From contig NC_080420.1 of assembly GCF_029873635.1 (NCBI RefSeq), positions 34,060,231-34,124,230 on the forward strand: 64,000 nt of DNA, written 5' to 3'. The notes beneath the pieces were generated by a model. It was not told the origin of the DNA and ran no database searches. It saw only the letters and a program-made list of their open reading frames with translations. Position numbers and translations under genes: made by a program. This document shows positions 1 through 64,000 of the stretch, one piece after another; position 1 is the stretch's first letter, and every line of letters begins with the position of its first letter. The DNA is from Malania oleifera (lineage: Eukaryota; Streptophyta; Magnoliopsida; Santalales; Ximeniaceae).

Positions 1-395
1 CCAGCCCATACGCTGTATTGCGGTCAGCCCCGCGGGTCCATTGCATCTCAGACATATATACAAAAAATACTTTCCCTTCTTGTACGGTCTTTTTTTTAGG
101 AGAAAAAGATTGGGCCGATAAGATTAAGAGCTAACCCTAGTTTGGTAGCGTTCAATTTTCAAAACCTAGTTATTTTATCTTTATTTGATTGGTTTTTTTT
201 TTTTTTTTTTTTTTTCTCCTCTTAGTTTTTGCCAGACCCCCATAAAGCATGAGGACGAAATTGTTCTCAAATTTCAATGCTCTTTCCTTTTTTCTTGGTT
301 GGAAATATCAAATTCCAGCTTCTCACTTGGTAAATTTGAAATGGGGTATTTTTATTTTTATTTTTACATCTAATATAAATGTTCGGCGAATTGTG
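1..395. other. Intergenic, nothing recognised
   Basis: No convincing coding frame, RNA gene or complete repeat was recognised here. There is a poly-T run near 192-215. The short open frame over this run is low-complexity and I do not regard it as a gene. Confidence 0.6.
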
Positions 396-747
396 ATTGG
401 TGCTAGGGGTGTACAAAAATGACTGAAAAATAAAAAATTATGTTGAAATCAGACCGAAATCACAAGTGATTTAGTTTTTCGGTATTCAGTTTTCATTTTC
501 GAACTTAGAAAATGTAAATTTTCAGTGAAAAATCGAAAAAACCAATTTAGATTTAAATTGCATATATAAATTAATATAGGTACTTAATTAGTGTATTAAT
601 ACATGATTGGTCTATTTAATATTTAGAAATCAAAATGTTCAAAAGATTCTCAACAACTTTTGTGAAAAGAAATTGTTGAATATTTAGAAAATAGGTTAAA
701 AACCGTAACCAAACCCCTGAATATTCGGTTCTCTAGGGGATAATAAA

Positions 748-1065
748 TGTGATACTCTATGGAAAAAATACTTTAAAATGATTGATATTACTACCCATAT
801 CAAATTATGTGTACTTTTCTTTTCGGGAGTTTTCTTATAAGAATTCCACGGTTAAGCGTGCTTCGCTTGGAGTAATCTTAGGATGGGTGACCTTTTAGGA
901 AGTTTTCTCAGAAAGTATATAAGCGATGACAAAATACACTAAAAGGAATACGTATTGGTCTGTGGGGTCAAATCATTAGTCTGATAAGACCCGTCCCCTA
1001 TTGTCTGATCCAGGTAGAGGAGGAGAGACGTAATGCTCCCTGACAGACCCAGGTTAGGCATTACA
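748..1065 (+). mobile_element. Cassandra-type TRIM, solo LTR
   Basis: A 318 bp LTR begins TGTGATAC and ends GCATTACA, flanked on both sides by ATAAA (743-747 and 1066-1070). It contains a 5S rRNA-like core followed by GGTCTGTGGGGTCA, an arrangement known from Cassandra, a non-coding LTR retroelement of land plants. No second LTR or internal region is present, so it is a solo LTR left by LTR-LTR recombination. It sits inside the hAT MITE. Confidence 0.85.
841..905 (+). repeat. 5S rRNA-like segment within the Cassandra LTR
   Basis: About 65 bp matches the 3' half of plant 5S rRNA. The internal promoter boxes are recognisable: an A-box-like GGTTAAGCGTGCTT near 850-863 and an intact C-box-like AGGATGGGTGACC near 880-892. 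This is the retroelement's own 5S-derived domain and not a 5S gene, because the rest of the LTR surrounds it and the 5' half of the rRNA is not recognisable. Confidence 0.85.
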
Positions 1066-1150
1066 ATAAACTTGGTTCGATTTCAGTTTCAGTTTGGGAA
1101 TACTAAAAACCATTAGATTCAATTTAATTTTAGATTTGTCCCATAACCAA

Positions 1151-3442
1151 TGTAACACCCCAACCCTGAGGGGCATGAGATATTAACTTTTTATTACTAA
1201 TTTACAGTAGAAACAAAATAAACTCAATTTTTATTAAATCAGAGCACTAATTATTCATATTACAATCATTTATTTTAAAAAAGAAAAATTTCAAAACATA
1301 AATATCTGGCATCATGCTAATATTTCTAATCAATCTTTATTTTTCTATCCCCACCCGCGTGCTTGTTAGGCCTGATTTTCGACATGCTCTTCAGAGTCAT
1401 CTGAAATAAAAATATGATTGGAGTAAGACGACGCTCAATAAGTAAATAAGATTATTATTAGTGTGTGGCCAAAATGAGCTTTTAAAAAATTTCGTAAATC
1501 AATATTTAATACTATAACTTTAAAACTGCTTTTAGAATAAATATAAATTTAAAATTTACTACATAAAATTTTTACCATCAATTACAACAGTAAAATTTTA
1601 TAATCATATACTATAACTGTTAAATTAAACTTTTAACTTTAAAACTATAAAAATATTTAATGATAAACATACATATACTTTTCCTTACACGTTTTCCTTA
1701 GATCGTCATTTAAGTACCAGAATAATCATTTTCATGTAAACTTATACTTTTCCTTCAAATCATCAGTAACTTTGTACACGTAATTAACTATGTATAAACA
1801 TATATTATAAAAACCACCCTTAGGCCTGTTTGCCGTAAGTCATGTTTACTCCCATGACTGGGTTGTGCGGTTCGAAAACTGGACTTAGCTGGCTGGCCGA
1901 CCAAACTAAATCAACATACGTAAACTTTAAGTGAGATTTTCCTTATTAAGTCCTGGTCCGGAATCAGGTGTGCACTCAGGAGAAATCCACTAACATAAAT
2001 AACCACTCTGTAAACAGTGTGAGTGCACTCTGATCCATATAAACTTTAAGCTGCGGTACCGAGCATCTGTAACTTTGAACTTTCGTTGCCATAAGGGGTT
2101 TTAAAATCATCTTATTATAATTTAGGTAATTTAAAATAATATCGTGAAAATCTCATATTTACTCATATTTTCAAAAAAATGCAACGTAAAAATAAACTCA
2201 TCCCACACAATTTTTGTGTTAAAAATATATATAATATATTTTTGAATAGAAAGAAATGCTGAAAATTTACCCAAGAGAATTAGAACATTTCTTAACTCAA
2301 AAATAGATGCAAGTATATTAAAAATAGAACTGGTATAATTAAATATGCAAAAAAAATAAACTCATGAAAATTTTGTGGAACTAATTAACATAATTGAAAT
2401 TTACTTATAAAATAAACTCGGGTATGAATTTTAAATAAAAAAAACTAACATAATCAAAATTTACTTACCTTCTTTCTTACGAACACTGTAACTATCTCTA
2501 AAAAATGAGATCAAAAAGAGTGGGTGATTGAGAACTTACTCAAAAATTCTCTCTCCACCATAATTTCTTTCACTCACTAATTCTTTTATTCCTTGAAAAA
2601 ATTGTTGTGAAAAATGAAGGTTGAGAACTCCCTATTTATAGAAAAATTTTGGGGAAGAAATGAAATTTATAAAAGTGTGGGGAGATTGGTGAAATTATAA
2701 TTTTTAAAAATTAAAGAATGGGCAAGGAATGGGCAAGGTATGGGTTGAGTATGGGATGAGAATGGAGGCCATGTGGGAGTGCTTGCCACCATTCCCATTA
2801 AATAAATTTTTAATTAATCACTTACCTAATTAATTAATTAATTAGTTAATTAATTATTTTATTATTTTATTATTTTTCTTAATCATTATTATCATTGTTA
2901 TTAATTTTGAACCATTTTTAGTATTTATTTATTTTATTATTTATTTTTGAATAAGAATTAAATTTGAATTTTGAAAACTCATGTGGGCCCCACACCACTT
3001 CGAGACTCAAACGGATCCTACGTAACTCCAATAATCCTCATACGATTTTATTAGCCCTACACAGTTTCGAGACTCGTGTAAACCTCCACACGGCTTCGGA
3101 CTCATGTGGGCCCCGCATAGATTACCTATATTATTATTTTATCATATATTTCTGCAAATTATGTCAGTTAAAACATTATTTTATGTACTTATTTACGTGT
3201 ACAAATAATGTCTATCTTGTTTATCTTATGAAATTCCATTTTGATCAAGCCAACCTCCAGGGAGCGACTGAGCCGCAATGGTCTCTGAGCACTCGCTAAG
3301 ACAAGGTCTTTCTTAGGCATCAAAGATGGAATCAAGGATTCTACAGAAAAACACTTCTATATTGATATTAATTTAATGACCATTTTTATTATTTTATTAT
3401 TATAGTACTTTAATTATATATATATTTTTTTGGGTCATCACA
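1151..3442 (-). mobile_element. Solo LTR, probably Gypsy, 2.3 kb
   Basis: The LTR starts TGTAACACCCC and ends GGTCATCACA, with 5 bp target duplications ACCAA at 1146-1150 and 3443-3447. A TATA box (CTATAAATAGG read on the minus strand, near 2632-2643) indicates minus orientation. Upstream of it are paired GC-rich motifs, for example TCATGTGGGCCCC near 2979 and 3102, and TTTCGAGACTC near 3064. No internal coding region is present. Length and TGTGATGACCC-type termini resemble Gypsy LTRs, but superfamily cannot be proved from an LTR alone. Confidence 0.85.
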
Positions 3443-3625
3443 ACCAAACTATAATAAATCGATTACACCCATAATTGGTGCTCTTAAAACACTTCTGTAT
3501 TGATATTAACTTAATGACCATTTTTATTATTTTATTATTATAGTACTTTAATTATATATATATATTTTTGGGTCATGACAACCAAACTATAATAAATCGA
3601 TTACACCCATAATCGGTGCTCTTAA
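3347..3625. repeat. 139 bp tandem duplication across an LTR/MITE junction
   Basis: Positions 3347-3485 are repeated at 3486-3625 with few differences. The unit includes the end of the solo LTR, its ACCAA duplication, the right terminus of the hAT MITE and the MITE's 8 bp target repeat. The duplication must therefore be younger than both insertions. Confidence 0.9.
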
Positions 3626-5293
3626 ATAATCAAAGTATGACCTATAAATCTTCTCCCGCCCCCCCCCCCCTTCTAAAAATTGTCCAAGTGTGATAACTAT
3701 ATTATATATTTTGAATTATGTTATTAATTAGTTTCTTGAATCCAACCAAATTAATATATTTTGAAATCGAACCTAGAATTTTTAGAGCTACATTATATAA
3801 TTTTAAAAAATATTGTTTATAATGTATACACGATAGACATTTAAATGCAATAATTCAAGCCGCTTGTTCTATCAATAACTCTAATTAAATACACCTAAAA
3901 AGGTGCATAAAAAGTGATCCCAAATATCATTAATTTATTGAAAATACATATTTCATGATCAAACATCTGACCACAAAATAATAAATATTTTTTCTAATGA
4001 TAAAATTAACTAGACTCACTATTAATCTTTATATAGCTATTCTTACTTACCTAATTAACCTTTTATTTTTAACTTAGAGCAACAATTTTTTGTAAAAAAT
4101 AATAAGAGTTAGTTTGTATTTTTGTAGCTTGGGTTCGAAAATATAGTTGTGCGTTTGTGAAAAAACTATTCGATAATGCCTATTTCGTGATTAGGATATG
4201 CTAGCCGCAAATTATCCTTAATTTTAAGTAGTCCATCTCTCATCCGGCCCCTTCATTAGTGTATTGTAGTATCATACCAATCAATGTTGGATTAATCCGG
4301 ACTTATCTTAAGTAAACCTTTATTCTCTTTTTATAATTCAATTGATCTCCCATTATTTTAATATTAGAAAATTTGTAAATGTTGTTGCATCGATCCCATT
4401 TGAGCATATAAAGCTTTACTTGCTATTCATGAAAATCCATTGTCCTTTGTTAGGAGAGATGTTGAATTTCTATTTGTGTGGATTCGATTAAAATATAACA
4501 CAAAATTATTTAAAATTTTGTTCAAATCCATTGAAATCCCTTTTCCATTTCTACATAAAGAAGATATTTGAATATTAAATTACGCACTTGCCGTTACACG
4601 ATTTCATCATCTAGATTATATTCTATTTCAATTCACAACGTTACTTTGGAATACTTATAGGTCATGTTTGAGAGTGAATAATGGGCCTTTAATTTAAATT
4701 TGCGTGAGTTTGAATGAAATTAAGTATAATTTATATATATGTTTTGTTTAAATCCATACAAATTTAAATCAAAAACCCAAATCCAAGCTTCCAAATGCAA
4801 GAATAAAAAATTTAGTCATGAATAGCCTTAGATTTGTAATGTGATTTTCTTTATGTTTTTATTTTCTGGATTATTTTTTTGAGTTCTACAGTCGATTCAA
4901 GAATTGTATCTCTGTCAATTTGAATAGAAATAGTCATTTTTCTATGGAATTATGCCTCCACAAATTTAAATTTAAAATTCTTTTGATTACTTTCAATGAT
5001 CGCATTCATATTTTAGATTATGACTCATAATAAAGAGGGTAATCTAAATTTGGAAAAAATAAAATAAAATTGTGACTCAAAATAATATAGGTTAAAACTC
5101 AACATGGCCCTTGCACATGCAAATGTGTAACATGCATGCTAAGTGTTCACTAAAGTCATGTTGAATGTGTGTGCAACTAGTGCCCTACAAGTGGGAACAA
5201 AAAACTTTCGTAAGAGGCATAAGCATACTATCTTTGAAAATCGACTCATAAGTTATAAGATATATTGACACAAAATTATAAATATATTTTCTT
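3626..5293. other. AT-rich intergenic, nothing recognised
   Basis: A poly-C run lies at about 3657-3670. I see no coding frame with sensible codon use and no complete repeat structure. Confidence 0.55.
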
Positions 5294-5310
5294 AACACAG
5301 GGCAATTTTA

Positions 5311-5547
5311 TTTTATTTTTTTATAATCCGAGGACTCCAGCCACCATCGTACCACTTTGGACACTATGGTGCTATACCAAACCCGAGGGGGAGGAAGCTT
5401 TCTGCCCATGGACACACCCCTGTTAATTCACTAGGGGTAAACTCTTAAGGGCGAATCGAATCCGTGACCTGATGGTCACCAAAGTCACAAGTCACCCTTA
5501 CCACTTGAGCCAACTCGGCTAGGCAACGCGGGTCAACTCGACTGGTC
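5311..5547 (-). mobile_element. tRNA-derived SINE
   Basis: Read on the minus strand, the 5' end holds a tRNA-like head with an A-box-like GGCTCAAGTGGTAAG and, after normal spacing, a B-box-like GGATTCGATTC. The body ends in an A/T-rich tail (complement of the T-rich stretch 5311-5332). Near-identical 17 bp direct repeats containing GGGCAATTTTA flank it at 5294-5310 and 5548-5564, as expected for LINE-mediated insertion. It is about 237 bp long, within the plant SINE size range. No family name is offered. Confidence 0.8.
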
Positions 5548-5564
5548 AACACGGGGCAATTTTA

Positions 5565-7236
5565 CATACGTACAAATCTCTCAATGTGTGGTGTGTGTAT
5601 GTGATCTTGAAATCTCAATAAAAGATTCAAGAAAAATGCTTACAATGAACAACTCCACTTGGAATTTGAAACCCATCAATCAGAGGACGTTGTATTGTAT
5701 ACATTGTATTTAGACCCATTAAAGCAATCAAGATCCATATAATTGCCATTCATTCTAAACCATACCTTTCATTTGTACAAGTTCAAGTATTAACATGACA
5801 TTCTATAATTAGCAAATTCAAAATTTTAGGTAAAGGAATTCTATTCCTCATGAATCTCCTTTAAGATTCAATAGTTTTAAAATTCTTCTGACCAAAAAAA
5901 AGAGGGCAAGGAGACAAAGATCATGCTTTGCTTGAATTTGCCTCGACTCAACTCAATCTTTTCTTCCAAACAAATTGAGCTAGGTACCTAAATGCCCAAC
6001 TCAACATGTAATGCTGTCATCCCTCATTTTCCAATATGCAAAATTGGAGTGCAACACGAAATGTAGCCATTAAAACTAGCTTGTAGGAGCTTTATCATGC
6101 ACACTAGGTAGCTACTCGGTTAAGGCATTCTACAATATATTGTACTTATCCAATGTTGCAGCCTGGCACCATGATGGAGTGTCTTCTAATCTAATGGCTT
6201 GCTTCTTCTTTCAAATTGATGGGTGAACTGTTTGCTTTGATGGGTGATCATAAGATGATTAAAAAGAGGAAGAGAATACTAATTGAAAATTGCTTCAAAG
6301 TACTTTGGAGCATGTGCATTTATGGGTGATGGGGCAGACCTTTTGCGGTATAGCTAGGTTTTGACATTATCAGTTACCTCTGCATAATCACAAACATCTG
6401 CTTTTGGCAAGGGTGGTCCATTCTTTGAAGCAAAAACTTTTAGAAGCATTTGCAGCCAAGTTGCATCATAATGCCCCAGGTTTATGAGAACATATAATCA
6501 TCTTCATGTGGTGTGAAAAATTTTAGGCCATGTACATTAATTAATCTAATTGGATTTTACTCATTTCTCATTTTATTGCTTTAGAGATTATATGAATATA
6601 AAAGGAATTTTGGGTTATTTAAGGAATTTTGAGAAAAATTCCTTTAGAGGCACTAATGCTAAAATAGAATTTGAGTGAAATGTAAAATACAAATGTTGCA
6701 AAAGAAACCCAGAATTGTTATTATTATTTTTCTAGGAGTAAAATCATAAGTCAATACATGTGCTATTAATTGAAATTTGAAACCCAATATATATTATCTT
6801 CATGATTTTAATTAGTTTAGTTAAGACTTGTTTTTGCTAATTTTGAATAATTGTATTTGTCATTTGGTCCACATTAGGTTTCATTACTTGTTTAGATATT
6901 CACAAAATGTTGATGTGGTCTAAATTTTGGGAAAAAAAGAAGAAGAAGTTCCAACCATGAAGTTATTATGGTTTCTTCTCATTCAAGTGCATTCCTAGTA
7001 TCTAACTGTCTCCTATACTCATATCTATTTGTATATGGAGACTTTTTTAGAGTGAATGCTAATCAGGAGAAAGTAATTTACAAATTTAGAAAAGTTGCAT
7101 AAAATTAATAATTATAAGTTCTTAGTTGTACTAATTATAACAATAGAGATTAAGGTCTCACTGATTATACAAATATTACTTTACTATTTCACTCTTTTTT
7201 GGTGTGCAAAAGAAAAATGACTATGAAATTAATTTG
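5565..7236. other. Intergenic, nothing recognised
   Basis: Moderately AT-rich unique-looking sequence without a supported gene. The stretch 6150-6500 is less AT-rich than its surroundings but shows no open frame or RNA fold I can identify. Confidence 0.5.
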
Positions 7237-7440
7237 AAGTTGTTAGGGGTGAGCATAATTCGATATTAACCGATTGAATTCGATCGGTTTGGTTCGATTA
7301 ATTTGTAGTTCAGATCGATTTGGTTTCAGAATGGGGTAAATTCGGGTATTCGATTTTTGATTTGGTTATGGGGAAAATGTAATTCGGTTTACCGAATTAC
7401 CCAAATTTTAATTAATTAATAATTTAATAACAGTTGAACA
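7237..7440. mobile_element. Possible hAT MITE remnant (left end only)
   Basis: A terminus-like TTAGGGGTGAGCA is followed by short inverted runs of CGGTTTGGTTCG and ACCGAATTA type, as often seen in plant hAT MITEs. I could not find a matching right terminus or 8 bp target repeat, so this is either truncated or diverged. Confidence 0.4.
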
Positions 7441-10400
7441 CGTAATGTTTGTCCATATTCAACATTGGTAAACTTTGGAATTTGCCTTCGACTTAACCTA
7501 GAGAGGTTTATTCTTCAAAGAGGTTAGTAGTCAATCCTTTACTTTGTTCATTTCCATTCATTTGATCAATTTTATCACATTGAAGCATATTGACGTTTCT
7601 TTGAATATTATGGTTAACGCTTCATATATTCTCTATTAATCTACGTTGAAAATGTATTTTAGGAGTAGTAGAATATGTTTCTATCTTAATTGCATAGGAA
7701 AAAGTAAAGTACGTTTGAATTCCAAAATCACATGTTTATATTTATTTTTTTCCTTTTCTCTAAAATTTTTTATGTTTTTTTAATAGTTGGCGGGACAAAA
7801 TCGAGTTCCTAGTAAGAATCAAATCACTTAACAAGGCAAGGATTTGGACACATATAATAATATGAGACAAATTCGATACAATGTGCAGGGTGGTTTTAGA
7901 TTATGCCCCTCTAGCTCGAAATTCATCCCATTTACATTCCAAGCGCTTTAAATAAATTAAACAATAGGGTTTACTTTTACTTTCCTTAAGAGATTTATTT
8001 CCCAATTTGAAGATTGTAATATTGCCCCATATCTCTTTCCTTTTAATTTAGTATTGATTGTCTATTTTCCTTTTGTAATGCCAATAGCTACTAATGGTGA
8101 ATGAACTCGGACACACTGCTGAATAGATTCTCCTTCATCATAGATTTAATTGCAAATGTGATTGTAACTGGACAATATTTGTGTATCTATTTAATGATTT
8201 ATCTATTTAGTTATTTGTTTGCTTAGTCCACAAAAAATTATAAATAAATAAGATCTTGGTAAAACAAAAATGGACACTTCGACCAAAATAGTTGACCTGG
8301 TTAAAACAAGATTATCTACAGTTTGATAACATATGACTACAACATTAAAAACCTAAGTAGAGAACTATAAATCTCATGTCTAAACTTTGTTAAGAACTTA
8401 TATTCAAGACTTAAAAAAATTTTATAGGTTAACTCATGTTTTCAATTAATAGAGATATATGAATTGTATTACATAGGTGAATATGAAATCGAAAGTGTTT
8501 TTTATGAAATGATTTAAGTTGTTTACAAAATTAAGAGTTTTGTTTTAAGCAAGTACTTTATTTGATAAAGATTTTAAAAAAAATCTCATAAAACTATTAT
8601 TCTAATCAATTATGCTCTTTGTTTTTTTAATAAAAGACTAATCGTTTTTCATTTTTGTTGAGAATGTTATTTATTTTTCTTACAAAAACAAATAATATAA
8701 GCCAAATGTCAAACCTTTGTAAAACTCTTAAGTAGATTACAACCATATTAAGCTCATTGCCATAACAAAAGTAAGCATGCTTATCGTTTATACTGCTTTC
8801 CACCACATCTTAATAACAGTTGTTTAATACATTCTTTTATTTTAATGTTAATTAGGCTTTAGGAGTGAATACACTCAATAAAGTACAAGTACACTCAACT
8901 TTAGTCATAATTGTAAATTTAATGAGAAAAATGAGACCGATAATTCCAAGCATTTTGTTTATAACTGTTGTCAAAGAATTAATTACCATTTATAATCCTA
9001 AATTTATTAGGTGGGACACGAAAAATTAACCTAGTGAATGATTTAAATATACCTTAAAAGTGATGAGAGATAATTCAATGCTCGCAATTCACAACACATG
9101 ATATTGAATTGTCGTACAGGTCGCATGTGCATCTACTTTATAGAGCTTATGATATCATTACACATATTGAGGGCATGTAATAAATTCACTTGTTTATAGC
9201 CTCTATAAAAGCTTTTAATTAGATATAATACCTTGATTACTTGATTTACAGCTACACATCAGACTTTATGTGTACAAATTTTCCGAAATAATTGATTAGG
9301 TCTAGGCTCTCATCCCATGGGCATAGCACGATGGTAATTACCCTATGTTTCATCTATGGCATTTTGAATTACATTTGCTTTAGCTAAGCTTTTGCTTGAT
9401 CAAGAATATTATTTAAAGAAAGGAAATAAAACAAAGAAAAAGTTTTTGGGTCAATCCAATAGTAAATACTTTTTAAAAAAAAAAAAATTCATTTTTATAT
9501 TTTTAAATTATTATAATTCCATATTGTTTTTCAATTTTTTTAAAAATTTATATTGGAAATAAAAAAAAAAAATGAAAAATTTCAACTTTCTTACACAAAT
9601 TAAGAATAATATTTTTTTTTCCCGCAAGTAAAGCAAGACCTTATTTTCTATTATATTTTTTATATCAAATTTCATTATAAATAAAAATTTGTTCTAACAT
9701 GATTAAAATTAAGAAAAATAAAGTATTAATGATATGTAAAATTAAAATTCTATTTGGTCAAAGATTTATTTTAGGAGAAGAAAATAAACTGGAAAGAAGA
9801 AAATAATAAAATTTTCAATGTATTTCTCTCTAATCACCCCATTAAAAATGAAATTTTGTTCAAATGTAAAACACAAAAAAATAAAAAATTTATGTGCGTA
9901 AGATTCATTTTAAAAGGTAAAAAAGATTCTTTTTAAGTGTGCAATTTTTTTAATTCATTTATATATTTCAAAATAATTAAAAAAAAAAAGCAATTTGTTT
10001 TCAATTTTTTTTTTAAAAAAATGTGTAAGGTAGTATTTAGGATCTTGAATTTCAGGGCTTAGATATGGATCTGTATGAATTTGAAACAAACTTAAAGCAT
10101 AATTTACAAAAATTAAAATTGAAGAGCCAAACTCTATTTCAAAAGATCGACATTTTGCAACTTTTTTATATAAATTTTGGAAATTGAAAAATAAGATAGT
10201 GTTTACCTAATTACTTAAAAAATTAGAAATAAATAGAAAAGCTATTTTCATCGCCAAAACTTTTTATTTATATTTCTAATTTATACAACCATTGTAAAAA
10301 TGAAAATATATATTTTTTTGTAATATTTTTAAAAATAAAATGAAAATAAAAGTCATTTTTATTACCAAACGATCCTAAGTTTCCCTCTTATTTTCTAATT

Positions 10401-10480
10401 TAAAAAATATAGAATCTTTTATTAACCCACTTGAAGATATTATTCACTCTGCATTATAAATTTCCCACATTATTTTTTTA
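7441..10480. other. Very AT-rich intergenic DNA
   Basis: Long A and T runs, especially 9470-10030 and 10250-10520, with no supported gene or complete element. Confidence 0.5.
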
Positions 10481-10755
10481 ATGAATCCTTGTTTTTGAGC
10501 ATTTTTTTTTAAATAAATTTTATTCTGGTATCCTGGAGAAGGGGCCCACACACAGTCATATATGGAAGTAGGGTCCACACAAGGAACAATCATTTCTTTC
10601 CACGCACGACAGCAGGCAATAAAATCCCGCGTTGGCGCTCAGACCGCAGTCTGAGATCGAGGGCATTTTCGTCCGTTGACGATCTGCTGGGGCGCATAAA
10701 ACTAGAACCACTCCCTCCCCATTCGCCCAGACTACCTGTTTGACGGTGACCACGG

Positions 10756-10789
10756 CCACGTCATTATCCAATCCCTTATCTCCACGTCA
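10756..10789. promoter_or_regulatory. Twin CCACGTCA sites in the PI4K gamma promoter
   Basis: CCACGTCA occurs at 10756-10763 and again at 10782-10789, 26 bp apart. ACGT-core sites of this kind are bound by plant bZIP factors. They lie in the GC-richer region just upstream of, or at, the presumed transcription start of the PI4K gamma gene. Function is inferred from motif and place only. Confidence 0.45.
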
Positions 10790-10859
10790 CCACTCACAGC
10801 CCTTTTAGACCCCCACTGGGGCTCGATCCGGCGGCCTGGATAGCCTCCCTCTCCCCTCA

Positions 10860-12273
10860 TCCTGCGGCTCCCATCCCCTGTTCTAGACTCTTCCATTGAA
10901 TCTTCCCGCAGACCACAGGGAACACGAGAGAGGAAGAAGAAGAACAACCGCCGGGGTTTCGTTCCTAATCCTACCTTGGAGTTCTTGGACATTCGAAAAA
11001 CCTCCGAGGCCGAGCGCCGGAGGTTTTCGAACGCTCTGATCTCGCGGACTCGTTCAATTGGCCCTCTGAATCTTCGTGATCTTCGAGGTTTGGTTGGCAG
11101 CCGCGGTGTTTCGAGGTGTTCTTCGGGCGGTGCGGTCAGATCTCGCTTTCTGGTGAGTTAGGCAATTTGATTTTTTGAGTTAATCAATGTTGTTGTTGAT
11201 GTTGTTGTTTTTGTTGTGGTGGCCGTGATTGTGTTTTTTGAACTGGTTGAGATCGATCTCCGCCTCCCCCGCCTTGTATTTGGTTTGGGGAAATTTGTTT
11301 CCAGGTTCATTTTCATTTTTTTTAATTGAAAATGTGGCGGATTTTGCGTGTTTATGATGCGGAAATTGGGAGATGTTTGATTGTCGGGAAAGTAATGGGC
11401 TATTAGAGGATGTCTTTACATATTCTGTCTGTTGGGTTGCTGGGGAAATGAAGGACAGCGATTTTTTGTAGATGTGTCTCCCTAAATGAAGGATGAGGTT
11501 TAACTGAGGCAAACTGTTGTTTTAGCGTATGATTCTGTTTTCTTCGCTTATAAATTGTGGAACAATGATTTTTTCTCCATTTCCTGCTTAACCAAATGGA
11601 TGTACTTGCGCATCCATGGAGCTTACGAGTTGAAAGCCTGAATTATAGGTGCTGTTCTCATTTTTCACTGTGATTCCCCCAAAATTTAACTCAGAACTCC
11701 CGATGAAGATTCCTAAATTAGTTGCTTAGAAGCGATGTAGAATGCAACGGAACGATGAATGAAGTTATGTTAAATCTAACGATTGTGCAAATTTGATCTT
11801 TTGTGGTTAGTCGCAAGCATATTTTGACTTTCACATTACTTTTGGAGGTATAAAAGTATATCTTTGACTATTCATTTTATGTATGCGGTATGAATATTGG
11901 AAGGTTATATTGAATTTGTTGCTTCAGGTGTGCTGAGTAGTGATTTTTTTTCGTTCTATACTTCTATCTCTGATTAAGTCTTGATTCTTCTGCAGATTCT
12001 CGTCTTGGGGTACTGTGGTGTTTCTAAATGGCTTCTTAAGTGCAGCATCAACCTGCGCATTTTTTGATGTTTCCCCCCTTGAGAGTTGCAAGCGTGATCT
12101 GACAATCTGCTTTGTTTTGATGATAGCTTGGGAATTATTGTTCACTTTTCTCATTCAGTTACTGTCGGCTTTCAAGTTTGGTGCCTGCTTGAGAGAGGGG
12201 AAGAAGCTCTCTTCCGCTGTCTCCACCACTGCTGTTGCAGGCTTTGAAGGTCATTCTTTGCTCCCATCCTTTG
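10860..12273 (+). other. Spliced 5' leader of the PI4K gamma gene
   Basis: A pyrimidine-rich region (10840-10920) probably marks the start of transcription. A good donor (CTG then GTGAGT) closes leader exon 1 at 11152, and a good acceptor (TTCTTCTGCAG) opens the next exon at 11996, giving an 843 bp leader intron with T-rich content. A second acceptor-like site (CTGTTGCAG) lies at 12240, so an alternative leader is possible. The 11996-12273 stretch contains small upstream ATGs, including one at 12120 whose frame overlaps the main start. The exact transcription start is not determined. Confidence 0.6.
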
Positions 12274-14202
12274 ATGTCTCCTAATTTGGACAGCCCTGTT
12301 CAGACTCAGATGGCAGTAGCAGTATTTAAAAGCCCCCTTACCAGCGAGTGCCATGGAAACAATAGAGTGGGAGGAAAACAACCTGCAGGAAGGAGACGGG
12401 TTTTTGTGCAAACTGAAACTGGTTGCGTGTTGGGGATGGAGTTGGACCGGGGTGACAATGCTCATACTGTAAAGAGGAGGTTGCAGCTTGCACTTAATGT
12501 CCCCACGGAAGAGAGTTCCTTGACTTTTGGGGATATGATTTTGAAGAATGATCTTAGTGCTGTTCGAAATGATTCTGCCCTTCTTCTAACTCGGAACTTG
12601 ATGCATAGGAGCTCATCAACTCCATGCCTCTCGCCTACCGGAAAAGAAGTTCAGCATAGAGATTGGAGTGGTCCTATTGAAATATTAGGGCACTCTAGTC
12701 GCTTTGATAGGGCAAACGATCTGGTGAGGGACATTGTGAAGGCCATGAGGAAGGGGGTTGATCCGATCCCTGTTCACAGTGGGCTTGGAGGTGCATATTA
12801 TTTTAGAAATAGCAGAGGCGAGAGTGTTGCCATTGTGAAGCCAACAGATGAAGAACCTTTTGCGCCAAACAATCCTAAAGGCTTTGTGGGCAAAGCGCTC
12901 GGGCAACCAGGTCTGAAACGTTCAGTTCGAGTTGGGGAGACAGGGTTTAGAGAAGTTGCAGCTTATCTTCTCGACTATAATCACTTCGCTAATGTGCCTC
13001 CCACTGCACTGGTGAAGGTTACCCATTCTATCTTTAATGTCAATGAAGGGGTGGATGGGATAAAGCCTCACAGGAAGAAGCAGGTTAGCAAGATTGCATC
13101 TTTTCAGAAGTTCATTCCTCATGATTTTGATGCTAGTGACCATGGGACCTCAAGCTTCCCAGTTTCTGCTGTGCATCGCATAGGAATATTAGACATTAGG
13201 ATTTTTAACACGGACAGGCATGCTGGGAATCTTTTAGTTAGAAGGCTTGATGGTGTTGGGAGGTTTGGTCAAGTCGAACTCATTCCAATTGATCATGGCC
13301 TTTGTCTGCCAGAAAGTTTGGAAGACCCGTACTTTGAGTGGATCCATTGGCCGCAGGCTTCAATTCCATTCTCAGAGGATGAGCGTGAATACATTAAAAA
13401 TCTTGATCCTCTTCGGGATTCTGAGATGTTGCGGAAGGAGCTCCCGATGATTCGAGAGGCCTGCCTTCGCATACTGGTTCTCTGCACAATTTTCCTCAAG
13501 GAAGCTGCTGACTTTGGTCTTTGTCTTGCCGAGATTGGTGAGATGATGACAAGGGAATTTCGTGCTGGTGAGGAAGAGCCAAGTGAACTTGAGGTCGTAT
13601 GCATGGAAGCTAGAAGGCTGATAGCAGAGAGGGACCTCTTATCCCCCAAGTCTGAAGCTGGAGAAGAGGACTTCCAATTCTGTATAGACTGTGAGGAATT
13701 GGACTTTTCACCTAAGATGGCAGCAGAAGATTTCATGGTTAGACCTCCGTTCCATTTGGGATTTGGAAGTGGAAATGGTCGAAATCCTCTCTCTAAACTA
13801 AATGAAACAATTGAAGAAGAGGAAGAGGAAGAGGAAGAGGAGGAAAGTGAAGAAGAAGTGCAACTTGGGTTTGGAGGTTTTCTAGATCCTGAAAAGATGG
13901 AAATGGTTTCAAAACTATCCATGTCACTCAAGAATACCAGCTTAGGAGAGAAGAGCCTAAAATTCCAGGGTTTGAAACCAATTAATGGTTACCTTGGAAG
14001 TTCATCATCTGGGCACAGGAGTGCAAATGAGCAGCTTCCTGCAAGCGTGAACTTTGTGAAAGTGGCAGACATGACTGAGGATGAATGGGCCTTGTTTCTA
14101 GACAAGTTCCAGGAGCTGCTAAAATCGGCATTTGCTAATCGTAAATCCGAGATGCAGTGCCAGAGGCAAAGGCTGAGGCTTGGGACGTCATGCCAATTTT
14201 GA
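12274..14202 (+). CDS. PI4KG: Phosphatidylinositol 4-kinase gamma, ubiquitin-like domain type
   Basis: A 642-residue protein of the plant type II PI 4-kinase gamma group, which in Arabidopsis has members with one or two ubiquitin-like domains; some of these act as protein kinases rather than lipid kinases. One ubiquitin-like domain spans about residues 42-112. The PI3/4-kinase-like domain spans about 160-420: VAIVKP with the putative ATP-binding Lys189, the catalytic loop TDRHAGN at 313-319, and the metal-binding IDHG at 339-342. An acidic run lies near 512-526 and the C terminus ends LGTSCQF, as in close relatives. The start is the first in-frame ATG. The preceding in-frame stretch lacks an ATG, and MSPNLDSPVQTQMAVAVF matches the family N terminus as I remember it. 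The coding region has no introns, and nothing looks broken. The family is certain; lipid versus protein kinase activity is not decided by sequence. Confidence 0.96.
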   Translation: MSPNLDSPVQTQMAVAVFKSPLTSECHGNNRVGGKQPAGRRRVFVQTETGCVLGMELDRGDNAHTVKRRLQLALNVPTEESSLTFGDMILKNDLSAVRNDSALLLTRNLMHRSSSTPCLSPTGKEVQHRDWSGPIEILGHSSRFDRANDLVRDIVKAMRKGVDPIPVHSGLGGAYYFRNSRGESVAIVKPTDEEPFAPNNPKGFVGKALGQPGLKRSVRVGETGFREVAAYLLDYNHFANVPPTALVKVTHSIFNVNEGVDGIKPHRKKQVSKIASFQKFIPHDFDASDHGTSSFPVSAVHRIGILDIRIFNTDRHAGNLLVRRLDGVGRFGQVELIPIDHGLCLPESLEDPYFEWIHWPQASIPFSEDEREYIKNLDPLRDSEMLRKELPMIREACLRILVLCTIFLKEAADFGLCLAEIGEMMTREFRAGEEEPSELEVVCMEARRLIAERDLLSPKSEAGEEDFQFCIDCEELDFSPKMAAEDFMVRPPFHLGFGSGNGRNPLSKLNETIEEEEEEEEEEESEEEVQLGFGGFLDPEKMEMVSKLSMSLKNTSLGEKSLKFQGLKPINGYLGSSSSGHRSANEQLPASVNFVKVADMTEDEWALFLDKFQELLKSAFANRKSEMQCQRQRLRLGTSCQF

Positions 14203-14470
14203 GATACATATGCTGGCTTGGAAGTACTGAAGATGAGTAAGAGTTTGCAGGTTTGTGGGAGTGAATGATTCTTAGGGTGTAGCGGTTTTTCCCTTGGGAG
14301 GAAGTTGTAGTAGGGAACAGCAGTAGACAGAAGTGCTGTAAATATTCTTTGAGGCAGTCCAGTGAGCGAAGGCCAAGTAGAATTAGTTGTATTTCTTCAT
14401 ATGTTTTGTGTTTTTTCTCACTCCTTATGGACTTGTTTGATAAATAATCTCTGTAGAATGAAATTTTAAG
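14203..14470 (+). other. 3' UTR of the PI4K gamma gene
   Basis: The sequence downstream of the stop is of normal composition up to about 14400, then turns AT-rich with a GATAAATAATC near 14440 that could act as a polyadenylation signal. The end point is approximate. Confidence 0.5.
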
Positions 14471-15838
14471 AGAATCTTATGTAAATATTAAATCGCTGTG
14501 TCTTAAACTTGTTTTAATTGAATTATTTGCTTGCTGTATTGGTGGTGTTTTGCAATAGACCTGGATTTGGCTAGGATTGAAACACAGAGATCCCAGCAGC
14601 AAACCAGATTGACTCACAGGATCCCTGACAAGTACAATTCGATACTAGGTGGTTGAGTTACAGCTCATAATTCAAGCCTGGGTCCACTGTTTATGCTATG
14701 TCTATATAGCCTATGGGGATATTTTTGAAATTTTCATATTGAACTATTTACATTTGTGATCAGAGGTCGAAATCTTTGGACAATTAGTTGAACAATCTAG
14801 TGAATAATCACAAGGGGCTTTGTGAATGTAAGAACGCTGTGGAATTGCATAAAATTCTTGTGCTTCTCTTTCCTTTTTGGCTTTTAGATTTTATGGCATG
14901 TCCTTAAATTGTAGACGGGGACTTTGGCTCTTACATACCATTTGTGGGAAAAAAGAAATATTCATTGAAACTGAACCTGAGTTAGAACCCCTATGAAAAA
15001 ACAGGTAGACCTTAAATATTTTAGGCTCTACGAGAGCTTAATAAAGAAAAGACATAGGCATTGGCTACAACAATAAATAAAAATAAACGGTAAATACAAT
15101 TTGAGACTCGAATGTTATCCTTCATCTAGAACACTACTTTTGTCAACAGCCTACTAATTTTTTTTCTAATTTTGTTTCCTGCCCTCAAATCAATCATGAG
15201 GGGTAAAGTCTCTGTGATATTCGCCCCCTGATTCTGCATGGGGTGGTTGATATCTGCCGCTGTCTTGACTCTCCCCGTTGCATCATCTAGCTGTGCCCAA
15301 GAACAATTTTTTTCTTCTTTTTATTGGGTAAAGTAGAGGTTTTTCTTCTTAATCTTAGAAAGACGACAGAGTCTAATTGTGTCATGGCAGGTCGTCATGG
15401 TTGTTTCAAGAGAAAGAATGGAGGAAAGCTTTCATCAATGCTGATATCACAAGCAAGAAAAGATGTTGGGCCACATGACATGCCATTAACCAATGGACTG
15501 AATCAATTTTAACATGTTGGCAGGTCAAGATCAGTACGGCTCTCCGTTAATTCCCCCTGAGATCTGTCTATGCCCACGAGATACATTCAGTTCAATTTGT
15601 ACCCTGTACTATGTGATCTCCTTTCCTGCTTTTTTTTTTTTTTTTTTTTATTTTTTATTAAAAAAAAAAAATTATAATAGAGGAGTCTTGACCATAATTT
15701 GATAAGCTATTTTTGAACATCTAGTACCATGTCACATTAAGGGTAGATGTTTGGTTTGTGAAATGTAATAGGATAAGAAAGAAATTGAATGAACACTTGA
15801 ATGGAGAGTATGATGTGCCAAATGTAATGATCTTTGAT
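14471..15838. other. Intergenic, nothing recognised
   Basis: Contains a T-run followed by an A-run (about 15630-15672). Short open frames here are low-complexity or have no recognisable relative. Confidence 0.5.
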
Positions 15839-15938
15839 CCAACTCGGATTAGATGTTGTTTGCTTTGGCCCACTCATTTAACGGGATTTGTCCTATAAAA
15901 GACATCTTAGATGGTGCCCAAACCATCTTTAAATCCAA

Positions 15939-16163
15939 GATGTTCCTAGTATACATTCGATGTGGTAAAGTGAATTGTCCCATGCTAGCACTTCTGCGTA
16001 ATAACTCTACCAAAGGTGATCCTATTACAGGAATAGCTTCAGGTATGCCTGTTACAATTTTTACTGCCCAATAACCAATTTGGTCCTGAGGTAAGGAATA
16101 ACCAGTTACACCAAAAGATGCGATTAATACAGCCATGATGTTTCTAGTACACATTCAATGTGG
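15939..16163. repeat. 27 bp direct repeats flanking the petB insert
   Basis: Both copies read GATGTT/TCTAGTA/CACATTC/GATGTGG with three transition differences. They directly abut the plastid-derived segment on both sides, which is what a duplicated target or a repair-mediated insertion would leave. Confidence 0.75.
15966..16136 (-). pseudogene. petB: Plastid petB fragment in the nucleus (NUPT)
   Basis: Read on the minus strand, about 57 codons match cytochrome b6 of the thylakoid b6f complex, including [23 protein letters not shown] and [15 protein letters not shown]. Only this internal piece of petB (about a quarter of the gene) is present, with several substitutions and no start or stop of its own. 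It is a nuclear copy of plastid DNA and not a functional gene. It is bordered by 27 bp direct repeats (15939-15965 and 16137-16163) that match at 24 of 27 positions, differing only by transitions. Confidence 0.85.
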
Positions 16164-16580
16164 GATTATGACATGCTCTCTCATCCGATCTTTGACGCCC
16201 TTGTCAGAGTGGCTTATACCATATGATGTCTACTTTGGCCTATTGACCTCACAGGTTTGTCTCGTCTCATATAGTTGAAGTTCAAATCATTCTTACAAAT
16301 TCAAGAGCTCTCTAATACACATCTGATCCAGGATCGCAACATGAAAGTCTAGCGATCAATTGAATTTCATTCCTATCGATTCCATATTCAATTCCTATGT
16401 GCGAAATAGGCAAGAAGGAGATATTGACTAAGGAGGGTTTCAATATTATGAGATGTGTTTTATTTGACAAAACTGTGAGGTTTAATGGGTCAAAAGCAGA
16501 CAATATCTTAGACAATGCCCATAAATACATTTTAATCTCGCACACGTCCACATCTCGCCCTTACCGCCGGGGTACCATGT
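16164..16580. mobile_element. Probable LTR-derived remnant
   Basis: The wording GGGTCAAAAGCAGACAATATC near 16490-16510 resembles a motif found in LTRs of several plant retroelements (usually AAAGCGGACAATATC). Boundaries, family and a second LTR were not found, so the assignment is tentative. Confidence 0.35.
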
Positions 16581-18593
16581 GAGGGCTATCCTTTCTTGCT
16601 ATTTTTAGAAAACACAAAACAAGCAACGCTCACTGTCATGAAGGTGTTGAATTGAATATTTGAATCCTGCTGTGCACATGGTTTAAGTGTTGCTGTTATT
16701 GGGTGGGTTCTCTTGGTCCCCAGGAACGAAAAACCAGAGCACACACACGTATCACTCCAAATCCACGGTAGCTTTTGACTCATCGCATGGGATGGGATAA
16801 ACATTAAAATTTGGTTAAGGTCTTCATCAACAATAATTTAAGAGCAGACAAGGCCTAGCAACCCATCCATCATGCTCATCAATTTAAAGGGTTGCTTAAT
16901 TTGACTGAAAAAAAATAACATGAATAAAATAAACTCCTAACTTATTTATAGGATTATATATATAAATCCATGGATGGCTACCAGCCAAGTGGCAGCCTAA
17001 TCTCTTTGCCTGGGGCTTCTTGTGTTGTATTTTATTAGCAAATGTTCCTTACCTGCTGGCACTGTGGGGTACCCCCTCCTAGCCTAAAAATGGAAGAAAG
17101 GGCATTGTGGGTGTCTGCTTTTTTATGATTTGCAGTTGAAGATAGAATGATGATTATATCAACAGAGGAGTGAAAAAAGGCTTGAAGTGGGACTCAAGAC
17201 CACCCCACTTTGTCTCCTCATTATGTCCTGAAGCTATGGTTGGGTTCCTGGAAGATCAAGATTTTGAGAACTTCAAATGGGTCACTGTCAAAAGCATGTA
17301 ATCGCCTGCCGAAAGCCTGAATTTTAATAATCTTGCTTCAGATCTTGACATAAACCTGTTTCAGATACTTTACCTACTTTGACTGTTTCATTTTGGCAGA
17401 TTCTGTGAGCATAATGTAATAAGGTGCGTGTCTATAATATATAGTTCTTGAACTAGCTAGCTACCTACCTGCTCTGAGGATTATAGAATAAAGACACAAG
17501 CAGGAACAAGGGCAGTGTAGAAGAAATGATGCTGTTTTAATGGTAAAAAATGAGAGGAAGAGATGAGAAGAGTTATCCACATTCTTGAAATCAGTATAGT
17601 ATGGGGAAAAGCTGCCACTGGTACAGGCAAATAAAGGACTGTTGCAAATGGGTTATGGGTTTGAGTATGGCAAATATGAGAGACAGAGAGAGAGAGCTTG
17701 TCGAATTTAACATTTCTACCAGATGCAATGGTTCATTTTCTGTGTCAGTACAGATTCTCTATGGAGTATGGACCAGTGGATTGAATGTTTGAAATTCAAA
17801 AACTCTCCTAGTCCTATAGAAAGCAGACAAATGCTCGTTGAAACACAGATATGCAATTATGTTAATTGAGCTGAAGAAAACAGAAGATAAAATGAAAAAG
17901 CCAAAAGGCCAAGGTTTACGAACCTTTCACTTTGGCACACCTCCCCTAGGCCCTAGGTGTGGTGGGGCTCTGAGTCCAGTGTTCTTTTCTGAAGTGAAGT
18001 AAGGGCAGTCCGGTGCACAAAGCTCGTGCATATGCAAAAAGATCGTTTTTGATAAAATTAAACATTTTTAGAAAATGTTAAGTACTTAATGATGAATGAT
18101 GAATGTAATTTTGAATTCATGAATCAGATTGAATATAATTGAACAACTAAATGTTGAATTATTTGAATCATTTTGTAATAACTAGCCTCTGAATATGTGG
18201 GAGTGATAGGATTTAGAGAAAAGAAGAGGCGTGTCATGAAAGATACATAGGTTTCATTTTTATAGGATGGAGATGAGGTTTCTTTGGGTGTTGGGTTTTA
18301 TGTCATCTTAACTTTTTCATGAAGGGTGAAAATGAGAAAAAGACCTCTGACTTTCCAGTTTCCGAATAAGAAATGGAAAATAGCAATGTTCACTAATTTA
18401 ATGTACTGGTTTATACCTAACCCCTAGCAGTCCAAAATCAAATTGGAATAGGGGTGAACCCATGTTTATGTTACGTGTGGGCAAGCATCCCCATTGAACC
18501 ATTGAAAATGAAAAGCTATAATAAATGCTAAATTACAATAATGTCCAAGTTAAAAATATGATCATGCCCCTACTGCAATTATAAAATAATAAG
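16581..18593. other. Intergenic, nothing firmly recognised
   Basis: No gene is supported. Around 18004-18030 the phrase AGGGCAGTCCGGTGCACAAA resembles the head of a common plant SINE-like repeat, but too little remains to call it. Confidence 0.5.
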
Positions 18594-18598
18594 ATTAT

Positions 18599-20552
18599 TG
18601 TGAATTCCGATATCATTCCAAGAGTGGGGTGAATTGAGTATTTTTAAAATTAAGTTCTTCAAGTTTTAATTTTGAAAACTATCAATTACAAACTTGTAAG
18701 CTACTTAACAACTAACTCAATGTTTCACAATTAATCAATTTAATGTGTGTCTTTATCAAGCACACAAGTTTACCCAATTACTCACAAACGTACCAAATGT
18801 TCAATACATACACAATAATCAGATAATTTAAATGCAAACGAAAATTAAAAAGAATTAAGGGAAGAGAGATGCAAACTCGATTTTTACGAGGTTCGACCTA
18901 TCCTAACCTACGTTCTCGTCTTGAGCAACCCACTCAAGGATTCCACTAAAAATCCGCTCTTTTAACTGGGACGGAACTTCCCTAACAATCTGCTACTTAC
19001 AAGAGGCGTAACTTCCTCCTCAACCTCGGTTCACAGTCCGAACCGTGAATACAAAATAATGAATACAATTTCTACAACAACTCAAAATACTTCTAACCAA
19101 ACTAGTGACTACATGATAAATCCTAACACATAATCATATGATAAAATATGAAACTCAATATGTATGTAACAATATGATCTTTATATGAAGAATGAGATGC
19201 TTCACAAATCTACCTTTTAATCAATATCTCTCAAAAATTAATTTTTATAAATAAATGCTTTGGAGAACTTAGGGTTTGATTTTGGAGTACTTTATTGCAA
19301 GAATATAAAATAAGATCCCTTGTAAAAATGGTCTTGAATAACACGTAGATCTAAGTTCTTGCTATCAAGTAATTTATAAGATTTAAATCTTTGAATAAAG
19401 AATGTGTCCTTGAATATTACAAAGATTTAAACACTATTTTTCAGGTACCTTTTACACCAATAATGTATATGTTTTTGAATAAAAAATATAACTTTAATTG
19501 TCACAAGGATTTAAGTTTTAGGATACTATTCTCAAAAGATTTTTTAAATAAATAATTATAGGAAAATAGGTTCTTACTCCCAATAAGATTTTTAGATAAA
19601 CAATAATGGAGAAGACGACCGTTTAATAAAAGATTAAATACTCAATAAAATTTCTTTCCAAACCTCAAGATCAAATATAGATTAGCAGAAGTTGTGCGTG
19701 TGTTCACTTGGATTTTGAAGATGCAAATGCTCAGACAAATATGAATTTGTTTGGAGTGTAGGCAAAATTTCTTATCCAAGAATCAAAGCTTTCAAAAGTA
19801 TGCTAAAGATTGATGCAATATGTTCAAGACACTCAAGAGATAGGAAAAAAGTGTTCTTCTAGGGTTTAGGGTTAGTGTATATAAGCAATCTCGCCATCTA
19901 AATAATTTCTAGCCGTTGGATCATTTAAAATATTTTATTTACGTCTGTGTCCATACTAAAACGTTGTTTTGCGCTGTGATCTTTGTCAACGAATGGGTAC
20001 GTTTGTCGATGAGTGTACAACACTCGTTCGTTGTTGAGATCCTAAGTTCGTCGACGAGAGCACTGTCTGAACTTTTTGGGCTCTCGATATATTTTTTGTC
20101 GACGAGACAACACTATTCATTGTCGAGTGGCCTTCATGCGTTCGTCAATGAGGCCATGGGGTTTGTCGACGAGGCCTCTGAAATTTGCCTTTAAAAATTC
20201 TTTCAACCTAGAACTAATGTAAATGAATCTTTCATGAAATGCATGAGTCCTAAGGTTAGTCTAGTGAATGTTTGAACTTCGAATTATATCATATGACATA
20301 TGTAAATACATTCAATTCTAAATACCCATTCCTATTGAAGATCTTGAACTTGAAGCTTGGTTCTTCATCCTTTTATTCCTCTAGTTCCATGGATTGAGGC
20401 AAGTGATATGTACTTTAGGTTTCTCGTGGCCTCCATACAAGTTTACCATTTGTGCATTCTAAATCATGATCTTGTTCACAAACTCAATTGCATAGGTCAA
20501 ATACCAAGTGATTTGTTATTATCAAAACATGATTGGACTCATAGAGTCAACA
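18599..20552 (-). mobile_element. Solo LTR, SIRE/Maximus-like (probable Copia)
   Basis: A 1,954 bp LTR begins TGTGAATTCC and ends GAGTCAACA, with 5 bp repeats ATTAT at 18594-18598 and 20553-20557. On the minus strand it starts TGTTGACTC, has a TATA-like GCTTATATACAC near 19873-19885 and ends with a CAATTCACCCC...CTCTTGG block, as in SIRE/Maximus-type Copia LTRs. The repeat ends define a solo LTR; the Copia call rests on end-motif resemblance only. Two related LTR copies occur at 29557-33759 and 38591-39995. Confidence 0.8.
19983..20172. promoter_or_regulatory. GTCGAC-palindrome module, copy 1
   Basis: Eight degenerate copies of TCGTCGACGA begin at 19983, 20003, 20028, 20048, 20096, 20117, 20142 and 20163, giving spacings 20, 25, 20, 48, 21, 25, 21. 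The module lies upstream of the TATA-like box of this minus-oriented LTR. The central gap contains CTCTCGATAT. Confidence 0.8.
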
Positions 20553-20563
20553 ATTATACTAAT

Positions 20564-21457
20564 TGTTGTGTGTAATTCAGCTAATTGCTAATTCAATTTT
20601 TAGATTTCAATCAATTATAAAATAATAAGAATCCGATTTTACCTAAGCATCAACCAATCACACCTAAACGAAAACTTGTTTATTTTAACATGCGCGTGTA
20701 TGCTAAGCCTGACCAAGAAAAATATATGTTCACCAAATAATATTCAGCAAAGCCACAATAATAATTCAATAAAATATAAACATGCCACAATCACAATCCA
20801 CAAGAACACATTTACGTGGTTTGGCTCAAAAAATGGCTTACATCCATGGCAGAAACTCACTTTCGGAGATACTATATTAAATTTGGTGGAAATAAATATA
20901 CATACACAGATTTACCCTTTCTTGGCTTACCAATCTCCTCTAGAAATCAGCCCAAGAATGACCCAAGAAAGCCCCTCTTCGCACCTGCGAAGAACCCTAG
21001 GCTTCTTCCTAATTTCCCTAGAAGAAAAACATTACCTTCCCTTACCCTTACGTGAACATCCGTTGGAGGTTGGAGATCCCCAACGCCGAACACACTCCTC
21101 TGCTGTCTCCCTCCTGAGCGCACTCCTCACACTCCCGCGCGGTTGCTAAAAGAATCCTTGGCTACAGGCGTCTCTCTCGGTTGTGAAGGCTCTCGCGGCT
21201 GGTGAAGACTTGCGGCTGTGGAATGGAAACCCTCCTATGCTTAGGTGAAGCAAGAAAACTCCTGCACTACTCTTTTCTTTTGCCGAAGCTGAAAGCTGAA
21301 GTGTGAAAAAAAACCCCCACCCCCTGCTGTTTTTATTCATTTACAATTCATTTCAGGCAATTACATCACTGCCCCTATAGCAAAAGTAAACAAAGCAGCT
21401 GTTGGATCTAGGAAAAGAATGGATGACTTAGATTGTTTTAAGCTTGACACTCCAACA
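20564..21457 (-). repeat. 3' LTR of the Tork-like Copia element
   Basis: Runs from TGTTGTGTGTAATTC to CACTCCAACA in plus coordinates and is the partner of 25522-26452. Confidence 0.95.
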
Positions 21458-24400
21458 ATTCTCCACCTTGGCAAGCTTGTGACCCTTGCACCTCTTTAGC
21501 ATCTCCTATGGCGGTTCCTGCAAAACAAACACTAGAAGCTTCCAAGGTTAATCAAGTTTGAACAATGTTCAAACTTGGATTTAGGTACTGCTTTGGTCAT
21601 CATATCAGAAGGATTATCTTCTGTTAGAATTTTCCTTACTTCTATTTCTCCACTAGAAATAATATCCCTCACAAAATGCAGCCTAACATCTATATGTTTG
21701 GACCTATCATGATAAACATGATTCCTAACCAAATTAATAGTGCTTTGATTGTCACAATAAATTATAACTGTTCCACTATACATTCCTAACTCTAGGCACA
21801 ATCCTTTTATCCATATAGCCTCCTTGAAGGCTTTAGTCATGGCAATATATTCAGCCTCCGTGGTAGACAAGGCTACCACCGATTGTATGTGTGATTTTCA
21901 ACTAATAGCACTACCTAAAAAAAGAAAAGACCATACCAGAAAAAGACTTCTTGGTATCTAGATTTCCAGCATAGTCAGAACCTACATATCCTTTTAATCC
22001 TATTTCACAATGCATATCCCTTTTACCAAATATTAATCCTTGCTGTTTTGTTCCAGAAAAGTATTGAAAAATTTGTTTCAAAACATGCCAATGTGGTTTT
22101 CCAGGTTTGCTTATAAATCTACTTACTTGACTTACAACATAAAATAGATCCGGTCTAGAACATACCATAGCATACATTACACTACCAACCATACTAGCAT
22201 AAGGTATTCTATTCATAACAATAGCTCATTTTCAATTTCAGGATACTGTTTTCTAGACAATTTAACATGCTGTGCAATAGGAATAGAACTAGATTTAACA
22301 TGACTCATTCCAAATATTTTTAATACCTTTGAAACATAAGACTTTTGAGACAAGTAGAGAAGCTTTTTACTCCTTTCTCTAGTTATTTCCATACCAAGTA
22401 TTCTTTTAACAGGTCCTAAGTCTTTCATTTCAAATTCAGATTTAAGCATGCACTTAACTTGATTTAACATATCCATGTCTCCACAAGCAACCAACATGTC
22501 ATCAACATATAATAACAAATATATATGACATTTATCACATGATTTTAAAATAAACACAACCATCATAATTGCTTCTACAGAAATCATTTTAAATCATGTA
22601 AGAATCAAATCATTTATACCATTGTCTAGGTGATTGTTTCAGCCCATATAAAGATTTCTTCAATAAACATACATGATTTTTATTCATTTCCATATCAAAA
22701 CCCTTGGGAGGTTGCATATAAATAGATTCTTCTAAAGTACCATGCAAGAAAGCAGTTTTAACATCAAGTTGTTCCAAATGCAAGTCATATACAGCAATAA
22801 AAGATAATAGAATTCTAATTGAACTATGCCTCACAACAGGGGAAAATATTTCATTATAGTCTACCCCTTCCCTTTGTGTAAATCCCTTAGCCATTAACCT
22901 AACTTTATACCTAGGTGGCTCAACTCCAGGGATTCCCTCTTTCCTCTTAAAGATCCATTTCGATCCTATGAGTTTCCGTTTTTTCAGTCTAGGTACCATT
23001 ACCTAAGTCTTATTCTTGTTTAGAAACTCCATTTCTTCTTGCATTGTAAGAATCCATTTTTCAGCCTTTTTACTATCCATGACCTCTCTAAAAGTCCTAG
23101 GCTCCACCTCAATTTCTGTTTCAGCAACAGAAAGGGCAAAAGCTATCATATTAGCTTCCCATACCTTTGAGGAGGTCTTATGACCCTCCTCTCCCTATCC
23201 CATGCTAGAAGGTAGGTTTTACTTAATTCAGAGGTTTCTGGTTTTGAGTTTTGCTCCTCAAAATCTGCAGCATCTGTTTCTAAATTGCTATGAGAAGTGG
23301 AGGGTTGCTCCACCTCAAGCTGCGGGTCACTAGTATCAGAGTGCCTAACACTTTCATATGAATTTTATCGTTTTCCTCCCATCTTAGTTTCATTAAAAAC
23401 TATATCCCTGCTAATAATACATTTTTTTTCCAAGTTCTACAACCTAGAGCTTATAGCTTTTAACCCCCTCGGGGTATCCCACAAAAATGCATTTAATAGC
23501 CCTATGCTCTAATTTATCAGTTCTAATGTGGACATAAGTTACGCACCCAAAAACTTTTAAACCCTGATAATCAGTAGGCTTACGCGACCAGATTTCTTGA
23601 GGGGTTTTAAAATTTAGAGTTGTGGAAGAACACCTATTAATAAGGTATACAACAATGGTCACCGCCTCTGCCCAAAAGGTCTTGGGCAACTCTGAAGTGG
23701 CTAACATGCATCTTACCCTTTCTAGAATAGTCTTATTCATCCTTTTAGTTAGTCCATTTTTTGGGGAGTATCCCTAACAGTCCTATGTCTAGCAATGCCC
23801 TCAGCTTTACAAAATTCAAGAAATTTATTTGACAAGTATTCTAATCCATTGTTTGTTCTCAGTGTTTTAACTTTTTTGCCAACTTGAGTTTTAATTAAGG
23901 TTTTCCATTCTTTAAACTTTTCAAAAGTATCACTTTTATATTTTAAAATATAAACCCATACTTTCCTAGAAAAGTCATCTATATAATTGACAGAAAATAC
24001 CTAAAACCACCATGAGAACTAACCGTAGTAGGCCGCCACAAGTCTGAATGTATGTAATCAAGAGTCTGTTTCGTGGTGTGAGTGAACTTCTTAAAACTAA
24101 CCCTAGTATACTTACCCAAGACACACTCCTCACAGAATGAAAATTCCTCAAGTTTCCTATGCCCAAGCAGCCTCTGTTTCTCTAGCTCCTTTAAGCCCTG
24201 TTGGCTAACATGTCCTAGACTCTTATGCCACAAGGAAACCTGATTTTCTACCCTATGATTGATGGGTGAAGCCTTACCAATCACTGTCTTTCCTACTAAG
24301 GTGTACATCCCATTCTTAAGCACCCCTTTCATCACTACCAGTGAACCTCTACATACTCTTAGGCTACCTCCTTCAGACTTAAACGTGTACCCTGTTTTAT

Positions 24401-25521
24401 TTAAGCTACCAAGAGAAATCAAGTTTCTCTTCAGCTCAGGTATGTAACTCACATCTCTTAGCACTCTTTCAATCCCATCATCCATTAGAAGTCTCACAGT
24501 CCAATACCCTGTATTTTACATGACTTATTGTTTCCTAAGATAACATGACCTCCTTCTAAGCATGTAAAGGACTCGAACCAGTTTTTTAATGGACACATGT
24601 GGAAGGAACATCCTGAATCTAATATCCATTCTTTTCCCGAATCTCTCTCAGAGACGTTCAACACTTCCGCACTATCATACCCATCTAAAACTACATCTGC
24701 CTTACCCTTTGATTCAGAGGTGGTGGCATTTGCAACCTTTTTCCTCTCAGGGCAGTCCCTCTTAAAATGTCCTTCCATGTGACATACAAAACACTTTAGT
24801 GCTTTACTCTTAAACTTTGATCTAGACCTTTTGTCTTTTCCTTTCTTGTCCCTCTTTTCAGATCTACCTCTCACATTTAACCCTTCCCCTGACCCTGATT
24901 TAGACTCAAACTTAGTGTGCAATTCCCTAGAGTGCAAAAAGGCTTGCACATCTTCTAAAGTCAGCCTCTCTCTCTCATACATCATAGTTTCTTTAATATT
25001 TTCATATGTGAAATTAGGAGAACTCAATAAAAGAATTTCCTGGTCTTCTTCATCTATACTAATATTATATTAGCAAGATCCAAAAGAATTTTATTAAATT
25101 CATCTAAATGTTCATCAATAGATGTTCCAAGGGTCATTCTAAAGGTGTAGAGTCTAGTCTTCTTATGGAGTTTATTTGCTAGGGATTTTGTCATGTACAA
25201 ACTTTCTAGTTTTGACCAAACTTCAGCTGTCGTATCCTCATTGGCAACTTCCCTAAGCACTTTGTCTCCTAAGGAAAAGATAATGGCACTATGTGCCTTT
25301 TGGAGGATTTTGAGCTTCACTTTGTCGGCGGAGGGTAAACCTAGTTTCCCCTCTTGTGAAGTGGAAGTTCCCTTCTTTTCTCCAAGAAGAGTCTCCTCAA
25401 GCCCCTGCTGTATAAAGATTGCACGCATCTTAATCCTCCATAAACCAAAGTCATTTTTCCCGGTGAATTTTTCTATTTCAAACCTAGCGTCCATATCACA
25501 TAGTCAGGCTCTGATACCACT

Positions 25522-26452
25522 TGTTGTGTGTAATTCAGCTGATTGCTAATTCAATTTTCAGATTTCAATCAATTATAAAATAATAAGAATCTGATTTTAC
25601 CTAAGCATCAACCACAATCACATCTAAACGAAAACCAATTTATTTTAACGTGTGCGTGTATGCTAAGCCTGACCAAGAAAAATATATGTTCACCCAATAA
25701 TATTTAGCAAAGCCACAATAATAATTTAGTAAAATATAAACATATCACAATTACAATCCACAAGAACACATTTACGTGGTTCGGCCCAAAAATTGGCCTA
25801 CATCCACGGCAAAAACTCACCTTCAGAGATACTATATTAAATTCAGTGGAAATAAATATACATACACAAATTTACCCTTTCTTGACTTACCAATCTCCTC
25901 TGGAAATCAGCCCAAGAATAACCCAAGAAAGCCCCTCTTCGCACCTGCAAAGAACCCTAGGCTTCTTCCTATCCTTCTTCCTAATTTCCCTAAAAGAAAA
26001 CCCTCCCAAGAAATAGATTTGCACATTACCTTCCCTTACCCTTGCGTGAACCTTCGCTGGAGGTTGGAGATCCCCAACGCCGAACACGCTCCTTTGCCGT
26101 CTCCCTCCTGCGCACGCTCCTCACACTCCTGCGCAGCTGCTGAAGGAACCCTTGGCTGTAGGCGTCTCTCTCAGCTGTGAAAGCTCTTGTGGCTGGTGAA
26201 GACTTGCGGTTGTGGAATGGAAACCCTCCAGCGCTCGGGTGAAGCAAGAAACCTCTTGCGCTACCCTTTTCTTTTGCTAAAGTTGAAAACTGAAGTGTGA
26301 AAAAAAAAAACCCCGCCCCTGGTGTTTTTATTCATTTACAATTCATTTCACGCAATTACATCAGTGCCCATATAGTTAAAGTAAACAAAACAGCCATTGG
26401 ATCTGGGAAAAGAATGGACGGCTTGGATTGTTTTAATCTTGACACTCCAACA
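25522..26452 (-). repeat. 5' LTR of the Tork-like Copia element
   Basis: Partner of 20564-21457, with the same termini and a slightly longer body. The primer-binding site abuts its inner edge after two bases. Confidence 0.95.
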
Positions 26453-26457
26453 CTAAT

Positions 26458-27250
26458 GCTATTGATTTAAAGAGAAGATTATTTCTTACATTGGCTAAGG
26501 TCTAAAATCATTTAACCTTTCATCCAAGAACACTCCAAATGTTTGACATGTAAATCTTCCATGTTAGGAGTCTCAACTTCAAACTTTGGAAAAATTAATT
26601 TTGAAAAATTATATTTTCCATATTTTATACTTTTTTTCATTTTTGCACAAGGATATATATTTTTCCCCTAGTGGACTTAAGATTTGGTTTGTTATTGTCG
26701 CAGTGTGTGTGTCTTTATATATATATATATATGTTTTCCCACTTAAAATTTTTTTTGAGCCTGCCTTTATTTCAAAGATTATTAAATGCAAACGTCTTAG
26801 ATTGAATGGAAGATTTTAAGGCTTTAGTTGGTTTTCTTTTTGGCTCATATGCATGAACCACAACTACATCTTTATGGATCGACTGGAACATTACCTAGCC
26901 CTCATTTGTTTGCATTTAATAATCTTACGTCTCATTCAATTTATAGGCTGCAATGCAATGATGCTTTCCAACCGATGGGAGGACCACCGGCTTCACATAT
27001 ATAGCCCATAAGGACAAAACCAAGGTCTCCTGCATAGTTTATGTCAAACAAAACCAACCATTCTACCACTCCTACCAAATTGTACATAAACATTCATAGT
27101 ACTTTGAAAATATCCAAGATTTCAGTTCATTGCTTGCTAATGCACTTCACTTGGATTAGCCATATATTTTCACCATGGCATACATAATATTGTAAACTGT
27201 ACTACAACAAAAGCACTTGTAACTCATGATTTTCCTCTTTAATTGGATGA
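26458..27250. other. Intergenic or old repeat DNA, nothing firm
   Basis: AT-rich with a short (AT)n run near 26717-26732. The part from about 27120 may belong to the Copia fragment that follows, but this is not clear. Confidence 0.4.
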
Positions 27251-27259
27251 AGGCATCGA

Positions 27260-27490
27260 GCAACTAAGAATTTCCTCCCAATTCCAAGTCTCTCATCTCA
27301 CACTCACCACCAGCCTTAGCTTTTAACTTATCAATCATAAACATATCCCTAGAAGCATTCAACATGTCATCCACATATTGTGAAAGATAGATGAACAAAC
27401 TAGATGAAAACTCGCTAAAATATATGCAACTTTTACGTGAACTAGCTCCTAGAATTTCTATGACTAACCATAAAGGTTTCAAACTGGTTA
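27260..27490 (-). mobile_element. Copia reverse-transcriptase fragment
   Basis: A short minus-strand stretch shows the YVDDML motif of Copia reverse transcriptase followed by a DKLKAK...EMRDL-like segment. It is an isolated, decayed piece, and no LTRs could be assigned to it. Confidence 0.7.
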
Positions 27491-27499
27491 AAACTATCG

Positions 27500-29556
27500 A
27501 TGAGACTATTTTAATCCATGATTACTATAAAAAGAAAAAGTGATCTTCCTAGACAACTGATTCACTTGAAAAATGAGCACTTCGGAAGTTATCATAAGTA
27601 AAAGAGTTTAGTTGTTCAATATTTAACCCAAAGGTCAGATCGTATTCTCAGGGAATGCATTTGAATTTCAAATTTTACGTAATTCCGATTAGAAAATAAT
27701 AAACAAAAGGTTTACTAAACATAGTTCATATTCGGTTTCCTGAAATTTTTGAGATTTTGTAATGAAATTTAAACCCTAACTAAAAATTAAACACGTGCAA
27801 AATAACTGTTTAAATACTAGATTTAAATACCGGAATAACGAAATAAGTAAACCCTGCAATCATCCAACTGAATAAAAATATTAACTTACGTAAACCCAAG
27901 CAAGAATACACTCTAAATAAAAATACCAACTTTAATAATAAAAACACCCAAAGAAAATAATTAAATCCCTATAAAAAATTTAAATAAGAAGACAAATAGA
28001 AATTAACAATAATAATACTCAAACAAGAATTTAAATGCGTGAGAGAGAGAGAGAGAGAGAGATTTAAATCGAAATTTATCTAGTAAAAAGAAAGCTCTTA
28101 AATCAAACAAATTATTTTTAAATAAAAATTAATCCAAGTTTTGAATAAATTAAAAGCTTAACAATAAAATTAATTTTAATAAAATTGAGTTTAAAGGAAG
28201 AGAGAGATGAGAAAGTAGGGAGAAGAGAGAAGAGAGAGAGAAAAGGAAGAAGGAGAAGAGCCGTGAGAGATGCTGCCTGAGCTGCTGCCGCCGCACGACT
28301 CTCCCTGGAAAAACTGAAGCTGCTACCCTAAAAAAACTAAAACAAAAACCTACCAAAAGCTACTCAAGACCCTACTCTTTTTTTCTTTTTAAAGTGCTGC
28401 CGGGGACCCTTGCAAAAGCTGCCCTAGCCTCTCCTTCACTCCAGGGTATAGCTTGGTCCACGCATGGGCTTTGAGCCCCTTACGTAGTCACATCAACAAG
28501 CTCACACGCATGGGATGGTTCACAGCTTCAATACACGCGGCCTGCCTTCCAGCACATAAGGCCTTCTTTGCTTTCCTTCTCATGCATATGCACTTTTTTT
28601 TTTTTTTTTCTTTTCTTTTTCAATTGCATGCACGACCCAACTTTAACTTGTTCTTGGGCTTCTCTTCTTTCCTTCTCATGCACATGCACGACCCTTCTCA
28701 CATGGTGCATGAGCCTGTTCACGCAGTCACATCAACCCTCCAAAGGCAAATTCACGGCCAACCCTTGCTCCTTTTGGATTTCACACACGACCCATATTAA
28801 AAGCTCATAAGCACATGGTAACTTTACGCCCAATTTTGATCTTAATAAAGCTCGTATCTCTCAAAATTCAAAACATGAAAGTTGTAGATAATTTTCTTAA
28901 CTTTTCACAACATTTTGAATCGTTTCGATCAGAATTTGGATGAGAAAACTACGCATATATTACGAAGTAGTGTCGAGAACAACCTCTCTTGTGTGCTTGG
29001 CTTGGCTTATGAAAATTATGTTTTAAATGCCCATGAAAATCTCAGATGCTCATGATCTTGATTTGGACTCTGCCTCACATACACGACACCTCTTCATGCT
29101 CACGACCCGCGTACATTCTAATCTTGGATTTAATTTCCATAATTTTTCCTTGAATAAAATGCAAAAACCCGTAAATTATTGAATAAAATTCCAAATATTA
29201 TAAATTGGGAGTAACGTTAAAATATTGAACATAATTAGACATTTAATTAAAATTATAATCCTTAATGTATGAATTTAAATGGCTAATTACGCAACTTTGA
29301 TGCGTAATCAACAACTTTTACAAAACCCCTATATAAATATGCTCCTTAAGCTTGCTATGCAAGAAGTGGTTCCAACTCCAAATTCTACATGGTGGGATAG
29401 TAATCAGAGTGTGATAGAACACATCATTGAAGTTTATTTTTCACTTAATTATCACCTTTGGCCGCCATTTGTGCCTTACAATAAGCATAATTTCTAGCTA
29501 GAATTTCTTCCTCTAAAGTGCCGCTTATAGCTGACTGTCCAATGCACCTAGGATTT
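27500..29556. mobile_element. Unassigned LTR-like or old repeat region
   Basis: The section around 27590-27660 (AAAGGTCAGATCGTATTCTCAGGG split over the motif) resembles LTRs of large Gypsy elements, and a (GA)n run occurs at 28042-28062 with more purine-rich sequence to 28260. TG..CA ends and target repeats were not found. No host gene is supported here. Confidence 0.35.
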
Positions 29557-30252
29557 TGTTGGAATTGGTGTATTCTCGAGAGAGAGAGAGAGGGGGGGGG
29601 GGGGGGAGGGGGGTAAATTGGGTATTTAAAAAATTTTCTTTCTAAGTTAACTAACCAGCAACTGGATAACACAACCTAGGGTTGTCTAAGCATTCCCCAA
29701 TAACACAGATGAACTATTGAGCAAATATTTAACCTAATAAACCAATCTCATTGTTATCAATCATTCAATGCATATTAGTAAAACTACCAGAGCAATAAAT
29801 AATAACATGTAGGTGTAGAAAATAAATTATGCAAAAATAAAATCTACACCAAATATGTTATCGGGGTTCGACCAATACTACTTACGTTCCCGCCTCAAGC
29901 TCACAAGTAAGAGGATTCAACTATGGCTCGCTTAATGGGTGGAGAAGCACCTAATACAACACCTTACCAGGATGGTGCCCCTAGTTCTCTTAACCGGGTC
30001 TGATCCAGTCCGGTGCTCTCCTAATCGGGTCTGAGTAAGTTCAGGACTATTTCCCTCTTCTGACCATACGTCAGGAATACAACAATATTCAAATAAAATA
30101 TTTTTCGTACAACCAAGGTGCTTCTAAAAAGCATATGTGTACAACAACAAGCACAATGCCCTCACATATGATATGAAATGAAACTCAATGTGAGTATGGA
30201 AAACTTCTCAAAATATTTAGAAATCTTTGAATACTAATGAATATGATAAAGT

Positions 30253-32291
30253 TGTAACGACTTGCTAATTTTTTTTTCTTTTTTTTTTACTAATAAATAC
30301 TATGAAATTCCACTGCTCTATTATTTTCTAGTTAATATAATACCATCAACGTAAGCAGCGAGAAGCTGAAACCATATAATCACAACCATAAACATATAAA
30401 ATATAATATCGTACAATACCAGAGTGCTAACATACTCCCAAAAAATATACATATAAAGCTGTACCTCCCTAAACATACATACATAACTAAATTGGTACCC
30501 TCTTCCCAAAATCACTCACCCTACTAGTAGGGTAGCACTGTAGCCCCACTACCTGTGAACTTGATTTGCTCACCTAGTTGGATCACCTTGAAAATATCAA
30601 TTAAATGGGATGAGGCGACGCTTAGTAAGAAGAAACATGTTATTACTAGGGTGTAGCAAGTGAGTCATATGCTTAGAGAATCTGATATAAGTAAATACCA
30701 TAATTAATAGAATTTGCAGAAAACTCACATGTCTATTACAGTATAACATACACCTAGGTTGTTTAACATAATCTGGTTTTTATAAATAATCTGTTCACAA
30801 TACTTCTAAAGTATCTAGGTAGGACTAATTTCTGAAAATATGATCATACATATATAATAAAACTGAGAAAATTCCCTGGATGGATAACTGAAGTCATGAA
30901 TTAACCCCTCATGACAGGGTTGTGCGGCCCGAAGGCGGGACCTAACCCGGCTGGCCGACCAGGGTAAGTCAACTGAGTTCCGATAGTTAGATTGGCCCCC
31001 TCAACCCATATCTGATGGGGAGCCTATCCACAACATAGGTACGATCGACTTCTAAATACCACCTATTATCTGAATAGGGGTTGCACTCTAAACTGAATAT
31101 AGCTACGGTACCGTGCTCTGCTGCTAAATATGGTCTATTAGGGTCTGATACTATATACGTAACTGATATTTCTAAAATACTATTTTTACCATGATTTTGT
31201 AGCAGCTGAAATAACCATAACATAATATATACTAAGCTAAATAAACTGTAATAACTGGATATCTGGTATGTCTGCATAACTGAATAAATGAATTTTCTGA
31301 TTAACTGTATAAATTGAACGTTATAGTTTTGAAATGGTTATATCATAATATTCTGAGAAATACTGTAAAATACGAGTTTCTGTGCGTGTGCTGAAAATCA
31401 TGGTATTCTGGAAATTATGGAAACCTTGTACTGGGCTAATAATAAACTTATGCCACACCATTAAACATTAATATTATCAGGCTCTGAAATCGCATAAATA
31501 ATCTGAATAATAATTTGCTGAAAATATATAATTTATACTGAATCATAATAGGTCTGCCTAGCATAGCATATTTCCCTTACCTTGTTCTGGCTAAAACCCC
31601 CTACTGTATCGGGTCCTACACCCGTAGGGCTTCCCACTCAACACCCTGAAAACCATATATTTTAGAACAAAATGTCACTATTTCTACGTCTACTATATTT
31701 CCTACAGCTGTTGGAAAGCCAAATTTCAACAAAAAAGTCTTACCCTGAATCTGGGATGAAATCCAACTTCGTCCCATTGACGGTCTGCTCCGGCAGGCTT
31801 AGGGGGAACTTCCCCAGGAGCATCGTGGTGGCCTTAGATCGTTAATCTGGTGGTTGACGGGGCCAAAATCGAGGAGAAAGGGAGGAGGAGCCGTAGAGGA
31901 GAAAAGAGGAAAGATTTCGGTGAATTCCCTACGAGAAAACTGAGTTAAATACTATTTATACTGCGGACTTCGTCGACAAGCCACGTCATCTCATTGACGA
32001 GGTCATGAAGAAGGTTCATCGACGAACACCATCTCCTTGTTGATGAATTTCAAAATTTAGAAAACAGCCTCTCGGTATCTTCTTGTCAACGAAACGTATC
32101 CTCATCAACGAGACCCTATGTTATCCTTATTGAAGAATCCCTTGTATTCGTTAACAAGTCCTTGATTAAATTCCTGGGTTATTACACCCAAAGTACAACA
32201 TCGTCGATGAAGCCTGCTGCCTCCTTCTATTTCTGTTTCCATTTCCCTCCCTCTTTATTATTTAAATGCCATTATTCTTTGGGTCACTACA
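30253..32291 (-). mobile_element. Solo LTR, Gypsy-like, nested
   Basis: A 2,039 bp LTR begins TGTAACGACTTGC and ends GGGTCACTACA, with perfect target repeats AAAGT at 30248-30252 and 32292-32296. A minus-strand TATA box (AGTATAAATAGT) lies near 31951-31962. The TGTAGTGACCC-type start on the minus strand and the general layout resemble the chromovirus LTRs at 49230-58615. Confidence 0.88.
31970..32157. promoter_or_regulatory. GTCGAC-palindrome module, copy 2
   Basis: Motif starts at 31970, 31991, 32016, 32037, 32083, 32102, 32127 and 32148 give spacings 21, 25, 21, 46, 19, 25, 21. The gap holds CTCTCGGTATCTTC. The module lies about 10 bp upstream of the LTR TATA box. Confidence 0.85.
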
Positions 32292-32987
32292 AAAGTACTT
32301 CAAAGATTTAAACCCTAAAAATATTTTTCTCTCAAAAATAATTTTTTCAAATAAAGTGCAGGAGAACCTAGAGTTTTTGCTTTCAAATAATTTTTCTCAA
32401 AAACAATATATATGATCTTTGATAAAAATGAAATATGAAATATGTGCTTTTCAAAGATCTCAAGAACCCTCAAATGATATCTCCAAAATATATATATTAG
32501 AAATAAAGTACAAGAGATATAGGGTTCAAGCCCAAAGAGGATTTTGTAATAAAGCCTAAATGAGCTTATGAATTCTTGCAATGAATGTGCAAGAATCACA
32601 AGTAAGAATGTTTTACTCCCAAAAATGTTTATCAATTGAGATATGTGGGAGAAACAATAAAACCACTCTCAATTTTTTTTTTTTTTCAAAATTAAGATCA
32701 AAGAGAGAGTGAATGCCTTAAATAATCAATCCCCAAAATATGAATGCTCTATTTTTAATAAAGATTTTTTCAAAAGAATAGTGAAAAGAGAGTAAAATTG
32801 AATGAAGAACAAAAATAATTTTGGGAGAATTTTCTCTCTAATCTCATTGTTGAAAATGAGTAATGGATGGGGTATATATAGACTCAGGATGATTTTTGAC
32901 CGTTAGAGACATATTAAGGATTTTTAGAAATGTTTAATTCAAAATTAACCTCAATTACCGCGGTGAAAATATGTGAACCCGAGAGGT

Positions 32988-33311
32988 TCGGTCGCCCGGT
33001 TCATAGGGCCGGTTGCCCGAACAGAATCATAGACAATATTGGGTTCGGTTGGCTGAGCAAGGCATCGGTCGGCCGAGCCGAGGCGATTTCCCAATCATTC
33101 GTGCTTTCGGTCGCCTTGTGAGTTGTTTAATTTGCCGAACCTCAAAATTTGATCGCCTGGGGTGATTTTGAACTATAAGTTCGGGTGCCTGTGGAAGTTG
33201 GAAAAATTCAAGACTAGGGTTTGGTCGACCGTGGACAATACGTTCAAATTTGGGTCGATCGCCCGAGCCAAGTCGACAGTTTGACTTTTGCCTGGTTCGG
33301 TCGACTGAGGC
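32988..33311. promoter_or_regulatory. Variant palindrome cluster, TTCGGTCGACCGAA type
   Basis: In the promoter-side half of the 29557-33759 LTR, degenerate copies of TTCGGTCGACCGAA occur repeatedly (for example near 32988, 33008, 33044, 33064, 33107, 33220 and 33295). Some pairs are 20 bp apart. The GTCGAC core is shared with the other modules but the arms differ. Confidence 0.65.
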
Positions 33312-33779
33312 ATTTATAACTCCAAGGTTCGGTTTCCCAAAGCTATTCAAATATGTGCATTTAAGTCTTATTTATCCCCTGTGCTTTTTCAACCCTGTGT
33401 GAATAAGCTTGCGACAATTTAGTTAAAGGGTATTGGTTGTCTGAGGTTTTTTAACTAAGCCTAAGGTTTACCAAAGTTTGTCTATGATCTTTTGATTTCC
33501 CTATAGTCTGTTTATAGTCATTACTGAGCTTTCATTCTTACCATGCATGCCATGAATTATTACACACCAAATAGAAAAACTAAATGCAATTACAAAGAGA
33601 AATAAATGTCTTCTTCTTCTTCTTATGGAATATGTCAAGCAATCAATCCTCTTTCATGTGTGTGTTTTGAAATATTAACCTGTTGAAGTACTAAACACGC
33701 ACATTAGTTCCAAGTGTTTTGTCACCATCAAAACATGGATTGGACTCAAAACGTCAATATATTTTTTGGCCACTAATTG

Positions 33780-34790
33780 TGCCTTATACCAAGCCTCCTA
33801 TTGAGAAAGTTCTTGAGCCTTCCAAGTATTCAGAAGCCATTTTTTGCACCAACTCAAATTGGTAGCGAGTTGCTATGCAGGAAGATATTGAATTCTTTTA
33901 TAAGAATTGGGCTTCCAAAACACTTCGATGGCTTATGGACATCCTCAGCAGTTGTCTATACATAGGCAAAAAGATCTTCACAACCTAGTTGTTGTGGTGG
34001 TCTAATTTGTATCCTCTCATTATTTCTGGCAATAATGTATTGCTCATCCTATGTGCTAGTATCCACAATGGTATCACTAATTAAGTTGCTCAAACAATGA
34101 AGACTAAGTAGTCAAATCTTCCTTCTTAATTCCTCGAACAACAAACAAATACTCCACCCGCTTTAGACATTCACCTTACCTGTAAAATCAAAACGACAAA
34201 CCTCATTTTTTTTATAAAGCATGACAGAATATAGATTCATAAAACATAACATCTCCATTGATTATAAATTTTAGTGATTAGGTTTAATTCACTTCCATCT
34301 ATACCCTTAGCCTAGAGTGTAACCCAAGATTATCCATTATAGAGCCCTAGGATTTGACTTTCTATTATCTAAATGAGCATATGTATGGCAATAAAATATC
34401 CTCAAACTAGAATATTTATCAGGAAAGAAGTTTTATTGTTAGTGGCTATTGGGAGAATGGTTGATAAGATAATTAGTTGTAGAGACTGATTTTGCCTAGA
34501 GCTGCTTAGCCAACAACATTTGGGAGCATTTAGTAAGCGCTCTCCAAGGGGGTCTTATTTATGCGTTCAACCACTCTGTTCTGTTATGATATGCACTTAG
34601 TCACAACAGTGTTTGGCAATATACTCATCCTTGCAAAATTCATTAAACTTGGATGAGTAGAATTCCAACCATTATTGGTTCTAAGCTGCTTGTTCTTATT
34701 CTAAGTTTGCTTCTCAATAGAATTTTATTACTTAGAATATCTTGGATACCTTATCTTTGTGCTTTGGTCTAGATACTCAAATGTTCATGA
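33780..34790 (-). mobile_element. Copia integrase-region fragment, heavily decayed
   Basis: On the minus strand, pieces of a Copia integrase C-terminal core are discernible around 34560-34700, followed by other pol-like debris. It has no LTRs and many breaks. Assignment is to Copia only. Confidence 0.5.
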
Positions 34791-34799
34791 GTAATTATT

Positions 34800-35660
34800 T
34801 GTTGTGTTTTTGTGGCTTATATACTTGATGGATTACATAAACAAGGAAGAAGACATAGTGGAAAATCACATGTGCTAAGGAGTAGCAGGGAAATAGTAAA
34901 CTATTTGGCTCTAGAATTCAAACAATTTACATTTTGTCTGAAATAGTTGACAATTTGGTCCAATCAGTCGATGGTTTGACTTGGGATGCCCAGCGCAGAT
35001 TTCAAATTTTGAATAAATAGACGTTAATATGGTTGGGTTTCGGGGGGAAACCTCTGAGGAGGCTTATATATACATAATATATGTTGTATATTGTAAGCCA
35101 AGTGTGTTGGTTGATGATCATTAAGAGAATTGAGAGGGTTCTTGTATTTCTCTTATAATTTACACAAGAAAATAGTGAATCTTTGCCGTTTGCACCCATG
35201 GATGTAGACATTGCCGAACCACGTAATTCTCTGTCTTTGTGATTGTTAATGCTTTAATTTACTTGTTGTGGTTGTGGATTGTTCTGTATATTCACCATTA
35301 GATTACTGCAGTATGTGTTTGATCCTTTACATATAAATATACATTCCACTATGCATATTTGGGGGGTTTTTTTTTACACAATAATTGGTATCAGAGCATT
35401 GTTGTAATGACCTCTAGATCTTCGTTTGCGAAATTTGACGTTGCCAAGTTTGATGGAATTGGGAATTTCTATTTGTGGCAGAGAAGGGTGAAGGATCTCT
35501 TGGTGCAACAAGGGATGGTGAAGGCATTGTATGGAATTCAACTAAAAACTGCAGTAGCATCAAAGATTTAATTCAGGTGGAGTTAGATACTCAAGGCAGA
35601 AATGCGTGGAGTTCTATCTCAAGTCAACAGTATCATAGTATGAATAAGCATGTGATGCAG
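34800..35660 (+). mobile_element. Tork-like Copia 5' end: LTR plus start of gag
   Basis: An LTR of about 590 bp (34800-35390) starts TGTTGTGTTTTTG and ends TTTACACA. It is followed after five bases by the primer-binding site TGGTATCAGAGC (35396-35407) and then by the start of a Tork-type gag (FDGIGNFYLWQRRVKDLLVQ). Only this 5' portion is recognisable. The LTR shares GGATGTAG and CATTGCCGAACCAC with the Tork-like LTR at 46260-46865. Confidence 0.8.
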
Positions 35661-36346
35661 GAGGAGCTATAGACTCAGGGTAGAGATAATGTTGTTCATA
35701 TTGTAGGGAGTTTCAGCTCGGGAGACCAGTAGGATCACGGTGGGCACATGTGCACTATCAGACCACCACTCAAGTATAAATTTAACATTCTGGAGTTTTA
35801 TGCATTCATTATTACTAGCAGCAAGGTTCCTACTATTTTTCAAGTTTCCTTGCACATCAAAGGGAAAAATAGAAGGATAAGTGTTATGGTGGAGGAAATG
35901 GAGGTATTGCATATGTATTAGGTGTGTGAGTTGGTGAGGCTTCTAGTGTGGAAGAGGGTGATAGGATGTAGTGGAGTGACGTATCTGTTTTGTGTGAATG
36001 TCGTGTTATTGGTTGGGAATGCTTTGACTAAGGCTTATCAGTTGGGAACTCTATTGAAAGTTTTTTACATGAATGTGTTGGGTAAGACCAAGAAGGGTCT
36101 TAATTTTATGATTCACATGGACATAGCTGCAAGGAGATTAGTATTATCTCAGGGTGGCTTTATGGACAAAGCTGTAGGGAGATTGATGTTATTTTAGGGT
36201 GGCTTTGTGGATAGAGCTGTAGGGAGATTGTTGTTATCTTAGGGTGGTTTTGTGGACGGAACCATAGGGAGACCTCATTTGCTATCCTTTTGTAGACGAG
36301 CTCCTGGTGCAGAACGACGCTTTAGTGAGAAAACACGCAGATTATT
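35661..36346. other. Unrecognised sequence with a short tandem repeat
   Basis: It may be decayed retroelement DNA. A 45 bp unit containing GGTGGCTTTGTGGA is repeated about 3.5 times at 36126-36280. An open frame of about 90 codons (35922-36197) has no relative I recognise. Confidence 0.5.
36126..36280 (+). repeat. 45 bp tandem repeat, about 3.5 copies
   Basis: Units start at about 36126, 36171 and 36216, with a partial fourth. Key words are GCTGTAGGGAGATT and AGGGTGGCTTTGTGGA. Confidence 0.8.
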
Positions 36347-38590
36347 TAGTAACAACCCAGAAAATTTAATTAATAAAAACAATAAAAGAAAAGGAAAGGA
36401 AAGAGAGGAGGGAAGAAAAAGGAATATTTAAAAAAGGTGTCAGTGAGAACTCGTCGACGAACCAACTGGTCTCGTCAACGAGCATTCTTCTTTGGCCCAT
36501 CGACGAGGGCAATGTCTCATCGATGAGGAGTTACCGAGAGGGTTTGTGGTATTCTGAAACTCATCGACGAATTCACAGTATCGTAGACGAGTGTTCTTCA
36601 TGAGATCGTTGATAAATCCACTTGTCTCGTCGACGAGTCGCTGTCTATAAATAGCAATATCTTTCATTTTTCAGTGAGAAAATTTATTTTCTCTCATTTC
36701 TCTCTCTAAAATTCGGCCCTTCTACCTTCTCACTACAATTCTGACCCGAATTTAGCCCGATTCAATGATTGGAAGCTATCACGAGACTCCTTGGAAGATT
36801 CTCTGCAATATAGGCGGAGCAGATTTTTAGTTTGGAGTACTTGGGAATCATCCCAAAATCAGGGTAAGTGAGATATTTTAGGGTTTTATTATTATTATTT
36901 TGAAATATATGGAACATAGGAAGTATTAAATGAGTGTTTTTCTGAGATTTGAGTAAGTTGAGATTTTTGGAATACAAGGTCTTATTTCCATTCGATTTAG
37001 GTAGGAACTTGAAAAGCGGGTAAGGGGAAATACTTTATAACAACTTTTTATTAATTTTAAACCGGTTAAGTTTGGGTATAAAATTCTATATATATATTGG
37101 TATAATTTTCGGTACAGGTATTAAAAATATTGTTTTTGATTATATACTATATTAGGAAAAATCGTGTGGCATGAAAACAACTTTGATAATTAAATGGTTG
37201 CGAGTACTGCAAAATTATGATTTATTGTGTCATTGTGAATACTGTTTGGGCTGTGAATTCTGCTTGGTTGAAAATACTGGTTGGTTGTGGATACTATCTG
37301 ATTGTGTATACTGTGGTAGATGCGTGGATGTACTTGAGTGGTTGGTTTTGTTATTGATCTGTGCTATGATTCATGTAAATTGCGATATAGCATTAGCAGT
37401 GGTATGAGGAGGTCATTATATTGTACCTGATATAACTGTCATATAACGTTGGCAGTGGTATGAGGATGTCATTATATGGGCATTTATGTTAGGGGGTAAA
37501 ACATTGGCAGTGGTATGAGGAGTTTGTTTTTCTTATTTACCATGAACAGGGTGGTATGTGTGTAACCTGTGTGTATGAGAAGCAGGTGTTGTAACCTGTG
37601 TGGTGGATAGTCCTGTGTGGACATGTATGTTTTATGTATGATTGTATTGTGTGGACCAGTCCTGTGTGGACATCTATGTTGTATGTATGAGAGTCCTGTG
37701 TGGATGTTGCATTCTGTGTGGATATGGACCCTGTGTGGGTGAGAATGAAGAATGTGTATATCCTGTGTAGATTGATTGTGGTATGCGTATATGTGTGGAA
37801 CTTTGTGAAATGATTGGCATTGGTTGCGTGTAACTTTAATTACTTAAGTATTTAGGGTAAAATAGAATACTCTGCCCAAGAGCTTGTTGAGGAAGGCAAG
37901 TGCTTTGGTAATAATCTGTGGGTACCAGAACAGAGGGAAGCCACTTCTATAGGTTGGTGGCCTTCCCTATTCTCGAAGACTTTACCTAGATACATGATCC
38001 GAGAGCTTACTGAGAAAGGTGTGTGCCCTAGTTTTAGCACTAGAGCAGAGGAAATCTACTTGTATAGGCGGGTAGACTTCCCTATTCTCGAGAATTATTA
38101 GTAAAATAATTATGTATGTGTGTATGTGATTGGATGACAGAGAAGTCAACAATGATGTGATTAAGAATGCATTTTCTCAACTGCTATTGATAGTGAAATA
38201 TAATTGTATGTATAATTTGTAATTTTATATTAAAAACTTTAGCCACACACTGTTATAACTTATTTCTTCTTTACTGAGAGGTGTCTTACCCCAACGGTTT
38301 ATTAATCTTTTCAGGTCCTCCAGGTGATTGAGCTTAGAAAGCTCCAGGGCGGGTTAGTTTTGTGAGTAAATAAAAGAACGAATATGTGTATAGACTGTGT
38401 TTAATGTTTTGTCTTAGTTATGTAATATGGAATATAGTTATACCTTTTTATGGGTTTGCTTATGTAAATATAGTACTCTGGTATTTTGTTTGAGGATGTT
38501 TAATTAAGTTCTGCTGCATGAATGGTATCAGAGACATATGGATGATCTCATAACACTCCGAGCCCCACGTGGTGGATCTGAGACGTTACA
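36347..38590 (+). mobile_element. LTR of a Gypsy-like element, probably solo
   Basis: It begins near TAGTAACAACCCAG (an altered TGTAACAACCC-type start) and ends GACGTTACA at 38590. A TATA box TATAAATAG lies at about 36645-36653. Inside are degenerate short repeats (GGCAGTGGTATGAGG three times at 37397-37520; CCTGTGTGGA units at 37560-37760) and two related ~125 bp blocks at 37877-37980 and 38000-38100. Near its end it carries GAGAGGTGTCTTACCCC, shared with the other Gypsy LTRs here. I could not establish a clean 5 bp target repeat. Confidence 0.7.
36451..36636. promoter_or_regulatory. GTCGAC-palindrome module, copy 3
   Basis: Motif starts at 36451, 36472, 36497, 36517, 36561, 36581, 36606 and 36627 give spacings 21, 25, 20, 44, 20, 25, 21. 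The first and last motifs are perfect TCGTCGACGA. The TATA box follows about 10 bp after the last motif. Confidence 0.88.
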
Positions 38591-39995
38591 GTTTATTTAA
38601 TCTAATTGATCCAACGGTCAGGACTTAACCTAGGGCCGAGATTACTTATAAAAAACAACCTTTAAACCCTAGGGTGAGGGTACTCGCCTGCATCTTGAGT
38701 GATTTGAACATATTACAATATACAAGTCTACATCTCGAGTGATTACAACATACAAGCCTGCACTTCAGCTTATTCACACCAAATCTGAGCTTGCGTTACA
38801 TTGATTTTCAAAAGGCGATCAAGCATATATCTTGCAAATGACTTGGGTATTGAGGTTTGAGTATTTTAAGCATTGAGATTTTATTTTTTGTTTCCCACAT
38901 GCATTACATTTAATATATTTCTTGGAAGCAAAAATCATACTCTGTGTATTTTATATTCATTGATTGAATAAAATATTTGAGAAAAGTTTTTGCTTAAAAC
39001 TAAAATATTTAAGATAGTTTAAATATATTTTCATTCAAAGATTTGCTATTTGGTTATTGCAAAAATTATTTGATTGCAAATGTTAAGAGCTTCTAAATAC
39101 ATATTCTTGAGGAATATCTTTGAAAAACATTGTTTAAATTTTTGCAATATTCCAAGTCATACATTTATTCAAAGATTCAATTTTACAAATTATTTGATAG
39201 CAAGAACATAGATTTGCGCATTATTCAAGATTATTTTTGAAAGGATCTTATTTTCTATTCTTGCATTAAGTAATCTGAAATTGAACCCTAAGATCTCCAA
39301 AGCTTTTATGTATAAAAAATTATTTTTGGGAAAAATTGATTAAAGGGTAAATTTGTGACGCATATCATTATTCATATAACGATTTTATCGTTACATACAT
39401 ATTGAGCTTCAAGTTTTATCATATTGAATATCTGCCAGGTTTCTATTATATTCACTAGCTTTGTGTAGAAGCATTTGAGTTTTTGTAGAAATTGTATTCT
39501 TATATTGTATTCACAGTTCGGGCTGTGAATTGGGGTTGAAGAGGAAGTTATGCCTCTTGTAAGCAACGGAGTAGGAGGAAGTTGTATCTCTTGTAAGCAG
39601 CAGACTGTAAGGGAAGTTCTGCCACAGTTAAAGGAGCAGAGATTTAGTGAAATCCTTGAGTGGGTTGGTCAAGGCGAGGATGTAGGCTGGGTTGGCCGAA
39701 CCTCGTAAAATCGTGTTTGCATCTCTTTTACCCTTAACTCTTTTTAAATTTCTGCATTGCACTTAAATTATTGTGTATTATATGTGATTAAGACATAACT
39801 TAGAGTGTGTGTAACTCAATAGTGTTAATTGCTTAATAAAGAAACATGCTAAATTAATAAATTGTGAAACACTGAGAAAATTATCAAGCATCTTGTAATT
39901 GGGTAATTGTAGGTTTTCAAAATTAGAACTTGAAGGAATTAATTTTTTAAAATACTCAATTCACTCCCCCTCTTGGGATAACACTGAAATTCATA
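38591..39995 (+). mobile_element. SIRE/Maximus-like LTR, 5' truncated
   Basis: Plus-oriented relative of 18599-20552. It shares GATCCAACGGTCAGG, a CCGAGATTACTTATA promoter block, the AAGTTATGCCTCTTGTAAGC section and the terminal CAATTCACTCCCCCTCTTGG block. Its 5' part is missing where the LTR 36347-38590 abuts. Confidence 0.65.
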
Positions 39996-40763
39996 GATGG
40001 TGATGCGTAAGGCCTCGATTCTTGGGATTTAGCCTAAGGGCTTGGTGATGTGAGCGACAGCGAAACATAACGCCTCTTAGCGAGTGTCCGATGAGTATGA
40101 CTAGATTGAGGGATGGTGAGACGTAATGCCTCAATCTCGGTGAATGCTAACATGAATGGATCATGTAGAGTGTAGATTTATTAAACTGTACCATACTATC
40201 TAAGATATGCTGTTGAATATATACGTGTTAATAGGTTTATTATGATTTGCAATGAGATGTGTGTTATGAATTTCATAGTTATGATTCAATTATATGGAAG
40301 TTATATTTAGTAAGGTTAACATAGGGAATGTTTACAGATAATTGTTGTAGTAAAACTCATCCGCCACACACTGACAATAATTTAAATCCACCTTACTGAG
40401 AAGTGTCTCACCCCATTATCCATCTCACATTTTTCAGGTCCTACAGGGAACCGTACCTAACTTACTACGGGGCTGGGATTATACTTTTGGGAGTGGTAGA
40501 CAGTGCTGGTGAGCCACCAGCTATTATGCTGGTTATTTTTGGGTTGTAAAATATTAACAGGTAGTTTTATATATGTATCTGGGGATAGTTAGAACTCTGG
40601 TAATATGATTGAGGTGTTTTTCTTCCGCTGTGTGGTTTTATTTTCAATTAAGACAGAACCTCCAGGTTTTCCCTTATTAGGGCGGGTGGTGGTATAAGAG
40701 AATTTTATTTATTTTATTTCACAGATAACACCTCGGGCCCACATGGCGGGTAGGGGTGTTACA
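39996..40763 (+). mobile_element. Gypsy-like LTR fragment (3' part)
   Basis: It contains TACTGAGAAGTGTCTCACCCC-type wording near 40400 and ends GGGTAGGGGTGTTACA at 40763. Both features are shared with chromovirus-type LTRs in this window. The 5' part is absent. Confidence 0.65.
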
Positions 40764-42713
40764 TCATGCATTACATAAAAAAGAAAAAATGCATACATAT
40801 CCCAATATGCATATATATAGCAACATGCATACATATCGTCTAACATGCATTGTTATGCATACATACATATAGCAACATGCATGTACCACATAGCATCGTT
40901 CATTCATACCTGTCTTGCTCTTTTCATCATTGTCTAAACAATCCATGTTTTGTTAATGTTTGAATATTGGGGCAGTTGGCCTAGGTCATAGTCAAGTCAT
41001 CTGCCTTAAAACTGGGGCAACTGGCACATGTTATAGTCAAGTCATTTGCCTTAAAACTAGGGCAACTGACCCAGGTCCAAATTGATTCATCTACTCTAAA
41101 ACTGGGGCAGCTGACCCAGGTACAAATTGACTCCTCTACTTTGAAACTGAGACACCGACCCTAGTCTCAATTTTAGTGTTCACTTTAAAACTGGGGCACC
41201 AGCCTTTTGTCCTTCATCGTAATGTCCACTTTGAAATTGGAGCAATGGTCCGCAGAACCAAGCAATTCTTTCCCAAAATTGTTTCTTCTACCCTAGAAAC
41301 TAGGGCATGTGTCTTTAAATCTCAAAATATGTCTCTAATATTCAAATAATCTTTTCTAAGTTATTCCAAGTCGTCCTGGCTATCTCATTTATTTGGGTAG
41401 TCATCCTCACGTACTTTGGTACTTAGGTTTTCAAACCCGGTGTAAGTCATCTTCATGTACTTTGGCACTTGGCTTCTCAAACCCGGTGCAAGTCATCATC
41501 ATATACTTTGGCACTCGGGTTCTCAAACCTGGTGCAAGTCATCCTCATTTACTTTGACACTCGAGTTCTTAAACCCGGTGCAAGTCATCCACGTACTTTG
41601 GCACTCGGGTTCTCAAACTCGGTGCAAGTCATCCTTGTACTTTGGCACTCGGATTCTAAAACCTGGTGCAAGTCATCCTAATGTACTTTGGTGCTCAGTT
41701 TCTCAAACCTGGTGCAAGTCATTCTTATGCACTTTGGCACTCAGGTTCTCAAACCCGGTGCAAGTCATTCTCGTGTACTTTTGCACTCAGGTTCTCAAAC
41801 TTGGTACAAGTCATCCTTGTACTTTAGCACTCCAATTCTCAAATCCGGTGCAAGTTATCCCCTTGTACTTTGCACTCAATTTCTCAAACCTGGTGCAAGT
41901 TATCATCATATACTTTTGCACTTGGGTTTTCAAACCTGGTGTAAGTCATCCTCATGTACTTTGGAGCTCGGGTTCTCAAACCCAATGGAAGTCCTCCTCA
42001 TGTACTTCGGCGCTCGGGTTCTCAAACTTGGCGCAAGTCATCCTCATGTGCTTTGACACTCGGGTTCTCAAAACCACTGAATGTCATCCTTATACTTTAC
42101 CACTCGGGTTCTCAAACCCGGTGCAAGTCATCCTTTTACTTTAGCACTCGGATTCTCAAACTCAGCGCAAGTCATCCTCATGCACTTTGGCACTCGGGGT
42201 TCTCAAACCCAGTGCAAGTCATCCTTATGTGCTTTGGCACTCGGGTTCTCAAATTCGGTGCAAGTCATCCTTGTACTTTGACACTCAGGTTCTCAAACAT
42301 GCTGCAAGTCATTCTCATGTACTTTGGCTCTTGGGTTCTCAAACCCGGTGCAAGTCATTCTCATCTGCTTTGACACTAGGGTTCTCAAACCAGATACAAG
42401 TCATCCTCTTCAGTTCCTATTGACCCTTTATTGTCCCATTAAAAAATATTAGTTGGATTATCTCTTTCATTCAAGAATTCATCTTCAAGAGAATTGTGCT
42501 AAACATTCCTAGATTGCCTTAGTCACTCCTTGTTATCCCTGACTGGCAGAAGCGAACAATACATGATTAATCTGAAAGCATTAGGCAATTGTATGACTTG
42601 ACTAAAATATGTGTCTTTTATCTTTATAGGCTTGTTGTTACAAAAAATATAAGAGAGTTCCTACTATTACCTTGAAACAACAAAGCCTATAAAGAGAGGC
42701 AGTTATAGACACC
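40764..42713 (+). mobile_element. Probable 3' untranslated region of a Tat-like Gypsy element
   Basis: This region holds the minisatellite described separately and ends in a purine-rich tract AAAGAGAGGCAG (42701-42712) directly before a 2.5 kb LTR. Tandem repeats between pol and the 3' LTR are known from Tat-lineage elements such as Ogre. No pol region of this element is visible to the left, so the 5' part is lost or replaced. The lineage is inferred from structure only. Confidence 0.5.
40960..42410 (+). repeat. 45-46 bp minisatellite, about 32 units in two subfamilies
   Basis: From 40960 to about 41300 the unit is about 45 bp with the key word AAAACTGGGGCAACTG. From about 41400 to 42410 it is 46 bp (some 43-44) with key words CTTTGGCACTCGGGTTCTCA and GGTGCAAGTCATCC. 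The shared AAAC..GG(T/G)GCA core and period suggest both are one array with diverged ends. Because 46 is not divisible by three and the unit has few stops, overlapping open frames run through the array. They are a by-product of the repeat and not genes. Confidence 0.9.
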
Positions 42714-44559
42714 CCAATTTTAATTAAACATTTATGAGAAGACTCTGCGCAATAGAAAGTTGACTTTGTACCCCGAGAATAGGAGGATCCTTTTTGAAAT
42801 ATACAATCGAGTCTCGAGCTTTCAAAATTGAGTCCCAGTTTTTAAAATGAGTCCCGGTATTTTAAAATGAGTCCCAATTCTTAAATCGAGCCGCGGTTAT
42901 TTCAAAATGAGTCTGATCTTTTTAAAATTAAGTCTTGGTGTTTTAATTGAGTTCTTTTATTTTAAATAGAGTCCCTATATTTTTTCTGATCAAGTCTGTT
43001 ATTTTTCAAATTTGTAAGTGAGTACCGAAATTTTTTTTTATGAAAAATGGAGTCTTTGTTTGTTTGGCTTTATAACTACAAAAGAAAATTTAAAAAAGAA
43101 AAAGAAAAAGAAAGGAAAATAGGTGAGTAAAGGTTTTCGCATGGGCCATGCAAAGGCCCATGCGCGCGCCTGTGCGTGTGTTTCAAAATAGAGGGGCGGC
43201 AGCTTAAGAACCCTAGAGTTTCATTTTCTCCCTCTCCCTCCTCTACAAAAGAAGATGAACCTTACACTCTCTCGGGCACACCGAGAGGACGGCAACCCTA
43301 GCCTCTCTTCCATCCCACTCTCTCGTTTCCTTTCTCTCTAACCCACGCAGCACTGCTGCTGCTTCTCTTCACGTACAACCTCTCTCTCCTCTCCGTCCTC
43401 ACCCTGCAACACATCTCAGAGCAGCCGAACATAGCCTCTGCACCCACCCCGGCGTCGTCATACCAGTTCTCTCCATTCTCTCCGGCGACTCAGCCCCGGC
43501 CACCCTCACCTCACGTACAGGGAATCGCCGGCAACAGCCACCACACCTTTAGAACACAGCACAGCCGTCTCAGAGTAGCCGAACATTGCCTCTGCTCTAC
43601 GCCCGGCGTCGTCGCACCAGCCCCGGCGTCGTCACACCAGCCCCAGCCATTTGCCGCCGCCGTCGCTCTCTCCCTCCCACAGCTGCCATCTCTCTGGCGA
43701 CTCTTCACTGCAGCATCTCAAGCTCGCCGTTGCCATCACTGATTTGCTGCCCATCAACTCCGGCAGCAACCCCGTGGTGAGTACTCTGCATGCGAACACT
43801 GACACACACATGCACATGTTTACTATTATTATTAATTTCTGCATTATTATTGTTATTTGTTAATTTGTAGTATTTGTGATGATTTTTTTTTTATTGTTAT
43901 TGTTATTGTTATATATATTCTCCTTAATATTGTTGTTATATTGTAGGTAATATATATGTTTAAATTCTTGCTTGAATATATAATACTCATGTTTAGTTTT
44001 GATTATTAAATGATTAATATGCATATTATAGGGCTTTTATTAATATTTAATGTTCAAGTTTAGTTTTTTATTTGTTGTTGTTGTATATATTAAATAATTA
44101 ATAATATTGTTTTAAGATTTTTAATATTAAAATATTCGTTTAGTGGATGTTCGTATTTGTATTTTTTGTTGTACTTTTAATTAAATGACTATTTTTATTA
44201 TTGCAGAATTTTATTGATGGAGTTTGTGTTTATATTTAAAGTTTGAATTTTTGTCGTGTCTATTATGCATATTAAATAATTAATACTATTGTCGTAAGAT
44301 TTTTAATGTTTGTTGGTTGATATTAATGTTGTATATAGGTTGTACTTATTATTAAATGATCATTAATATTATCGTAAAATTTTTATGGTTGAAATTTGTT
44401 TTAATATGTAAGTTTAAATTTTTGTTGTATTTAGTGTACATATTAAAAGATTCATATCATTGTTTAGGGTTTTTGTTTAAATGTTACTGTGTATTATTAT
44501 TATTATTATTATTATTATATTGTTGTTATTGTATTTGCGTATTTTTATTTACGTGTTAT

Positions 44560-44590
<31 letters not shown>

Positions 44591-45193
44591 TCATGTGCTA
44601 ATATTAAGGTAATGTGTTATTATTATATATTAAGATATTTATTATTAATATTACGTATTTTTAGTATTCTAGTTTATATTATATGTTTATATTTTGTATT
44701 ACGTATTATGATATTTATTTTTATTATTTTATAGTATTATTTATTTTTGTGTGTGTATATTCCTATGATTTCAAAAAAGGGGCATGGGCTTTTTAAGCCT
44801 TATGTACCTTAGTTCTGAGGGAATATTTATATTAAATATATCTTTTGAATATCTGTTGCAATGTACATTATAGTTTCGTATTTTTTCAAATGGAGTAAGA
44901 TAGAAGACTACTAAAATTAATTAGGGATAAATTTTAATTAATTAGGTATCATTCATAGAATGGGTGTGTAGGGGTTGCTTGTACCTTCCCTTCACATAAC
45001 CGAACTCGCGAATCCTACTTTGGTAAACACAGACCGATTCTACCCTTAATTGGGTGGTAATCATGTGTTCTAATCACACTCTAAAAGGTTAGTGGCGACT
45101 CCATCATTTCCATTTTTCTCGCATATTATAAATCACCTGTTTTAGTTCACTCACCCCGAGGCAACCCATTTCGCTCTGCGGGACGTCGCGACA
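42714..45193 (+). mobile_element. 2.5 kb LTR, probable 3' LTR of a Tat-like element
   Basis: It starts TATAGACACCCC (a TGTAGACACCCC-like terminus) directly after a polypurine tract and ends GACGTCGCGACA. It contains a ~25 bp GAGTCCCGGTATTTTAAAAT-type repeat near 42805-43000, a C-rich segment (43200-43780) typical of LTR leader DNA, and long AT/T-rich DNA with (TTA)n and (TA)n runs (44490-44590). CAGTT occurs at both junctions, so a solo LTR cannot be excluded. Confidence 0.55.
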
Positions 45194-46865
45194 GTTCTCA
45201 TAGCACCATCAAAAATTTTTATTAACATTTCCTATACCAATGATCTTACAAGAAACATCATTACCCATAAAAACTGAACTTGAATTTACTAACCTGTAGG
45301 TGTTGAATCCCTCTTTTTTTGGAGTCATATGGTAAGAACATGCTGAGTCAAGTATCCATGAGTTTGTAGGTGATTCGACCCCGATGAAACCGAAAGAATA
45401 TCACCATCACTGCAAACTGAATTTCCTTCTTGAACCACATTCGCTGATTTTGAAGTCCCTTTATGCTTTTCAACATTTCCTTTCTTCCAATCCGGACACT
45501 CCGGTTTAACATGCCCCTTTTTACCACACTTGTAACACCGGATATCCTTTTTCTTTTTGGATTGACTACGAGATTTTTGACTCGATCCACTTTTGATCTT
45601 TCCTTTGCCACACTCATTTTTATCTTTCACCACAAGTCTTTCTCCTTCATCACATATTTTCAGCATTTGATGAAAATTCAACAAAGCACTTGTTTCCTCT
45701 TCTAAATTAAGAGTCTCTTTTCCCCATGTAAGAGTGGTAACTAAATTTTCATAAGTATGATTCCTTGGCAAGAAATTTAGTAACATCATATTCTTAGCAT
45801 CTTCATCAAACTTAACATTAACATGCATTAAATCACTAATAATTTGATTAAATGCATTGATGTGTTGATTTAAGTTTGAACCATCAACCATCTTAAGCCA
45901 ATAAAGACGCTACTTAGGAAATAACTTATTAGAAAGTAATTTGGACATATACCAGCTTTCTAAATTTTGCCACACAACTGTTGGAGAATCCTCCTCCATT
46001 GCATGATAGAGTACTTCGTCGGCTAAACATAAATGTATTGTGGAAACGGCCTTTGCCTCCAATTCTCTCCAAGTTGCTTCATCTGTACTGACCGGTTGAA
46101 CACCATACAAAGCCTTCACCATCCCTTATTGCACAAATATATCCTTCACTCTCTTCTGCCATTAACCGAAATTTTCGATTCCATCGAATTTGACAACATC
46201 AAACCTACCTTGCAGAAGAAGAACTTGATGCCATGACAACAATGCTCTGATACCAATATTGTTGGAATAAAACGAGTATGGGATTGCACATCGAAAATTA
46301 TAAACGTAGCAAGCAATGAAGCACTAAAGTAGAATTCAAACACTAAGAATATGTAAAAACAACAAGAATCAACACACAAATATATGTGGTTCGGCAATGC
46401 CTACATCCACGGGAGCAATCCAGCAAAGGTTTCACTATGAAAATAAAAATTACACAATACAAAGATACAATGATCTCTCTCTATACATTATATGCCTAGA
46501 AAGACATATTTATCAACCCCTCAGAGGCTTCCCTCCAAATACCCAACCATCCTAACGTTCCAATTCAAAAGTTGAATTCTTTCTCGCAGCCCTGAGAGCA
46601 TTAGTCGACGAGAAGGATACACTCATCAACGAGAAGGCCACTGATGAGAAGAGTCCACTCGTCAACGAGTCACTGAAACTGCTCTCAATATCTCAAAACT
46701 TATGAATTTTTCTGACTCTCGGTATCTTCTCTCACTCGTCGACGAGTCTCTGCTGCTCATCACCAAAAGACTTCATATATGCTTTTCTTCCTTTTATCTA
46801 TATACTCCACAAAGTACAAGAGCCACACAAATACAACATAAAGATCGAATTCTCGAGTAATAACA
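45194..46865 (-). mobile_element. Tork-like Copia 5' end: LTR, primer site and gag
   Basis: Minus-oriented. The LTR is 46260-46865 (TGTTGGAATAAAACG to GAGTAATAACA in plus coordinates). The primer-binding site is at 46244-46255, then gag (about 45340-46240) with Copia gag wording NLESWYMSKLLSNKL and a CCHC knuckle CYKCGKKGHVKPEC. The rest of pol is missing beyond about 45194, where the 42714-45193 LTR begins. Coding is broken in a few places. Confidence 0.85.
46602..46767. promoter_or_regulatory. GTCGAC-palindrome module, copy 4 (in a Copia LTR)
   Basis: Motif starts at about 46602, 46623, 46638, 46659, 46736 and 46758 form a degenerate version of the eight-motif layout, with three gaps of 21-22 bp kept. 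CTCTCGGTATCTTC lies in the central gap. It is upstream of the LTR's TATA-like box near 46505 (minus strand). Confidence 0.7.
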
Positions 46866-47094
46866 TGCACAAGAAAGAAAACACAATTCACATTCTATAT
46901 GCTCTCTTTTTTCCTCAAGTAAGAAAACTCAGAGGAAAGCAAAGGTGTAATCTTGGAAAAGGCTATGATGATGAACACAATCTTTTGCATTCTATGTGCC
47001 TGTGGGTGTGTGTATTTGTATGTTTACTTATTGTTGATAACCCCATACCTTGACTTTTTGTTAGTATTGTTGAGTTTAGGCTTGAATTTGGAAA
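46866..47094. other. Short spacer between elements
   Basis: Contains a (TG)n-like stretch near 47005-47015 and no recognised gene. Confidence 0.5.
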
Positions 47095-47099
47095 CCCAA

Positions 47100-48979
47100 T
47101 GTAGAGACGCAAACCCGGAAAATAAGGAAAATAAATAAGAAAGTAAAATTTTAGAAGTGGAACAATAGGCTTCGTCAACGAGGTCCATGTTCTCATCGAA
47201 GAAAGCCCTTATGAGGTTTGTCGCCAAAATTCAGAGTCTCGTCAATGAAGAGATCCCAAATGGCAGAAAAATATCAGGCTAGGGTTCGTCGACGAAGGAA
47301 GAGGTTTGTTGATGAATGGTCTTCTAGGGTTCATCGATGAAGGTGCCACTTCGTCGACGAATTTGACCGAGTTAAGAGTTTATAAATAGGATTTTTGTTT
47401 GCTTCTTCATTAAGAAAGCTAAATCTCTCTCTCTCTCTAGAACCACGAACCCCACTCTCTCTCTCTTAAGTTTCTTTGTTGTTCGTTGCCCGAATTGACA
47501 ATCAAAAGTTACCACGAGGATCAGGGAGTGAATATCTACAATCCTAGCAAAGTAGAATCTTGATTTCGGGAAAAAGTTAGGAATCGGTTTTCGAGCGTTT
47601 TAGATTCTTTTTCAAAAATAGGTAAGGGGATTAAGTTAAGTCAGCTTTTTAATGAAATTGAACTGTTTGAAATGTTCATGGAGTAAGTATATTTATGTTT
47701 TCAATTGAAGTTTCTAAAACCAACTGTTTAAAGGATCTGTTTTCAAGCCTAGGATATATGTTATGGTATTTTTGATAAAACAAATGGTGGAAAGCTCGGT
47801 TTATGTTTTAAACTATATATGCTATGTTTTTCTTGGTTGCCTATGGGCTATATTCAAAGTACAGGAAATTGTGTGGCAGGTGAATGATATGTATATATTA
47901 TTTCATAACCGAAATGATGAATGTTTGTGAAATACTAGAATTTTTTATGAAAACGCAGGGAGATTTATATAATGGCCGTGAGGGTCGATTTTTGTACTAT
48001 GTCAGGTTTTATATGAAATGAATATAAAATATGGTTTTATTACTTAAATTGCATGATATGCTTTAGGAACCCTGATGGACCATTATGTTAAAAGCACGAT
48101 ACCGTTGCTAGGAATTATCTATGTGACCATGTGTGCCCACATTGTACTGCGAAAGTGTTCTGGGTGGTCTATGTTGATTAGCCTCGGTAGAGGGAGTACT
48201 ATACTTGGAAGCCTGGACTTTCAAGACACGGTAGGACAATTGGGTCATGCAAATAAGTTGCGGATGCCTGCGCAGTCAGAGTTATGACGCAGATGTATGT
48301 TGACTTTGTTTGGGTTGATCACCCTGGGCTTAGTCTAGCCTTCGGACAACACGACCCTACTCACGGGGGTTTATACATTGCGTTAGTCCCAAGAAGAGTC
48401 TTTTATGCATATCTGTATATTTATGCAAATGATGTTATGTGATTAATGAATTGTTTATGTTAGGAAGATGAAACGAGTATTTCCAACCATATAAGTACGT
48501 ATGATGTAAGACAGTTATTTTCAGTTACATGAAGAATGAATGTTTTTCTGTAAACACTAATGCATGCTGCCCACACACTGATACTAACTTGATCACCCTT
48601 ACTAAGAAGTGTCTCACCCCAATATACAAATAATCTTTTCAGGAAATAACAGGTATCGTGCTTAGCAGGATCAGAGGGTAAAGGATAGAATAGTTTCTTT
48701 TTGAGAGTGTCTGTAAGAACTTAGATGTGAGTAGCTATGTTGTATGCCTCTGGGCTTGTATTATGGTCGTATGGACCCAACTAGTTGTTCAGTTTTGGTT
48801 GGATTGTAATATGGATGTTTGCAAACTTATATGTATGAAAGGACTTAGAACTCTAGTAATGTATGTTTGGTGATTGTTTCAATACTTCCATTGCATTTAT
48901 GTTTAATGGTTATGGAATTAGGTACATAGACGTCACTAAAGTAGCACCCCGGTCCCACATGGAGGACCAGGGTGCTACA
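47100..48979 (+). mobile_element. Solo LTR of the Tekay-like Gypsy family
   Basis: A 1,880 bp LTR begins TGTAGAGACGC and ends GGTGCTACA, with target repeats CCCAA (47095-47099) and CCTAA (48980-48984) differing at one base. Its whole layout matches the LTRs of the chromovirus at 49230-58615 in opposite orientation, including the palindrome module, the TATA box (TTTATAAATAGG near 47378), the (CT)n leader and the GAAGTGTCTCACCCC block near 48605. Confidence 0.88.
47172..47360. promoter_or_regulatory. GTCGAC-palindrome module, copy 5
   Basis: Motif starts at 47172, 47193, 47218, 47239, 47286, 47306, 47331 and 47351 give spacings 21, 25, 21, 47, 20, 25, 20. The TATA box follows after about 18 bp. 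Confidence 0.88.
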
Positions 48980-48984
48980 CCTAA

Positions 48985-49224
48985 TATTATGAAATGGTGT
49001 TGAAAAATTCCTTCATAATAATTACAGCCACGCATCTATTTATATTAATATAATACTAGATATATAATAGGATTGTAACTTGTAAGAGCACTTGCATTTG
49101 TTGTTTGACACTTACTAGAGGAGAAAAAAAGGGAATTGTAGGAGAAGAATTGGAGAACAAGAACATTATATTTGGATAAAATTATATTTTTAGCAATTAA
49201 AAAGTTAACTTAGTAGCTACGATG
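48985..49224. other. Spacer, nothing recognised
   Basis: AT-rich DNA between a solo LTR and the complete chromovirus. Confidence 0.5.
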
Positions 49225-49229
49225 CTTTG

Positions 49230-51377
49230 TGTAGCGCCCCAACCCTCTAGGTGGGCCCGAAATGCTACTAAATATACATAACATACATCTCTCTAATACC
49301 ATACATATACAATCCACCCAAACAAGGAAAAAACGAGTGTTCTATATTGATCTATAAAATATACACAGCGGATATACATACATCATCCAATACTTACTAG
49401 AGTTTCTAATTGTTTCCCCTATACATCCATACATGATTGAAAACATAACCTGCTATATATTACAATCCCCAAAAGAGGCTGACATTGTCTAATATCTCAC
49501 CAGCTCTGACAAAGACTGTCTACTATCCAAACTTAACCTGGTAGGACACTAGGCTTGATCCCACGGAGGACCTAAAATAACATTTGTATGCGTGGGTGAG
49601 ACACCTCTCAGTAAGACAGACTATATTATCATCAGTTTGTGGCTAGCATGAGATTTCATGTGTGCATATTCTACTGACATTAAGCATTTAACTGGAATTT
49701 TAAAACTGTATTGGAATGTATATATGAAAAATACATACTTTCATTCTAACATATTGCTAGCTCAATATATCCCTCTTTATAGTAAATATGCCCATATAAG
49801 CCTAGAGATGCAACCTGGTTTGTAGAACTAGAGTCATCACGCAAGTTCACATACTCTACTCTGACATGCTTCCCCCTATGACGGGTTGTGCGGCCTGAAG
49901 GTGGGACCTAGCATATAGCTGGCTGACCATAGCTAAGTCAATCTTTGAAGTAGTACAATGGTGCCTACCCTTACCCGCAGATGCTACCCGGGTAGAGTGA
50001 TCCAGGATTACTGCATCGGATGGAGCCCCAAAATTACTACATCGGGGAGTACTGTACCAGGGTCACCAATCGCCTTTCCATATCCACACTCTAGCTAAGA
50101 TGTGTGGTTGCACCTCTCTCCACATTATGGCCCCGGTACTGTGCTTATAACATATCTTTGCTATACATAGGGCTCTAAAAGCATATATGACAATTTACAT
50201 CATAATAAAACTAAAACATAATTCATTTCATAAAATTGAATACAACATAATTTGTACGTATCTTTGTAAAATATATCTATCAAATACTACCTCGATAAAA
50301 ATAGACGTATCATAAACTCGGATTTAGCCGTCATAACTCATTTCGGCATTTAGCCATCATATCTCATATCTCGACATATAGCCATTACCTTTCAGTATTA
50401 TACAAAACCTGTTCATTTAATGTCAATTAAAAATTATACTCATGCCACACAATTTTTCATCTGGTAACTCATAAATAAATCATCTGCTAGAGAACATAAA
50501 TACTGCTGCTAAACTGGGGTATGAATATCCTTAGGTTATTACTTTACTAAATATAGATATATAGCTAAATATGGGGAAAATGGAGATAATCAACCGTACC
50601 GTCTTTGGTTGGTTTTAAAACAAGTCTATGGTTTGAAATAACAATTTCCTAACCGGTAAAAAAGTTCATAAAGTCCATTACTATACTTTAAAAATATCAT
50701 ACTTAAATTTAAACAGTTGATTTTGAAAATAAAGTCGGTTAACCGAACCTTAGGCCTGAAAACCCTAGAAAAGGCGTAACTATTTATCTAAAAACCGTTT
50801 TAACATTTCATTCCGTTAGAAATCATAAACATAGTTGACATAATATAATCCCCTTACCTATTTCCCGAAAATGACCTGAGATGCTCAAAAACCGAACCCT
50901 AGCCCTTTTCCGAGATCAAGAATCCATTCTACTAGACTTGTAGGTATTCGCTCCTTGATCCTCATGGTAACTTCCGATCGTTGAAACGGGCAACGATCGG
51001 AAAAAGATTGAAGAGAGAGAAAGAGTGTGGGCTCTAGTTAGAGAGAAAGAGAGAGAGATTTCCATTCTTAATGAAGAAGCAATTGAAAATCTATTTATAA
51101 ACCCTTGACTCGGTTAACTTTGTCGACGAAATGGCGCCTTCATCTATGAACTACAGAAGGTCATTCATCGACGAAAGAAGGGCTTCGTCAATGAACTCTA
51201 AGCCTGATATTTTAGGTCGTTTTGGATCTCTTCGTCGACGATGCTCTGAATTTTAGCGACGAACCGCATAAGGGCCTTGATTGACGAGAACATGGACTTC
51301 GTTGACGAAGCCTGCTAAAATCCCCTTTTTTCCTTTTCTTATTTAATTTCCTTATTTTCCTGGTTCGGGTCTCGACA
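49230..51377 (-). repeat. 3' LTR of the Tekay-like element
   Basis: TGTAGCGCCCC to GTCTCGACA in plus coordinates. TATA wording TATTTATAAACC lies near 51093-51104. Confidence 0.95.
51120..51308. promoter_or_regulatory. GTCGAC-palindrome module, copy 6
   Basis: Motif starts at 51120, 51140, 51165, 51185, 51232, 51253, 51278 and 51299 give spacings 20, 25, 20, 47, 21, 25, 21. It lies directly upstream of the LTR TATA box on the minus strand. Confidence 0.88.
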
Positions 51378-54300
51378 ATCTCCCATCCTTATAAAAATTT
51401 CGTTCTCGAAATTTTCTAATTGTTTTCTATCACATCATCTAAACCATCACTACTCTAACTCTAAGAAGAGCAAGCGACCACTCACATAGTAGCCTCGTCC
51501 CAAATTTATTATCTGCCCTGACTTATGGCGTAGGAATACCGTGGTTATACTTAATGTCTCTAGAGATTACAATATCCAAATACAATTCTCCTGAAGACCA
51601 AATATACTCTAAACCATAAACAAACTTACTCTAACTATAATACATACATACCACTTACTTGTCATTCTATCTACCTGTCTAGCTTTGAGCGTCTCTGAAT
51701 AACTGTGGGTACTTTTGACGTATTTTTGACTCTAACTCCTACAAAACCTCCTTTACTGCGTGATTACGCCACATTACCTTTACTAGTGGAATCCTCTTCA
51801 TATGTAGTTCTTGCTCTCTATAGTCTAGGATCTAAACTGGTATCTTCTTATATGCTAACGTGGCCCTGAGCTCCAATGACTCATAACAGATCACATGCAA
51901 AGGATCTGGAACATTCCTCTTAAGCATGGACACGTGGAACACGTCGTGAATCCTAGATAGTGCTGGAGGTAATGCTATCCTATACGCCATCGAACTGACT
52001 CTCTCCAAAATTTCGAATGGCCCGACGTACCTAGGGCTCAATTTGCCCTTCCTACGAAACCTCATCACTCCTTTCATCGAAGCAATCCTAAAAAATATAG
52101 CATCACCTACCTCGATTTCTAGCTCCCGTTGGCGTGTATATGTGTAACTCTTCTGTCGACTTAAAGCTGCTTTAATCCATTCCCTAATGAGCTTGACCTT
52201 CTCTGAGGTTTGCTAAACCAGATCTGGAACCAAAATCTGTTGCTCACCAACCTCATCCCAGTACAATGGAGATCGACACCTCCGACTATATAGTGCCTTA
52301 TACGGTACTATCTCGATACTGGCCTGATAACTATTATTGTAGGCGAACACAACCAACGACATATATTTGATCCAACTGCCCCCAAAATCCAGTACACACG
52401 CTCTTAGCATATTCTCTAGAATATGGATGGTCCTATCTGACTGACCATCGGTATGTGGGTGAAACGCAATACTGAACGTAAGTTGAGATCCCAACGCTTC
52501 CTGAAGACTCTTCCAGAATCGGGAAGTAAACCATGGATCTCTATTTGAAATAATAGACACCAGCACCCCATGCAATCTGACAATCTCCTAAATATAAAGC
52601 TATGCCAGCTTATCCATGGAATAATTGACTTTAACCGGGATGAAATAGGTAGTCTTAATTAATCTGTCAACCACTACCCAAATCGCATTATGTATGTGAA
52701 GTGCTTATGGCAATCCCATGACAAAATCCATGGAAATGTGCTCCCACTTCCACTTAGGAATAAGAAGTGGTTGCAACGGTCCCGCTGCCTCTAATGCTCG
52801 GCCTTCATCTACTGACATGTCAGGCACTACTCTATGAAATGGGTGATCTCTCTTTTCATGTTAGACCACTAGAAAGATTCCCACAAATCCCTATACATTT
52901 TCGTACTCCCTGGGTGTACTGTGTAGAGTGAACGATGTGCCTCCTCTAAAATGACTCGCCTAACCTCGTTGTCATTTGGTACGTAGATCCTACTATAGAA
53001 TCTCAACACCCCATCATCGGAGATATTGAAATCTGATTTCAAGCCATTATACACTCCCTCTACAACCTCTACCAGCTCGACATCTCTCGTCTGATCTGTT
53101 CTAATTCTCTCCCTTAAGGTCGGCTGAATAACTAAATTGGAAATGAGCGCCTGTGGATCCTCATCCACCAATTCCACTCCCAACCTCTCTAGATCCATCA
53201 TGATCTGATACTGTACAACAACTGCTGAAACTGACGCATCTACTGATTTTCGACTCAGAGCATCAGCTACCATATTAACTTTTCCTTGGTGGTAACTAAT
53301 ATTACAGTCGTAGTCCTTTATCAACTCCAACCATCTCCTCTGCCTCAGGTTCAACTCCTTCTGGGTGAAAAAGTACTTAAGACTTTTATGATCGGTAAAA
53401 ATCTCACACCTTTCACCGTACAGGTAGTGTCTCTAGATCTTCAATGCATACACTACCGCTGCTAATTCCATATCATGTGTCGAGTAGTTCTTCTCGTACT
53501 CCTTGAGTTGATGAGAAGCATAAGCAACTACCTTTCCTTGTTGCACTAGAACACACCTGAGACCCTTCTTAGAGGCATCCCTGTAGATAACAAATCCACC
53601 ATCCCCTAATAGAATGGTCAGAATTAGAGCAGTAACCATCCGCTGCTTCAATTTATAAAAACTCTACTCGCACTTATCAGTCCATTCAAACTTTACGTTC
53701 TTCCTCGTGAGTCGTGTTAATGGACCTGATAGTCTGGAGAACCCTACTACGAACCGTCGGTAGTATCCTGCAAGACTTAGAAAACTTTTGACCTTCTAAA
53801 CATTTTTCAGTCTTGTCTAGTCCACTACCACTTCTATCTTACTTGGATCCACTGATACCCCTTCCTTGGACACAACATGCCTCAGAAATGCCACCTGTTC
53901 TAACCAGAACTCGCATTTCTTAAATTTCGAAAACAACTTCTTCTCCTTGAGCACCCAAAGTACCAACCTCAAATGAACTGCATGCTCCTCGGGACTCCTC
54001 GAGTAAACCAGGATGTCGTCAATAAAAATGACCACGAATTGATCCAGATACTCATAGAACACCCTGTTCATCAAGTCCATTAATGCAAGAGCATTGGTCA
54101 ATCTAAAAGACATAACCAGAAATTCATAGTGGCTATATCTAGTTCGGAATGCAGTCTTCGGTACGTCCTCCAATTTCACCTTCAGTTGATGATATCCATA
54201 TCGTAGATCGATCTTAGAGAAGACCTGTGTGCCCTGTAATTGGTCAAAAAGATCATCAATTCTAGGTAACGGGTATTTATTCTTCACTGTCACCTTGTTA

Positions 54301-56541
54301 ATCTCTCTGTAGTCGATGCACATCCTCATCGACCCATCCTTTTTCTTTACAAAAAACACCAGAGCTCCCCAGGGTGAAACACTCGATCGGATGTAACCCT
54401 TATCTAGTAGCTCCTGTAGCTACTCCTTCAATTCCCTCAGTTCTGTCGGAGTCATACGATATGGAGCTTTCGAAATCGGTGTCGTGCCTGGAGTTAACTT
54501 TATAGCGAACTTCACCTAACGATCAGGAGGCAATCCCGCCAAGTCCTCAGGAAATACATCTGAGAACTCATTTACTATGGGAATCTCCTCCATCTTAAGT
54601 TCTTCTCTCAGCGTTTCTTTCACAAACGCTAGATACCCCTAGCATCCCTCCAGCAGTAACCTCCTAGCCTAAATAGATGAAAGGATACGTGGTGCAAAAA
54701 GCACACACGACCCTAAAAACTTGTATTCCTGCTCTCTAGGAGGCTCAAATACTACCTCTCTCCTGTGGCAATCGATGTTGGCATAATTGGATGCTAGCTA
54801 GTCCATCCCCTGAATAATATTGAAGCTGTGCATATCAAGCACAATCAAACTGACTGGTAATACTCTTCGCTGAATCTCTACTGGGAAATCCCGAATCACC
54901 CTACTGCATACAACTTTTGACCCTGACGGTGTAGCCACTGCTAATTCAGCATTTAATAGTTGTGCCTTTAACTCACATAATTTAACGAATCCCCCGGAAA
55001 TAAAGGAATGCGTTGCTCTTGAATCAAATAGTACAACAACTATATTCAAAAGCATATAAATAATACGTGTCACCACATCTCCGACGTTCTCTGCGTCACC
55101 AGGAGTTAGGGAATACACCCTTGCCTGGGCTGTACCCCTATGATATCCACCATGTGGTGCCTGATAGCTTCCTCGAGATGGTTGCTGTGGGGGTGCGTTG
55201 CTCCCCAACAAGTCGCACTCATGTGCTATATGCCCTGGTCTACCACACCGGTAGCAAACACCTGATCCCCACATACACTTTCCTGAATGTCGTTTGCCAT
55301 AAGTAGAACAAACAGATGAAGATGAGGTTCCCTAAGATGTACCACCACCAGTCGCCACAGGCCTCCGCCACCCTATATTTCTTCCTAGTACCCTGCCTCG
55401 CACTTGAATAAGAATTGGAAGGTGTTAGCCTCTTCTTCGGAATCTGAACCTTTAAATCCCCTTGCAGGCTTTCCTCTGCCACGGTGGCCTTATCCACCAG
55501 CGTAGTAAAATCCTGATTCTGCAGTATTGTCATCTACTTCTGGATCTCCTTCTTGAGACCACTCTCAAACTTCCAAACTTTCCTCCCCTCATCCGATATC
55601 ATAAACAGAGCAAAACGTGATAACTCCATGAATCTGGCGGCGTACTGCTAAACTGTCAGCTGCCCCTGAGTCAGAATCCTGAACTCCTCCATCTTTACGT
55701 TCCTGACGGAGGCCGGAAAGTACCACTAAAAGAAAACCTCTCTTAAATGGTTCCATGTCACCATCACTTGTACTGGCCTCTGCTCCTCCAACATCCTCAC
55801 TAATTCCCACCATCTCTCTGCCTTGCCTGTCAACTTAAAAGTCACGTAGAGCACCTTCTGCTCATCCATGCAACGTAGAACGGCCAAGATCTTCTCGATC
55901 TCCCAAATCCAAATTCTCTACTCGGATCAGGTCTATTCTCCCTGCGAAGGTAGGAGGCTTCAGTCTGGTGAACTGATCAATAGAACCTCCCAGCTCAGCC
56001 ATGGGACGATCCTGCCCCCTAGAAGTTTGCATGACCTCTGCCATAAACTGCTGGGCGAAGTCACAAAGTACAACCGTGGAGTCATTGCCAGCCTCATGGC
56101 TAGCCCCATCACTGCTACTGCCACTAGCATTCGCAGCATTATCCCCGGACTCCATCCTGAAGAGACTATTAAGAAAATTATTTAGAATCTTGGTACCTTA
56201 CATATTGGCTACTACTACAATACTATAAGACCCATCTTAATAAACCAATGCCCCTAATAACCACGTACTCTGCCAACCTAATACCCTCATTCTAACTCAA
56301 GTTCTGCCCCTCCACTCGGAAACAAAACTGTCAATGGATTGCCGTGATTTTATGAACATGTTGACTTATCCAGAAAAACATAGAAGTCTGCCAATGGAAT
56401 TTCTGCCTCCAAGCTTACGAAGCAAAACCCAAAAGTCCTATCATACACATTCCTATCATTGTCCTACTCTGATACCTATACTCTGGTAAGACCATCTGAC
56501 TTAAATTTTCAGAACCTAACAACCTAGGCTCTGATACCACC

Positions 56542-58615
56542 TGTAGCGCCCCGACCCTCTAGGTGGGCCTAGAGTGCTACTAAACATACATCTCTCTAAT
56601 ACCATACATATACAACCTGCCCAAAAAAGGGAAAAACAGGTGTTTTATACTGATCTGTATAAACATACACAGTAGAAATACATACATCATCTAAAACTTA
56701 CTTGAGTTTCTAATTGTTTCCTATATACATCCATAACCAAAAGCATAATCTTCTATATATTACAATCCCCAAAAGAGGCAGACACTGTCTAATATCTCAT
56801 TAGCTTTGACAAGGACTGTCTACTATCTAAACTCAGCTCGGCAGAACGGTAGGCTCGATCCCTCGGAGGACCTGAAACGACATTTGTATGCTAGGGTAAG
56901 ACACCTCTCAGTAAGACAGATTATATTATCATAAGTGTGAGACTAGCATTAGATTTCATGTGTTCATATTCTACTATCATTAATCATTTAATTAGCATTT
57001 TAAAACTGTACTAGAATGTATATCTGAAAAATACATACTTTTATTCTAACATACTGTTGGCTCAATATAGCCCTCTCTATAGTAAATATGCTCATATAAG
57101 CCTAGAAGATACAACCTGGTTTGTAGAACTAGCATCGTCACACATGTTCACGTACTCTACTCTGACTTGCTTCCCCCCATGACGGGTTATGCTGCCCGAA
57201 GGTGGGACCCAACATATAGCCGGTTGATAATAGCTAAGTTTATCTCTGGAGTAGTACAATGGTGCCTACCCTTACTCGGAGATGCTACTCGGGTAGAGTC
57301 ATCCGAGATTACTGCATCGGATGGAGCCTCGGAATTACTACATTGAAGAGTACTTTACCCAGGTCACCAATCGCCTTTCCATATCCACACTTTAACTAAG
57401 ACATGTGGTTGCACCTCTCTCCACATTATGGCCCCTGTACCGTGCTCATAACATATCTTTGCTATACATAGGGCTCTAAAAGCATATATGACAATTTACA
57501 TCATAATAAAACTGAAATATAGTTCATTTCATAAAACTGTATACAACATAATTTGTACGTATCTTTGTAAAATATATCTGTCAGATACTGCCTCGGTAAA
57601 AATCGGTGTATCATAAACTCGACTTTGAGCCGTTATAACTCATTTCGGCATATAACCATCATATCTCATATCTTGATATATTGCCGTTACCTTTAAGTAT
57701 TACATAAAGCTTGTTCATTTAATGTCAATTAAAAACTATCCTCATGCCACACAATTTTTCATCTGGTAACTCATAAATAAATCATCTGCTTGAGAACATA
57801 AATACTGTTGCTAAACTGCTAATCAACCCTACTGTCTTTGGTTAGTTTTAAAACAAGTCTATGTTTGAAATAAAAATTTTCCAACCAGTAAAAATGTTCA
57901 TAAAGTCCATTACTATACTTTAAAAATATCATACTTAAATTTAAATGGTCGGTTTCGAAAATAAATTCAGTTAACCGAACCCTAGGCCCGAAAACCCTAG
58001 AAAAGTTGTAACTGTTTATCTAAAAGCCGTTTTAACATTTCATTTCGTTAGAACTCATAAACATAGCTAACATAATATAATACCCTTACCTTTTTCTCGA
58101 AAACGACCCTAAGTGCTCAAAAACCGAACCCTAACTCTTTACTGAGATCAAGAATCCACTCTACTAGACTTGTTGATATTCGCTCCCTAATCCTTGTGGT
58201 AACTTCCAATCGTTGAAACAGGCAACGATCGGCGAAAGATCGAAGAGAGAGAGAGTGTGGGCGCTAGTTAGAGAGAGAGAGAGAAAGAGAGAGAGATTTC
58301 CATTTCTTAATGAAGAAGCAATTGAAAATTTATTTATAGACCCTTGACTCGGTTAGCTTCGTTGACGAAATGGCGCCTTCGCCGACAAACTACATAAGGC
58401 CTTTCGTCGAAGAAAGAAGAGCTTCGTTGACAAACTATAAGCCTGATATTTTCGATCGTTTTGGATCTCTTTGTCGATGATGGTCTAAATTTTGGCGACA
58501 AACCGCATAAGTGCCTCGTTGACTAGAACATGGACTTCATTGACGAAGTCTGCTGAAATCCCCTTTTCCCTTTTCGTATTTAATTTCATTATTTTTCCTG
58601 ATTCAAGTCTCTACA
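56542..58615 (-). repeat. 5' LTR of the Tekay-like element
   Basis: Partner of 49230-51377, ending AAGTCTCTACA. It is somewhat shorter because of small indels. Confidence 0.95.
58359..58546. promoter_or_regulatory. GTCGAC-palindrome module, copy 7
   Basis: Motif starts at 58359, 58379, 58404, 58424, 58471, 58492, 58516 and 58537 give spacings 20, 25, 20, 47, 21, 24, 21. Nearly every motif has drifted from TCGTCGACGA, yet spacing is kept. Confidence 0.85.
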
Positions 58616-58678
58616 CTTTGACTATATATATATATATATAACATAATATAATATAATTAACTTTGTAAATAGTACCTG

Positions 58679-58774
58679 AGCCCTGTCCTAAGTAGACATA
58701 GGTGTATCCTGCAGCCATGTGAGCCCTACATGTAGGGTCCACACCTATGTCTACCTAGAATAGGGGCCAGGGTT
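58679..58774. repeat. Fold-back (inverted repeat), about 100 bp
   Basis: GAGCCCTGTCC..TAGACATAGGTGT on the left pairs with ACACCTATGTCTACCTAG..GGCCAGGG on the right, around an inner palindromic CCTACATGTAGG. It could be a tiny MITE, but no target repeat was found. Confidence 0.65.
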
Positions 58775-58792
58775 CAAAGCATCGATGCCTAA

Positions 58793-58795
<3 letters not shown>

Positions 58796-58871
<76 letters not shown>
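58796..58871. repeat. (CT)n(AT)n microsatellite
   Basis: About 15 CT units run directly into about 22 AT units. Confidence 0.95.
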
Positions 58872-58880
<9 letters not shown>

Positions 58881-59910
58881 GTTTTCACACATTTGACTTT
58901 TCTTCATCTTAAATACCTTTGTTTCACATATTGGTGTTTTTAGTTGGAATTCTTTTTTTTTTTTTCTCCTATCTTTTTTACCCTTGAGTTAGTTAACTTT
59001 TTTCTGGGTCCTATATTCCTATCTTATATGCAAAGCTCCAAACATTTTTATCTTTTTAATGTGGGATTGTATTTATTATAATGGGGCAAGGGCTGTCGAA
59101 TTTTGACTTCTTTTTAATATATTTCTCCTCACTATTTTTTCTCTTTTACCATTTTCTTCATAAAAATCTGTACCTAGCAGACTTGAGTATGCCACCTATT
59201 TAAAATAAGAATAAAGATAAGTCTGTGGCATGTATATAATGCATGCCACTAACATAGGACCTTATGCTAGGAGCAGCAACAGCAGTAATGATAGCAGTGG
59301 AGTTGTAATCTCTTAAAAACATGGTAAAGCTTCTGGGCTGGGCTGGGCTCAAGTGAATGTTGTGGAGAAGCCCAATGACAAGATGGGCCAAATATAACTA
59401 TGGGCCCCAAGTTGCAAACTAAGCCTGCAGTGGATTAGGGGCTTAATTGGACCTGTCAACCTTTTTTTGGACTCCACTCAAAAAGAGGGGGCGAGCATGT
59501 TATTGTAATGTCAAATCTTGGATTAGGGAAAACAATACTTTGTGCAAAAGGAAAATGCGATGGGATTAGGAGCTAACTGAACCCGTTGTACGTGCCAAAC
59601 CAAGTATTACAATTGCAGTGCAGCAAACCAAATCATGCAGGGCCATTACATAATGAAGGTGATCGTATTATATAATGACAAGAATCCCAGCCTTTACAGC
59701 ACCATGCTATGAGAAGCTAGACTGCACAAAAGAAGAAAAAAACAAAAACCAGAACAAGACCCAAGAGAAAAAAAATGGCAAAACAAAAGCAGAGGAGGAA
59801 AAAACATTAGAGAGCGGAGGATTGAACAATCCAATATGTTGGTCATTTCTCATATTATGCAAAATTTGTATGAAAGGTGACTTATGGAGGGCCATTACTT
59901 CATAGGAGCA
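58872..59910. other. Intergenic and 3' UTR of the glycosylase gene
   Basis: The part next to 59911 should hold the 3' UTR of the minus-strand gene. No other gene is seen, and the A-rich stretch 59730-59810 gives only low-complexity frames. Confidence 0.5.
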
Positions 59911-62009
59911 TTAGAACACATTCCAAGGGGCTTCTGCAAGATCCACACATTCACCATACCTAAAGCAATCTACAAGATGATCAATTGTCATGCCTGCGGC
60001 TTGCATGAATGAGTGGATGATCACTGGCCCGACGAACCGAAATCCACGCTTCACTAGATCCCTGCTAATGGCCTCTGACTTAGGAGTCCTTAGAGGCACA
60101 TTTTTTGGGTATTTGTATCTGTTGATCACAGGCCTGTGATTCAAATAACCCCACAAATAGCTGCTGAAAGATCCAAATTCCTTCACAATCTGCATTTGGA
60201 CTCGAAAGGTAAAAAAGGGAAATTAATGAGCTACCAGTAAAGTTACTGAGCCCAGTGGCAAAACTTTTGCAAAGACATGAAATTTTCGAACTTGCCGTTG
60301 CTACACATTTGGCATTATTTACAATGCACCTCACTCTGCTCTCTGTTACCATGAGAGCTTTGTTGGATGCTATCTGAGCAATCTCTTTCTCCCCCATTTT
60401 GGCAACACCATTATGATCAAATCCAGCAAAAGCCTCTCTATATTATTAACAACACAACCTAGAATTATGCACTGGAGATAAAAGAATATTTTCAAGAAGG
60501 CAAGTTTTGCTTGAAGGGTTCTTATTCTAGTCACAGTAGGTAAAGATAGATCCAAATACCTGAACTGTTCCTTTCTCTTTAGAATTTCTGTCCAATTGTG
60601 ATCCATTAGCATTCCAGACATTGCAAGCAGTTCGAACAATTGACTGTATGGCAATACACATCAATTAAAATTGGAACAAGGGCCCATAAGTAATAGATAC
60701 AAGAATATTCATAAAAAAATACTGGAAGAGTTAAAGAAGAATCACAAACGACATACTTGTCATCATAAACTGGAACCCCCCAGCGTTCATCATGAAAGAG
60801 CACATAAACTTTATCTGCATAAAAATCTTGCATCAACAGAGATATATGAATTAATTACATAGTACACATCTAGTTGTACCTCAAGTGTACAAATGATAAT
60901 TAATGTGATTTTAATTGTACCATTTTTAGAGATTGATGTGATTTAATGTGCTGTGTGTTAAAGCTTGATATACATTATTGGCCCACAACCTAATGGCTTA
61001 AGCTTTTAGGTAGAGTGGTAATCTAACATGGTATCAGAAATGGTTACTAGAGGGTCCTAGGTTCTAGTCTTGTCGCCCGCATTTATTTTGTGGTATTTAA
61101 AAATTTATTGCATATTTATCTCTCCATGTGCTGTTGGGCTGCAGGTGCGGGATAGTGTTACAGCTTGATATACATTGTTGGCCCACAACCTAACAACTTA
61201 AACTTTTAGGTAAAGTGGTAATCTAACACTGTGTAGCTGGTACAAAGATGAAGCCACTATTAGTTTCACTGATCATAAAAACTGCAGCAAGTTAGAAATT
61301 TAATAATGAGGTTTGACCATTTTTTTTTTAACTTTCTTTTCTTCTCATCATTGTATAAGTAGTGGATACTTTATAATTACTGCAACCATTTAGAATAATA
61401 AGAAAATGAGCCACCATTCGGATTCTGGAAAAGGTGATTGCCATTGTGGTTCTTTTAATATTACATCTTCTAATACACCAAACTTTAAAATTCTGTGGAC
61501 ACTAGAACTTGATTAATTACAGGCTGCTGCTGCAGATTCCAGTGCAATATGTTCACTTTGATTTGATCTTTTACATGCTCAGAGCATTTATTTTCTTGGG
61601 CAAGCAAGGAAAATAAAATCTAAAATTTTGAATAATATTTGAGCTTACCACTGTTCTTTGTAATCCAGTTGCACCTCTTGAGGCCCTCAGCATTAGAATC
61701 CTGACTACGTGGTTGAATGTTGTTAGCCACAGCGACTTCTTTTCTTTCTGGTGGTGGTGTGATCCGCCGAAGAGACAAAAGGATCTTACGTTCAAGCTGA
61801 GAAATAGAATCTGTAGTAGAAGAGTCATTCGAAGTCTGCGACAATGATAATGATAAGGATGAAAGAGAAAGAGGTGAACTGCTTTTTGAGAGCCCAAAGG
61901 GGTAAACTTTGTTGAAATGTCTGGATAACAAATTCTGGCTTGGTTTAGCTCTTTCAATAAAAGTTCTGTTCTTCTCCAGAACATGTATTCTTACATTTCC
62001 TTTAGACAT
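59911..62009 (-). CDS. TAG: DNA-3-methyladenine glycosylase I (TAG) family protein, five exons
   Basis: A base-excision repair glycosylase of the helix-hairpin-helix superfamily that removes alkylated adenine. Exons on the minus strand: 62009-61649, 60814-60757, 60643-60560, 60437-60307 and 60200-59911, all with GT-AG borders, giving about 307 residues in frame. A Ser-rich N-terminal extension (about 110 residues) precedes the catalytic domain. The zinc ligands of bacterial TAG are recognisable: Cys113 in KRCNW, His128 in FHDERWGVP, and the His and Cys of DHLVDC near the C terminus. Trp157 in NWTEIL aligns with the base-stacking Trp46 of E. coli TAG, while the position of Glu38 appears to be Ser149. 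GFRFVGPVIIHSFMQAAG is typical of plant members. The exon 4/5 junction could instead use 60305 and 60189, which is also in frame but three residues shorter than the family. Intron 1 holds a miniature LTR element. Confidence 0.93.
60956..61228 (+). mobile_element. Miniature LTR element (TRIM/SMART type), complete, in intron 1
   Basis: Two 73 bp direct repeats (60956-61028 and 61156-61228), each starting TGTTA(A/C)AGCTTG and ending GGTAATCTAACA, enclose about 127 bp. The primer-binding site TGGTATCAGA starts at the base after the left repeat. Target repeats CTGTG lie at 60951-60955 and 61229-61233. At 273 bp it has no coding capacity and must depend on another element. It is antisense to the host gene. 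Confidence 0.92.
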
Positions 62010-64000
62010 ACTTGAGAAGGGAGAAAAGGTTCTTTGTTTTTAACTGGGAAGATGCAAAGGTAAGTCATCTTTATAATGGTGGAATTTTCAACTTAGCAAT
62101 GAACAAAAGTTGCAACACATGCAGGTTGGTGAAACGTGAATTCCATCATAGATTACCCTTTTTTCCTTAGTCCTAAAGCAAAAGAATTGAAATTAGATTA
62201 GATTACTGTGTACATATCGGAGAAGACGATTAGAATTTCCTAGGTGCACTTGAAACCCTTGGTTCTATCAGATAGGGATTACTTCCAAGCTTAAAGTGGG
62301 AAATATGTTGCATTGCATTTCTGTTTTCCATTTTAGGGACATGTAATTCATGTCTTCCTCTTATGTCTTATATTAAAACAAATAAAAGATCAGAAGAAAA
62401 AGAAACTTCTAACTAATAAGATGCGTAAATCTGAAACTATCATCGCCATTTAATCACAGATTAGGACAAATGATTAACAGGGTTATAAGATCTTTGAGTC
62501 ACTGCCATGATCCATTTGTTCAAGTGAAATATAATTATTATATGAACTGTCAATCATGTGTACATATGTGTGTATATGTGTGTAAGTGTGTTTCCTTTCA
62601 TGAAGAAATACTGTAATCACCCCTTTCTGATAGTGGCAAAAGTAGGGGCACACAGTTAGCTGTAGTGTTAAGGGGCTGCTCCAAATGTAAGGAAACATTA
62701 ATGATGAACGCTTTCTAGTTGCAGTGTTTGTCTCATTGCAAGTGTAATGGGGCCATTTAAAACTTAACTCCTACTTTTCCTGAGGGGTTGAGGCATACAT
62801 GTTGCCTGTATGGACAAAGATATCCTATCCATCTTTCTTCCTCTCCAGCAGGAAAACAGGAAGAAAAAAAAAATCCATCTTTCTTCCTAGCTTTTTCTAC
62901 GTTAATTTGTTCCAATTTTTTTTTTTGTTAGTGTGTGCATACTGTGGTCATTAAAGGCAATGATTTAGAGGTACTTTAGAGGATGGTCTGGGGATGTAAC
63001 CCCACTGCCCCAAATCAATTCTGAGTTTAAGCAAACAGTCAAGTTGTTAAATTTTGGTAAATTCTCTATTTGGTGGAAATCTTTGCCCGCAAGTTTTGGT
63101 CCTATTGCTGCCACATTTGGCAAAAAATATGGATGTTTGAGGAAAGTTATAAACCCTAATGGGACTGTACTAACTGGCCATACTCTGCAATACTATCCCC
63201 ATTTGGAACGTTTTAAAAGATAATACTTATTATGAAAATATTTAAATTATAAGTACTTATTTCAAAAAATACTTTTCCAAACTATTCTTTTGAAAAATAA
63301 GTTATTTTTGAAAAAAAAAAAAGTTTTTTTTAATGAAAAAAATGCATATTTGAAAAAATACTCCCAATAAGTGATTTCAAACTACTTTTAGATAAGTACC
63401 TTTATATCTAAGTATTTTTCAACACCAGATTCTATTTAAGGTGTCATGGATGGGTTTTTTGCATAGTAATCTCCTCATCAAAAAGGCAAAGGGAAGGGGG
63501 GGGGGGGGAATGAAGTCAATCATGAAATGCACAATATTTGGAGCCACAACCGCATTTTTTTTTTTAAGAAATGAAAAAAAAAGAAAAAAAAAAACCTTTA
63601 GTCTACGAAAATAAGAGATTAGGTCTGTGAGTATATTTGCGCATAGAGAAGGTAGGGTTTGCCAAACAATACCCCTATCAACACCTATTCATGGAACAGT
63701 TACCGCTATTATGTAGTTCTGCCTCTAAAAGAAAAGAAACGAAAATTAAAGAAACATAATTGAAAGACCTTTCGTAGTCCTCCAATAGTATCATTACTAT
63801 CTATGAGCACTTCGAAATGACTTTTACAAGTTCAGAGAATTACTCTAAAAGGGGTTGACCTCAAAACCCTAATTTTTGAAGGAAAATGATGATGACGATG
63901 ATGAAAAGAATTTGTTTGAAAATATTAGGTTGTGTTACCAATTTGAAAACAAGTTTTTTTGAAAAGAGATATCAAGTTGTATTACCAATCTTGAAGAAAA
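62010..64000. other. Upstream DNA of the glycosylase gene; nothing else recognised
   Basis: The first few hundred bases should contain its promoter and 5' UTR, but no TATA box stands out. Later parts contain homopolymer runs (for example G at about 63496-63508) and AT-rich DNA with no supported gene. Confidence 0.5.

Follow-up and report, generated by a model that had tools for sequence, protein, structure and literature searches.

Arrays of factor-binding sites in long terminal repeats (LTRs) are already known as a kind. The U3 region of the Copia elements Tnt1 and Tto1 carries repeated motifs (BII box, 13-bp motif); ONSEN is another Copia family, and VANDAL21 is a DNA transposon that itself encodes the protein VANC21. 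According to passages of the ONSEN work, the LTR promoter of this family contains sites for a multimeric host factor and no CG sites (PMC3907296). The VANC21 system is characterized, in parts of its published description, by high-density arrays of a short motif (YAGTATTAY) in non-coding transposon DNA (PMC5735166), and a study of Cassandra reports a promoter module (5S) that is kept in LTRs of otherwise variable sequence and length (PMC10853983).

Here we describe LTR arrays of CpG-rich palindromes in a 64,000-nucleotide stretch of the Malania oleifera genome (hereafter the window; positions 34060231-34124230 of contig NC_080420.1), with genome counts that cover the whole 1.494 Gb assembly. 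The repeated unit, TCGTCGACGA, is perfectly self-complementary and contains three CpG. With up to one mismatch allowed, the window contains 23 copies where 0.14 would be expected, a number reached in none of 100 shuffles. Genome-wide, the exact string occurs 132,361 times and its reversal 1,383 times. A sample of 20 evenly stepped 10-kb genome pieces yielded 40 sites at the same tolerance, against one in the reversed sequence, and 36 of the 40 sit in eight arrays of at least two sites; from these eight arrays in 200 kb, the genome total is estimated at about 60,000 arrays (95% range, 26,000 to 118,000). Plain chance as the source of the arrays was rejected by the window shuffles, the reversed-sequence sample and the grid scores given below. 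A single tandem repeat or satellite was rejected as well because the palindromes recur while the spacers differ, leaving no head-to-tail unit that includes the spacers. All seven arrays reported in the earlier note were recovered at their positions (Table 1). Other features of the window are an open frame of 669 aa that contains a PI3/PI4-kinase domain and is likely a host gene (12193-14202), degenerate repeats with copies at 46- and 180-bp steps (41367-42408) and a piece matching methyladenine glycosylase (60083-60442).

Table 1. Palindrome arrays and the LTR elements that carry them (positions in the window)
Feature	Position	Strand	Basis
8-site palindrome module in SIRE-like Copia LTR	19983..20172	- (promoter strand)	sites, grid, LTR identity
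SIRE-like LTR	18945..20553	-	5' end near 20553 (TGTTGACTC); alignment extends back to 18945 but is poor or absent against L069/L071 over 19170-19959; 3' end approximate
8-site module, Gypsy-type LTR	31970..32157	-	TATAAATA 19 bp past last site; flank similarity to L009
8-site module, Gypsy-type LTR	36451..36636	+	TATAAATA 19 bp past last site; flank links only
Copia element LTR	46271..46838	-	adjoining TGGTATCAGAGC primer site; gag piece 45328-45909
Looser palindrome array with core motif, in Copia LTR 46271..46838	46602..46745	-	off 8-site grid
8-site module, Gypsy LTR starting at 47100	47172..47360	+	TATAAATA 30 bp past last site
Gypsy element 3' LTR	49230..51377	-	
8-site module in 3' LTR 49230..51377	51120..51308	-	
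Gypsy coding pieces RVP_2, RVT_1, RT_RNaseH, Integrase_H2C2, SH3_Tf2-1	51832..55331	-	between LTRs 49230-51377 and 56542-58615
Gypsy element 5' LTR (same element as 49230..51377)	56542..58615	-	
8-site module in 5' LTR 56542..58615	58359..58546	-	

The consensus start-to-start spacing of the array is about 20-25-20-46-20-25-20 bp, that is, four pairs with about 20 bp inside each pair and mirror symmetry about a 46-bp centre. The fitted spacings in the window are 20-25-20-48-21-25-21 (array starting at 19983), 21-25-21-46-19-25-21 (31970), 21-25-20-44-20-25-21 (36451), 21-25-21-47-20-25-20 (47172), 20-25-20-47-21-25-21 (51120) and 20-25-20-47-21-24-21 (58359). The near-fixed spacing previously claimed for six of the seven arrays is thereby confirmed, the exception being the array at 46602-46767, which does not fit the grid (score 46 of 80, with 304 random pieces reaching 42 or less). 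Stretches of the same family as this array score 39-47 against the null maximum of 42, and most arrays of Gypsy type and of the SIRE-like lineage score 55 to 80; values are lower for L024, L064, L065 and for L019, an array outside the lineage assignment. Extending the comparison to altered spacing orders, as the earlier note had proposed, also supported the grid. Over 59 stretches, none of the other 105 gap orders reaches the summed score of the true order (3,549; next 3,392; mean of the 105 orders 3,158, SD 125), and stretch by stretch the true order ranks first in just 22 of the 59. Genome-wide, triples of exact sites with spacings of 20 then 25 occur 2,857 times when both strands are counted (1,420 forward and 1,437 reverse), against 27 for 25 then 25 and 149 for 20 then 20; most of the 25-25 triples hold two identical or near-identical spacers and so represent recent local duplications. 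Exact pairs number 20,830 genome-wide at gaps of 2-32 (control, 0) and 27,766 at gaps of 33-63 (control, 1), and among the matches listed for the former class all 83 plus-strand pairs are spaced 19-21 or 24-26. Two loci, L037 and L048, have ten or more sites and retain a 20/24 alternation. An extra palindrome lies about 50-65 bp beyond the eight-site array, on the side of the LTR start, in L029, L031, L037, L042 and L048 and at 32201 in the window.

With a helical turn of 10.5 bp, both members of a pair face the same side of the DNA and the next pair is turned by about a third of a turn, so that the suggestion of binding on one DNA face holds within pairs and fails across them. The centre of the array contains a further element, the motif CTCTCGGTAT, located 4 bp off the neighbouring palindrome, with 3,583 exact hits genome-wide (1,756 plus 1,827). 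The motif was not found on the opposite side of the centre anywhere in the genome, so the core is polar; among the matches listed, the gap to the palindrome is 4 in all but one, although 2 to 6 were permitted. In the subfamily of the arrays at 47172, 51120 and 58359, the centre matches the core weakly.

In both Gypsy-type and SIRE-like LTRs, the repeated motif lies in the U3 upstream of the TATA box, the order on the promoter strand being module, then TATA. The opposite arrangement for the SIRE-like module, downstream of TATA, was rejected because the coding strand and the LTR ends place the module upstream, on the minus strand. For the five window arrays of Gypsy type, the distance from the start of the last site downstream to the start of TATAAATA is either 19 or 30 bp, in agreement with the previous description of a module of fixed geometry close to the TATA box. 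A TATA-like box is present within 60 bp downstream in 22 of the 32 Gypsy-type modules, at a first-match offset of 19 bp in 10, 30 bp in five and 13 to 31 bp in the remaining seven; the 11 bp between the two modes correspond to one helical turn. The exact TATAAATA occurs within 40 bp downstream in 20 of the 32 modules and at the mirror place in none. In the SIRE-like LTRs, TATA is about 110 bp from the module, and in the LTRs of the second Copia lineage no TATA was detected after the array in the scanned stretch, except at 568 in L072; therefore, contact with the TATA complex cannot apply to all carriers. The last spacer before TATA in Gypsy-type modules (for example, L009_8299, L030, L035 and L037) is often GGTGACGTGGC on the promoter strand, which resembles a plant bZIP site.

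The U3 regions that carry the arrays belong to Gypsy chromovirus-type LTRs, to the LTRs of a SIRE-like Copia lineage and to those of another Copia lineage, in which the array is looser. The five Gypsy-type arrays of the window (31970, 36451, 47172, 51120 and 58359) form one cluster by flank similarity at E 1e-10, which at E 1e-15 splits into a main group (the first two, labelled Gypsy-type via flank similarity, not through coding sequence of their own) and a smaller group (the other three). The earlier description of unrelated LTR families thus applies to the two arrays in Copia LTRs, the SIRE-like one at 19983 and the other at 46602, and not to the five of the seven in a single Gypsy-type cluster, of which the arrays at 51120 and 58359 belong to the two LTRs of one Gypsy element. 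Among the Gypsy carriers, L009 encodes RVP_2, RT_RNaseH, SH3_Tf2-1 and Chromo domains and would accordingly qualify as a Ty3/Gypsy chromovirus, with a chromodomain match (E 0.0014, 18.9 bits) under the Pfam cut-off of 25.1; no chromodomain was detected in the five small pieces scanned of the window element.

Among 40 scored copies of the flank of the SIRE-like array, three pairs lie on the same strand at distances of 5.4 to 6.3 kb. One of these pairs encloses pieces of Copia gag, zinc knuckle, GAG-pre-integrase and integrase, and the LTR ends show TGTTG preceded by AAAAAGAGGGAGAT. The members L069-L071 combine Copia gag and integrase with a long LTR beginning TGTTG and the purine tract AAAAAGAGGGAGA, features from which we take this lineage to be SIRE-like. 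Of ten SIRE-like copies obtained by flank, nine have sites (L065 has none), and the eight-site grid is retained. The 5' end of the SIRE-like LTR in the window is abutted by a Copia element (about 20553-26452) in which no site with at most one mismatch was found and which accordingly lacks an array; its position may reflect a chance nested insertion. The second Copia lineage (L072-L074), with RVT_2, gag_pre-integrs and an LTR pair, is represented by four same-strand pairs at distances of about 4.6 to 4.7 kb and another at 6.6 kb among the 40 scored copies of the array at 46602; its array is at best a quartet with a wider centre and two core copies, short of the full grid. A flank link of this array to the Gypsy cluster proved to be an artefact, the flank having overrun into the LTR at 47100, and was dropped on reclustering.

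Owing to the mode of replication, the two LTRs of an element are identical at insertion. In four LTR pairs, from an analysis that drew on all 32 Gypsy-type modules, the sites differ at 61 of 278 columns, compared to 327 of 3,318 elsewhere (Fisher p 1.5e-8). CpG transitions account for 327 of the 429 site mismatches in the sample (337 of 352 sites kept), as expected for methylated CpG. Of the 59 stretches, the between-family and spacer comparisons used 44, of which 32 are Gypsy-type and 12 are SIRE-like; the 11 stretches of the W46 family were left out, as were L065 and any stretch that scored below 55 with a looser tolerance. Furthermore, since 22 of the 37 first arrays came from 20 loci (L029-L048) chosen for exact pairs, the between-family identities were limited to 10 untargeted Gypsy-type modules. 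Among Gypsy-type pairs with flank identity below 0.6 (36 of 45 untargeted pairs), identity is 0.73 in the sites, 0.44 in the rest of the module and 0.51 in the flanks; between Gypsy-type and SIRE-like modules (120 pairs), the respective values are 0.69, 0.41 and 0.47, against 0.40, 0.41 and 0.46 when the SIRE-like sequences are read backwards. The site values are inflated because the grid fit chooses sites by motif likeness, and the backwards control, made without a grid refit, measures this inflation incompletely. Faster decay when idle, combined with the best conservation across families, appears to be a sign of selection on replicating elements.

Collectively, these sequence comparisons lead us to propose, with moderate confidence, that the module acts as an enhancer of transcription within the LTR U3, bound by a putative host dimer that recognizes the palindrome. 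The geometry is compatible with cooperative binding of a dimer. Under this model, homodimers of one host protein would occupy the eight sites as four pairs, a partner protein would occupy the polar core 4 bp from the central palindrome, and the dimers together with the core partner would switch on the TATA promoter, whose distance to the last site in the Gypsy-type LTRs is mostly 19 or 30 bp. Several observations count against the enhancer, among them that three CpG per site are a liability under plant DNA methylation, that the second Copia lineage retains only part of the array and that TATA is distant in the SIRE-like LTRs. A literature search combining CGTCGACG with Arabidopsis transcription factors gave no title on such a site among the matches listed.

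The CpG load raises the possibility that the arrays are instead anti-silencing or methylation-reading targets, where a factor loads on the dense CpG palindromes, whether methylated or unmethylated, and keeps the LTRs accessible, in the manner of VANC rather than of a classical activator. The three CpG per site are kept between families despite their rapid decay, closely packed motifs in non-coding transposon DNA typify, in parts of the VANC21 work, the targets of that protein (PMC5735166), and the ONSEN LTR, in contrast, has no CG sites by passages of its description (PMC3907296); it is this difference in CpG load that keeps such an interpretation alive. However, in the same parts of the VANC21 work the motifs are in one orientation and rare outside VANDAL21 (PMC5735166), whereas the sites described here are palindromic, rigidly spaced, near TATA and present in both Gypsy-type and Copia LTRs. 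We consider this explanation unlikely.

How the module came to be shared is a separate question. Three spacers (the centre, fifth and seventh) exceed the reversed control in the comparison of Gypsy-type with SIRE-like modules, the similarity of the centre being biased because this spacer served to set the orientation, and the other four of the seven are no more alike than the control, or less. The two Copia lineages have 20 nt upstream of the core in common (5 of 2,000 permutations reach the value), a stretch that Gypsy-type shares with neither of them. The dissimilar spacers and the absence of these 20 nt from Gypsy-type would fit convergence, that is, separate construction of the arrays in Gypsy and Copia lineages under reward from the same host factor, a scenario that is compatible with an enhancer function. 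Nevertheless, the identical order of eight sites with a polar core beside the centre is unlikely to have arisen twice, and the two Copia lineages do share the stretch upstream of the core, so we assign convergence a low probability. An old transfer with later loss of spacer similarity is favoured: given that geometry and core are shared and the spacers and flanks have diverged to background, the module was probably passed between Gypsy and Copia lineages by recombination and then kept by selection.

The flank similarity that links 33 of 36 sampled arrays (the one at 46602 left out) to one Gypsy-type cluster at E 1e-10 would also be expected if a single Gypsy LTR family had simply spread, with the module and its spacing as functionless relics. 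Plain descent of this kind is improbable in our view because the sites decay fastest after insertion and yet are the best conserved between families, because sites and core are present in two Copia lineages, and because the geometry is retained between Gypsy-type and SIRE-like modules with spacers and flanks at background. A role of the self-complementary sites in dimerization or folding of the genomic RNA, of which U3 is a part as it is transcribed at the 3' end, is very improbable. Complementary double changes show no clear excess: 25 sites have changes at both position 3 and position 8 (18 complementary), where 22.3 would be expected, and at each of the remaining four position pairs double changes are fewer than expected. 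The spacing and proximity to TATA also indicate double-stranded DNA.

If the enhancer model is correct, unrelated retrotransposons of one genome obey a common rigid regulatory grammar, and one factor could explain bursts across families; the arrays, some 60,000 in number, would then constitute a large stock of ready-made enhancers. The rapid decay of CpG after insertion, set against long-term conservation, offers a clean internal test of function. More tentatively, and with some doubt, the module might be regarded as a mobile promoter cassette in tens of thousands of copies, through which one palindrome-binding, methylation-tolerant or methylation-reading regulator would control much of the retrotransposon load in both LTR superfamilies.

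Among the matches listed from the open-licence literature, we found no description of a palindrome grid that is ordered, includes a polar core and is common to Gypsy and Copia. The described systems each share some features with the arrays reported here. Tnt1 and Tto1 similarly have repeated regulatory boxes in the U3 of Copia elements, but these are few, belong to one family and are not known to form a palindrome grid common to Gypsy. The Cassandra module, according to its description, resembles a host gene promoter and occurs in one non-autonomous lineage (PMC10853983), whereas the module described here is not known to derive from a host gene. VANDAL21 has, in parts of the VANC21 work, a motif in one orientation that is rare in other elements (PMC5735166); the arrays of the window differ from this type, a same-orientation array of a single transposon family, in that their sites are palindromic and reside in Gypsy-type and Copia LTRs. 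ONSEN likewise has an LTR promoter with sites of a multimeric host factor; by passages of its description, it is one family with nTTCnnGAAn sites for HSF trimers (PMC3907296), whereas in Malania oleifera both Gypsy-type and Copia elements carry eight CpG-rich palindromes on a fixed grid.
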